Below the pieces are notes generated by a model. That model did no database searches and had not been told where the DNA came from. It was given only the letters and a program-made list of their open reading frames with translations. Below are positions 1 through 47,669 of a stretch of 47,669 nucleotides of DNA, piece by piece. A program made the translations under genes and the position numbers. The DNA comes from Armatimonadota bacterium (GTDB taxonomy: Bacteria; Armatimonadota; Hebobacteria; GCA-020354555; CP070648). Within the stretch, counting starts at the first letter, position 1. Every line of letters starts with the position of its first letter. The DNA lies in contig CP070648.1 in the NCBI GenBank assembly GCA_020354555.1, forward strand, positions 4,156,246 through 4,203,914. The letters run 5' to 3'.

Positions 1-1612
1 GAACGCGTGTCTCCTCCCGCGCGCCGCCGACTTGCGTGCCCTTCTCGGCCATGATGTAGGCGGTGAGGAAGATGAGCAACTCCGAGTCACTGTAGTCGTA
101 GCTCGTGCCGGTGAACAAGATCTTGCCGATAATGGGGATCTCGCTCAGCAGCGGCACTTTGCGTTTGCTCTCGCTGATGTTCTTGCGGATGAAGCCACCC
201 ATGACTATCGTCTCGCCGTCGTCCACACGCAGCCGCGTCGGCAGCGTGGTTGCCGTGGGCTGCGGTATCTGCTCGCCGTCCGGGCCAGTGATGAAGCCCG
301 CGATGTCGGAGATCACGGTGGTGACGTCACACGTGATGGAGTTGTCCCCATTCACCTGCGGCAGAATTGTGAACGTGGTCACGACCGGCAACGCGTTGAG
401 GATGTTGCTGGTGATGACCTGGCTGCCGGCGAACCCCGGCGGCTGCACGACGGTTTCGCTGGTGAAGTAGAAGAAGGTACGGCTGATGGTGAACGTCACC
501 GGCTGGTTATTCATGGTCGCCAGGCGCGGCGCGTTGATAACGCGCGCCCGCTGCTCGTTGAGCAGTGCCTGAAGCAGGGCTGTGAAGTTGCCCTTGGCAA
601 AGGATATCCCCACGTTGCCGCCTGCGGCTATACCGGCAACATCCATGCTGGTCTCGCCGCCGATCCAACTCCAGTCAATCCCGAACCGGCGCGCATCCTC
701 GACGCGCATTTCGACGAACTGCGCCTCCACCATCACCTGCGGGATGCGCACGTCGAGAGTCTCGACCAGCTTGCGGAATTGTTCGATGGCTTCGGGCGGC
801 CCTTGAACGATGAGTGCGTTAAGCGGCGCGAACGCGACGGGCGGCGATAGGCCTTCGGGCAGCATGTGCTCGAGAGGCGCCCCCGCGCTAATGGCCAGCT
901 CCTCTTCCGCGGCGAGTTCCTCGCCCGGGAGCACTTCCCCCGCGCCCGGCGCCGGCTCGATGACGCCGGGCAGGACGACCTGGCTCAGCTCCTCGAACGG
1001 GTTGCCGGAGACCGCCGCGGCGGTCCTGGCGCGGGGGCCCGATCTCATGTTGGCTTGATTGCCGACACCGAGCGGCTGCCCCACGCGCTCGCCGGGCTGG
1101 CCGTAGGGAAAGACCACTTTCTGCATCCTGCGATAGGAGTCAGTGTACGGCTCGTCGGCGCCGCCGAAGAAATATGCGAGGTCCTGCGCCTTCATGTATT
1201 CGAGGGTGAGCACGGCCCTGGTCTCTTCCGGCTTGAGAGACTCCGGCAGCGGCTCGGCCTCGACCGGCTTCGGCTCCGAGTGACTGCCCCGCGGCTCGCC
1301 GCTGACGACGTACACCCCGCGCTCTTTCCACCAGTAGAGCTTGTTGGCCGCGCAAATGAGGTCGAGGATCTCCTCGGGCGTCTTCTGCGAGAGATTCATG
1401 GACACCGTGCCCTGGACATCGTCAGTCATCAGGACGTCCATGTCTTGCGCCTGCGCGATCAGGCGGATGACCTCCTCCACTGGCGCGTCTTTGAGGGTGA
1501 GGGTCTCAATGCCCGTCGGCGGCTCCTCGCCGATTGCGGGTAACGCGATGAGCACAGAGACTGCGCACGTCAGTGCGAGGATGGTGCGCCTGAGCGTCGC
1601 TACTCGTATCAT
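1..1612 (-). CDS. pilQ: Type IV pilus secretin PilQ, C-terminus cut by window edge
   Basis: Outer-membrane secretin, the gated ring through which the pilus leaves the cell. I read 537 codons from ATG at 1612, with GGAGGG a few bases upstream; the frame is still open at base 1. Residues 1-28 look like a signal peptide. An STN domain follows (about 35-105), then a short segment with LAYFFGG (145-151). The C-terminal half is a typical secretin core. It contains VEAQFVEMRVED, a stretch on mutating gates and strands (INAPRLATMNNQPV), the signature VPLLSEIPIIGKILF, and ELLIFLTAYIM close to the edge. It lies last in pilM-N-O-P order, as is usual. Family assignment is firm. Only a few residues of the core plus any C-terminal tail should be missing. 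Confidence 0.93.
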   Translation of the reverse strand, partial: MIRVATLRRTILALTCAVSVLIALPAIGEEPPTGIETLTLKDAPVEEVIRLIAQAQDMDVLMTDDVQGTVSMNLSQKTPEEILDLICAANKLYWWKERGVYVVSGEPRGSHSEPKPVEAEPLPESLKPEETRAVLTLEYMKAQDLAYFFGGADEPYTDSYRRMQKVVFPYGQPGERVGQPLGVGNQANMRSGPRARTAAAVSGNPFEELSQVVLPGVIEPAPGAGEVLPGEELAAEEELAISAGAPLEHMLPEGLSPPVAFAPLNALIVQGPPEAIEQFRKLVETLDVRIPQVMVEAQFVEMRVEDARRFGIDWSWIGGETSMDVAGIAAGGNVGISFAKGNFTALLQALLNEQRARVINAPRLATMNNQPVTFTISRTFFYFTSETVVQPPGFAGSQVITSNILNALPVVTTFTILPQVNGDNSITCDVTTVISDIAGFITGPDGEQIPQPTATTLPTRLRVDDGETIVMGGFIRKNISESKRKVPLLSEIPIIGKILFTGTSYDYSDSELLIFLTAYIMAEKGTQVGGAREETRV

Positions 1613-1817
1613 TTGGCACCCTCCTACTTTGGGCCTGCGGCGAACCGCTTTTACGCCGGGAAATCGCCCCCCGAGGCATCCTACACAGTCGACCGGCGCC
1701 CGACGGGACGGACGGCCCGCCGGGCGCGCAACGAAACGCGGCCCGGCCTGCTACCACTCCGGCAGCAGCCGGTCTCAGCAACGCATGCCGTTTCTACGCC
1801 GGCGTGCCACGTACCTC

Positions 1818-2645
1818 TTAGAAACCTCGCCCAAATCCGCTGCCGCCGAAGCCGGATCGGCCACCGAAGCCGGATCGGCCGCCGTAGCCGCCGACGCCGC
1901 CACGCCCGCCGACGCCGCCCATCCCGCCGTAGCCGCTACGCCCACCATAGCCGCCTATGCCGCCGTAGCCGCCGACCCCGCCGTAGCCGCTACGCCCACC
2001 ATAGCCGCTCATGCCGCCGTAGCCACTACGTCCGCCGTAACCACCCATGCCGCCGTAGCCACTACGTCCGCCGTAACCACCCATGCCGCCGTAGCCGCCG
2101 CCGTAGCCGCCGCGCCCACCGTAGCCGCCGCCAATACCGTAACGAGACATCCCCGGCATACCGGCCGTGCTGGAGTAGGCCGCGGTCCCGCCGAACCAGA
2201 ACGCCATGTCCATGACCGAAGCATGCCGCACCGGGATGATCCCGAGGTGATCCGCGCCTTCGGAGGTCGGAGCCTGATCCGACACCGGGACGATCGGCGG
2301 CTCACTGACGCTCGGCGGGGGCGGGGGCGGCGGGGTCATTGCAGCCGGGTAGATGTGGTACACCTCACCCTCGAGCCGGTACGTCAGGTTGAGACTCTCC
2401 AGCACCGCGCGCAGCGCTTGGTCCCAACTCACGTCGTTGAGGCTCACATTGGCCGTTCCCCGAGCGCCACCTTCGAGCACGAAACTCCGGTCCGTGTTCT
2501 TGAAGAGCATGGTCAGAGCGCTCTGCAGGTCGGCGTCCTTCAACTCCAAGGAGATACGATCTTCCTGGGCCAACGCGGCACCCGATGAGCTGAACGCCAG
2601 ACCGATCATGAACGCGCACACTACCACCCACGCTGTCGTCCGCAT
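1818..2645 (-). CDS. Secretin N-domain (STN) protein with Gly/Tyr-rich repeat tail
   Basis: 275 residues. A signal peptide (1-26, AALA|Q) is followed by an STN domain (about 29-99) similar to that of the downstream PilQ. Then come a Pro linker (PPPPPPP at 105-111) and a segment ending in MAFWFGG (147-153), which matches LAYFFGG in PilQ. The secretin pore is absent: residues 168-275 are almost only Gly, Tyr, Arg, Ser and Met in GYGGRSGYGGMG units, ending SGFGRGF. So it looks like a paralogue of the PilQ N-terminal half with a low-complexity tail. The start at 2645 has GGAGGTG upstream. It sits between the pilP-like gene and pilQ, so a role at the periplasmic face of the secretin is likely. I know no named family with this architecture. 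Confidence 0.85.
   Translation of the reverse strand: MRTTAWVVVCAFMIGLAFSSSGAALAQEDRISLELKDADLQSALTMLFKNTDRSFVLEGGARGTANVSLNDVSWDQALRAVLESLNLTYRLEGEVYHIYPAAMTPPPPPPPSVSEPPIVPVSDQAPTSEGADHLGIIPVRHASVMDMAFWFGGTAAYSSTAGMPGMSRYGIGGGYGGRGGYGGGYGGMGGYGGRSGYGGMGGYGGRSGYGGMSGYGGRSGYGGVGGYGGIGGYGGRSGYGGMGGVGGRGGVGGYGGRSGFGGRSGFGGSGFGRGF
1821..2144 (-). repeat. Tandem repeat coding for GYGG-type units
   Basis: This stretch codes for the Gly/Tyr-rich tail. A 36-base unit is present twice without change (2011-2046 and 2047-2082), with partial and diverged units on both sides. The unit gives 12 residues, GYGGRSGYGGMG in one register. Tail length could change by slippage. Confidence 0.85.
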
Positions 2646-2656
2646 CGTACACCTCC

Positions 2657-2673
2657 CTACCCGTGACGGGTAG
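2657..2673 (-). promoter_or_regulatory. Hairpin directly upstream of the ribosome binding site
   Basis: On the minus strand this is a perfect 7-bp stem, CTACCCG-TCA-CGGGTAG. It is followed at once by GGAGGTG and the ATG of the STN protein. It could affect access of ribosomes or mark an RNA end. The rest of the gap 2646-2795 shows nothing I can name. Confidence 0.4.
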
Positions 2674-2795
2674 CAACCAGATTCGTCCGCTTCGCCTCCG
2701 CCACTGCACGCTGCACCGCGCCCGACTGCCTGTCGTCGCGGCGCCCCGAGAGCAAGTCTGTCTGCCGCTGCAGGCCACGGCCCGCGTGCTACGCC

Positions 2796-3509
<714 letters not shown>

Positions 3510-3560
3510 TGCCTTCTCCACAACTTTGGACGACCGGCACTGGCCCAGGGTTCCCCGACG

Positions 3561-4298
3561 TCAGTCGCGGCCGCCACCGCCCATGCGCAACCGGATCTTC
3601 GTGCCGCCCGGCGCGCCCGGCGCACGCGCTCCGCCAGCCTTCGCAGCCCCGGCAGGCCCACGCATTGCCGCTATGGCGGCCGGTGACGGCCGGGCCAGCG
3701 CCTGCTGCGTCATGATGTACACGGTAAGCGGCATGGTGACATTGAGATTCGGGCTCGTGCCCTGGATAGTGATCCCCCCGATGACCCCAATGCGCGGCAT
3801 ATCCTTGAGCTGGCGCAGGAAGTTGAGTGCGGCAGGCAAGCTCTTGGCCTGGATGCCGAAGCCTCCCATCGGCAGAGTCAGGAGCGGCGGCAACAGGGTT
3901 GGCTGTAGGGGCGAAGCAGGCACAACTATGCCTCGCGGTTGGTAGCCCCGGGAGGCGAAGAATTGCAGCAACGCCGGGCCGGTGCCCGTGCTGTACTCGC
4001 GGTGCAAATCGAACATGGCCTGGAACGGCTCGGTCGATAGCTTGGGCATCGAGGCCAACAATTCCTCTGCCGCGCTTTGCGCCGTGTCCCGGCTCTGCTG
4101 CGCTTGGCTAAGGGCGGCGACTTTCTCCGGCAGTTGTCGCCACGTCGCCTCGGCCTGCTCCTGCTTCGCGCGCACATCCTTGATGTGCTGCAGCTGCGGT
4201 TGGAGGAATGCGAGCGAGAACGCGACGAGCAGCGCCACGAAGATGACCCCGCTGGCGCCTATTATGTGGAGTCTGTTGACACGCGACAAGAAGTTCAT
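3561..4298 (-). CDS. pilO: Type IV pilus assembly protein PilO
   Basis: 245 residues from ATG at 4298, preceded by GAGGGA; the frame stays open further upstream, but that part only overlaps pilN. A short cytoplasmic start is followed by a membrane helix (about 11-33), a coiled coil (about 34-80, rich in Gln, Glu and Ala), and a ferredoxin-like periplasmic domain containing LLQFFASRGYQPRGI and LNFLRQLKDMPRIGVI. PilO pairs with PilN and links PilM to PilP and the secretin. The C-terminus is Gly/Ala/Pro-rich and ends KIRLRMGGGGRD, resembling the LRLGGGRN sequence found twice in PilN. The gap to pilN is 20 bases. Confidence 0.88.
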   Translation of the reverse strand: MNFLSRVNRLHIIGASGVIFVALLVAFSLAFLQPQLQHIKDVRAKQEQAEATWRQLPEKVAALSQAQQSRDTAQSAAEELLASMPKLSTEPFQAMFDLHREYSTGTGPALLQFFASRGYQPRGIVVPASPLQPTLLPPLLTLPMGGFGIQAKSLPAALNFLRQLKDMPRIGVIGGITIQGTSPNLNVTMPLTVYIMTQQALARPSPAAIAAMRGPAGAAKAGGARAPGAPGGTKIRLRMGGGGRD

Positions 4299-4318
4299 GG
4301 CTGATCCCTCAACCCGAT

Positions 4319-5212
4319 TCAGTTGCGGCCGCCGCCCAATCTCAGCTTGATCTGGCCGGGTTGTGCGCCCCGCCCGCCGGCACGCCCGGCACGGTCGCCC
4401 GCCGCGGGCGCCCCGCCCACCGGCGGTCGCGGCGGGACCAACCGCCGCGCGGCTTCCGGCCTCATGGTACACACGAAGGTCACGGCGATGGGCAGGCGGT
4501 CGGTCATCAGCGCCGCCGCCCCGCGCGCGGCGCCTCGCGCTCCCGGTCCGGCGGTGCGCCGGGCGAGTGGGCCCACACCGCCGGCGGCAGGCCGAGCGCC
4601 GCTGCGCGACGGCTCATTGCGCCCCCCGCCGAGACGCAACTGAAGCCCCCCCGACGCGGCAGGTCGGGCCGCACCAACCCGTGCCCTGGCGCCGGGTGCC
4701 GGCCGCGCGCCGGCTCCTTGATTCCAACCGCCAGGGACGCCTCCGATAGAGAAGGCGACGTTTGCGTAGACCGGCGAACGAATGATGTTGAGGTACGCCT
4801 TGCGGAACGTCTCCAGACTCTCGGTTCTTCCCTGGATCTGCACCTGCAGCGGGGATGGCGCCAGCGAGTGGATCTGCACCCTGCTGTAGATCCACTTCGC
4901 CATCTCGGCCAGAGTGTCCGCCCAGGCCGCATGGTACTGGTCAATCTGCTTGTCCCAGGTGACCCAGCGACCGTAGAACCCGGCCTCCGCCTGGGTGGTC
5001 TGGATGGCCTTGTCGTACTTGCCGACGTTGGCCGCCAGGTCTTGCCAGTATGCGAGTTCCCTTTCCGCATCGGCGACCTGACCCCTGACTCTCGTCATGA
5101 CGAAGCCGAGCACCGCCAACTCCAGGAGGATGACGACGATGACGAGGATGATGACGCTGCGGATGCGCTGCCGTTCGAGAATGTGGGCGGGCAGGAGGTT
5201 AATCTTGATCAT
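4319..5212 (-). CDS. pilN: Type IV pilus assembly protein PilN with long repeat-bearing tail
   Basis: 297 residues, longer than a typical PilN because of its tail. It begins MIKINLLP, the conserved cytoplasmic motif that binds PilM. A membrane helix (about 18-40), a coiled coil and a ferredoxin-like domain follow (about 110-157, with FRKAYLNIIRSPVYANVAFSI). From about 160 it is Gly/Ala/Arg/Pro-rich and holds LRLGGGRN at 192-199 and again as the last eight residues (290-297). Between them a strand-like LPIAVTFVCTM (240-250) could be a displaced last strand of the domain. The start is four bases after the pilM stop and GGAG lies in the pilM end, so translation is probably coupled. Confidence 0.9.
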   Translation of the reverse strand: MIKINLLPAHILERQRIRSVIILVIVVILLELAVLGFVMTRVRGQVADAERELAYWQDLAANVGKYDKAIQTTQAEAGFYGRWVTWDKQIDQYHAAWADTLAEMAKWIYSRVQIHSLAPSPLQVQIQGRTESLETFRKAYLNIIRSPVYANVAFSIGGVPGGWNQGAGARPAPGARARVGAARPAASGGLQLRLGGGRNEPSRSGARPAAGGVGPLARRTAGPGARGAARGAAALMTDRLPIAVTFVCTMRPEAARRLVPPRPPVGGAPAAGDRAGRAGGRGAQPGQIKLRLGGGRN

Positions 5213-5216
5213 CGTC

Positions 5217-6638
5217 TCACTCCAGGATATCTCGTATGGCCAGCCCGACGGCGATGGGCAACAGACACCCGACCTCGTCGAGGTACTGCTTCCTGTAGAA
5301 GGGCGGCAGGAAGTCGAGTTTGATCAGAGGATCGCCGAGGTCGACGCGGATTCCGATTTCGTTGGAGATGAAGGGGGCGAGGTTTTCGAGCTTGGCGGTA
5401 CCCCCGAAGAGCACGATCCGATCCACGCTCGAGTCCGGATAGCGAGAGCGATAGTATTCGAGGGAGCGGCGGATCTCGGCGACCAACTCCGAGAGCGCCG
5501 GCAGCATCGCCTCGTATACCCTGCGCGTGACGGCATGCGTGCTGAGCTCGATGCTCGGCGCGGGGAAGGATTCCGCCGGCGCCTGCTCAAGCGGCTGTTC
5601 CTCGGCGGCTTGGGCCTCGGGCGGCGGCTCGGCGGCTGTCGGCTCTGGAGGCTGGGGAAAGTCGAAGATCTGCTCCGGTACCGGAGCCGCCTCGCGCCGA
5701 GCGGGCACATCATCCAGCTCGGCTGAGAGATCGAAAACGGGTTCGGCGGCAGCGCCCTCCGCCGCGGCGGGCGCCTCCTCGCCAGCTTCGGCGGGCGCCT
5801 GTGGCGTTTCGGGCATCTCGATCTCTGTCTCAGCGGGCGGGGGCATGGCAGCCGCGGGCCGCTCGCCGAGTATGACCATGCCGGCTTCTTTCTTCAGCCG
5901 CTCGGCTTCGGCGAGGTCGCGGCCGAGGTTTTCGCTGATCGCATTGGTCAGACTGTCGCCCGCCATCGGGACCGGGCGGTTGAAACTGAGCAGCCCGTCG
6001 CGGATGATGCTGATGTCGGTGGTGGTGGCGCCGACGTTAACCAGCGCGATCGTCTCGTCGTACAGCCCGTCGTCGGCGCGCACGTCCACCAGAGAGCGCG
6101 TCGCCGCGAGCCCTTCGATGTCCAACGCGCGGGGCCGCAGTCCGGCGACCTGAAATGTGGCGAGGTAGGCGTTGATCATGTCCTCTTGCGCCACGGCGAG
6201 CAGGACTTCCATATTCTGCCGTTCCTCGGGCAGCTCTTCGGGCTCCGCCAACGGCTGGTAATCCATGATCACCTCGCTGGCGGCGAAGGGGATGTGGCGT
6301 TCCACCTCCCAGCGCATGGTGTCGGCCAATTCCGGCCGCGACATCTTGGGCACCTCGATCGGACGCACAACGAGCGAGGACTGCCCGGCGACGGACGCGA
6401 CCGCCTCGCGGGTGCGTATGCCTTGCGCCTGGAGCAGCCCGCGAATGGCAGTACCCAGCGCTGCGGGGTCGACGATGACGCCGTTCGCGATCACCTCCGG
6501 CGGGGTCGGGCGGATGCCCACGTTGAGGAGCTGCAGCGAACCCCGTGAGGAGCGCATCTCGACGACCTTGATCAGGTTGGTGCCGATGTCCAACCCGAGA
6601 ACGGTCATGTCACGGGCGATGCTAGGAATGGCTGGCAT
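5217..6638 (-). CDS. pilM: Type IV pilus assembly ATPase-like protein PilM
   Basis: 473 residues; PilM is actin-like and cytoplasmic and binds the N-terminus of PilN. The phosphate-binding start is LGLDIGTNLIKVVE (about 14-27). Further on come VALVNVGATTTDISII-type residues (197-212) and IVLFGGTAKLENL (408-420), the second nucleotide-binding loop. Residues about 258-368 are a Pro/Ala/Glu-rich insert between the LKKEAG helix and VYEAMLPALSELV, which most PilM proteins lack. ATG at 6638 is preferred over M11 because AAGGGA lies at the right distance. It is the first gene of the operon behind a good promoter. Confidence 0.93.
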   Translation of the reverse strand: MPAIPSIARDMTVLGLDIGTNLIKVVEMRSSRGSLQLLNVGIRPTPPEVIANGVIVDPAALGTAIRGLLQAQGIRTREAVASVAGQSSLVVRPIEVPKMSRPELADTMRWEVERHIPFAASEVIMDYQPLAEPEELPEERQNMEVLLAVAQEDMINAYLATFQVAGLRPRALDIEGLAATRSLVDVRADDGLYDETIALVNVGATTTDISIIRDGLLSFNRPVPMAGDSLTNAISENLGRDLAEAERLKKEAGMVILGERPAAAMPPPAETEIEMPETPQAPAEAGEEAPAAAEGAAAEPVFDLSAELDDVPARREAAPVPEQIFDFPQPPEPTAAEPPPEAQAAEEQPLEQAPAESFPAPSIELSTHAVTRRVYEAMLPALSELVAEIRRSLEYYRSRYPDSSVDRIVLFGGTAKLENLAPFISNEIGIRVDLGDPLIKLDFLPPFYRKQYLDEVGCLLPIAVGLAIRDILE

Positions 6639-6685
6639 ATACGTTCCCTTGCTGGCGTGGCCGGCGACCCAGGCTTTCCGCGGTC

Positions 6686-6714
6686 ATTATAGCACACGCG
6701 CAGTGCGGCGGCAA
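6686..6714 (-). promoter_or_regulatory. Sigma-70-type promoter of the pilMNOPQ operon
   Basis: On the minus strand: TTGCCG (6714-6709), a 17-base spacer, and a perfect TATAAT (6691-6686), about 48 bases before the pilM start. No other such match lies in the gap 6639-6854. Confidence 0.75.
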
Positions 6715-6854
6715 GGTCGCCTGCGGACGCCCGAGCGCCTCGGATATCGCCCCGATTCGACTCAGCCGGACTGCCCCCCTGCACGCTCTGATGCGAGCCG
6801 GCTTCCACGCCGCCAGTCGCGATCTCGCGCGCTTTCCGCTATCAGAAGCGTCGG

Positions 6855-9800
6855 TCATGGAAGCTCTGGGTCGAAGGCCTGGTAATACACGTCGCTGTCC
6901 GCGGCCGCTTCCCCGGCAGGCCCGGTGGGCGCGCCGCGAGTGCTTGTCCAGAACAGCCACACTTGCGCGTACCGCGGGTCCTTCACTGCGTACAGCCCGA
7001 GCTCGTTGGCGCGGTGGTCAACCGGCACCGCGCGCGCCGCGCGTTCGGCGCCGAAGACCAGGGGCGCGGTGAGTCTCGACCCCGACCCGCCCTCGTAGAT
7101 GAAGTGCGCCTGAGCGCTGCCGCCGACCACCGCCAAGACTTCGACGTAAATGCGGTCGGTAGCGTTCAACGCGAACGGGCCCTGTCGTTCGACAATTGTG
7201 TACTGCCGCGGCACCGGGTCGAGCTTGGGGCTGAGCGCGGTCTGGAACAACAGCGCGTTGACGTTCCCCGGTGTGCTCCGCCGGTACACCCTGAAGTAGA
7301 TTTGCGCATTCTCCGTGGCGTAGTCGGCATACTCGCCGTACGCCGTGAAGTTGAAGGCCCACACGCCCTCGGGTATCGCCGTCACATCCGGGGTCACGGC
7401 CTGGGTGTCGAACGGGATCCCGGCGCCGACCGCGAGGTCGACCCCAGCCGCGTCGGGCCCGCGCTGATGGAGCTGTCCCGCGGTGGCCGGCTCGGCCGAC
7501 GCCTCGTCGTGGAAGTAATACGTCAGTGCCTCGCGCAGGCTCAGGTACATGATGTCCGCACCTGCGGTCGGCTGGCCGCCCTGGGTCCAGAACACCCACA
7601 GGCGCGGATCGTAGGGGACCGGTTGCGGGGCGCCGCCGCCGTCGAGGTAGCGATAGGTTTCGACGAATGCGGACGGGTTTGATTCGTCGGCCGGGTCGGT
7701 GGTGAGCCGCAGCAGCTTCGGCGTGTAGTCCGCCGTCACCTCCGCCAGCGGATCGGCGCTGAAGTAGACCGTGCCGAGCGCCGGATCGAACTCGGGGTTG
7801 TACGTTCCGTCGTTGATGCGATAGCGGCCGGTGCCGAGATCCACCGGCGCGCCTGCCAGCCGGACGCCGCCGACGTAGATATTGACTTCCCCGTCGACCG
7901 GCGGGTCCGATATCACCCATTCCTTATGGCGGCTGGCGAACACCGTCCGGCCCGCGCCGGGAGTAAGCGTTTCCGAGAAGCGCGCAAACGGCGCCTGCGC
8001 GAGTGTGCCCGGCTCGTAGCGAGCGCAGTAGATGTCGTAGTTGCCGTGATACTGCGAGGCGCCGGAGAATACGACCCACAGGTAGCCGTCGAAGCCGAAC
8101 GCGCTGGGATGACGCGAGGCTTCCAGGCCTGCGGAGGTGACAAGCGCTTGCCTCGCCCACCCGCTCCACGCGCCGCCGCCCGCGGGGCGGCTGCGGTAGA
8201 GCACCGCCAGCGCGGACGCCTGGGTTGTGCTGTGCTCGCTGAAGACGACGTAGTCGTATTCATTCACGCCGTCATCCAGAGCTTGCAGCACCGGCCGCGG
8301 GCGCAGCCGAAAGACGTCGCTCATGTTGGCCGGGTTGCCGCTGGCCCCGGCGACGTCGGGTAGATCCTGGACCTCGCCGGGTGCCTGCCATGGCGAGGCC
8401 CACAGCAAGCGGTTATCGTAGGTATGCCCGCCGGTGCCGGTCTGCCGCAGCGCCGAGCCGCCCCAGAAAAGCCACTCATTGCCGTCGGCATCGACGCCGT
8501 GGCCGGGCGTGAGGTGGCCCTTGCTGATCCAGCCCGCAGGCACGTCCATGGGGTCCCAAGCAGGCGCCGGATAGCTCACGGCGCCTGCCCACGCGTCGGT
8601 GGGGCGATCCAGCGCATCGTACCACAGCATGTACGGATCGGCCTCGGTCGGCTCCGTGCCGTCGGTTCGATGATTGCTCGACCAGAACACACGCAGCGTA
8701 TCCGGGTCAACCCAGGTGACGCACGGATCCACGTCAACCCCCAGCACCGGATCTCCGTTGTTGTCGTAACCCGTGAGGCGGCGTTCGACGACGCGGACCC
8801 TGACGGGAGAGCCATCGCGAGTGGTGACGCCGAAAGCCGTGGCCACGGCATCGGGCGGTGCGCTGTAGGTGCCCGAGGGCTGGTCGTGCGGGACGACGAG
8901 GTCATCCGCGAGGTTGCCGGGGTCGTCGAGCAGCAGCCATCCCTGGTCGGGGCGCACGGCGCCGACCGGGGTCTTGGCGATAATTGACATGACGCTCGTT
9001 GGGTCAATGTCCCAATAGGTCGGCCGCGATTCCTCCCACGGCGTCGGCTGCAGGCTGGTCAGATCGGCGCGCTCGAGACGCACCGCGGCCAAGCCGGTGA
9101 GCGGATCCACGTCCCTGGGGTCAACCTGAATCGGGTTGAGGTCGAGGTTGCCGAGGTTAAGCAGCGCCGGCATGGGGACGCCCGCGACGGTTCCCGGCGG
9201 CGCCTTGGCGGCGTCCACCGTTTCGGACGCGATCCTGAGCCAGGGTTGGAGCGAGAGGGTCGCCGCAATCTGGAACGGCGCGAAGCCGCCCGGGGCAGGC
9301 ACCTCGACGAGCCGGCCGTCCACGTCGAAGTCGAACTCGTTCTCGAATTTCGTTTCCCCGGGGTCCCACGTCATGTTGCCGTTGAGGTCAACGTAGATCG
9401 CCATCTCGGAGGTCAGCGGGTTCAGATTCGGCGCCTGGTAGATGCCGGGGGAGAGATAGCGCGGTATGTCGCCCCACACCCAGACATTGTCGCTCTGCCC
9501 CGGGCCGAGCGACGCGTGATCGGGGCCGATGTTGATGCGATTCTCGGCCAGGTAGTTCTCGTCGCGGAACTCGTAGCTCGGATACGTGCCGCCCGCCTGG
9601 GCGAGATCCACCTTGCTCCAGCGCACGACGTTGCGGGGATAGGTCGGCCCGGTGCCGGTGATGGACTGCTTGCTGATGTTGACCACGGCGAAGGAGGTGT
9701 TCTGCGTCTGCGTGCCCGGGTTGACGGCGGCGCCGCCGGCGAGATCATATGCCACCGGCGTCACCTCCAGCGGGTTGTGAATCATGAAGTCGAATTCCTG

Positions 9801-12800
9801 GGTGCGCGCGCCGCCGGCGTCGAGGTTCGGCGCCCACAGCGGCCCCCAGTCCTCGCGTCCGGGCGAGCCGCCGCGGTTCTGCTCGATCGAGAGGCGCCAG
9901 TAGTACGGCGTCCAGGGGCGGTTCGGTGGCTCGGTGACGGAGACCGCATTGGGGCTGTACGCATAGCCGCGCGGGGCAAGATGAATCTTGAACGCAGTAA
10001 GCCCGAGGTTCTCCCCGATGTATTCCGGCCGCGGATCGGGGTACGCGGCATCCTCGTACTCGTAGGCCTCCTCCGGGCGCCCGCTGCGGCTGTCGGCGGC
10101 GGTCAAGACGTATTCGATGGCGTATGAGAGCGGCTGGTTCTCGGGCGGCGTGCCCGCGGCGGGATCATTCACCGGGTCGTAGGTGAAGACGACCCGATAG
10201 CGCTTGCCCCACCCGGCGTACACCGTCACCGGCTGAGCGATTGCCTGCTCGCCGGTGCTCGCCGCCATGACCGCCCCGGAGTTGATGGTCGTGCCCGGCT
10301 TGCCGCGCCCGCCGAGGAAGACGTACAGCATATCGCCCCACGCGAATTTCTCGGGATCCCAGGGGTAGAGCGGCTCGGTCACTCCCTGCGTCACCGGGTC
10401 GGTGCGGCTGACGTACACCTCGGGCGGCTCCAGCGGCGGGATCACCTGCACCGTGTCGTTGACCGTCGCGCGGAACGACACCTCGCCGGTTTCCTGTGGC
10501 CACAGCTCACCGATGGCAGGCCACATCACGGTGCCTGTAGCCACGACGTAGTACCCGCCGTTGCTGGCGCTGCCGTCAACGTAGTCGAGTTCCGCCGGCA
10601 ACACGTCGGCGATGACGACATCCTCCGCCGGCACGGCGAGCAGGCCGGCATCATTGCGGAAGCGCAGCGTGTACGTGATCTCCTGGCCGACGTCGGCGAC
10701 TTCTTTGTCCGCCTGCTTGGTGAGAGTCAACACGCTGGGCGTGATGACCGGCGGCGGCACCACAGGCGGCGGCACGCCGAACGCTGCCGCCGGGCCGAAG
10801 GCGTACATGATGCCGTCATGCCCGCCGAGGTAAACCAAGGCGTCTCGTCGCCGCGCGACTTCGGTGACTTCCCCGCCGCTCTCGGAAACCACCCGCGTTG
10901 TCTCCCCCTCCCACAGCCCCGGCGAAGCGGTGAAGGCGGTGGGCTCACTCAGCGCACCGCCGCCGCGCGGGTTGAAGCCGGGCAATCCGTCGTTGGGGTC
11001 AACCCAGACCGCGCGACCGGCCTGATCCACGCAATAGACGCGGCCGCGCGCGAGCGGCGCAGGCTGCGCGACGCGGAGCACCGAGGTCGCGAAGTAGATG
11101 AGCGACGGACCTTCGAGACGGCTCGTGAAGTTGCCGTCGTATGAGAAGTACAGCACTCCGCGGTTGCGTGCGCCGAGGGTGACCCGGCCCCAGACTTCAA
11201 CCCTGAGGTAGTCTTCGGGATCCAGCGTCGCGTCCGCGGCGAGCACGGCCTCGCTCTCGTATTCAATGGATCTCGTGCTATCGTCAATCAGCTCCGCAGG
11301 GAAGCTCAGAATCAGCGATCCGGTCGCGTCGCTCGGCGTGCAGTGGAAGACCTTGAAGTAGAGCCACGCCTGGTCGCCCATCGGCTGGAGATCGGCCCGC
11401 GCCCAGAAGTTCATGGTGTAGGTTCCGCGCGGCAGCACCGACGGCATACCCGACTCCGACGCCTGCGGGTGGGTGCGGAACTCCTGATCGAACTTCTCGT
11501 CGGGCAAGGTGACCTGCGCCGCCGCGGGGTTGTAGAACGCGAGGGTCATCTGCCCTGCGGGCTCGTCGCCGTCGCGGTCTCCGGCGCGCAGCGTGCTCAG
11601 GTGCCGCGGCCGCGGCGTTTGGGGCGGATCATCGGTCACGATCTCGTTAACGAAGTACAACAGCACCGGCGCCGCAATCGCCGCCGACGACTGTATCTCA
11701 CCTGCGGCGGCGAACGGCCACACCCCGGCCGCCGGCGTGCCGTTTGGATTCAGCGCGTACATGAAGCCGTCGAGCGAACCGATATACACCGTACCGTCGG
11801 GGCCGACGGCGGGGGTCGCGGTGACACGCCCACCGGTCGCAACTGCCCACTGGAGCTGGCCCTCGATCTGGTTCGGCGCCGTGAGCACGGGCTGCACGCA
11901 GTAGACGTTTCCGTCGTTGGCGCCGAAGTAGATGTGCTCTCGATCCGCGTCAAGCGCCGGCGATGACTCGATGGAGCCCAGCGCGGGGTCGCCCGATACC
12001 GGGAAGCGCCACAGGATGCCCCCGTCATTGCCGTCGAGCGCATAGAGGCGCCCGTTCATCGAGCCGACGTAGACTTTACCCGAACTGCTGTAGGCAGGTG
12101 ACGAGCGAATCTCATCGGCGAGGTCGCCCTGGCGCAGCGCCCGCGCCCACCGGCGGCTGCCGTCCACGGCTTCCACCGCGTGGATGAAGCCGCCGTGGGT
12201 GCCGAAGTATACGACGTCGTCGCCGCTGATGACGGGGGACGAGCTGATGGCGCCGAGCGAAGTCTGGCTCAGCCCCGGCGTAATAAGTTGGGAATCGGAC
12301 CCGCCCTGGGTATCGTTGCCCTCGAGCAGCAACTCCCAGCCGCCGGTGCCGCTGCCGGTTGAGGTCACCTGGCGTATCATCAGCTCGACGAAGATGTACT
12401 CGCCCGCGACGAAATGCGCCTCATGGATGCTCGGCGTCTCGATGTGCGTCCACACGCGCTGGCCGGCGGGGAGCAGCAACTGCCGGGTGTCCTGGGTCCA
12501 GCCGAGCAGCTCCTCCTCGAGCACCAGCGACGGGCCGCCGGGGTCAATCGTCACTTTGCTCATGCGGTACGTAATGAACCCCGCGGCTTGCTGCGTGTTG
12601 CTCGCGTCGGCGCGCAGGGCGAGGTCGAGCACCCACTCGCCCGCGTTGAGCGTGCGCTCCTGCGCGCTGTCGTTGATGTGGAACAGCCAGCCCGCCTGCG
12701 TCAGCGCCGCCGGCGGGGTGTTGACGACCGCCGCGTTGGTCGTCCGCGGGATGAACTGAACGTAGCGCCCGCCGGCTTCGGTCGCGGTGCGCGCAATGGT

Positions 12801-14054
12801 TGCGGGATTGGGGTCGGTGCCGCTGCCCGGGAAGGGGTAGAGCGGCGCGGTATCGGTCGGGAAGTCCGCCGGGAGGTCCGGGGACAGGTAGCCGCTGCGG
12901 AAATACGCGATCTGGTTGACCGCCGGGTAGGTCCACTTGACCGTACCATTGGGGTTGAACGCATAGAGGCGGCCCAGGTCGCGGCCGGTCCCCTCGTAGC
13001 TGCCGATGTAGATGCTGCCGTCATCCCCAACGGCAGGTGAACTGCGGAACCACGCGTCGGGCACCGCGGAGCTCCACAGCACATTGCCCGTGGATGCATC
13101 GAACGCCCATACCGAGCCGTCGTCCGCACCGGCGTAGACCGCGGGCACCTGGATCGGCGTCTCGACGCGGCTCAGCGCCCGGCCCTCCACCACGAGCACC
13201 GCGCTGCCCGCCTCCACGGAAACGCCGATGGCGATGCCGTCGGTGGGCTGGAGCAGCGCATCCTGAGCCATCCGGTGCACGTATTCGATACGGCGCAGCG
13301 CGCCGTTGGGCGTCTGGGGGATGGGGATCGTCACCGGATCGAGGCCGGGCACTGCGGTGCGCGTGTCGGGCGTGGCATGGGCGAAGCGATAGATCGTGAA
13401 GTTGATGTTGGTCGCTGCGGGGACGTCGGTGATCCAGAAATCGAAGGTCCACAGCCCGGCAGGGATGCGCATCTTCGCCTGGTAGGTCCCGTCGGTCTGC
13501 TTGACGAATTCCTGGCGGCTGTTCGGATCCTGATTACGGTAGAGCAGGCTGTTGAGCGTATCGCCGCTGGCGCCGGCGAACTGCATCGCCGTGCTCGTTT
13601 CGAAGAAGACCTCGGTCGGCGCCGCCAGGATCGGCACGCCGTACGCGTCGTCATCCGGGAACTCAGAGCGCAGCACGAGCGGATCGGTCGGTCCGGGCGG
13701 AACCGCGCCGCGTCCGGTCCACGCGTTGTAATGGAAGTACCAGACCTTCTTGGCGCCCGGCACGTCCTCATCCACCTCGGAGGTTGCTGCGGAAGACCAC
13801 ATGGCACCCTGCGGCCCGTGCGGGACGTGGTCGGCCTCGTAGGGCAGGATGGCGTCGCCGCCCTGCCACCAGCGCGTTTCGGCCACGGCCGGGCCGGACT
13901 CCCGCGCATTCCCGCTGTGTGCGGCGTCGCGATGGAACATCGGCCATTCGGTGCTCGCCAGGCCCGCCCCCCACACGGGGCGCGACGCGACACCGAAGGC
14001 GACGAACGCCGCCACCGCCGCCACTCGTACCCACCTGTATCTGGACGTGCTCAC
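6855..14054 (-). CDS. Giant exported beta-propeller protein (2399 residues)
   Basis: Starts at GTG 14054 with GGAGGA upstream, 23 bases after the preceding giant gene. Residues 1-30 form a signal peptide. PQQ-like propeller blades are seen near 307, 349, 616, 662, 709, 757 and 1075 (for example YVGSMNGRLYALDG and YIGSLDGFMYALNP). A DUF11-type repeat (about 1106-1200, TLTKQADKEVADVGQEITYT) follows. A calcium-loop-like DLNGNMTWDPGE lies near 1556. After a long beta-rich region a second propeller of WVFW-type repeats ends the protein (GYLWVVFSG, PRLWVFWTQ, VWLFWTSTR). A module of about 105-125 residues recurs at 198-300, 471-595, 875-990 and 2229-2336. There is no LPXTG or PEP-CTERM signal. It may be a pilus-linked or surface protein; exact role unknown. 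Confidence 0.85.
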   Translation of the reverse strand: MSTSRYRWVRVAAVAAFVAFGVASRPVWGAGLASTEWPMFHRDAAHSGNARESGPAVAETRWWQGGDAILPYEADHVPHGPQGAMWSSAATSEVDEDVPGAKKVWYFHYNAWTGRGAVPPGPTDPLVLRSEFPDDDAYGVPILAAPTEVFFETSTAMQFAGASGDTLNSLLYRNQDPNSRQEFVKQTDGTYQAKMRIPAGLWTFDFWITDVPAATNINFTIYRFAHATPDTRTAVPGLDPVTIPIPQTPNGALRRIEYVHRMAQDALLQPTDGIAIGVSVEAGSAVLVVEGRALSRVETPIQVPAVYAGADDGSVWAFDASTGNVLWSSAVPDAWFRSSPAVGDDGSIYIGSYEGTGRDLGRLYAFNPNGTVKWTYPAVNQIAYFRSGYLSPDLPADFPTDTAPLYPFPGSGTDPNPATIARTATEAGGRYVQFIPRTTNAAVVNTPPAALTQAGWLFHINDSAQERTLNAGEWVLDLALRADASNTQQAAGFITYRMSKVTIDPGGPSLVLEEELLGWTQDTRQLLLPAGQRVWTHIETPSIHEAHFVAGEYIFVELMIRQVTSTGSGTGGWELLLEGNDTQGGSDSQLITPGLSQTSLGAISSSPVISGDDVVYFGTHGGFIHAVEAVDGSRRWARALRQGDLADEIRSSPAYSSSGKVYVGSMNGRLYALDGNDGGILWRFPVSGDPALGSIESSPALDADREHIYFGANDGNVYCVQPVLTAPNQIEGQLQWAVATGGRVTATPAVGPDGTVYIGSLDGFMYALNPNGTPAAGVWPFAAAGEIQSSAAIAAPVLLYFVNEIVTDDPPQTPRPRHLSTLRAGDRDGDEPAGQMTLAFYNPAAAQVTLPDEKFDQEFRTHPQASESGMPSVLPRGTYTMNFWARADLQPMGDQAWLYFKVFHCTPSDATGSLILSFPAELIDDSTRSIEYESEAVLAADATLDPEDYLRVEVWGRVTLGARNRGVLYFSYDGNFTSRLEGPSLIYFATSVLRVAQPAPLARGRVYCVDQAGRAVWVDPNDGLPGFNPRGGGALSEPTAFTASPGLWEGETTRVVSESGGEVTEVARRRDALVYLGGHDGIMYAFGPAAAFGVPPPVVPPPVITPSVLTLTKQADKEVADVGQEITYTLRFRNDAGLLAVPAEDVVIADVLPAELDYVDGSASNGGYYVVATGTVMWPAIGELWPQETGEVSFRATVNDTVQVIPPLEPPEVYVSRTDPVTQGVTEPLYPWDPEKFAWGDMLYVFLGGRGKPGTTINSGAVMAASTGEQAIAQPVTVYAGWGKRYRVVFTYDPVNDPAAGTPPENQPLSYAIEYVLTAADSRSGRPEEAYEYEDAAYPDPRPEYIGENLGLTAFKIHLAPRGYAYSPNAVSVTEPPNRPWTPYYWRLSIEQNRGGSPGREDWGPLWAPNLDAGGARTQEFDFMIHNPLEVTPVAYDLAGGAAVNPGTQTQNTSFAVVNISKQSITGTGPTYPRNVVRWSKVDLAQAGGTYPSYEFRDENYLAENRINIGPDHASLGPGQSDNVWVWGDIPRYLSPGIYQAPNLNPLTSEMAIYVDLNGNMTWDPGETKFENEFDFDVDGRLVEVPAPGGFAPFQIAATLSLQPWLRIASETVDAAKAPPGTVAGVPMPALLNLGNLDLNPIQVDPRDVDPLTGLAAVRLERADLTSLQPTPWEESRPTYWDIDPTSVMSIIAKTPVGAVRPDQGWLLLDDPGNLADDLVVPHDQPSGTYSAPPDAVATAFGVTTRDGSPVRVRVVERRLTGYDNNGDPVLGVDVDPCVTWVDPDTLRVFWSSNHRTDGTEPTEADPYMLWYDALDRPTDAWAGAVSYPAPAWDPMDVPAGWISKGHLTPGHGVDADGNEWLFWGGSALRQTGTGGHTYDNRLLWASPWQAPGEVQDLPDVAGASGNPANMSDVFRLRPRPVLQALDDGVNEYDYVVFSEHSTTQASALAVLYRSRPAGGGAWSGWARQALVTSAGLEASRHPSAFGFDGYLWVVFSGASQYHGNYDIYCARYEPGTLAQAPFARFSETLTPGAGRTVFASRHKEWVISDPPVDGEVNIYVGGVRLAGAPVDLGTGRYRINDGTYNPEFDPALGTVYFSADPLAEVTADYTPKLLRLTTDPADESNPSAFVETYRYLDGGGAPQPVPYDPRLWVFWTQGGQPTAGADIMYLSLREALTYYFHDEASAEPATAGQLHQRGPDAAGVDLAVGAGIPFDTQAVTPDVTAIPEGVWAFNFTAYGEYADYATENAQIYFRVYRRSTPGNVNALLFQTALSPKLDPVPRQYTIVERQGPFALNATDRIYVEVLAVVGGSAQAHFIYEGGSGSRLTAPLVFGAERAARAVPVDHRANELGLYAVKDPRYAQVWLFWTSTRGAPTGPAGEAAADSDVYYQAFDPELP

Positions 14055-14077
14055 GATTGCGTCATCCTCCGCCGGCC

Positions 14078-17000
14078 CTAACGCCGATCCACGGCGCGCG
14101 GCTGGCGCAGCGGCCCGGCGCCGCCGCGCAGGGCCGGGTACTCAGACCTGCCCGGATCGGGCACGATGAAATGACTCCACATGTACGGCTGCCAGTCCCC
14201 GAGTTCCTCATCCCAACTGTCTACAATGCGCTGGCCCAGCGGCTGCGACGGGTCAACCTCGAAGACCTCGCTCGTGACGGGGGCCATCACATCGAGCGGG
14301 CCCGTGCTGAGGTAGGGGTCCGGGTAGCCATTGACGATGAGACACCTGCCGTCGCGTTGCCACGTGGCGAACACGGGAGCGAAGGGCACCTCGGCCGCCG
14401 CGGCTCCGCGCACCGCCGTCGCCTGGACGTAGCGCCGGATATTCTGGAACGCCGCCGCGCGCAGCGCATCCCATTCCGCCGGGGTGAAGCCGGTGCGCGG
14501 TTCGCTGATCAGCGGCGGATAGATCCCGCTCGCGGCCGGATCGCCGAACTCGCCGACCCAGTTGACCAAGGCCATGGCGAGACCCAGGATTTGAAGCCCC
14601 TCGTAATCGCCGCCGACTATCTCCTCCTCGTAGGTCGTGAGGAAGTCGCCGGGACGCTCGAGCCCCGGATCATGCAACCACGGTGCGACGCCGCGCATCT
14701 CGAACACTGGCGTCAGATAGTAGTCGGTCGCCGCGTCGTTCCACGTCGCGCTGTCAATCAGCTTGACTCCGACATCGTCCACAACCATGGTGCGCAGCAG
14801 CGGCAGGCCGGTGGCCTCATCCTGTTGGACGACCTGGTCGGCCTGTCGGATGCCGAAGAAGTCGCGCTCGGACTGCTCGGCGTCGGCCGCGGTCCACGGG
14901 CTCGAGCGCGGACGGAAGACGTTGATGCCCTCCGGGTTGCCCACGCCATCGAGACGCGGCAGCGCCGTGCTTGTGCTTACCCGGCCGGCGGCATCATAGG
15001 TGACGCCGATCTCGACCAGGCGCGTATAGCGATCCCCGCCCAACGGGTCATCGGGGCTATTGCCCACAGCACACATGATGTTGGCGCTGAGGAACGGGTA
15101 TGTCGCGTCCACCATCGCCGCCGCGCCGTCCACGCCGACGAAGCGATCGGCCGTGACGAACTGAGCTTGGGCGCTCGTCGTCCCGCCGGCCGCCGTGGGC
15201 CATGCCGTCAGCGTGGGGCTGGCGAGCACCCGCACGATATCCATGTACGGCGTCGCCGTCGCGACGTCCGTGACTTCCGGCCGATACCTGCCGTTGAGCA
15301 GCGGGCGCACCACTTCGAGCACGCGGTAGTTGCCCGCGTCGGCGATGAGCGTGCTGACCCAGTCCACCACGACGTCGTCGGTGGGCTGGATGATGCCGCG
15401 CGGGTCAGCGAAATCCGCGCCGGATGCCGGCGACTCGGGGCGGTAGTAGTAGCGATGCGCGTCGGTCGGCGCAAGCAGGCGCGCTTGCTCCTCGTTCATG
15501 CCGCCGAGATCCGCCTGCTCGCCGCTCGGATACCTCCAGACCACATCGCCGCCGGCATCGAGCTCGACGACGCAGCTCGCCCCAGTGTCAACAACGAGCA
15601 GATTGCCGTTCGGCAGCGCTCGCACGCGCTGCGGCCTTTCCACCGGCTCGAATCTCCGCTCCGGATAGGAGTCGCTGACGGGGATGCCCGCCGCGCCGGT
15701 GGCACGACTCGGATCAAGGTACGACACGGATTCCTGCGACGTGGCGCTGCGCCCCGCCGGATCGGCTGCCAGCAACCGATGATTGTCCGCGATGATCGTC
15801 TCGGGGGTGCCGAGCCCCACGACCCCGCCGAAGGACCCCAGAGTCGTTGACCACACGACACCGCGTTCGGTGACCGCGAGGCTGCACAGTTGGGCGGAGC
15901 CGACGCCGGTCACCAACACTTTCACGTATTCCGGTTCGGACGGATGCGCCCACAGCGGATCGTCGACCGTCGGATCCTCCGGCACCGCGCGGAAGCCGAT
16001 CAGCAAGTAGCGCTCCAGCGCGTGGTCGTACACAACGACCATCAGCATCCCGTTGGTCACCACGGGCGGACCGACGAATTGCCACCCGTCGGGTGCGAGG
16101 TACAGCCACTTCACCAGCGGTGTGACCTCCATCACGGTGTCCACCAGCACGCCGCCGCTGAAGTAACGCACCCGCACCTGCTGCGGGAGGTAGCGGTCAT
16201 CTGTCACGTCGCCCGGCGTGCCCATATCGCTCCACACCGGACAGGCCAGGCTGCCGAACACCCCACTGCCGAGGCGGATGATGCTGTTCTGGAAGTCCAC
16301 GGTCCAGTTCATCGTCGCGCCCGCGACCTGGGGCACGGCGTAGCGCGGGCTATTGTAGGCAGGATCCGTGGGATCGGTCCTGGTGGATATCCATACGGCG
16401 GCGCCGGTTCGGTCCGCGACGACAACCTGGTTCGGGTCGGCGCTGAACGGCCCTGGATTGACGCCGTTGTTGCGCGGCGCGATGGCGTCTATCGGCGCAG
16501 CGAACACGGGGTCGGCGGTGCCGGGGTTGACAAGCTCCGGTGACGCCTTGAGTTCCAGCGCGTAGAGCATGCCGGACGGGCCCTCGGGAAGGCTTTCGTT
16601 GCGCTGGTCCTCTTCGTTGCGGAAGAACTCATAGTTGCCGGCAGCGAACAGAGTCTCCTCCGCGTAGGCCGGAGTGAAGGAGAAGCTCGAGAAGTAAGTG
16701 CCGTTAACGTCTTCCGGCACCTGGCCGCGATACTTGTCGCCGACGAACGTCCACTCCGGCCTTCCCGCGCGGTCAAGGTGCAGCGAGTAGCAGGCCACGC
16801 GCCCTTCGCTCGACGGCGTGGGGTAGGCGTTGACGGCGTCGGTGCCGACGTAGATGTTGTTCTCGAACACGCACGGCACGGCATAGCCCGCCTCGCTGAC
16901 GTAGCCGCCGAGCGATACCGGGAAGCCCGGGTGCAGCGGCTGCGAGAGAGACCGCGAGGTGCCGGAGGTGTCGCGGTAGCGGACGTGAATCTGGTCGAAG

Positions 17001-19201
17001 CCCAGCGGGTACTGCCCCTGGCCGAACAGCGACCAGGAGGTAAACACGACGCGCATGTGCCCGCCGACGGTGGTGCGAACGTAGTTGAGCGGCCGGTTGG
17101 GATCGTCGCCGATGTGAGGCGGCACCTGCACCCCGGTCCCCGCGGGATCGCCCACCCACACCGTCACCGATTGGTTGGCCGCGGTATCGGGCTGCGATGG
17201 ATCCACGAGCCAGGTTCGGTCCCAGCCAGGCGCCGGGAAACGCACCATCAGCGGGGTGACCCACAGCCTGCCGGTGGCGGACGGCCCCGGGCGCGGCAGG
17301 CTGTTGCCCGTAATCACCGCCGCCGGTGCGGCCTCGGTGCGCCGCAGCACTTCGTCCCACGCCCCGGTCATGACCATAGCCGGCGGGTTGGTGAAGCTTG
17401 CCGCGCGGCCGCCCTCCCCCATCTTCACGCTCGCCGCAGGGGGGTCAAGGAAGCGTTCGTCGGGCGTAACCGGCCCCGACGCATCGTAGATCAAGAGATG
17501 CGCGTCGCGGTTGGGCGCGTCCAGGGTCCCACTGTCCGTCGTGAGCAGGGCAAAGAACTGGTCTATCGCCACCGGGCCGGAGTTGACTAGGCCCAGGTCA
17601 TCTTCCGGGCGCGCGTGGTCGTAGCGCTTGATCGTCGCCGACCACACGGGATCGGTCTGGATACCGTCAAGCGGATCCGCGAGGAAGGCGTGCAGTGAGG
17701 AGTCCAGGTTATCCTCGGTGCGCACGGCCACCGCGACGACTCTCCGCGGTCCGGTGCCGTCGTACGTCGTGTTGACGGCGGGGGAGCCGACGACCTGGCG
17801 AGGCAGTTCCTCGGGCGTCGGGCGCAGGGGATCGGCTGCGCTGGGCACGCGCGCCGGCGGAGCCGGCACCGCATCCTGATCCGCCATGTCCTGCCAGGGC
17901 ACGATCAGGCTCCACAGCAAGTCCTGGCTCGATCCGGCGACGTAGTCGGGCTCTCCCTCATCGCTCCAGTAGTCGAGGTCTCGGTCGGCGAACGGGTCGG
18001 TATCCCATACGGCGAGAGCGCCGCTGTACGATCCGGCAAAAGCGAGGCCGCGACCGACCGCTGCGGCGCCGGCAAGCGGGCCTTCGAGGATCGTGAGGTC
18101 CTGCCACGTAATCAGCGGCGGCCACGCGACCTCCTCGTTGTACTCCCCGCGGGACCGGATGCGCCCGTGAGTGCCCGACCAGTCCATCCACCACTGGATC
18201 ATGTTGTAGGCGAACTTGATGTCGGGCAGCGCCCACTGGGGCAACTCGGTGGCGGCCAGCGCCGCGCCGCCGCTGAGGGCGGCGTACCAGTCGCTGATGC
18301 CGGCGGCGACGCCGCACGCGGCGGCCACGATGCAGCCGTCGCCGTAGTAGCCTGCGGCGATGACAGGGGTCCTGGCAATCGTGCCTCCGCCGGCGTCGTA
18401 CAGTTCCCCGACCACTTCCTGAAGCGGGGTGAAGGCGGCGATGCCGTTATTCGGAGGGAAGGGATTGTTGACGCCGTTCGTGATGCCGTCGAGGGGGCTC
18501 ATGGGCGTGTTGGTCAGATCGCCCACGGAGCCGTAGATGTATTGCTGGCCCAGGAGTTCGACTTCGTCCTCGCTGAGCCGGTACCGGCCTCTCAGCAGCG
18601 GGTGGGTGAAGTCAACGCTGGTCTTGGGCGCCCCGACGGTGCGGTCGCGCAGGGCGAACTGCAGCGGGGGCTCGAGGAAGAAGCTCCCGAGCTGCGGGTC
18701 GTCACCCGGATTCGGGTGATCCGGCTGATTGTCTATCCACAGCAGGCCGCCCTGGTCAACCCACCTCTCCAGGATGCGCTGCTGGTGAATGGAAAGGTCA
18801 ACCGTGCCGCCGACGATGGGCAGCAACAGGACATCGAAGTTCTGGATTAGCGGCATGTCAATGCCGCCCATGCCGACGGCCCAATAGGCGGCCGCGCTCT
18901 TGTCCAAGCCCGGCGTAGCGATCGGATTGATGATTTCCCACCCCGGAGGGCGCGGCGGGTTAAACTCGAATGCCTGCCCGCCGGGGAGCGGGACATAGAC
19001 CGAATCGCACCCGAGCAGGTACATGGCATACTGACTTGGCGGCGCGGCGCCAAAGGTGAGGATGCCCGCGCGGATGACGCGGCGTTCCTCGGCATAGCTG
19101 TGCCAGGTGCGCCCGGAGTAGAGCGGCTCCACCGCACCCAGGATGCAGGCTGCGGCCGCCGCCACCGCCAGAACGGATGTGACTCGTCGCGATAGCATCA
19201 T
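14078..19201 (-). CDS. Giant exported protein, amidotransferase-like N-domain plus propeller repeats (1707 residues)
   Basis: Starts ATG 19201 without a clear Shine-Dalgarno. Signal peptide at 1-23. Residues about 42-330 resemble class I glutamine amidotransferase-like folds, with FDVLLLPIVGG and RILERWVDQGGLLWIDNQ; no catalytic triad is evident. Next come propeller-like repeats (GRGLAFAGSYSGALAVWD) and, at 678-743, a module bounded by SVTVWVGDP and IHVRYR that also occurs in the PilW-like pilin. NHL-like blades lie near 1200 and 1285 (GNLLVVDTGASCVVELD, LIADAGNYRVLEVV). The C-terminal part has nothing I recognise. It follows the minor-pilin genes, where PilY1 is encoded elsewhere, so a tip or surface role is my inference. 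Confidence 0.82.
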   Translation of the reverse strand: MMLSRRVTSVLAVAAAAACILGAVEPLYSGRTWHSYAEERRVIRAGILTFGAAPPSQYAMYLLGCDSVYVPLPGGQAFEFNPPRPPGWEIINPIATPGLDKSAAAYWAVGMGGIDMPLIQNFDVLLLPIVGGTVDLSIHQQRILERWVDQGGLLWIDNQPDHPNPGDDPQLGSFFLEPPLQFALRDRTVGAPKTSVDFTHPLLRGRYRLSEDEVELLGQQYIYGSVGDLTNTPMSPLDGITNGVNNPFPPNNGIAAFTPLQEVVGELYDAGGGTIARTPVIAAGYYGDGCIVAAACGVAAGISDWYAALSGGAALAATELPQWALPDIKFAYNMIQWWMDWSGTHGRIRSRGEYNEEVAWPPLITWQDLTILEGPLAGAAAVGRGLAFAGSYSGALAVWDTDPFADRDLDYWSDEGEPDYVAGSSQDLLWSLIVPWQDMADQDAVPAPPARVPSAADPLRPTPEELPRQVVGSPAVNTTYDGTGPRRVVAVAVRTEDNLDSSLHAFLADPLDGIQTDPVWSATIKRYDHARPEDDLGLVNSGPVAIDQFFALLTTDSGTLDAPNRDAHLLIYDASGPVTPDERFLDPPAASVKMGEGGRAASFTNPPAMVMTGAWDEVLRRTEAAPAAVITGNSLPRPGPSATGRLWVTPLMVRFPAPGWDRTWLVDPSQPDTAANQSVTVWVGDPAGTGVQVPPHIGDDPNRPLNYVRTTVGGHMRVVFTSWSLFGQGQYPLGFDQIHVRYRDTSGTSRSLSQPLHPGFPVSLGGYVSEAGYAVPCVFENNIYVGTDAVNAYPTPSSEGRVACYSLHLDRAGRPEWTFVGDKYRGQVPEDVNGTYFSSFSFTPAYAEETLFAAGNYEFFRNEEDQRNESLPEGPSGMLYALELKASPELVNPGTADPVFAAPIDAIAPRNNGVNPGPFSADPNQVVVADRTGAAVWISTRTDPTDPAYNSPRYAVPQVAGATMNWTVDFQNSIIRLGSGVFGSLACPVWSDMGTPGDVTDDRYLPQQVRVRYFSGGVLVDTVMEVTPLVKWLYLAPDGWQFVGPPVVTNGMLMVVVYDHALERYLLIGFRAVPEDPTVDDPLWAHPSEPEYVKVLVTGVGSAQLCSLAVTERGVVWSTTLGSFGGVVGLGTPETIIADNHRLLAADPAGRSATSQESVSYLDPSRATGAAGIPVSDSYPERRFEPVERPQRVRALPNGNLLVVDTGASCVVELDAGGDVVWRYPSGEQADLGGMNEEQARLLAPTDAHRYYYRPESPASGADFADPRGIIQPTDDVVVDWVSTLIADAGNYRVLEVVRPLLNGRYRPEVTDVATATPYMDIVRVLASPTLTAWPTAAGGTTSAQAQFVTADRFVGVDGAAAMVDATYPFLSANIMCAVGNSPDDPLGGDRYTRLVEIGVTYDAAGRVSTSTALPRLDGVGNPEGINVFRPRSSPWTAADAEQSERDFFGIRQADQVVQQDEATGLPLLRTMVVDDVGVKLIDSATWNDAATDYYLTPVFEMRGVAPWLHDPGLERPGDFLTTYEEEIVGGDYEGLQILGLAMALVNWVGEFGDPAASGIYPPLISEPRTGFTPAEWDALRAAAFQNIRRYVQATAVRGAAAAEVPFAPVFATWQRDGRCLIVNGYPDPYLSTGPLDVMAPVTSEVFEVDPSQPLGQRIVDSWDEELGDWQPYMWSHFIVPDPGRSEYPALRGGAGPLRQPRAVDRR

Positions 19202-19322
19202 TTTCGTCTTGCCGCGGATTCCCTTTGCTGCAGCCGCGGATAAACGCCGACCTATCCGCCTCAGACGGACGAACGCGGACTCCTGATTATGGTTCTCTGT
19301 GCGCCCCGCAGTTCACACGGTC
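19202..19322. repeat. Intergenic stretch with degenerate CGCGGAT repeats
   Basis: Contains CCGCGGAT, GCGGATAAACGCC, TATCCGCC and GAACGCGGA in both orientations. It resembles the gap 21789-21955. No gene or clear promoter seen. Confidence 0.4.
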
Positions 19323-21788
19323 CTAGATCCGCTCGCCCCATGCGATCATCGCGGGGCTGACCGGGAGCTTCGGCAAGCGCGGTGGCCCACCCGGCTCGCC
19401 GGGGACGAGCGCCCCGCGCAACGATGGATCGTAGAGATAGCGCAGGGTAAACTGGCTGATGCCGAGGTCGGGATCATAATTCGGGCTCGTCGGCAACCAG
19501 CTTTCATTGGACCCGCGCCACTTCGCAGTCCAGTCCATGACATCGCCCACGGGCGCGGTGCGGTTCTCGGAAATGGCGCCGCGGACCGTGATGCGGACGT
19601 CGAGGGGCTCGCCGGGCGCGGGATCGCCGAGGGGATCGCTCGTCGGGTCCGGCGGCGGCGGATTAAGGAACGTGCCCGGGATGACGAACCAACTGCCGTG
19701 CTCCGCGAACATCGCGGCGTCTATCTCGACGTCCACGCGCGCCCGAATGTCGCGCACCCAGTAGTACCTGCTGGTGTCGGGGGTGACCTGTAAGCGGACG
19801 ACGTGCGGCTCGCCGATGGCCGTGGGCGCGAAGGTGATGCGCTTGTCGGTTCCCGAAACCGGATCGAGGCTCGGAATGGACTCCCAGCTCGGATAGATGG
19901 CGTTGGTTTCGTTGTTGTAGGCGGCCAGCGGCGGCGGCAGGAACAGCCAGTACTTGGTCGAGTAAGCCAGCGTTCCGTCATCGTACACGCCGGGCGGGTC
20001 GGCCAGGTTCCAGTCGTAGGCGACGCCGTTGATGAGCACCTGCATGATGGCCGCGCCGGGATGTCCGGTAACCGGGCTGCCGGGCTGCCCAGTGTGCTTG
20101 AGGTAGATCTGCACCGGATCGAAGCTTGCCGTCGTGACGGTGCAGTCCAACGGCTCGCCCGGACGGATCTCGTGGTACGCCGTGCCCTCCGGCCCCACCG
20201 AGGCGGTCGCCTGCGTCTCGATCAGGGCGGTGGTGTTGAAGACAACGGAGTCCCGCGCCAGCAGCGCGATCTTGCTGTCACTGCCGGCCTGGGTCGCCGC
20301 GGCAGTGTCGGGATCGAGCACCTGCGCGGTCACCGGGCTGAGCAGGCTGCCGTTGACGAAGATGTTGCCGCCAGAGACGACGGTCACGTGGTAGAACCGG
20401 TTGCTGTCCACCGCGGCCGCGAGGTTGTCTATGTCGTACGGGAGTTGGTCATAGTAGGCATCCGGGCTCCCGACCGCGGGCGGCAGCGTGCCGCTCACCG
20501 CGACATCGCCGGCGGCATAGATCACGCCGTTCTGCGGATATGGCAGGTACAGATCCTGTACCCCAGTCGGCGACCCGTTGGGGTAACGCCAGACCTCCCA
20601 CGGATCGTCGGTGCTCGTCCACGTCAACTGGACGGCGGGGACGCCGAGGCCGCCCGCCGACACGGGATGGAAGGTAATCCTGACGAGGTCCGGGGTGTAG
20701 CTGGTAGCGGTATTCCAGTTGGGATAGAGCAGCGGATCGGGCGTCGTCCATTCCGTCCGCATCTGCTCGTAGTCATGCTCGTAGAGGATGTGGCCGGGGT
20801 TGTCCACGTAGATGCCCTTGCCCCAGCCGAACCAGCCCGAGTTGACCTGCTCGCCGAGGTAGATATCCTGCCCGTCGGTCCACACGCCTGAATCGCGCGC
20901 CAGAGCGAGATACCGCTCGGGGTTCAACGCCGGAGGATCGAGATAGCGCACCCAGCGCGGATCGCCCGCGGCGTCGGTCTGCTGCCGCCAGTCACGGTAG
21001 TAGCTGCCCAGGGCGGTGAACGCGGGATCCTCGCTCGGCAGGACGACTCGCGGCACGCCCCCGTCAATGGACACCAGCACTTCGGTGGGGTCGCCATCCC
21101 ACTCCAGCGTGTCCTTGTTCCACCGCGCAGCCACGTCGTGAGAGATGTCGCCAGCCACCGCGATACTATCGCCACGACTCGACGACAGGTTGACCTGCAC
21201 GTCGCCGTGCCAGGTGAGGTCAGCATTGACGCGGATGGCCCCGTCGAGCACCGTCTTGTACCTGTGGGCGGGGTAGATCTCCGGCGGGTTCTCGTAGAGG
21301 TACATACGCACTGCCGCGCCGAGCAACGCGGGCAGGGGGTTCTTTTCGCCATTGGTGACGAACCGAACGTAATCCGTGATGAGAATCGGCTTGTAGGCGA
21401 CCATGCGGCGCTGCAGGAACGGGTTGCCCTTGAGCTGCGCCAGGCTCTCGAGCTTGATGAAGCGGGAGTACGGGTCGCCCGCCTCGGGTTCATAGGTCAC
21501 GGTCAGGCGGAATTCGCCTTCGCCGTAGTCGAAGGTGCCCGGGTTGGGATCGGGGCGCCAGTCGGCCCCCTCCGGGCCGCTCACCAGATTATGATCGGCA
21601 TACCGCAGACCCGCCTCGGCGATTTCCTGAAGCGCGATCACGAACGACTGGCGCTGCGCCTGGCGCAGCTGCGACGCAATGACCGCCAGGAACAGCGCGG
21701 CGAGCACCGCCACGATAAGCATGACTAGGACGGCGAGTATCAGCGCCTGCCCGGATTCCTCATTCAGTTTTCGCATTCGCAACAGCAT
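19323..21788 (-). CDS. Very large PilX/GspK-like minor pilin (821 residues)
   Basis: The N-terminus ESG|QALILAVLVMLIVAVLA is a type III leader for PilD (cleavage after G13) followed by the pilin helix. Position +5 is Leu, not Glu, as in some PilX/GspK-class pilins. Known members have about 150-330 residues, so this one is exceptionally long. The middle part carries NGVIYAAGDVAVSGTL, VTVVSGGNIFVNGSLL and SKIALLARDSVVF. This series looks like turns of a beta-helix and is familiar from PilX-type proteins of other large-genome bacteria. A Pro-rich linker and more beta-rich sequence follow. M5 is an alternative start. It lies between the PilW-like and the first giant gene, so it is probably part of the pilus tip complex. 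Confidence 0.82.
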   Translation of the reverse strand: MLLRMRKLNEESGQALILAVLVMLIVAVLAALFLAVIASQLRQAQRQSFVIALQEIAEAGLRYADHNLVSGPEGADWRPDPNPGTFDYGEGEFRLTVTYEPEAGDPYSRFIKLESLAQLKGNPFLQRRMVAYKPILITDYVRFVTNGEKNPLPALLGAAVRMYLYENPPEIYPAHRYKTVLDGAIRVNADLTWHGDVQVNLSSSRGDSIAVAGDISHDVAARWNKDTLEWDGDPTEVLVSIDGGVPRVVLPSEDPAFTALGSYYRDWRQQTDAAGDPRWVRYLDPPALNPERYLALARDSGVWTDGQDIYLGEQVNSGWFGWGKGIYVDNPGHILYEHDYEQMRTEWTTPDPLLYPNWNTATSYTPDLVRITFHPVSAGGLGVPAVQLTWTSTDDPWEVWRYPNGSPTGVQDLYLPYPQNGVIYAAGDVAVSGTLPPAVGSPDAYYDQLPYDIDNLAAAVDSNRFYHVTVVSGGNIFVNGSLLSPVTAQVLDPDTAAATQAGSDSKIALLARDSVVFNTTALIETQATASVGPEGTAYHEIRPGEPLDCTVTTASFDPVQIYLKHTGQPGSPVTGHPGAAIMQVLINGVAYDWNLADPPGVYDDGTLAYSTKYWLFLPPPLAAYNNETNAIYPSWESIPSLDPVSGTDKRITFAPTAIGEPHVVRLQVTPDTSRYYWVRDIRARVDVEIDAAMFAEHGSWFVIPGTFLNPPPPDPTSDPLGDPAPGEPLDVRITVRGAISENRTAPVGDVMDWTAKWRGSNESWLPTSPNYDPDLGISQFTLRYLYDPSLRGALVPGEPGGPPRLPKLPVSPAMIAWGERI

Positions 21789-21955
21789 CGCTCTTTCGAT
21801 TCGACCACGGATTCACGCGGAAACGCGCGGATTCCTGTATTATCTTGTTTGGTCGCGCAGCCATCCTTGGCCGCGCGTCTCCGGGCAGCCCAGACGCCTG
21901 CCCTACCTTGCATGATTCCGATCGGCGTCAATCCGCGTCCATCCGCGGCGGCATC
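21789..21955. repeat. Intergenic stretch with degenerate CGCGGAT repeats
   Basis: Holds ACCACGGATTCACGCGG, ACGCGCGGATTC, AATCCGCGTCCATCCGCGG and TTATCGCGG. It is the same family of short repeats as in 19202-19322. No gene seen. Confidence 0.4.
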
Positions 21956-23455
21956 TTATCGCGGGACGTTTTTCAGTTTCACCTTCGCGACCAGGCTCAC
22001 ATCCTGGCGCGACGCCTCGGGTTTCCGCGCGGCGCGGTCGCGCTTGCTCACCGTGATGCCGATATTGATGACGGCCTTGGTGCCGTACGTCGCCACCACG
22101 AGCTGGCCCTCAGGGTTATTCCGATAGCGGTAGCGGACGTGTATCAGATCGCCGTCCGCAGGTCGCTCCGGGCCCGCCGGGTTGTCATCGAAGATCAGCT
22201 GCGTCCCCCTGACGGCAAACCGGTTCCTGCCCATGGTATTGGACCCTACCGGGTTCGGCGGCGGTTCGACCTGCTTGTAATACGCTACCTCTTGCGTCAC
22301 CGGGTCTTCGACCCAGACGGTGACCGAGCCGCGTACGACCGCCGGCGAGTATGCCACGATTGATGAAACCGGCTCCAGATCATAGATGTACATGCTGGCG
22401 GCGGCTGTGATGAGATCGACCGCCGGGAAATCGAACATCACCTCGCCGCGGTCGTAATCAATGCCGAAGGCGAACTCCGCCTGGTCGGGATCGTTCACGT
22501 CGCGGAGCGGGTAAGCCCCCGTGTTGTATATTGGCGTGCCGTCGGCGACGCGCACCACCCACACGTCGCCGGTCACCGCGTCAACCCCGGTCTGGTACGT
22601 CAGAACCCGCGGGTCCCCCACGTACACCTTGACCTCCCCCATCATGGCGAAGTCCGACCCGGCGGGGTTCCACTGCGCGCAGTGCGCCCACAGGGGGTAG
22701 CGCGAACGATAGCGGCTGTAGTCGCGCGGGAAGGCGCCGGTCCACGGCACGAGCGCCTCGTCGGTCAAGCGGGTGGGCGAGAACCCGACCGAGGGGATAT
22801 CGTAATCCGCGTTGTTCGGCGTCAGCCCGACAGCGCGCTCGCGATAGAAGTCGTAGGCTGCCCGCGGCGCCGGCGGACCAGCGCCGAACTGGAGCACTGC
22901 CTCGAGCCAGGGATAGCCGGGCTGCGCGGTGGGCCACGTCTCACCGACGTACGTGTGCCCGTCGGGGTACCAGAAGACCGCGCGCGTCAGCGCGGCGGCG
23001 GAATCGTTCCAGTCGTCGTCGCGCGCGGCGGGATCCTCGATCTCCGTTCGCGCGAGATAGTACGGGTTCACGGGGTCGGCGTCAGTCTGGTAGAACGGCG
23101 CGTATGCGTACGCCGGATCGCGCAGGGCGCGCCAGTAGCGGATGGCGATGGCCTCCGGCTCGATGGGCGCCGCGCCCTGCGGCGCGCTACGCGAAGGGAG
23201 GAAGGCGACGAACATCCCGCCGAGGGGGGGATCGAAGACGTACATCGCCTCGGCCAACTCGCGCGTCATGGCGTCTATGGCCAACCGCGCGGCTGACTGC
23301 GCGTCGGCGCGGGCGACGCTCTTCTCCATGAACGCCAGGCCGGTGAGAATCGGATAGCCGACGAGCGCGAGCAGTAGGATGACAAGCCCGATGGTGACCA
23401 GGATCTCGATCAGGGTGAAACCCGATATCGTGCGTTTGTCTCGCATCGTCAGCAT
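21956..23455 (-). CDS. PilW/GspJ-like minor pilin with large C-terminal domains (499 residues)
   Basis: The leader TISG|FTLIEILVTIGLVILLLALV has the PilD cleavage Gly at 12 and Glu at +5. The helix continues with SVARADAQSAARLAIDAMTRELAEAM, as in PilW/GspJ. Usual family length is 200-350. The extra part is beta-rich. It includes FGIDYDRGEVMFDF and, at 377-443, a module bounded by SVTVWVEDP and IHVRYR that is shared with the 1707-residue protein. The protein ends in a basic, strand-like stretch. Position between PilV-like and PilX-like genes fits the V-W-X order of minor-pilin clusters. Confidence 0.85.
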   Translation of the reverse strand: MLTMRDKRTISGFTLIEILVTIGLVILLLALVGYPILTGLAFMEKSVARADAQSAARLAIDAMTRELAEAMYVFDPPLGGMFVAFLPSRSAPQGAAPIEPEAIAIRYWRALRDPAYAYAPFYQTDADPVNPYYLARTEIEDPAARDDDWNDSAAALTRAVFWYPDGHTYVGETWPTAQPGYPWLEAVLQFGAGPPAPRAAYDFYRERAVGLTPNNADYDIPSVGFSPTRLTDEALVPWTGAFPRDYSRYRSRYPLWAHCAQWNPAGSDFAMMGEVKVYVGDPRVLTYQTGVDAVTGDVWVVRVADGTPIYNTGAYPLRDVNDPDQAEFAFGIDYDRGEVMFDFPAVDLITAAASMYIYDLEPVSSIVAYSPAVVRGSVTVWVEDPVTQEVAYYKQVEPPPNPVGSNTMGRNRFAVRGTQLIFDDNPAGPERPADGDLIHVRYRYRNNPEGQLVVATYGTKAVINIGITVSKRDRAARKPEASRQDVSLVAKVKLKNVPR

Positions 23456-23482
23456 CTATCGCTCATCCACTCTCCGCGAATC

Positions 23483-23588
23483 CTCTCCCGCTCAGGGAGA
23501 CGATTCAGGTGAGAGTACGCAGCCTTGCTCTTCACCCTCACCCGGCCCGTCTGCGCCGGGCCGGCCTCTCTCTGGCAGGGAGAGGCGT
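23483..23588 (+). repeat. Palindromic intergenic repeat, copy 1
   Basis: On the plus strand it has CTCTCCCGCTCAGGGAGA, later CACCCTCACCC, then CCTCTCTCTGGCAGGGAGAGGCGT. The same series of blocks, with a different middle, occurs on the minus strand at 37469-37402 in the valS leader. It also holds the hairpin CGGCCC...GGGCCG. It lies between the PilW-like and PilV-like genes. Confidence 0.6.
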
Positions 23589-23635
23589 CTACAGACGTAG
23601 GCCGGCCCCGTGCTACCCGGTCACACCGTACACTC

Positions 23636-25579
23636 CTACTGCCGCCGCAGGAAGGTCTCGACGATTACCTGCCGCCAGCTCTCCGGCGAAGCCTGCCCGG
23701 CAACTGCGTCAGTGCGGCCGCGCCCGGCCCACAGCACGCGCGCGCGCATGCTCGCGCCCTGGACACGGATATCGCCCCAGGCGGGAGTCTCGGCGAGACG
23801 CACCAACCCGCGCCCGTTATCGAGCACGACCTGGTGCAGCTCGCCGGAGATCAGGACGGGATCGCCGTTGTCATACATATAGTAGTTCGCGACGACGCTC
23901 TTCGCCACCTCGGAGGGGCCGAACTCGAGGTCGCGCGGGTTGGCCGGCTCGTCCCACACCGCAAAGCGATACCCGGGCTGCGCGGTAGCGCCGACGACGA
24001 TGCTGTACTGCGCAGCGGCCTTCATGGGCTGGATGCTCCAGTCCAGATCGCTGCGGTAGTAGACTCTGTAAGTTCCGCCCGCCGCCGGCTCGGGAGGTAC
24101 GCCGTTGCCGGAGAGGGTGATCAATCCGCTCTGGAAGTTCACCTCGTAGTCGGAACTCGCCGGCGCGCCGTCCACGTAATCGAACCGCGACCCGTCCTCG
24201 GTGTCAATCACGATCACCATATCGTCGTCGCCCGGGATGATGCGGTCGCGACCGGGTTGGCGCGGAGGATTGATGTAACCCGCGCTCTTCACCGGCGCGA
24301 CGACGAGCTGGATCTCCAGGCGGTCATCCGGCACCCGCTCCTCGACGAGGATCTGCCAGTCGCGCACCTTGTAGTCCACGTTGACGGTGCGACCGGCGTC
24401 GCCGGGATCGAACAGAATGGATGCGGACGGCTCGGCGATGGGATTCGACGTGTCACCGATGAGCCTGAAGTAGCCCGGCCCGTTGAGCGGCCAGTCGTCG
24501 TTGTCCATGATGAAGGCCTGATGCACGCGCTCGCTGAGCGGGATGATGCCGGCGAAGTTGACGGGCGGCGCGCCGAGCTCGGGCCACAGGGTCTTGGGGC
24601 TGGCGACCGTGTCCTCGCCCGCGGCGACATCGATCAGCGTGACGACGTCCCACATCTCGTAGCGCCGCTCGGCGCGCGCCCCAGGGCCGGTGTCGATAAG
24701 ATATGTGAACTCGACGCGGAAGCGGCGCATATAGTCGGGCACGAGGTCGAAGCTGATCGTCCCGGCATCGTAGTCCACGTAGTATCGCCCCCAGTCCTTC
24801 GGGGCCGGATCGGTGGCGTCAATCAGGAAGTTGACATTGTCAACGCGCTCGTACTCGGTGGTGTAGATAAAGAGAGCATCGTAGCCCGGGGGATTCGCCA
24901 CGTGCTCCGCGTCGCCGTTGCCATCGTAGTCGTAGTTGTGCGCGTAGAGATGCTCCAGGGGGCCGAAGCGCAGGCGGCAGAGGGGGACGCGGATGCCGAC
25001 GGCGTTGGGATCTACGCCGTTGGGGTCGGGCACGCTCTCGGTGACGTCGCCGACCGGCAGCACTTCGCCGATGATGGTGCGCGGGCGATACGCGCTGTCG
25101 GGCTGCCAGTTCGGATGGGGGCGGTCGTAGACACCGTTTGAGTTGAGATCCGTGTACGGCTCACCCGTATCCCATACGCCATTATTATTCGCGTCACTGA
25201 ACGGCTCACCAGCATTGGGCGTCAGGCCGTTCGGGTCGTAGTCGACATTGTAGCTGAGGCTGAGGGTGGGCGGGACGGTGCTGTCGTCCACGACGTCAAC
25301 TTGCGCCCAGACGATGGCTTCCGGGAGGCTGCCGGCGGCGAGCCGCCAGCGCTGGATTTCCTGGTCGGCGAGGCGCGCGGCGAGGGATTCTATCCGCGCG
25401 CGCTCGATAGCCGCGAACCCGGAGGGGAACACGCGCAGGGCGACATAGGCCCCGATCAGCAGGAGCACCAGGGCGACGAGCACCTCGACGAGCGTGAAGC
25501 CGCTGCGGCGGTGGGGCCGTCGTTGTCGCGCAATCCCAGCTTCGTCCAGTCTTCTGTTGCCGGCAGAGTAGCCCAACAT
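23636..25579 (-). CDS. PilV/GspI-like minor pilin with large C-terminal domains (647 residues)
   Basis: I take ATG at 25579; the frame is open to 25660 but that extension has no pilin features. The leader RRSG|FTLVEVLVALVLLLIGAYV has its Gly at 27 and Glu at +5. The helix runs into ESLAARLADQEIQRWR. Residues 129-152 hold DANNNGVWD and DLNSNGVYD, a pair of calcium-loop-like repeats. Downstream are several copies of a strand motif, YxVDxxxGxIxF followed by VxVxY, such as YYVDYDAGTISFDL and YEVNFQSGLITLS. Typical PilV is under 220 residues. Next to PilW- and PilX-like genes it is a probable priming or tip pilin. Confidence 0.83.
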   Translation of the reverse strand: MLGYSAGNRRLDEAGIARQRRPHRRSGFTLVEVLVALVLLLIGAYVALRVFPSGFAAIERARIESLAARLADQEIQRWRLAAGSLPEAIVWAQVDVVDDSTVPPTLSLSYNVDYDPNGLTPNAGEPFSDANNNGVWDTGEPYTDLNSNGVYDRPHPNWQPDSAYRPRTIIGEVLPVGDVTESVPDPNGVDPNAVGIRVPLCRLRFGPLEHLYAHNYDYDGNGDAEHVANPPGYDALFIYTTEYERVDNVNFLIDATDPAPKDWGRYYVDYDAGTISFDLVPDYMRRFRVEFTYLIDTGPGARAERRYEMWDVVTLIDVAAGEDTVASPKTLWPELGAPPVNFAGIIPLSERVHQAFIMDNDDWPLNGPGYFRLIGDTSNPIAEPSASILFDPGDAGRTVNVDYKVRDWQILVEERVPDDRLEIQLVVAPVKSAGYINPPRQPGRDRIIPGDDDMVIVIDTEDGSRFDYVDGAPASSDYEVNFQSGLITLSGNGVPPEPAAGGTYRVYYRSDLDWSIQPMKAAAQYSIVVGATAQPGYRFAVWDEPANPRDLEFGPSEVAKSVVANYYMYDNGDPVLISGELHQVVLDNGRGLVRLAETPAWGDIRVQGASMRARVLWAGRGRTDAVAGQASPESWRQVIVETFLRRQ

Positions 25580-25702
25580 GATGATCTCGATGAATAGAAT
25601 TGGATGCCGCTGGCCCACTCGGGGCATGGCCGCCTGCGGCCTTCGGCAACGGTCGCCCACCTACCGGAGGGCAACCAGCCTCAGGCGGGATGTCGCTGAC
25701 AG

Positions 25703-26392
25703 CTAGCGCGGCTGCTCTGCCTTATACTGGTCGAAGCGGGATGCCATCCGCTCGACGCTGCCGTCCGCCCACAGCACGAGGTCGTGGTCGCCCGGCTTGA
25801 CGTCGCCGAGATCCGTCTCGTCCGCCGGCGGCGTGTCGCGGTGCATCGGGCACCACGTGACCACCGTGTGGTCGGGCGGGAACGGCTGGGTCAGCTTGCG
25901 CAAGCCCTGCTCCGGCCAGATGTCCGACCTATCGCGACGGTAGTTCCAGTCGTATACGTTGTATCCTCCCAGGTACGGCCAGTCGCCGTAGTCAGGCCGG
26001 TCGCTCGGTGCGCGCGGACAATGCAGCACGCGCGCTTCGGTGATGTAGTTCGCGGGCGGCATGACGTAATCCATCGGCGTCGCTTGCGCGTACGCCTGGT
26101 AGGCGTAGTAGAGCTGCGACAGCCCGAGCGCGCGCTGCCCCGGCTCGGCGCCGACAGGCCGCACCCACCACTCGCTTGCATCGGGCGGGAACGCGAGGTG
26201 GTCGCTGCGGTACATGAGCAGCGCCTGGCCGATCGTCTTGAGGTTGGCGGCGCACACGCTCATGTGCTGGCGGTACTGGAACGCGCCAAAGATGGGCACG
26301 ACGATGGCGGCGAGGATGGCGATGATGATGAGCACCACCATCACCTCTATCATTGTCATGCCGTCGGTCGGTCGCGAATGCCGTGACATCAA
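25703..26392 (-). CDS. Prepilin (GspG/PilA type, HRD-ADGSV C-terminus)
   Basis: 229 residues. TDG|MTMIEVMVVLIIIAILAAIVVPIF has the cleavage Gly at 11 and Glu at +5. After the helix comes CAANLKTIGQALLMYRSDH, usual in pseudopilins of Planctomycetes and Armatimonadota. The C-terminal part has WCPMHRD and, after a short loop, HDLVLWADGSVERM, a variant of the H-X9-DG-type ending of DUF1559-like prepilins. Its neighbour at 26488-27273 has the same plan. It could be a major or minor pilin; the sequence does not say which. Confidence 0.88.
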   Translation of the reverse strand: MMSRHSRPTDGMTMIEVMVVLIIIAILAAIVVPIFGAFQYRQHMSVCAANLKTIGQALLMYRSDHLAFPPDASEWWVRPVGAEPGQRALGLSQLYYAYQAYAQATPMDYVMPPANYITEARVLHCPRAPSDRPDYGDWPYLGGYNVYDWNYRRDRSDIWPEQGLRKLTQPFPPDHTVVTWCPMHRDTPPADETDLGDVKPGDHDLVLWADGSVERMASRFDQYKAEQPR

Positions 26393-26487
26393 GCCGCGGT
26401 CTCTTTCACGCTCGGGCGCAATGCGCGCTGGCGCCGCCGGCGACGACCTCGCCGCTCGTCACATTCGAAGATGACAGTCCCACCCGC

Positions 26488-27273
26488 CTACTGCGGCGGC
26501 TGATTGACCCAGTCGTAGCTGGCGACCTGGAACATGGTCGCGTCGCCGCCGACCCTCACCACGATATCCTGCCACCCGGCTTCGCCGCCGAAGAAATCGC
26601 GGTGATAGGGGCAGTGGCTCACAATGGTCTCGTCAGGCGCCCACCGATTGCACAGGCCGGGGTACTTGATGCCAAACGTCGCAGGTGGGTCGAGCAGACT
26701 CAAGCCGTAGCCGCCGGCGGTGGCGGGGTTCGCGTAGCCGTTGCGGTTATACAGCTGGTACGGGCCGTCCGGCGCGCCTCCGACGATGGTGATCGCCGTG
26801 TGATCAGTGTTGTAGCTGCTGTAGTGCTCGAGGAAATAGCGGCTGGTGGTCCACAGCGTATCGAAGGCGTCCGGGTCCGCCGCCAGATCGCGGTAGAGCG
26901 CTATGTACTGATCGACCGCCGTCGAGTCGTCCGGGCAGCGCAGGTTCTTCATGTTGGTCATGTAGTCCTCGAGATAGAGGGCGGTGACGCCCCCGTACCC
27001 CGTCACCGGATCGTAGGCCTGCGGATTGACCTTGTAATCCATCTGGTACATCTTGATGGCAAGGGCGATGGTGTGCATGTTGCTCAAGCAGGTCGCCTGG
27101 CGGCCCTTCTCGGTCGCCCTGTTGTAAACCGGAATGACGATGGCGGCCAAGATGGCGATAATGCCGATGACCACTAGCAGCTCGATAAGCGTGAAGCCGC
27201 CCCCGCGACTCAGCGCCCCGAATCTGCTCCTCACTTGACTTCGGTAACTCTCAGCCTGGCTGTGAGTGCCCAT
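26488..27273 (-). CDS. Prepilin (GspG/PilA type), first of the prepilin set
   Basis: 261 residues. The leader is 26 residues long, RGGG|FTLIELLVVIGIIAILAAIVIPVY, with Glu at +5. CLSNMHTIALAIKMYQMDY follows. The C-terminal part has HCPYHRDFFGG and then DIVVRVGGDATMFQV, a degenerate counterpart of the HRD...ADGSV region of its neighbour. ATG 27273 has GAGGGTAAGAG upstream. Coming first after pilD, and with a structured leader, it is my best candidate for the major pilin, though only by position. Confidence 0.87.
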   Translation of the reverse strand: MGTHSQAESYRSQVRSRFGALSRGGGFTLIELLVVIGIIAILAAIVIPVYNRATEKGRQATCLSNMHTIALAIKMYQMDYKVNPQAYDPVTGYGGVTALYLEDYMTNMKNLRCPDDSTAVDQYIALYRDLAADPDAFDTLWTTSRYFLEHYSSYNTDHTAITIVGGAPDGPYQLYNRNGYANPATAGGYGLSLLDPPATFGIKYPGLCNRWAPDETIVSHCPYHRDFFGGEAGWQDIVVRVGGDATMFQVASYDWVNQPPQ

Positions 27274-27490
27274 TCTCTTACCCTCGCTTCCGCAAAAGTC
27301 TGTATCGCACCATGCCGGAGGCGTACTTCCAGTGTACGATACCCCCCGGCATTCGCGCCTAAACCCTGGGCCACCGCCCGCTCGATGAGTCCACAGTTAC
27401 CGATTCGTCGCCCGGTTCGCCTCCCCTTTTCGGTCTCCTCGGCTGCGCAGGAAATCCTGAGGCGCCCGTCTCCCGTGAGCCGTCGCCGAC
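27274..27490 (-). promoter_or_regulatory. Structured leader between pilD and the first prepilin gene
   Basis: On the minus strand I see: GTGAGTCG-GCGA-CGGCTCAC across the pilD stop codon (27494-27475); CGCCTC pairing with GAGGCG about 40 bases later, enclosing AGGATTTCCT; ACCG...CGGT; and GTATCG...CGATAC just upstream of the prepilin gene. No T-run follows any of them. I could not match it to a known riboswitch class and see no clear promoter. Confidence 0.4.
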
Positions 27491-28363
27491 TCACCCCGAC
27501 CAGGTTGAATACCAGGCCCGGTAGGCCTGGCTGACCATGTCGCTGATCGCGTTTGGGAACAGCATGACCGCGAACGCGCAGACCACCATGAACGGGCCGA
27601 ACGGTATGTACTCGTGGCGTCGGCGCAGACGCGTCACGATGAGGACGATGCCGACCAGCGCCCCGGCAACCACAGCGAGAGCGAAGCTCAGCAGCGCCAT
27701 CGCGGGGCCGAGGAGAGCCCCGATTGCCGCGCCGAGCTTGAGGTCGCCGCCGCCCATACCTTCCTTGCGGAAGACGAGTTGACTGAACAGCTCCATGAGG
27801 ATGAAGAAGACGGCCCCGACGACGATGCCGACCACCGAGGCGGGCAGCGACAGCACCCACGACGTCCACGGTATGCCGAACGTCAGGAGCGGCTTGTCCC
27901 ACAGCAGGATACCCGCGACGTCGAGGACGACGCCGACCCCGATACCGGCAAACGCCAGCTCGTCGGGGATGATCATATGCTCCAGGTCGATGAAGAAGAT
28001 GGCGATGAACAGCCCCGCGAACACGAGCTTGCCGACGAGCCACGCGATCGCCGGCGCGCCGGCGGTCCACACCTCCTGCGACGTCAACCACGCGGTGAGG
28101 AATGCGGCGCCGGTGATCAACTCGACCACGAAGTAGCGCCAACTGATGGGGACGCCGCAGTAGCGGCATTTGCGCCCGAGGGCGAGGAAGCTGAGCAACG
28201 GGACGAGGTCGAGCGGGCGCAGGCGCTCGCCGCACGCCGGGCAGTGCGAGGGCGGCTGGACGATAGACTCGTCCCGCGGCAGTCGGTAGATGCAGACGTT
28301 GAGGAAGCTCCCCACGGCTGTGCCGAGGGCGAACAAGAAGATGGCGATGATTGCATCCGCCAT
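27491..28363 (-). CDS. pilD: Prepilin peptidase / N-methyltransferase
   Basis: 290 residues, polytopic membrane protein that cuts prepilin leaders after Gly and methylates the new N-terminus. The N-terminal GSFLNVCIYRLPR and two Cys pairs, C41-x2-C44 and C66-x2-C69, form the zinc site of the full-length bifunctional family. Catalytic aspartates are D126 in FIDLEHMIIPDE and D207 in MGGGDLKLG (the GxGD motif). All are present. It follows pilC after ten bases and precedes its prepilin substrates. Confidence 0.95.
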   Translation of the reverse strand: MADAIIAIFLFALGTAVGSFLNVCIYRLPRDESIVQPPSHCPACGERLRPLDLVPLLSFLALGRKCRYCGVPISWRYFVVELITGAAFLTAWLTSQEVWTAGAPAIAWLVGKLVFAGLFIAIFFIDLEHMIIPDELAFAGIGVGVVLDVAGILLWDKPLLTFGIPWTSWVLSLPASVVGIVVGAVFFILMELFSQLVFRKEGMGGGDLKLGAAIGALLGPAMALLSFALAVVAGALVGIVLIVTRLRRRHEYIPFGPFMVVCAFAVMLFPNAISDMVSQAYRAWYSTWSG

Positions 28364-28373
28364 GCCGGCGCGA

Positions 28374-29621
28374 TTACATCCCGCCCCCGCCCGCCAACTC
28401 GTTGATGATGGCGATCAGGGGGAGGAACATGGAGATGACGATGAAGCCGACGATGCCCCCGAGCAGGACGATCATGACCGGCTCCAGCGCGGCCGTCAAG
28501 CTCTGGAGCGTGGCCTCGACTTCGCTCTCGTAGAAGTCGGCGACCTTGCTGAGCATCGCATCGAGAGAACCGGTCTCCTCGCCGATGGAGATCATCTGCA
28601 CCACCATGGGAGGGAACAGGCCGCTCTTGGCCAGCGGGTCGCCGATGCGTTCGCCTTCGCGAATGGCGGCGCGGGCGGCCATGACGGCGTCGGATATGAT
28701 CTCGTTGTCGATCGCCCCGGCGACGGTCTCCAGCGCCTGGAGGATGGGGACGCCGCTGACCAGCAGAGTCCCCAGAGTGCGGGAGAAGCGCGCGATCGCG
28801 ACCTTATGGTTGAGCTTCCCGAACACGGGTATACGGAGCTTGACCCAGTCCCACTGGCGCTTGCCGGTGCGCGTTCTGATGTAGCGGCTGAACGCGGTCC
28901 ACAGCAGAACCGCGCCGATGATTATGATGTACCACTTGCTTTTCATGAAGTCGGAGCAGCTCACCAGGATCTGCGTCGGCAGCGGCAGCTCCTTGACCCC
29001 CAGCTCCTCGAACAACTCCATGAAGCGCGGGATGATGAAGGTCACCAGGCCGAGCACGATCAGGACGGCGAAGACGAGGACCAGGGTCGGGTAGGTCATC
29101 GCCGACTTGATCCTGCGCTTGAGGCGCTGATCTTCCTCGAGGAAGGTGGAGAGGCGATTGAGCGTCTCGTCGAGCACACCGCCGACCTCACCGGCTCGCA
29201 CCAAGCCGACGAAGAGGTTGGTGAACACGCCGGGATACTTGGTCAGCGCGCGCGACAGGGTCTCGCCCGCCTCGACCGATGCCTGGATATCCCGGATGAT
29301 TTCGCGCAGGCGCAGGCTGCTGGTTTGCTCCTCGAGCACGGCGAGGCAGCGCACCAGCGACACGCCGGCGTTCATCATCGTCGCGAACTGGCGGCAGAAA
29401 ATGGAAAGGTCACGCCCGCTGACGCGGCCGAAGATGACGAAGCCTTTGCGGGCGGGGCGCGCGGCCCCCTCCGCAGGGGCGGCCCGCTCCTCGCTGACCT
29501 TCTGCACCCAGAAGCCCTTCTCGCGCAGGCGGCGCACCAGCACCTGCTCGTTTTCGGCCTCGGTGCTGCCCTTGTGCACCTTGCCCAGGGCGTCTTTTGC
29601 GACGTAGCTGAAAACTGCCAT
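28374..29621 (-). CDS. pilC: Type IV pilus inner-membrane platform protein PilC
   Basis: 415 residues, usual length. Two T2SSF domains, each of cytoplasmic helices plus membrane segments. The first includes FCRQFATMMNAGVSLVRCL and GEVGGVLDETL. The second includes FSRTLGTLLVSGVPILQAL and GEETGSLDAMLSKVADFYE. The N-terminal YVAKDALGKVHKG is typical. AGGAGG lies before the ATG; the gap to pilT is 18 bases. PilC links the PilB and PilT motors to the growing pilus. Confidence 0.95.
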   Translation of the reverse strand: MAVFSYVAKDALGKVHKGSTEAENEQVLVRRLREKGFWVQKVSEERAAPAEGAARPARKGFVIFGRVSGRDLSIFCRQFATMMNAGVSLVRCLAVLEEQTSSLRLREIIRDIQASVEAGETLSRALTKYPGVFTNLFVGLVRAGEVGGVLDETLNRLSTFLEEDQRLKRRIKSAMTYPTLVLVFAVLIVLGLVTFIIPRFMELFEELGVKELPLPTQILVSCSDFMKSKWYIIIIGAVLLWTAFSRYIRTRTGKRQWDWVKLRIPVFGKLNHKVAIARFSRTLGTLLVSGVPILQALETVAGAIDNEIISDAVMAARAAIREGERIGDPLAKSGLFPPMVVQMISIGEETGSLDAMLSKVADFYESEVEATLQSLTAALEPVMIVLLGGIVGFIVISMFLPLIAIINELAGGGGM

Positions 29622-29639
29622 GTGCGGCCTCCTGCCTGG

Positions 29640-30824
29640 CTATGCTGGCGCTCCGCTCTTGGTGAACAGCATCTTCTTCAACTCGTCCACGTTCATCGCC
29701 CGCGCCAGCGCTTCTTCGTAAGTGATGAGCCCGCGCTGATAGTAATCCTTGAGGCACTGATCCATGGTCTGCATGCCGAGGTGGGCGCTGGTCTGGATCA
29801 TGGACGTGATCTGGTGCGCCTTCGCCTCGCGAATCAGGTTGCGGATGGCGGCGGAGGCAGTCATGATCTCGATCACCGCGATGCGGCCGGGCATGCCGGC
29901 GCGCGGCAGCAGTTGCTGCGACACCACCGCCTCGAGGTTGTTGGACAGCATGATACGGATCTGCTCCTGCTGGCCGACCGGGAAGACGTCAACGATGCGG
30001 TCGACCGTCTGCGCGGCGTTGTTGGTGTGGACGGTAGCGAACACGAGGTGCCCGGTCTCGGCCGCGGTAATCGCCAGACGCATCGTCTCCAGGTCGCGCA
30101 TCTCGCCGACGAGGATCACGTCGGGGTCCTCGCGCAGGGCTTCGCGCAGTGCGATCTGGAAGTCCTTCGTATCCTGCCCGAGTTCGCGCTGGTTGATGAT
30201 GCTCTTCCTGTGCGTGTGCAGGTACTCGATCGGGTCCTCGATGGTGATGATGTGGCGCGACATCTCGGTGTTGATGAGCCCGATCATCGCGGCGAGAGTC
30301 GTGGACTTGCCGCTGCCGGTGGGGCCGGTGACGAGGACGAGCCCGCGCGGCTTGCGCGCGAGGTCCTCCAGCACCAGGGGCAGATTGAGTTCGCGGATGG
30401 TCGGGATCTTGGCGGGAATGAGCCGGAACGCCCCCGCCACCGTTCCCTTGTCGCGGAACACGTTCACGCGGAAACGGGCGACCTTGCCCAGCGCGTAGGA
30501 ACAGTCCAGCTCGTAAGTGCTCTCGAAGGTCTGAATCTGCTCGTCGTTGAGGATGTCGTAGATCATCCGCTGCGATGTGTGCTCGTCGAACGGCGTGTAG
30601 TTCGTCGCATAGAGTTCGCCGTCCACACGGATGACCGGAGGGATGCCGACTGCGATATGCAGGTCGGAGGAGTTCTTGGTCACGACGATGTCCAGCAGCT
30701 CATCAATGTGGACATCGCTCAGGTTCTTGACGCGCGCCTGCGGCGCCTCACGTGGGAGAGTCGCTTCCTCCTCGGCTTCAGCGGCCGGGGTCTCTGCCTG
30801 CTGTGTCTCGCTGACCGCTTCCAC
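29640..30824 (-). CDS. pilT: Pilus retraction ATPase PilT
   Basis: 394 residues from GTG at 30824, with AGGAGGTGA ten bases upstream. Hexameric retraction motor. Residues 1-33 are an acidic, Pro/Ala-rich extension. A PAS-like N2B domain follows, then Walker A GPTGSGKST (167-175), the Asp box with IITIEDPIEYLH, Walker B ILVGEMRD, the His box with ATVHTNNA, and the PilT-specific AIRNLIREAK. All key residues are present. It is placed between pilB and pilC. It lacks the C-terminal Cys pairs seen in PilB. Confidence 0.95.
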   Translation of the reverse strand: MEAVSETQQAETPAAEAEEEATLPREAPQARVKNLSDVHIDELLDIVVTKNSSDLHIAVGIPPVIRVDGELYATNYTPFDEHTSQRMIYDILNDEQIQTFESTYELDCSYALGKVARFRVNVFRDKGTVAGAFRLIPAKIPTIRELNLPLVLEDLARKPRGLVLVTGPTGSGKSTTLAAMIGLINTEMSRHIITIEDPIEYLHTHRKSIINQRELGQDTKDFQIALREALREDPDVILVGEMRDLETMRLAITAAETGHLVFATVHTNNAAQTVDRIVDVFPVGQQEQIRIMLSNNLEAVVSQQLLPRAGMPGRIAVIEIMTASAAIRNLIREAKAHQITSMIQTSAHLGMQTMDQCLKDYYQRGLITYEEALARAMNVDELKKMLFTKSGAPA

Positions 30825-30870
30825 GAGCCGTTCACCTCCTGGTCCAGACGCCTACCCCCCCAAACAAGTT

Positions 30871-30895
30871 CCCCGCCTGCGTGACGCGGGCGGGG
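30871..30895 (-). terminator. GC-rich hairpin between pilB and pilT
   Basis: Minus strand: CCCCGCC, then c-GCG-TCA-CGC-a, then GGCGGGG, a 7-bp stem extended by three pairs after one mismatch. AACTTGTTT follows, a poor T-run. It may be an attenuator, or an RNA end that separates pilB from pilT expression, rather than a full terminator. Confidence 0.45.
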
Positions 30896-30922
30896 AGCTC
30901 AGGGCATGGCCGAACAGGGGCA

Positions 30923-32674
30923 TTAACGAGTCCCTTGAGTGAATACCACCCGCATCACTTCTTCAATAGTCGTGATACCCTCCACGACCTTCTCGAAACC
31001 GTCCTGCCTGAGCGTCTTCATGCCGTTCGCGATCGCGGCCTCGACGACCTCCGACAGCGGCGCACGCTTGACGACGAGATCCTGGATCTCCTCGTTCATC
31101 AGCATCATCTCGAAGATGCCGGTGCGGCCGTAGTAGCCGGTGTGCATGCACTGCTCGCAGCCGCGGCCGCGGTAAAACACGACATCCTCAGCGTCGGCGA
31201 CGCGGAAGCCGACTCGCGTCAGCGCCTCCATCGGCGGGCGGTACTGCTCCTTGCAGTTGGGGCAGATCTTGCGCGCCAGCCGCTGGGCGAGCACCGCCGC
31301 CACCGACGCCGAGATGAGGAACGGCTCGACCCCCATGTCGACCAAGCGCGTCACCGCCGACGGCGCGTCGTTGGTGTGGAGTGTGGACAGCACCAAGTGA
31401 CCGGTCAGCGCCGCCTGCACCGCGATCTCCGCCGTCTCCAGGTCGCGGATCTCGCCGACCATGATGATGTCCGGGTCCTGGCGCAGGAAGTGCCGCATCG
31501 CGTTGGCGAAGGTCAGCCCCGCCTTGCGGTTGACGTGCACCTGGTTGATCCCCGGCAACTGGTACTCAACCGGGTCCTCGATGGTGATGATGTTCTTCTC
31601 GACCGAGTTGATCTTATTGAGGATGGCGTACTGCGTGGTTGTTTTCCCGGAACCGGTCGGGCCGGTGGAGAGGAACATGCCGTTGGGCTGCACGACGACG
31701 GTCTCGACGTCCGCCTGCACCTCGGGGAACATGCCGAGCCTGGCGAGGCCGATGAGCACGCTCGACTGGTCGAGGATGCGCATCACGGCCTTCTCGCCGA
31801 ACACCGTAGGCAGGGTGGAGACGCGCAAGTCGTAGTCCTTGCCCTCGTGGCGGACGTGGATGCGTCCGTCGAGGGGGACGCGGCGCTCCGCGATATTCAT
31901 GTCCGCCATGATCTTGATGCGGGAGATGAGGGGCGCGTGGACGTACTTCGGGATATTCATGCGCTCGTGCAGGACGCCGTCAATGCGGTAGCGGACGCGC
32001 ACGCCGCGGCGGTCGGGCTCGATGTGGATGTCGCTCGCGCGTTCCTTGATCGCGGTCTGGATGATGACGTTGACGACGCGGATGATGGGGGCTTCTTCGG
32101 CGAGCTGCGTGGCGCGGTCAACGTCTTCGTCTGCGCCCGCCCCCGCCATGACTTCGGTCTCAACGCTGGTCGCGCCGCCGCCGCCCACGCCGAGGGCTTG
32201 CAGGGCGGTCTGCAGGGATTCGTCCGAGATCGCCCCGCCGGAATCGCTGCGCTGGATGGCGGCGATGTCCTCGGCGCTGGCGAGCACCGGCTCCACTTCG
32301 TAGCCGGTCATGAGGCGAATATCGTCCAGGGCGAAGACGTTGGTGGGGTCGGCCATCGCCACCACCAGCCGATTCCCCTCGCGCCGGATGGGAATCGCGC
32401 TGTGGCGCTGGATCATGCTCTGGGGGATGGACTTCGCCGCCTGCTCGTCAATTTGGGTACGGTCGAGTTCAACGAAGGGGACGCCGATCTGCTCGGCATA
32501 GGCGCCGAGGACGTCTTTTTCCTTGACGTAGCCGCGGTCCACCAAGATGCGCCCAAGCTTCTCGGTCGTGCTGGTCTGTATGGTCAGGGCTTCGTCAAGC
32601 TGCTCCTGCGTGATGAGTCCACGATCGAGCAGGATCTGCCCTATGGGCTTCTTCGGTCCGCGGGATGTCGCCAT
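30923..32674 (-). CDS. pilB: Pilus extension ATPase PilB
   Basis: 583 residues, hexameric extension motor. An MshEN/T2SSE-N domain opens it (IGQILLDRGLITQEQLDEAL, LGRILVDRGYV), a domain that in some relatives binds cyclic di-GMP. A Gly/Ala linker (about 160-190) follows. The ATPase core has Walker [10 protein letters not shown] near 340, IITIEDPVEYQLPG, Walker B IIMVGEIRD and LSTLHTNDA. A four-Cys zinc site, CPNC and CEQC, lies near 475-520. First gene behind a good promoter. Confidence 0.95.
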   Translation of the reverse strand: MATSRGPKKPIGQILLDRGLITQEQLDEALTIQTSTTEKLGRILVDRGYVKEKDVLGAYAEQIGVPFVELDRTQIDEQAAKSIPQSMIQRHSAIPIRREGNRLVVAMADPTNVFALDDIRLMTGYEVEPVLASAEDIAAIQRSDSGGAISDESLQTALQALGVGGGGATSVETEVMAGAGADEDVDRATQLAEEAPIIRVVNVIIQTAIKERASDIHIEPDRRGVRVRYRIDGVLHERMNIPKYVHAPLISRIKIMADMNIAERRVPLDGRIHVRHEGKDYDLRVSTLPTVFGEKAVMRILDQSSVLIGLARLGMFPEVQADVETVVVQPNGMFLSTGPTGSGKTTTQYAILNKINSVEKNIITIEDPVEYQLPGINQVHVNRKAGLTFANAMRHFLRQDPDIIMVGEIRDLETAEIAVQAALTGHLVLSTLHTNDAPSAVTRLVDMGVEPFLISASVAAVLAQRLARKICPNCKEQYRPPMEALTRVGFRVADAEDVVFYRGRGCEQCMHTGYYGRTGIFEMMLMNEEIQDLVVKRAPLSEVVEAAIANGMKTLRQDGFEKVVEGITTIEEVMRVVFTQGTR

Positions 32675-32682
32675 GCCCTATA

Positions 32683-32697
32683 CCTCAGTGACTGAGG
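32683..32697 (-). promoter_or_regulatory. Hairpin overlapping the pilB ribosome binding site
   Basis: Minus strand CCTCAG-TCA-CTGAGG, six pairs. The 3' arm ends in GAGG, the likely Shine-Dalgarno, eight bases before the pilB ATG. Folding could hide the site. Confidence 0.4.
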
Positions 32698-32759
32698 CTC
32701 CCTGGCTCCCGATCCATATAAGTTGCATTAATGCCGTGGCCGCCCACAGGACCATGAGC

Positions 32760-32788
32760 ATTATACCACAAACGGGGGCCGTCCACAA
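32760..32788 (-). promoter_or_regulatory. Promoter of the pilB-T-C-D operon
   Basis: Minus strand TTGTGG (32788-32783), a 17-base spacer ending in TGG (extended -10), and a perfect TATAAT (32765-32760). The leader would be about 80 bases. The rest of the 369-base gap 32675-33043 shows only one short hairpin, CGGCC-GAAG-GGCCG, with no T-run attached, and no gene. Confidence 0.7.
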
Positions 32789-33043
32789 AGCACTGCCCGA
32801 ACCGGCACAGCACATCTGCTGGCCACAAAAAGAAGTCGTCCGCAGGTGATCCCGGCCCTTCGGCCGTGACTCCAGCAGTTCGACGCCTCCAATATACCGT
32901 TCGCCGCTGTGCTCTAAACCCTTTTCAGAAATGGGACGCGCCCAAACGCCTTCTGGTGCACCTTCGCTGCACGGCCCGGCTTCTCCTGCCGCGCCTCGCG
33001 AGTTTTCGAGAGACGCCCGCGACCCGGGCATCGACGGGGCAAC

Positions 33044-33907
33044 TCACCCGCTCAATGCCCGCGCCAGCGCGTCATGCATCACCTCGACCGGCGCCGCACG
33101 CCCGGTCCAAATCGTGAACGCCGTCGCCCCTTGGAGCACGAGCATCCGCCGCCCGCCCACCACTCGGCACCCGCGTTCTTCCGCGCGTGCCAGCAGCCCG
33201 GTCGTAGAAGGGTTGTATACCATATCATATACCAGCATCCCCGGCCGCAGCCATTCCGCGCGCACGGGCGGCTCATCCTCGGGGTGTGGATACATGCCGA
33301 TCGGTGTCGCGTTGACCACGGCGTCCGCCGCGTTGACGGCGCGTCCCACGGCCGATTTCTCCCACGCTATCGCCGCGCCCTGCGCCCCGGAGCGCGCCTG
33401 TCGCGCCAACTCTGCCGTGCGCGCCCCCTGCTCCAGCCTGCGCGCTACCACCCACACCCGCGCCGCCCCCATTTGCGCCAGCGCCACGACCGCCCCGTGC
33501 GCCGCTCCCCCGGCGCCAAGCACCACGACCGTGCGTCCGGTCATATCTTCGGCTCGCTCCGTAAGCGACCGCGTGAAGGCCTCGACGTCGGTGTTATAGC
33601 CGAGGAGTTTGTCGTCGCGGCAGTGAACCGTGTTCACCGCGCCGACGAGATCCCCAGGCGGGACGATCTCGTCCACAGCGCGCAGCGCGTGTTGCTTGAG
33701 CGGAATCGTCATGTTGACGCCGACGATGTTGAGGGCCGGCAGCGCCCGCAGCGCCTGGTCGAAGTTGTCGGGCGCCACAGCGAAAGGGAGATAGCACCAG
33801 TCCATGCCGAGGTGCTGGAACGCGGCGTTGTGCATGTGCGGCGACAGGCTGTGGCCGACGGGATAGCCGAAAACCCCCACCAGCTTGGTCTGCCCAGTGA
33901 TGTTCAT
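33044..33907 (-). CDS. aroE: Shikimate dehydrogenase
   Basis: 287 residues. Reduces 3-dehydroshikimate to shikimate with NADPH in aromatic amino-acid synthesis. The start MNITGQTKLVGVFGYPVGHSLSP is typical, with substrate residues in VGHSLSP. K71 (NMTIPLKQ) and D107 (GYNTDVEAF) are the catalytic pair. VVLGAGGAAHGAV is the nucleotide loop and VNATPIGMYP is present. ATG 33907 overlaps the yqeG stop as ATGA with AAGGA upstream, so the two are translationally coupled. The open frame upstream of this ATG is only a shadow of yqeG. Confidence 0.94.
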   Translation of the reverse strand: MNITGQTKLVGVFGYPVGHSLSPHMHNAAFQHLGMDWCYLPFAVAPDNFDQALRALPALNIVGVNMTIPLKQHALRAVDEIVPPGDLVGAVNTVHCRDDKLLGYNTDVEAFTRSLTERAEDMTGRTVVVLGAGGAAHGAVVALAQMGAARVWVVARRLEQGARTAELARQARSGAQGAAIAWEKSAVGRAVNAADAVVNATPIGMYPHPEDEPPVRAEWLRPGMLVYDMVYNPSTTGLLARAEERGCRVVGGRRMLVLQGATAFTIWTGRAAPVEVMHDALARALSG

Positions 33908-34416
33908 CCAGCTTCCTTGACGCTGCCGCGCAGCCGGCGCAGGACGAACCATTCCAGGATGCGCATGATCCGGGTCGCGGGGAAATCGCGCCCGCTCAGC
34001 GGCCGCACCAGAATCGTGAACAGGCCCAGGCGATTGCCGCCCATGACGTCGGTGAACAACTGGTCGCCGACCAGGGCTGCGGCGTCCGGCGTGACTCCGA
34101 GCATCGCCATCGCCTGCCGCAGGCCGCGGCGCGAGGGCTTGCCGGCGGGCGCCAGCCACAGCGCACCCACTTCGTCGGCGATTGCCGACACCCGCGCCTT
34201 GCTGCGCGCGTTGGAGGCGATGCACACGCGCATGCCCATGCCGCTGGCTTTCTGCAGCCAGCGCTGCACCTCCTGGCGTACGCGGTTGCGATTCCAGTCC
34301 ACGATGGTGTTGTCGAGGTCCACGATCAGCCCCTCGATGCCGCGCCCGCGCAGCTCGTCGAGCGGGATCTCCCAGATCGCCTCCGCCATCATGTCCGGGC
34401 GAAGAAGGTCAAGCAT
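33904..34416 (-). CDS. yqeG: YqeG-family HAD phosphatase
   Basis: 170 residues, HAD superfamily class IIIA. Motif I is DLDNT (33-37), motif II ASN (67-69), the Lys is K93 in AGKPSRRG, and motif III is GDQLFTD (117-123). Usual length. In Firmicutes yqeG stands just before yqeH and aroE; here yqeH is missing and aroE follows with a 4-base overlap. Substrate unknown to me. Confidence 0.9.
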   Translation of the reverse strand: MLDLLRPDMMAEAIWEIPLDELRGRGIEGLIVDLDNTIVDWNRNRVRQEVQRWLQKASGMGMRVCIASNARSKARVSAIADEVGALWLAPAGKPSRRGLRQAMAMLGVTPDAAALVGDQLFTDVMGGNRLGLFTILVRPLSGRDFPATRIMRILEWFVLRRLRGSVKEAG

Positions 34417-34466
34417 GGCTACCTATGGAGTCCCGGGGATTGCCGCAGGGCCGGAGACTCCGCAGA

Positions 34467-37163
34467 TCACTCTCCCAGCCGCGCCGCCAGCGCCTCAACA
34501 CGTTCGCGTAGGGCGGCAGCGTGCCGTTCCGACTCCTCGGCGCGCGCGCGGGTGTCGGCGACGACCTGCGCCGGCGCGCGCTTCAGGAAATTCGCATTCT
34601 TCAGCTTGCCGCGCACGCGGTTCATCTCGCTCTCCAGCTTGGCAAGCTCCTTTTGCAGACGATCCCGCTCCTTCTCGAGTTCCGCGGCTGATACTGCGGC
34701 GGCGACTGCGACCCGCACCTGCCCGCCCTCCCAGACCACGACGTCGGTGGCGGCGTCGGACTGCGGCGCGCCCGACTCGACGCTCACCGACTTCGCCCGT
34801 ACCAGGTGAGCGACTACTTCCCCGGCCGCCGCGAGCGTTCCCGCCGCCGCTTGCCGCTCCGGCGTCAGGATCACGTCAACCGTTGCCGCGGGCTGCACGC
34901 CCTGCTCTGCCCGGAGACGCCGCGCCGATGTTACGACGTCCATGACCAAGGTCATCGCCGCCTCGGCCTGCGCGTCGCGCAGTGCGGCATTCGACTCCGG
35001 CCACGGCGCGATCATGATGGACGCCCCGGAGTGCGGCAGCGCCTGCCACAGCTCCTCAGTGATGAACGGCATAAACGGGTGCAGCAGCCGCAGGGTCCGC
35101 TCGAACGCGTAGATAATCACATCCCGTGTCAGCGCCTGCGCCTCCGCGTCATCGCCGTGCAGGGCCGGCTTGGCGATCTCCAAATACCAGTCGCACAGCT
35201 CGCCCCAGAAGAAGTCGTAGAGCGCGCGCGCCGCCTCGTCCACGCGGTATTCGGTGAGCGCTTGCGTCACGGTCGTGGTGGTCGCTTCGAGCCGGCTCAG
35301 TATCCAGCGTTCGGGCAGGCCGCCGGCGGATGCGAGCTGCTCGGGGTCCGGCCACGTGCGCCCCGCGCGCGCGTAAGCGGCGTCATCGAGGTTCATCCGC
35401 ACCAGGCGCGCGGCGTTCCAGATCTTGTTCGCGAAATTGCGGCTCATCTCGATGCGCTCCTCGGTGAAGCGCACGTCTTGTCCGCTCGAGCACTGGACGA
35501 TGAGCCCGAAGCGCGTCGCGTCGGCGCCATAGGTGCTGATGAGGTCCATCGGGTCGACCCCGGTGCCCAGGGACTTGCTCATCCGGCGCCCCTCCCAGTT
35601 GAGGATCGTCGGGTGCACGAGCACGCGATAGAACGGCACTTTGCCCGTGAACTCAAGGCTCGTCATCACCATGCGCACGACCCAGAGGTAGAGGATGTCG
35701 CGGCCGGTGATGAGCAGGTCGGTGGGGTAGAAGCACTCCATCTCGGGCGTCGCCTCCGGCCACCCCAGCGTCGCAAACGGCCACAGGGCGGAACTGAACC
35801 AGGTGTCGAGCACGTCCGGGGCCTGCTCGATCTTCCGTGTGCCGCAGGCGCCGCAGTGATCGGGCGGATCCACCTGCACCGTGAGCGCGTCGCACTCCTC
35901 GCAGAACCACACGGGCAGGCGGTGCCCCCACCAGATCTGCCGCGAGATGTTCCAGTCGCGCAGGTTGTCGAGCCAGTCCAGAGTGTAGCCGAGGAAGCGG
36001 TCGGGAACGTACTCAACTCCGCCGGCCTGCAGGCTTTTCTTCGCCATGTCGGCGAGTTCGCGCATGGCGAGGAACCACTGCTCGCTGAGCAGCGGTTCGA
36101 TGGCGGTGGCGCACTTGTCGTGGTGGCCGATGGAGTAATGGTATTGCTCGGTTTCGATCAGCAGGCCCTGCGCCTCGAGGTCGCGCAGCACCGCCTCGCG
36201 CGCCTCGTAGCGATCCAGGCCCGCGTACTTGCCCGCGTCCTCGGTCATGCGCGCGTCCTTGCCGATGACCGTCACGCTCGGCAGCCCGTTGCGCTGTCCC
36301 GCGTCGAAGTCATTCGGATCGTGCGCGGGGGTGATCTTCACCGCGCCGGAGCCGAACTCCGGGTCCACCAGCACGGCATCCTCGACCAACGGAATCTCGC
36401 GATTCATGAGCGGCAAGATGAAGGTCTTACCGCGGAGAGCGCGGTAGCGCGCGTCGTCGGGATGAACGCCGACCGCAGTGTCGCCCAGCATCGTCTCCGG
36501 CCGCGTCGTCGCCACGACGACAAAGGATGATCCGTCGGCTGCGGGGTAGCGGATGTGCCACAGCTTGCCGTCCACCTCGCGGTGCTCGACTTCGAGGTCG
36601 CTCACCGTGGTATTGCAGGCGGGACACCAGTTGACCACTCGCTCGCCGCGGTAGATCCAGCCGCGCTGGTAGAAGTGCACGAACGCGGTCAATACCGCGC
36701 GGTAGTAGCCGTCATCGAGGGTGAAGCGCTCGCGGCGCCAGTCGTATGAGCAGCCCAGCGCGCGCAGTTGCTTGAGGATGGTGCCGCCGTACTTCTCGCG
36801 CCACTGCCACATGCGTTCGAGGAACTCCTCGCGGCCGAGGGCGTGGCGCGACGTGCCCTCCGCCGCGAGTTCGGCCTCGACCTTCATCTGAGTCGGAATG
36901 CCGGCGTGGTCGGTGCCGGGGAGGATGAGGGTTTCCTTGCCGAGCATACGCTGCCAGCGCGCAAGGAGATCGTGGATCGCGTGCTGCAGCGCGTGCCCCA
37001 TGTGCAGCGATCCCGTCACATTCGGCGGGGGGATGGTGATGCAGAAGCGCGGCTTCGACGCATCGCCCTCCGCGTGGAAATGGTCCGCGCGATTCCAGAA
37101 GTCGTACCACTTCTGCTCGACCGCGTGGGGCTCATAGGTCTTCGACAGCTCTGACGCGTCCAT
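34467..37163 (-). CDS. valS: Valyl-tRNA synthetase
   Basis: 898 residues, class I synthetase that charges tRNA-Val. HMGH (54-57) is the HIGH motif and RMSKS near 526 the KMSKS motif. The CP1 editing domain has TTRPETMLGDTAV. An anticodon-binding helical domain follows. The C-terminal coiled coil (LEKERDRLQKELAKLESE...) is the tRNA-binding arm of ValS. GGAGAG lies before the ATG. Expression is likely governed by the T-box leader upstream. The gap to yqeG is 50 bases. Confidence 0.96.
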   Translation of the reverse strand: MDASELSKTYEPHAVEQKWYDFWNRADHFHAEGDASKPRFCITIPPPNVTGSLHMGHALQHAIHDLLARWQRMLGKETLILPGTDHAGIPTQMKVEAELAAEGTSRHALGREEFLERMWQWREKYGGTILKQLRALGCSYDWRRERFTLDDGYYRAVLTAFVHFYQRGWIYRGERVVNWCPACNTTVSDLEVEHREVDGKLWHIRYPAADGSSFVVVATTRPETMLGDTAVGVHPDDARYRALRGKTFILPLMNREIPLVEDAVLVDPEFGSGAVKITPAHDPNDFDAGQRNGLPSVTVIGKDARMTEDAGKYAGLDRYEAREAVLRDLEAQGLLIETEQYHYSIGHHDKCATAIEPLLSEQWFLAMRELADMAKKSLQAGGVEYVPDRFLGYTLDWLDNLRDWNISRQIWWGHRLPVWFCEECDALTVQVDPPDHCGACGTRKIEQAPDVLDTWFSSALWPFATLGWPEATPEMECFYPTDLLITGRDILYLWVVRMVMTSLEFTGKVPFYRVLVHPTILNWEGRRMSKSLGTGVDPMDLISTYGADATRFGLIVQCSSGQDVRFTEERIEMSRNFANKIWNAARLVRMNLDDAAYARAGRTWPDPEQLASAGGLPERWILSRLEATTTTVTQALTEYRVDEAARALYDFFWGELCDWYLEIAKPALHGDDAEAQALTRDVIIYAFERTLRLLHPFMPFITEELWQALPHSGASIMIAPWPESNAALRDAQAEAAMTLVMDVVTSARRLRAEQGVQPAATVDVILTPERQAAAGTLAAAGEVVAHLVRAKSVSVESGAPQSDAATDVVVWEGGQVRVAVAAAVSAAELEKERDRLQKELAKLESEMNRVRGKLKNANFLKRAPAQVVADTRARAEESERHAAALRERVEALAARLGE

Positions 37164-37324
37164 TCAACTCTCCAGTACCTCATAGTAGCGCAGCCGTCGC
37201 GGCTGCGTCTATGCCTGCAGGGCGGGGATTCCCGCCACACGCGGGCAAGCCTATCCCCACCGGTGTTGCGGCGGGCGTGGGAACGCCGGCCCGACAATCC
37301 GCGGCGACCCGCCGTTCCCAAACG
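37164..37324 (-). repeat. Spacer with inverted repeats between T-box terminator and valS
   Basis: Minus strand: TGGGAACG...CGTTCCCA (an arm pair about 25 bases apart), GGCGGGAATCCCCGCC, and GCAGCC-GCGAC-GGCTGC just before the ribosome binding site. It looks like one or two palindromic intergenic elements. No gene. Confidence 0.45.
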
Positions 37325-37350
37325 CAAAACGCCCCTCTCGCTCAAGGGCG
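37325..37350 (-). terminator. T-box-controlled intrinsic terminator
   Basis: Minus strand CGCCCTT-GAGCGAG-AGGGGCG followed by TTTTGCG. It lies directly after the T-box antiterminator sequence and would stop transcription when tRNA-Val is charged. Confidence 0.75.
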
Positions 37351-37401
37351 AAAGGAGCGCTTCCGCGGTGCCACCTTGATTGTCGCCAGCATTAGGGCCT
37401 C

Positions 37402-37469
37402 ACGCCTCTCCCTCTCCAAGGGAGAGGCTGGGTGAGGGTGCCTTCTGCCCTCTCCCTGAAAGCGAGAGG
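37402..37469 (-). repeat. Palindromic intergenic repeat, copy 2, inside the T-box leader
   Basis: Minus strand CTCTCGCTTTCAGGGAGAGG, then CACCCTCACCCAGCC, then CTCTCCCTTGGAGAGGGAGAG followed by GCGTGAGG. The block order matches copy 1 at 23483-23588. It lies between stem I and the antiterminator. Confidence 0.6.
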
Positions 37470-37656
37470 GGGGCCGACGGCATCTCTCGCGCTGTAACGG
37501 GCTTGCCCGGAGGCGGCTACGCAGACCGACGGCCGTTCACCACCTCGGCTCCAGGGCGACGTTCACCGATGCTGCTCTGCCGGCCCTTGCAGCCGGGACG
37601 CGATTCCCGCGACTTCCTAGCGACGGGGACGTTCCCGCGTTTTCCGCAAGAAAACC

Positions 37657-37707
37657 GGGACTGTACCCTTCAGCGCCTGGGGACAGTCCCCGTTCGGGGA
37701 CAGTCCC
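37657..37707 (-). repeat. GGGACTGTCCC palindromes in the valS leader
   Basis: GGGACAGTCCC occurs at 37680-37690 and 37697-37707 in an inverted arrangement around CGTTCG, with a third variant, GGGACTGTACCC, at 37657-37668. Sequences of this kind are known as scattered intergenic repeats in many genomes. Here they overlap the stem I region. Confidence 0.55.
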
Positions 37708-37779
37708 TGCACCCCGGGGCCGGCTCTCTGGCGAGCGCGTATCGGCTACTCCTCCCCTTCTCGGCCTTTTGGCGACGTT

Positions 37780-37809
37780 ATGATAGCAACAAAGCCCTCG
37801 GCCCGTCAA
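37780..37809 (-). promoter_or_regulatory. Promoter of valS
   Basis: Minus strand TTGACG (37809-37804), an 18-base spacer, and TATCAT (37785-37780). The start of transcription near 37773 fits the T-box stem I, which begins right after. Between it and the stop codon at 37886 nothing else is seen. Confidence 0.7.
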
Positions 37810-37885
37810 CACGAACCGCTGTGAAAGCGCGGCAACCGTGCAGGCGGATTGAAGCGCGCGCGGTACACCGGCGGGGACGCCTGCG

Positions 37886-39118
37886 CTACCGTGCCGGGTG
37901 CCGCGGGGGCCTTGGATTCCAGCTCCGCTCCAGCGGGCCCACCTTCGGTGCTCGAACCGGAATAACGAAGCACTCCGCGCCGTCCTCGTCCCGTTCGATT
38001 CTACCACCTGCCGCGAGCACCGTCTCCCGCGCGATCTTCTCGCAGGCACCGAGGAGCCGCGGGAAGCTGTACTCCGTAGTGCTGAACACGCGGCCCATGT
38101 CGAGCCCCGCGGTGTAACGCGGATCGAGGCGCGAGAACCCGATCATCGTGAACAGGATGCCCGCCGCGTTGGAGGGATTGCAGTCGGAATCCTGCCCGCA
38201 GCGGCAGGCAATCGTCATCGTCTGCTCGGCATCGCGGTCACCGTAGAGCAGCCCGATGAGGATGTAGGCGCCGTTGAGCTTGGCGTCAATGCAGAACGCA
38301 TCCTCGCCGCCCGGTTCGCTGCACAGGCCGTGGACGTACGCCGCGTCCTTGTGATACTTCTCTTCGACCAAGCGCCAGGTGCGTTCCCAATCATCTGGAT
38401 TCTGCTCGTACCATCGCAGGACATCGCGCACCATCTCCGCGTACTGGCTCGCCGCGGGAATCGCTCTGAGCGCTCTTCTCGCGAGGGTCACGGGATCGCT
38501 CTCGAAGAACGACTCCGCGTACATCGCGCCGACGAACTGACCGGCGTACACGCCATCGCCGTAGTTCATGAGATGGCCGAACGTGTCGCCGAGAGCGATG
38601 ACCGCGTTCGGCAGCCCGGGCGCGACGAGTCCGCTGAAGTCGGATTCGATCTGGAAGTCTATGTCATTGGCGTGGTTGTTGAATCGCGGATGCCCCGAGT
38701 CCGGCGGCAGGATGCCGGCGCGCAGGTTCCGGCGCCCGGCGTCGTTGGCGTGGGCGAGGCCGTACTGACTGGCCGCGAAGTCCGCGCCCGCCTGCTTCGC
38801 CGAAACCTCCAGCCCGTGCCGCTCCAGCGTGCGCAGGAACGTCATCTCGACGTAGAGGTCATCCTGGCCGAAGGCGTCGTTGATCATGCCCTCGCGCCAC
38901 TGCGGCATCTGATCCGCCGGCGTGATCCGCCCGCACCAATGGAACTCGGTCGGTGCGCCGAAGGACACGCCTGCCATCTGCCCGACCCATCCCGCCTTCA
39001 TCTTGTCGCGATACACGGCGACGGGCAAGCGGCGGAACGTATCCCGGCGCCCCTCGGCACGCGGAATCGCGCTGAGCGACAGGCAGAGCAGCAGGATGCA
39101 CACCGTCATTCTCGACAT
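37886..39118 (-). CDS. Exported ADP-ribosylglycohydrolase-family protein
   Basis: 410 residues from ATG 39118, chosen because AGGTGAG lies upstream and a signal peptide follows (MTVCILLLCLSLSAIPRAEG). The frame is open for 33 more codons upstream but without such features. The fold is the DraG/ADP-ribosylglycohydrolase family. The metal site has NDAFGQDDLYVEM (about 80-92) near the N-terminus and GQDSDCNPSNAAG (about 305-317) near the end, both variants of the family's DD and DxD motifs. Because of the signal peptide it acts outside the cytoplasm, so a protein ADP-ribose substrate inside the cell is unlikely. It may act on another glycosidic substrate. It stands alone between the lon terminator and the valS promoter. 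Confidence 0.83.
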   Translation of the reverse strand: MSRMTVCILLLCLSLSAIPRAEGRRDTFRRLPVAVYRDKMKAGWVGQMAGVSFGAPTEFHWCGRITPADQMPQWREGMINDAFGQDDLYVEMTFLRTLERHGLEVSAKQAGADFAASQYGLAHANDAGRRNLRAGILPPDSGHPRFNNHANDIDFQIESDFSGLVAPGLPNAVIALGDTFGHLMNYGDGVYAGQFVGAMYAESFFESDPVTLARRALRAIPAASQYAEMVRDVLRWYEQNPDDWERTWRLVEEKYHKDAAYVHGLCSEPGGEDAFCIDAKLNGAYILIGLLYGDRDAEQTMTIACRCGQDSDCNPSNAAGILFTMIGFSRLDPRYTAGLDMGRVFSTTEYSFPRLLGACEKIARETVLAAGGRIERDEDGAECFVIPVRAPKVGPLERSWNPRPPRHPAR

Positions 39119-39147
39119 GACCGACTCACCTGGGCCCCGCAAAGTGA

Positions 39148-39190
39148 GAGGGGCACGGCCCGCTGCAGGCGGTAGGTCACCGTGCCCCTC
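39148..39190 (-). terminator. Hairpin closing the tig-clpP-clpX-lon group
   Basis: Minus strand GAGGGGCACGG (39190-39180) pairs over 11 bases with CCGTGCCCCTC (39158-39148). The loop contains a smaller stem, CCGC-CTGCA-GCGG. TCACTTTG follows. It lies between lon and the next gene. Confidence 0.7.
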
Positions 39191-39247
39191 GGCTCTTCCC
39201 TCATATCGAATTGGCATGCTTGCAGCGCACGCCGCTCCGCGCCGCGC

Positions 39248-41692
<2,445 letters not shown>

Positions 41693-41879
41693 GATTACCT
41701 CCCAGCCGCGTACTGCAGTTCAAGATCTCGGTGACGTGGTATTACCGCGAATGCTGGCGATTCGCGTGGGATTAGCCGACGTGAAGCCGCCTCGTCTCTA
41801 TTATTCCCACTTGCGGCGCGGATTCCTGCGCCCCCCGCAACCCAAAGGAGACACCGGGCCGGCAGCCAGCCTGCGTGAT

Positions 41880-43190
41880 TCATGCCTGTCGCCGGTCGCG
41901 GGATGAGCGCTGACCGCGGGGCTCGTCATCCCCGTCGCTTAGGAGCAGCGGCGAAGAGCGCTCGCGGACCGCCTCCTCGGTGACGACGCAGCGGCGGATG
42001 TCCTCGAGCGAGGGGAGGTCATACATCACGTCGAGCATGACCTCCTCCAGGATGGAGCGAAGTGCCCGCGCCCCGGTCTTGCGGGCGATGGCCTCGCGCG
42101 CGATCGCCTCCAGCGCCGCTTGCTCGGTGTGCAGCTCCACGCCCTCCCACTCGAAGAACCTGCGGTACTGTTTGACCAGGGCGTTGCGCGGTTCGAGCAG
42201 GATGCGTACGAGATCGGCCTCGCTCAACGCCGAGAGCGTGGCGATGACCGGCAGCCGGCCGACGAACTCCGGGATGAAGCCGTAGCGGAGCAAGTCCTCG
42301 GGCATGATGCGCGCCAGCAGCGCATCGTGGTCATCGCAGTCGCCGGCGACGCGCGCGTTGACCGCGAAGCCGAGGGGATGCTCGTCGACGCGCTCCTTGA
42401 CGATCTTGTCGAGCCCCTCAAAGGCGCCGCCGCAGATGAAGAGCACGTTGGTCGAGTTGATCTGGATAAACTCCTGGTGGGGATGTTTGCGCCCGCCCTG
42501 GGGCGGAATATTGGCGGTGGCGCCCTCGAGTATCTTGAGCAAGGCCTGCTGCACGCCCTCGCCGCTGACGTCGCGCGTGATGGATGGGTTGTCGGACTTG
42601 CGCGCGACCTTGTCAATCTCGTCGATGTACGCGATGCCGTTCTGCGTCCGGGCGATATCCCCGCCCGCCGCTTGGTGAAGCCTGAGCAGGATGTTCTCGA
42701 CGTCCTCGCCGACGTACCCCGCCTCGGTCAGGGAGGTCGCATCGGCCATGGTGAAGGGGACGTCGAGGATGCGCGCCAGCGTCTGCGCCAAGAGCGTCTT
42801 GCCGGAGCCGGTGGGGCCGATGAGCAAGATGTTGGACTTCTGGAGTTCGACCTCGTCCGATTCGGCTTGCAGGTTGAGGCGCTTGTAATGATTGTAGACC
42901 GCGACGGAGAGGACGCGCTTGGCGCGCTCCTGGCCGACGACGTACTCGTTGAGCGCGTCGTATATCTCGCGTGGTTTCGGTATCGCGCGCGAGAAGACCG
43001 GCGGCGGCGCAGCGGTTGTGCGGCTGGTGAGATCATCACCGAGCAGGTCGGCGCAGGCCGCGACGCACTCGTCGCAGATGAATACGCGCTCGCAGCCCGA
43101 GGAGATCAGGCGATCCACCTGGCTGCGAGGCTTGCCGCAGAAGGAACAGCGGCTGTCTTCGTGCTTCCTGTCGTTCGTGCTGCGACGCAT
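41880..43190 (-). CDS. clpX: ClpX, ATPase subunit of ClpXP
   Basis: 436 residues. Zinc-binding domain with C15-x2-C18 and C39-x2-C42. AAA+ domain with Walker A GPTGSGKT (125-132), pore loop GYVGED (159-164), Walker [10 protein letters not shown] (186-194) and a sensor region. It unfolds substrates and feeds them to ClpP. The last residues are Arg/Asp-rich. It lies 53 bases after clpP. Confidence 0.97.
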
Positions 43191-43243
43191 GGCTGCGATT
43201 GCCGTAGGGCTGCTGCGAAATCTATTACGTTATGTTGCTGCGA

Positions 43244-43840
43244 TTACTCGGCGGGAGCCGGCTGCTTCGCCACCACCTCGTCCACCAGGCCGTAGGCTTT
43301 CGCCTCATCGGCGGACATGTAGAAGTCGCGATCGGCGTCCTTGGCGACCTTTTCCAAAGGCTGACCGGTGTGCTTGGCGAAGATGCGGTTGATCGTGTCG
43401 CGGGTGTAAAGCATCTCCCGCGCCTGAATGTCTATGTCCGTGGCCTGGCCGCCGAGGCGGTCGGCGTGAGGCTGATGAATCAGGATGCGGCAGTTGGGCA
43501 GCGCAAACCGTCTGCCCGCCGTGCCCGCGGCCAGGATCAGCGCGCCCATGCTTGCCGCGAGGCCAATACACCACGTCGAAACCGGCGGCGCGATGAGCTG
43601 CATGGTATCGTAGATCGCCAGGCCCGACTGCACTATCCCGCCCGGGCTGTTGACGTAAAGGTCAATGTTCTTCGCCGGATCCTCGCTCTGCAGGAACAGC
43701 ATCTGGGCGATGATGAGGTTGGCCAACGTGTCGTCAATTGCCCCGGTGATGAAGATAATGCGGTTCTGCAGCAGGCGCGAGTAGATATCGAAGGCGCGCT
43801 CGCCCCCCGGGCGCTGCTGCACCACCATAGGTACTATCAC
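43244..43840 (-). CDS. clpP: ClpP, proteolytic subunit
   Basis: 198 residues, serine protease ring. Catalytic Ser97 in GLAASMGA, His122 in LIHQPHA, and Asp168 in [15 protein letters not shown] take GTG 43840, which overlaps the tig stop (GTGA) and has AGGA upstream; the ATG at codon 5 is an alternative. The overlap suggests coupled translation with trigger factor. Confidence 0.96.
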
Positions 43841-45291
43841 GGCTGTTCCTCCTGCGGCTCCGCCGGCTCCAGCGCCGCCTCGCCTTGATCGGCGATGTCA
43901 CCCTGCACGCCCGCCGACAGCTCACCCGGCGCGGGCCCCGCTTCCCCTTCGTCCGTCGCGGGCGCCTGCAATTCCGTCGGCCCCGGCGTCGCCCCGCCTT
44001 CACTAGTGATGTCGGCATGATCCACCAGGAACTGGAGGACCTTGTGTTGGTGCAGGCGATCCACCAAGCGGCTCATGCCGCGTTCTTCCATCGCTTTTCG
44101 CGCGCGCTCCGTGGTGGAGCCGACGCGACGCGCGATATTCTCGATCTCGCGGGAGATTTCCTCCTGCGTGACCTCTATTCCTTCCCGCCGGCCGATCTCG
44201 TCGAGCACAAATGATCGCTCCAACGCCCAGCGCGCGCTCATCTCCTCGCGCCGCAGCCAACGCTCGGTGTCCACGCCTTCCTCACGGAGATGCTCCTCCA
44301 GGCTGCGGCCCTCCGCGCGCAGGTCGGTCTCCAGGCGGTTCAGTCGCGCCTCCGCCTCGCGGCGCACGAGCACCGGCGGCACCGTCACCTTCGACGCCGC
44401 CACGACCTGCTCGAGCAGGCTCTGGCGCACACGGTCCTCCACCTCCTCGGCGGCCATTCTCTCCAGCGCCTCTCGCACCGCCTGACGCAGTTCGTCCGCG
44501 GATTCGATGCCGTGGGCGCGCTGCGCCATTTCGTCGGTCAACTCCGGCAGCGTGCGCACCTTCAACTCGCGCAGGGTCACGACGTACTCTCCCTGCTTGC
44601 CTGCCACCGACGCATCCTCATGATCGGCCGGGAAGCCAGCGGGAATGCGCACCTGCTCGCCCGGCTTGAGGCCCGGGAGCTTCTCGTTCAGCTCGGGAAA
44701 CAACGTGTCACTGCCGATCTGGCAGGGATAGCCGTGGGTGCTCTGCCCCTCGATAACCTGCCCGTCAATCACGAGGTCGTAGTCCACGAGCGCGAGGTCG
44801 CCTGCGTCAGCGGCGCGGTCGGCGACCGGCTCGTAGCTGGCGTAGCGCTCGCGCGTCCGGTCGAGCTGGGCCTGGATCTGCTCCTCGGTGACCTCGATGG
44901 CGCTGCGCTCGCCCGTGAGCCCGCGGTGCTCGCCGAGTTCGACCTTCGGCGTTGGAGCGAAGCTGGCTACGCACGTCGCCGAGCCATCGTCCTCGAGTTC
45001 GGATTTCTCTATCGCGGGCGGAGTGAAAGGATCGAGGCCGGTCTGTTCGAGAGCCCACGCAATCATGGGCCCGGCAAGCCTCTCGGCGGCCTCGCGTCGC
45101 GCCTCGTCCGGGCTGAGCTGCTGCTCGAGCAAGGCGCGGGGGGCTCTGCCTTTGCGGAAGCCAGGGATGGTTACCGTCTGCGCCAGACGACGGTAGATGT
45201 CCTCGACCTGCTCATTGACCTTGTCGGGGCCGGCCTTGATGACCAATCTGATCTGCCCGTCATCTACGGGCTCCTGACTGACCAGTTCCAT
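43837..45291 (-). CDS. tig: Trigger factor
   Basis: 484 residues from ATG 45291 ([14 protein letters not shown]). The open frame runs 48 codons further upstream, through the 3' end of the tRNA-Gly gene, and that part is not coding. The ribosome-binding domain has the signature GFRKGRAP (44-51). The FKBP-like prolyl isomerase domain is about 160-245 and the helical chaperone domain about 250-420. The last 60 residues are acidic, Pro/Ala/Gly-rich and not part of the family core. It binds nascent chains at the ribosome. Confidence 0.95.
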
Positions 45292-45390
45292 AGTGAAGTT
45301 CTGTTCCAAGCGGCCCGCGGCTTGAGTCTGGCGGCTCACGGGATGACTCGTGCGCGACCGGCTGCCGCAACGGCACTCGGGCAAGAAAAA

Positions 45391-45467
45391 TGGAGCGGAA
45401 GAAGGGATTTGAACCCTCGACCCTCTCCTTGGCAAGGAGATGCTCTACCGGGCTGAGCTACTTCCGC
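45391..45467 (-). tRNA. tRNA-Gly (GCC)
   Basis: Cloverleaf on the minus strand: acceptor GCGGAAG/CTTCCGC, D-loop TAGCTCAGCCCGGTAGAGC, anticodon stem CTCCT/AGGAG with loop TTGCCAA (anticodon at 45433-45431), and T-arm AGGGTTCAAATCCCT. CCA is encoded. TTTTT follows at once, so an RNA end is possible here. Confidence 0.96.
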
Positions 45468-45612
45468 TCTCGTGCCGCCGACTGTTCGCTTCCGCGCGCC
45501 CGGCTGGCTCCGCCGCGTGATGGAACGGCGTTGTCGCTGCACCGGGATGTCGTGCTGAGCCGGCTCCGCCGCCTTCCGGAACGGCGTTATCGCTCCGCGA
45601 TAGCCGCCGTGT
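45468..45612. repeat. Spacer between the tRNAs with an imperfect direct repeat
   Basis: CGGCTGGCTCCGCCGC...GGAACGGCGTTGTCGCT (45501-45538) recurs as CGGCTCCGCCGC...GGAACGGCGTTATCGCT (45561-45594). No clear promoter for tRNA-Gly. Confidence 0.45.
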
Positions 45613-45698
45613 TGGTGGGCGAGGAGAGATTTGAACTCTCACGGGGTCACCCCCACAAGATCCTAAATCTTGCGCGTCTACCATTCCGCCACTCGCCC
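45613..45698 (-). tRNA. tRNA-Leu (UAG)
   Basis: Class II tRNA: acceptor GGGCGAG/CTCGCCC, D-arm GTGGCGGAATGGTAGACGC, anticodon stem CAAGA/TCTTG with loop TTTAGGA (anticodon at 45665-45663), long variable arm, T-arm GAGAGTTCAAATCTCTC. CCA is encoded. Confidence 0.96.
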
Positions 45699-45757
45699 GA
45701 ACGGATGGCTCGCAAGGGGTCCGCGAGAGCCGCTCGCGCCCGACTACGCGCGATTAG

Positions 45758-45786
45758 AATCTACCACAGGCCGCAGGGCGTGTCAA
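45758..45786 (-). promoter_or_regulatory. Promoter upstream of tRNA-Leu
   Basis: Minus strand perfect TTGACA (45786-45781), a 17-base spacer ending in TGG (extended -10), and TAGATT (45763-45758). It could drive both tRNAs and perhaps tig and its followers. Confidence 0.7.
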
Positions 45787-45856
45787 TACCGACGATGCGT
45801 AGCCCGCTCTTCCTCCCCGACTAATGCTGCGGTCGCAAGCGACGTGGTACGATCCA

Positions 45857-47669
45857 TCACGACCCGCGCAGAGTCCGCGACACTGCGCTCACCGGCTGGA
45901 GCGCGAAGTTCGCGTAGCTGGTCGCGTCAAGGGTGAGGGTGACGGCTCTGCCCCGCGTGATGTAGCCGGACTTGCTGGCCCACACGAAGCACAGGCCTTC
46001 GGGCAATCCCGTGTCAATGCTGTACACGCCCCAGGGCGCGGTGGTCGTGGCCGTCGCGAGCAGCACGCCATCTCGATAGATCTCAACTGCGGCGCCGACA
46101 ATCGGAGCGCCTGCGGCGCTGTCGCGCACTTGCCCCTCAAGTGCGCAGGACGGTAACAGGTTGAAGTTGACGTACGTCGATGCGTCCTCGGACACGCGGA
46201 TGTTCCACTTCGGCTGCGTCACGTATCCAGCCGTTGACGCGCTGACCTTGTACGTGCCTGGAGGCAACTCCGCGCCGAACTCGTAGATGCCGTATGGTGG
46301 CTCGGTCGTGGTACTTGCGACAACCGTGTTGTCTCCGTATACGTACACGCGCAGCGCGGCCCCGATCAGCGGCAGGTTGGTGCTCCGATCTCTGACCTGC
46401 CCCTTGAGCCTGACGATACGCTGGAGCCCGAAGTTGACGTAGGTCGTTTCGCCCGCGACGATTGTGATCGGAGCCTTGTTCTGTGCGGCATACCCGCTGG
46501 TGACCGCCGTCACGCGGTACGTGCCCGCAGGAAGATCTTGGTTGACCTCGTAGATGCCATAGGGCTCTTTCGTTGTGGTCGCCGCGACCTGCACGTTGCC
46601 CGGGTAAGCGTACATGGCCACCGCAGCGCCGATAAGCGGTAGGCCGCTGTCGCGATCCTGCACCTGACCCATGAGTCTGCCAGACGGCTCAAGGTTGAAG
46701 TTACAGTATGCCGTCTCGTCGCCACTGACGTCGACGTTCCATTTCGTCTGCCGCATGTAACCGGGCATGGACGCCGTCACATTGTATGTCGCGGGCGCCA
46801 GCTCTTCTCCGAACTCATATATGCCGTGAGGCGCTTCGGTCGTCGTGCTCGCGACGGTTGTGTCACCGGGGTAGACATACACGTGAAGAGCAGCTCCGAT
46901 GAGCGGCCGCCCCGTGCCGCGGTCCCGCACCTGGCCCTTGAGCCTGACCACGCGTTCGAGGCCGAAGTTGACGTAGGCGGTCTCGCCAGAGACCACCGCA
47001 ATCCCAGCGTTCGCCTGGGTTCGATATCCGGCCTTCGCCGCCGACAACAAGTAGGAACCGCCGGGCAAATCGGTGTCCATTACGTAAATGCCGCGGCTGT
47101 CGGTCGTTGTGACTGCCTTGAGTCGCCCGTCGAGATACGCGGCCACGGTCGCATTGGGGAGGTTGACCTCGGTACCGCGCTCACGCACCTGTCCCGTGAT
47201 GCGGCCGGACATCTCGAGGCCAAAGTTGATGTAGGTCGTATGATTGGGAGTGACGGTGATATCCGCCTTGGTCTGGCGGATGTACCCCGGCTTCGACGCG
47301 GTGACCACATAGGTGCCGGCGGTCAGATTCTCGATCACGTACAGCCCGCGAGCATCTGTCAGCGTCGTGCGCCACAACTTGCCGTCGAGGTAAGCACTTA
47401 CGGTTGCGCTCGCGATATTCGCCGTCGTGCCGCGCACACGCACCTGTCCGGCGATCACGGCGGTGGCGTATTCCGGGAACACAATGGTTCCCCAGTACAC
47501 GTCAGCGACATAGACGCGGCCGTCAGAGACGGCTACGTCTAGAGCACAGCCTGGGGTGTCCCAGAACGCCACTTCCTTCGGGTCGGTCGGATCCGATACA
47601 TCCACGATCCAAAGCCCGGCACCGCCTGTGACGACGTACGCGTATGCTCCTGACACAGCAATATCGAAC
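45857..47669 (-). CDS. Secreted-type protein with LVIVD-like and six CarboxypepD_reg-like modules, N-terminus cut
   Basis: The frame is open at the window edge; 603 residues are seen and the start lies outside. The first about 65 residues show an LVIVD-type beta-propeller repeat (GGAGLWIVDVSDPTDPKEVA, DVAVSDGRVYVADV). Six modules of 85-92 residues follow, each starting with GQV and carrying GxYxxxxxLxxGxYxVxAxxxGY and a closing YVNFxL, the pattern of carboxypeptidase regulatory-like domains. The second to fifth modules form a two-module higher-order repeat. Such proteins usually lie outside the cell, but the signal peptide is not visible here. No anchor at the C-terminus. Function unknown. 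Confidence 0.85.
   Translation of the reverse strand, partial: FDIAVSGAYAYVVTGGAGLWIVDVSDPTDPKEVAFWDTPGCALDVAVSDGRVYVADVYWGTIVFPEYATAVIAGQVRVRGTTANIASATVSAYLDGKLWRTTLTDARGLYVIENLTAGTYVVTASKPGYIRQTKADITVTPNHTTYINFGLEMSGRITGQVRERGTEVNLPNATVAAYLDGRLKAVTTTDSRGIYVMDTDLPGGSYLLSAAKAGYRTQANAGIAVVSGETAYVNFGLERVVRLKGQVRDRGTGRPLIGAALHVYVYPGDTTVASTTTEAPHGIYEFGEELAPATYNVTASMPGYMRQTKWNVDVSGDETAYCNFNLEPSGRLMGQVQDRDSGLPLIGAAVAMYAYPGNVQVAATTTKEPYGIYEVNQDLPAGTYRVTAVTSGYAAQNKAPITIVAGETTYVNFGLQRIVRLKGQVRDRSTNLPLIGAALRVYVYGDNTVVASTTTEPPYGIYEFGAELPPGTYKVSASTAGYVTQPKWNIRVSEDASTYVNFNLLPSCALEGQVRDSAAGAPIVGAAVEIYRDGVLLATATTTAPWGVYSIDTGLPEGLCFVWASKSGYITRGRAVTLTLDATSYANFALQPVSAVSRTLRGS

Follow-up and report, generated by a model that had tools for sequence, protein, structure and literature searches.

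Oversized minor pilins and a giant exported propeller protein suggest a different pilus tip in Armatimonadota

Among the tip components of diderm type IVa pili, PilY1 is regarded as the defining protein that is not itself a pilin. Known systems encode it together with FimU, PilV, PilW and PilX, the minor pilins on which it forms the cap (PMC13190605, PMC10191384). What occupies the tip when PilV-, PilW- and PilX-like genes are followed by genes for two very large exported proteins of another kind? This question is raised by a 47,669-nucleotide stretch of DNA (the window) from an Armatimonadota bacterium (GCA_020354555.1, CP070648.1:4156246-4203914), part of a single-contig genome of 4.88 Mb; the named relatives with the same genes are Armatimonadota as well. 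Pili have been noted in the phylum (Fimbriimonas, PMC4072686), and in the literature searched we found no description of its pilus tips or of this gene module.

All genes of the cluster lie on the minus strand. They are listed here in the order of transcription:

30923..32674, minus strand: PilB extension ATPase (T2SSE 4e-141, MshEN 2e-23)
29640..30824, minus strand: PilT retraction ATPase (T2SSE 2e-49)
28374..29621, minus strand: PilC platform protein (T2SSF 3e-67)
27491..28363, minus strand: PilD prepilin peptidase (A24_N_bact 1.6e-33, Peptidase_A24 4e-14)
26488..27273, minus strand: prepilin 1, 261 aa, major-pilin-like (N_methyl 2.5e-6)
25703..26392, minus strand: prepilin 2, 229 aa (N_methyl 3e-6)
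23636..25579, minus strand: PilV-like minor pilin, 647 aa from the ATG, Glu5 present (N_methyl 1e-7)
21956..23455, minus strand: PilW-like minor pilin, 499 aa, Glu5 present (N_methyl 0.01)
19323..21788, minus strand: PilX/GspK-like minor pilin, 821 aa, without Glu5, prepilin start G|QALIL
14078..19201, minus strand: giant1, open reading frame for an exported protein of 1707 aa, the proposed tip cap
6855..14054, minus strand: giant2, open reading frame for an exported modular protein of 2399 aa
5217..6638, minus strand: PilM (PilM_2 3e-50)
2796..5212, minus strand: PilN/PilO/PilP-like genes, named by position
1818..2645, minus strand: STN-domain protein, secretin-associated (STN 8e-10)
2..1612, minus strand: PilQ secretin (Secretin 2e-32), running past the window edge

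The sequence-only reading of this DNA had described the three prepilins in a row and the exported proteins of 1707 and 2399 residues behind them on the same strand, with the right coordinates and lengths. The PilV-like reading frame itself opens at 25660, position 25579 being an internal ATG. PilT is 71-92% identical to the PilT of relatives. The PilN/PilO/PilP-like genes gave zero Pfam matches above cut-off, and their order is kept in a relative (G001). With PilB, PilT, PilC, PilD, the prepilins and the genes from PilM to PilQ, the type IV pilus cluster around the minor pilins and the giants is complete. The machinery genes PilB, PilT, PilC, PilD, PilM and the secretin, a type IVa-like set, had gone unmentioned in the earlier reading.

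Is this arrangement peculiar to one genome? Of 291 Armatimonadota genomes, 270 have a match to the PilX-like profile and 236 one to the giant1 profile; among the 194 genomes of good quality the counts are 189 and 171. Matches to both were listed for 115 genomes, and in 113 of these the giant1 gene is immediately downstream of the PilX gene on the same strand; the match ends are 114 bp apart at the median (range 63 to 1488). The remaining two genomes have PilX and giant1 on different contigs, at contig edges, and both look like contig breaks. The full order V-W-X-giant1 is seen in nearly all named loci, which come from many families. One genome has giant1 but no PilX match, and there the contig ends; wherever a contig permitted the check, no giant1 was seen without PilX. 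The earlier reading had proposed a search of relatives for the same gene order and had named giants away from the minor pilins as a finding that would speak against it; the search found the order and no such giants. Because the order recurs across the phylum, it is not due to chance, and the V-W-X-giant1 module is phylum-wide in Armatimonadota. Gene order shows that giant1 and PilX are inherited together, not that they touch. In Hebobacteria-type loci (L089, L114) and in one further locus (L110) a large PilX is followed directly by pil machinery, without giants, and the giant1 profile has no match in the nine genomes of families f3 and f4 of the window's own class. Therefore giant1 is not indispensable to V-W-X, and minor pilins of large size can occur where giants are missing.

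The three minor pilins are two to four times as long as such proteins usually are; prepilins encoded elsewhere in the genome have mostly about 150-360 aa. Median lengths are 610 aa for the PilV-like (54 loci), 629 aa for the PilW-like (56 loci) and 953 aa for the PilX-like proteins. The N-terminus of the PilV-like protein matches TIGR02523 at 1e-4. Glu5 is kept in 109 of 110 PilV-/PilW-like proteins, while none of 61 PilX-like proteins has a glutamate at +5; the cleavage site G|Q of the latter (G13/Q14) is invariant. Its gene is the last of the minor-pilin genes, after those of I- and J-type pilins bearing Glu5. The absence of Glu5 is the hallmark of GspK/PilX, the pilin placed tip-most, and it is therefore reasoned that the PilX-like protein would be the tip-most pilin here.

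Both giants begin with a Sec-type signal peptide, as judged by eye. Giant1 has the following parts:

18182..18973, minus strand: N-terminal DUF4159-like domain (GATase-like, Rossmann-type), about residues 77-340
17960..17986, minus strand: acidic loop DRDLDYWSD, residues 406-414, the calcium motif Dx(D/N)xDGxxD in degenerate form
14081..15814, minus strand: C-terminal NHL-type propeller region, matching the NHL propellers TRIM2, Brat, PknD and Pizza

Profile and fold searches find PQQ/BamB-like blades in giant1 besides the NHL-type region. Compared by sequence with solved structures, its profile matches generic NHL/BamB propellers only. A model of residues 33-1232 is of modest confidence (pLDDT 64); its top fold matches, quinoprotein dehydrogenases and BamB propellers, thus indicate a propeller and little beyond. 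Members of the family are 1044-2517 aa long, have two propeller regions and are essentially single-copy per genome. Four of 13 relatives match DUF4159, the best at 1.2e-7; in the homologue G030 the match covers residues 99-286, and the region forms a conserved block in the alignments of the family. The most conserved stretch of the relatives includes the acidic loop, with the consensus D-x-D-G-D-G-N-x-D-D-G. Within this consensus lies calcium motif 1 of PilY1, which PMC13190605 defines as Dx(D/N)xDGxxD. Among 56 relatives, 42 have the strict motif at this one homologous loop and 5 a generic one, compared with 0.0025 occurrences per protein in shuffled giants. The loop of the window's own giant1 is without the motif's glycine.

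Could giant1 be PilY1 itself? PF05567 matches neither giant, which agrees with the earlier statement that neither resembles PilY1 in sequence. A true PilY1 elsewhere had been named as a second finding that would count against the idea. PF05567 has no match above cut-off in the window's own genome and exceeds it in 0 of 291 Armatimonadota genomes, an absence that rests on the general performance of the model because the scan included no positive control genome. Like the PilY1/PilC tip protein encoded with FimU-PilV-PilW-PilX, giant1 is a large exported protein encoded directly after pilV-pilW-pilX, it combines a Rossmann-type N-terminal domain with a propeller, and in most relatives it carries a putative calcium loop. 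It differs in being without PF05567, in having a DUF4159-like domain in place of vWFA or DUF4114 (both variable in PilY1), in its length range and two propeller regions, and in usually having a second giant alongside.

The shared gene position, export, domain layout and identical calcium motif consensus are what one would expect if giant1 were a true PilY1 homologue that has diverged extremely, and not an unrelated protein in its place. However, besides the PF05567 result, the profile and fold matches among the hits listed are BamB, quinoprotein dehydrogenases and NHL proteins; 3HX6, the PilY1 structure, is not among the 50 listed for this modest model. Moreover, the calcium loop of PF05567 would precede the blade strands, whereas that of giant1 would follow them. 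By PF05567 and domain criteria giant1 would thus not be a member of the PilY1 family, and a very diverged homologue is in our view unlikely. The alternative is that the phylum swapped PilY1 for an unrelated propeller protein, with an N-terminal Rossmann-type domain of its own and a calcium loop acquired by convergence, set on enlarged pilins, i.e., an independently evolved tip; to this we give tentative credence, a little short of an even chance.

Whatever the descent of giant1, the V-W-X-giant1 module probably makes up the tip of a type IVa-like pilus, in a form specific to Armatimonadota, with giant1 as the functional counterpart of PilY1. The PilV- and PilW-like pilins, which have Glu5, and the tip-most PilX-like pilin would together make the complex that primes the filament at its tip. 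Exported by Sec, giant1 would sit on PilX as a non-pilin cap with its DUF4159-like domain outermost, and would do the work of PilY1 in priming, adhesion and sensing; for PilX and PilY1 themselves, beta-strand complementation has been reported. Giant2, a more variable exported protein, would be an adhesin associating with the tip or the cell surface. Gene order, the Glu5 pattern and size make this placing, with V-W-X as the tip and PilX bearing giant1, the most likely one; the complex, calcium binding and adhesion are likewise inferred. The findings suggest that in Armatimonadota another giant protein went into building the pilus tip. If a giant other than PilY1 does take its slot, with V, W and X all enlarged, required tip parts could be told from replaceable ones; candidates for the former are the Glu5 pattern, capping and the calcium loop. 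Two unnamed families, PilX-like and giant1, are gained for testing tip assembly.

A different role is conceivable for the same genes, namely that the cassette is a secretion pseudopilus in which V-W-X forms the tip of a piston that exports the giants as substrates in type II secretion style. PilH-I-J-K sets are shared with type II secretion systems, where the tip recognises substrates (PMC10191384), and both giants resemble secreted proteins. The retraction ATPase PilT and the PilM-type genes in the same cluster argue against this role, as do other GspF-type loci among the further type IV filament loci of the genome, one of which adjoins three small prepilins (149-236 aa). We regard the pseudopilus as quite unlikely.

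The giants may also be ordinary surface propellers that are encoded in a pilus operon and act separately, e.g., as outer-membrane adhesins or enzymes. This has some appeal, since propellers are versatile and these genomes commonly encode PQQ-like proteins, and the variability of giant2 favours a separate surface role. The following parts of giant2 can be recognised:

13152..13466, minus strand: jelly-roll-like repeat copy 1, residues 197-301
10785..13139, minus strand: PQQ/BamB-type blades, interrupted, residues 306-1090 (PQQ_2 1e-21, ACSF4 propeller 2e-32, internal repeats)
11073..11441, minus strand: jelly-roll-like repeat copy 2, residues 872-994
10449..10730, minus strand: DUF11 domain, residues 1109-1202 (9e-11)
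7032..7382, minus strand: jelly-roll-like repeat copy 3, residues 2225-2341

The blades at about 306-1090 are broken up by jelly-roll-like repeats and followed by DUF11 and other modules. The description of both proteins as built largely of propeller repeats, given in the sequence-only reading, therefore holds for giant1, with its PQQ- and NHL-type blades, and for giant2 in part. When used as a query over the relatives, the giant2 of the window is uninformative beyond the nearest genome, as generic PQQ repeats dominate. Giant2 was surveyed over 48 loci in which giant1 is complete and more DNA follows it. The next gene is on the same strand within 600 bp in 41 of them and is mostly again very large; 29 of these genes reach 1e-5 or better against known giant2 proteins, and two relatives have a giant2 of about 4900-5130 aa. 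In about a quarter of loci it is absent or divergent. Giant2 is therefore the usual finding but not a universal one. In contrast, genomes with giant1 have essentially one copy, and in dozens of families it keeps to the place right behind PilX, which makes separate action of the giants rather improbable. The evidence is strong for giant1 and weaker for giant2, which is probably an adhesin at the tip or the surface; the tip or adhesin role first proposed for both giants is supported for giant1, in the PilY1 position phylum-wide, and less so for giant2.

The PilX-like protein is modular, an alpha1 helix being followed by a large beta-rich part. Pfam matches were found in 0 of 13 members, PilX/GspK families included, and the profile gave zero matches by sequence to solved structures. 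In its predicted structure (pLDDT 81, pTM 0.87) the alpha1 helix is long and the beta-rich body large. Among solved folds ComZ (6qvi), picked as a candidate before the fold search, comes nearest (E 4e-3, probability 0.20, 566 columns, low TM-score), a resemblance that is suggestive and short of significance. ComZ of Thermus thermophilus is likewise an oversized pilin with a large beta-rich insertion, a beta-solenoid inserted in the pilin fold; it binds DNA and is proposed to lie at the pilus tip (PMC6561018). In contrast to ComZ (554 aa), PilX-like proteins are mostly 800-1100 aa long and are followed by giant propeller genes. That the PilX-like protein is a ComZ-type DNA receptor of what is chiefly a DNA-uptake pilus, with the giants as accessories, would fit ComZ being the nearest fold and is nevertheless very unlikely, given the weak match and the listing of carbohydrate-binding-module jelly rolls, along with phage tail fibres, in the same search.

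Large adhesive modules grafted on minor pilins, comparable to V-W-X, are known from the modular pilins PilB/PilC of Streptococcus sanguinis, a monoderm system in which PilABC replace PilHIJK (PMC10191384); unlike those, V-W-X of the window have no Pfam-recognisable module. The Verru_Chthon prepilin cassette (TIGR02599 and relatives) is another point of comparison: the N-terminus of the PilW-like protein matches its protein C weakly, at 1e-4, but in the N-terminal helix only and far below the model's cut-off. A sharing of modules between giant2 and PilV/PilW was considered and rejected, as the PilV/PilW profiles have no match in giant2; the only likeness between them lies in acidic DxNxNG loops.

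Within the phylum Armatimonadota, the loci L089, L114 and L110 (Hebobacteria-type and CS1-C002 loci) contain no giants: the genes for the pil machinery come immediately after a large PilX-like gene. These loci provide a natural comparison set without the giants. The counterpart of giant2 at L033:4288-18924 is about 4878 aa long, with many PQQ-like blades, and the one in genome G006 (C267) reaches about 5132 aa. In one group (G030 and its relatives), a gene of 216-223 aa separates PilX from giant1, at the following loci:
L105
L112
L126
L140
L104
L038:11795-12445

Acidic loops of the DxNxNGxxD kind are present in the PilV-like ORF (window 23636-25660; DANNNGVWD and DLNSNGVYD, ORF residues 156-179) and at residue 1556 of giant2 (DLNGNMTWD). 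These loops resemble dockerin/EF-hand calcium loops.

The genome of the window (G000) yields about 46 matches to the prepilin N-terminal domain N_methyl, and it holds further type IV filament or secretion loci, some of them with small prepilins:
G000:C1: 3813681-3817793
G000:C1: 1182514-1185795
G000:C1: 4490439-4491374
G000:C1: 1780241-1785284

At 45857-47668 the window encodes a protein made up of repeated carboxypeptidase-regulatory-like domains, and its reading frame continues past the edge of the window.

The Armatimonadota-type PilX-like gene is also present in public records labelled Propionibacteriaceae (L116, DIVW01000042) and Bacillota (L096, DAOVEW010000226), which are probably misassigned bins.

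Follow-up and report, generated by a model that had tools for sequence, protein, structure and literature searches.

Dispersed repeats are known from the inside of structured RNA genes. The Rickettsia palindromic elements are repeats of this kind, and STRR sequences were reportedly described by Vioque in 1997 in cyanobacterial RNase P RNA. What these cases have in common with the one described here is a dispersed repeat lodged in a structured RNA that presumably still works. They differ from it in the host RNA, which here is the leader of a tRNA-sensing riboswitch.

The closest described riboswitches are the class I T-boxes modelled by RF00230. They comprise a stem I with the specifier codon and two T-loops, followed by stem II, stem IIA/B, stem III, the T-box sequence, an antiterminator, and a terminator, and they lie upstream of a ligase gene of matching specificity. 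Stem I has been described as a caliper that measures the tRNA from anticodon to elbow (PMC4919913). The consensus sequences of its T-loops (AGAGA and UGxRA) and the rule that stem III is flanked as RRRxG-stem III-AA are given in sections of a T-box review, which also note insertions in every T-box domain and leave their origin unexplained there (PMC7583486).

The leader that we describe here has all these RF00230 elements. It differs from the model by an insert of 122 nt in the distal loop of stem I, the largest in 39 parsed T-boxes, by a repeat-bearing insert of 82 nt in the loop of stem III, and by a score below the gathering score. Lineage-specific insertions in T-box domains are common ground with the sections of the review cited above (PMC7583486), to which we add, for this lineage, an origin from a dispersed repeat and a position on the 5' side of the distal loop. 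Our contribution is threefold: a rule for the position of the inserts, the tracing of one insert to a repeat, and the observation that a sister genus has filled the same loops with unrelated sequence. We found none of the three in the literature (open-licence full texts), nor, in the same texts, any report of repeats inside T-boxes or riboswitches.

The leader of valS

The window, i.e., the whole stretch of DNA that we analysed, is 47,669 nucleotides long, and coordinates refer to it unless another sequence is named. On its minus strand, it carries a gene for a valine--tRNA ligase of 898 amino acids (valS, 34467-37163), which matches the NCBIfam profiles PRK05729 (1124.9 bits, cut-off 704) and TIGR00422 (1029.6 bits, cut-off 612.1). 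The search for valS in the genome contigs returned mostly Bacillota relatives, with 44-52% identity. The gene between lon and valS (37886-39217, minus strand) encodes an ADP-ribosylglycohydrolase family protein (PF03747, 87.7 bits). About 160 nt 5' of valS lies a leader (37326-37771, minus strand) that is a T-box, as the earlier note had proposed, and, judging from its sequence, a transcriptional one of class I. RF00230 aligns over its full length (37341-37771, model positions 1-219, 47.0 bits, E = 3.8e-9), and a terminator arm and a T run extend the element to 37326. Stem I, stem II, stem IIA/B, and the antiterminator are all preserved in the alignment. The sequence left over forms two large stretches, of which one falls in the distal loop of stem I and the other between stem IIA/B and the antiterminator. 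The covariance model that the earlier note had named as a check on its suspicion of a broken switch thus reads the stems without interruption by the inserts.

The score of the leader lies under the gathering score of RF00230 (93 bits), which the T-box of ilvD in the same genome passes (93.8 bits). The valS T-box was missed by a scan of the window at the gathering level, and a quicker scan of the whole genome gave it only as a partial match of 27 bits. Leaders with such inserts are under-scored by covariance models (here 47 bits, with gathering at 93) and will therefore be missed in genome annotation. The whole-genome scan revealed four T-boxes, those of valS, pheS (L003), and ilvD (L001), where the latter two genes are named by model match, and one with the specifier AUC (L002). 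Other Rfam matches on the leader (L31, mir-3188, flavivirus repeat, Magnesium-II, and BjrC80) were all under gathering and were set aside as uninformative.

The elements of the leader all lie on the minus strand. The base of stem I pairs 37764-37766 with 37547-37549, and its helix P3 pairs 37741-37746 with 37565-37570. The first T-loop (the AG bulge, 37725-37729) reads AGAGA, in agreement with the published consensus. The distal helix GCCGGCCC/GGGCCGGC (5' arm 37717-37724, 3' arm 37579-37586) is identical in the sister genus (G001, see below), and the distal T-loop region GGCUGCAA (37587-37594) contains a UGCAA of the UGxRA type (37587-37591), flush with the closing helix. Both T-loops are recognised as sequence rather than as fold, and their spacing to the specifier is that of 38 other T-boxes. 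The specifier, GUC (37558-37560, from the Rfam alignment), agrees with the valine specificity of the downstream gene, and the genome has a tRNA-Val(GAC) gene. Stem II (GAGGUGG/CCGCCUC with the S-turn GAA and GUA, 37510-37546) and the stem IIA/B region (CGGG...CCCGUUA, 37495-37509) come from the Rfam alignment and folding, and stem III (CGUCGGC/GCUGGCG, 37384-37479, with arms at 37473-37479 and 37384-37390) comes from folding. These three helices can form, although the free ensemble does not favour stem II. The flanks of stem III, AGAUG (37481-37485) and AA (37380-37381), fit the RRRxG-stem III-AA rule.

The T-box sequence AAGGUGGCACCGCG (37364-37377) is part of the antiterminator (37352-37377, Rfam alignment and folding), which consists of A1 (AAGG/CCUU), the bulge UGGCACC, and A2 (GCG/CGC). 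The terminator CGCUCCUUUCGC/GCGAGAGGGGCG (37326-37359, folding) has 12 bp, a 6-nt loop, and then U4, with base-pair probabilities of 0.99-1.0. Antiterminator and terminator are mutually exclusive: positions 37352-37359 serve both as the 3' arms of A1 and A2 and in the 5' arm of the terminator. The marks of stem I and the antiterminator had been read correctly in the earlier note, and a terminator can be added to them. In the bulge, UGGC would pair its UGG with the CCA of the tRNA, and its fourth position, C, would face A73, which gives a C:A mismatch and three pairs rather than four. All three tRNA-Val genes that we saw have A73 (anticodons GAC, TAC, and CAC; loci L174, L179, and L188), in an anticodon search that covered the loci from 30 of the 36 tRNA matches. 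The same UGGC occurs in 4 of the 15 GUC T-boxes that we read, including this one and that of G001.

We folded the leader (451 nt) with and without constraints. Its minimum energy is -229.2 kcal/mol, and enforcing the core with the terminator gives -221.8 kcal/mol, at a cost of 7.4 of the 229.2. If the tRNA-contact loops are also kept open, the energy is -215.0 kcal/mol (cost 14.2). The core with the antiterminator has -207.9 kcal/mol, i.e., 13.9 above the core-with-terminator fold. In these enforced folds, P2 is AGGG/CCCU, one register off the GGGG/CCCU of Rfam, and both pair. In the free ensemble, the terminator has a probability near 1, P3 of 0.75-0.92, stem III of 0.5, the distal helix of stem I of 0.26, and stem II of 0.05. 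Free folding is by itself no proof of the core.

The two inserts and the dispersed palindrome

The insert in the loop of stem III (insert 2, 37391-37472, minus strand) consists of 82 nt with two hairpins of the CTCTCCC/GGGAGAG type, and the fold of the stem III region is very stable (z = -3.41). The motif CTCTCCC...GGGAGAG at 37406-37426 is a single match where 0.01 were expected. It belongs to a palindrome, CCTCTCCC-N7-GGGAGAGG (37405-37427), that is found at 16 places in the genome, against 0 for the reversed pattern. The CCTCTCCC/GGGAGAGG pattern occurs in 12 of the 21 genomes searched, this one included. Long open frames cover the other copies of the palindrome in this GC-rich genome. In its copy number, the palindrome is REP-like. 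As a candidate for a linked REP-associated tyrosine transposase (RAYT), the genome has one gene of the Y1_Tnp (RAYT-like) family (L257, C1:4048639-4048968, 48.3 bits), and its locus of 3330 bases contains neither CTCTCCC nor GGGAGAG. The earlier note had placed the CTCTCCC/GGGAGAG element also at 23483-23588, outside the leader. The sequence there is indeed related, but it is a degenerate relative of the dispersed element (local score 31, best shuffle 30, with 0 of 1000 shuffles reaching the observed score).

One of the other copies lies in the T-box of pheS (C1:3854639-3855005, specifier UUC), at C1:3854783-3854803, in the loop of stem II. That loop is enlarged by about 130 nt and holds the same CCTCTCCC/GGGAGAGG palindrome as the stem III loop of the valS leader. 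The alignment of the pheS and valS inserts scores 43, which none of 1000 shuffles reaches (best shuffle 29). Thus, 2 of the 16 copies lie inside T-boxes that together make up about 1.3 kb (1.33 kb). The probability of at least two copies in T-boxes is 4e-4 to 9e-4 if copies are spread evenly over an intergenic share of 10-15%, a post hoc calculation in which this share is an assumed value. Leaving out valS, whose copy had prompted the question, the probability of at least one copy in the other three T-boxes is 0.018-0.027, equally post hoc and with the same assumed share.

The insert in the distal loop of stem I (insert 1, 37595-37716, minus strand) has 122 nt, of which a few are native to the 5' side of the loop, and lies on that side, ahead of the UGCAA T-loop. 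It holds two copies of GGGACTGTCCC (37680-37690 and 37697-37707) and a third with one mismatch (37657-37667). A search for this motif allowing a mismatch gave three matches where 0.91 were expected, and at least three were found in 7 of 100 shuffles. In the free fold, the two copies pair with each other to form a single hairpin that contains a U.U mismatch (GGGAC-U-GUCCCC GAAC GGGGAC-U-GUCCC), and the fold of the insert 1 region is very stable (z = -3.66). We considered GGGACTGTCCC as a repeat family and rejected it: it has 4 sites in the 4.88 Mb of the genome, two of which are in insert 1, against 6 for the reversed control, and insert 1 is single copy, with no second copy found in the genome (the next match has 17 nt, E = 0.16). 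Insert 1 also aligns with insert 2 and with the pheS insert no better than shuffles do, and we rejected a relation to either. The idea of the earlier note that the leader is stretched by repeats is thus partly right. The leader is stretched, and the CTCTCCC element is dispersed (16 sites against 0), but the other insert is not a repeat, and its GGGACTGTCCC palindromes are the two arms of one hairpin rather than intergenic repeats.

Both inserts mostly fold on themselves, given that in the free ensemble their pairing with the core is low (0.09 per base in insert 1 and 0.04 in insert 2) compared with their internal pairing (0.58 and 0.67, respectively).

Spacing and conservation of the core

To place the leader among its relatives, we collected 93 loci that contain a T-box match or a valS leader, which gave 76 distinct motif sites. 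Of these, 39 could be fully parsed; the other 37, in which a landmark was missing or variant, were left out. Since the parser demands the conserved motifs, no broken T-box could have been among the 39. From the distal T-loop, which binds the elbow, to the specifier, the distance is 24-30 nt in all 39 (29 in the valS leader), independently of the size of the insert; this holds for a T-loop motif of the G(G/C)UGNRA type, and the looser UGNRA gives one outlier (12 nt) among values of 23-28. The distance from AGTA to AGAGA is also narrow (21-24 nt in the 39, here 21). The distance from AGAGA to the specifier has quartiles of 37, 39, and 43 nt and a maximum of 160 nt, which is that of the valS leader. 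It exceeds 45 nt in six of the 39 (L004, the present leader, and L031, L151, L224, L227, and L237), and since the distance from T-loop to specifier remains at 24-30 nt, all six enlargements are on the 5' side of the T-loop. The distance from CCGTTA to the T box has quartiles of 54, 61, and 79 nt; it is 125 nt in the valS leader and 135 nt in that of G001. It also exceeds 100 nt in five more of the 39; long loops in stem III are thus not rare in the phylum sample.

The T-boxes L031 and L227 (genomes G005 and G009) have the specifier CUC, precede an apparent ilvD (read by eye), and share within the genus a small hairpin, GGTCCC...GGGACC, that occupies the position of insert 1 on the 5' side of the distal loop of stem I.

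G001 is the one other genome of the same family that we compared (our genome set has two of this family, counting this one), and it belongs to a different genus. Its valS T-box (L151) has the same core. Among the 48 core pairs that could be aligned one to one between the two leaders (those of stem III and of the short helix under the AG bulge could not), 41 are unchanged, three have changed on both sides, three on one side, and one is broken; in stem II, there is one two-sided change and one broken pair. In the valS leader of G001, the distal loop of stem I has an insert of 30 nt, the loop of stem III one of 85 nt, and the terminator loop, which has 6 nt in the leader studied here, one of 52 nt. 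Neither the stem I inserts nor the stem III inserts of the two genomes resemble each other beyond the level of shuffles (820 and 873 of 1000 score as high), and part of the stem III insert of G001 is itself dispersed in G001. Both 12-nt arms of the G001 terminator, whose 52-nt loop insert lies at about 912-963 of L151, are identical to the terminator arms of the leader studied here. In ilvD T-boxes, AGAGA is 36 nt from the specifier in the genome studied here, where the distal loop is compact, and 84 nt in G001 (L237, gene read by eye as ilvD). The same class also has compact valS T-boxes (L152, L153, and L154).

A probably intact, stretched switch and its alternatives

Together, these features make it likely that the leader is an intact class I transcriptional valine T-box riboswitch, enlarged by two inserts in its terminal loops. 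Such a switch would act as follows. The anticodon of uncharged tRNA-Val(GAC) would pair with GUC at 37558-37560, and the elbow of the tRNA would stack on the double T-loop formed by AGAGA and UGCAA. The free CCA end would then pair with the T-box bulge, which would favour the antiterminator over the 12-bp terminator and allow transcription of valS. Insert 1, ahead of the UGCAA T-loop, and insert 2, in the loop of stem III, both lie outside the part that measures the tRNA. They should be tolerated because stem I measures the tRNA from specifier to elbow and both fall outside this distance. The inserts thus probably stretch the switch without breaking it; they may change its set-point or kinetics. 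We infer from the sequences that the switch works and that selection has removed insertions elsewhere in the leader.

It is quite improbable that the T-box is instead decaying, with inserts that have ruined tRNA sensing and a valS set by a bare terminator or by something else. Such decay would fit the model score below the gathering threshold, the low probabilities of stem II and of the distal helix in the free ensemble, and the mismatch of UGGC with A73. Yet every binding motif is present, together with the mutually exclusive 3' structures, the spacing from elbow to specifier is kept, and the comparison with G001 reveals compensating changes on both sides of pairs. An always-on terminator before an essential ligase would presumably be harmful as well. 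The suspicion of the earlier note that the inserts may break the switch is likewise at odds with G001, where the core is kept with unrelated inserts in the same two loops. It had also suggested that a pairing of GGGACTGT with ACAGTCCC became part of stem I, which we find hardly credible. With the T-loop kept open, the GGGACUG of the second arm of the insert does pair with a later ACAGUCCC, within insert 1. All these pairs are internal to insert 1. They lie above the closing distal helix of stem I and 5' of the elbow-binding T-loop and are therefore an extension of the distal loop rather than a conserved pairing of stem I. Furthermore, the stem I insert of G001 is unrelated, and P2, P3, and the distal helix are explained without these pairs.

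The inserts could also have been co-opted. As additional modules, they might slow RNA polymerase, lend stability to the leader, or contact the tRNA, which would make this a T-box with new working parts. The very stable folds of both regions, the presence of two of the 16 palindrome copies in so little T-box sequence, and the filling of the same loops in the sister genus speak for this. We nevertheless consider it unlikely: the sequences of the two genera are unrelated, so no common module has been kept, other members of the class have valS T-boxes that are compact, and the enrichment is post hoc, with an assumed intergenic share.

The reading of the leader as an intact, stretched T-box indicates where a large riboswitch can accommodate an addition of some 200 nt and, as we infer, remain a riboswitch, i.e., outside the measure from elbow to specifier. 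The same palindrome lies in different loops of two T-boxes of one genome, and the sister genus has filled the loops of its valS leader otherwise. We suggest, with slightly more doubt than confidence, that T-boxes of this family have permissive landing sites in their terminal loops, namely on the 5' side of the distal loop of stem I and in the loops of stem II, stem III, and the terminator. Dispersed palindromes and other short hairpins would be grafted there repeatedly, while the core that measures the tRNA is kept. This turns the T-box insertions that the review leaves unexplained into a matter with a testable account of origin. If true, it would provide an evolutionary source for such insertions and perhaps a way for repeats to turn into new parts of riboswitches.
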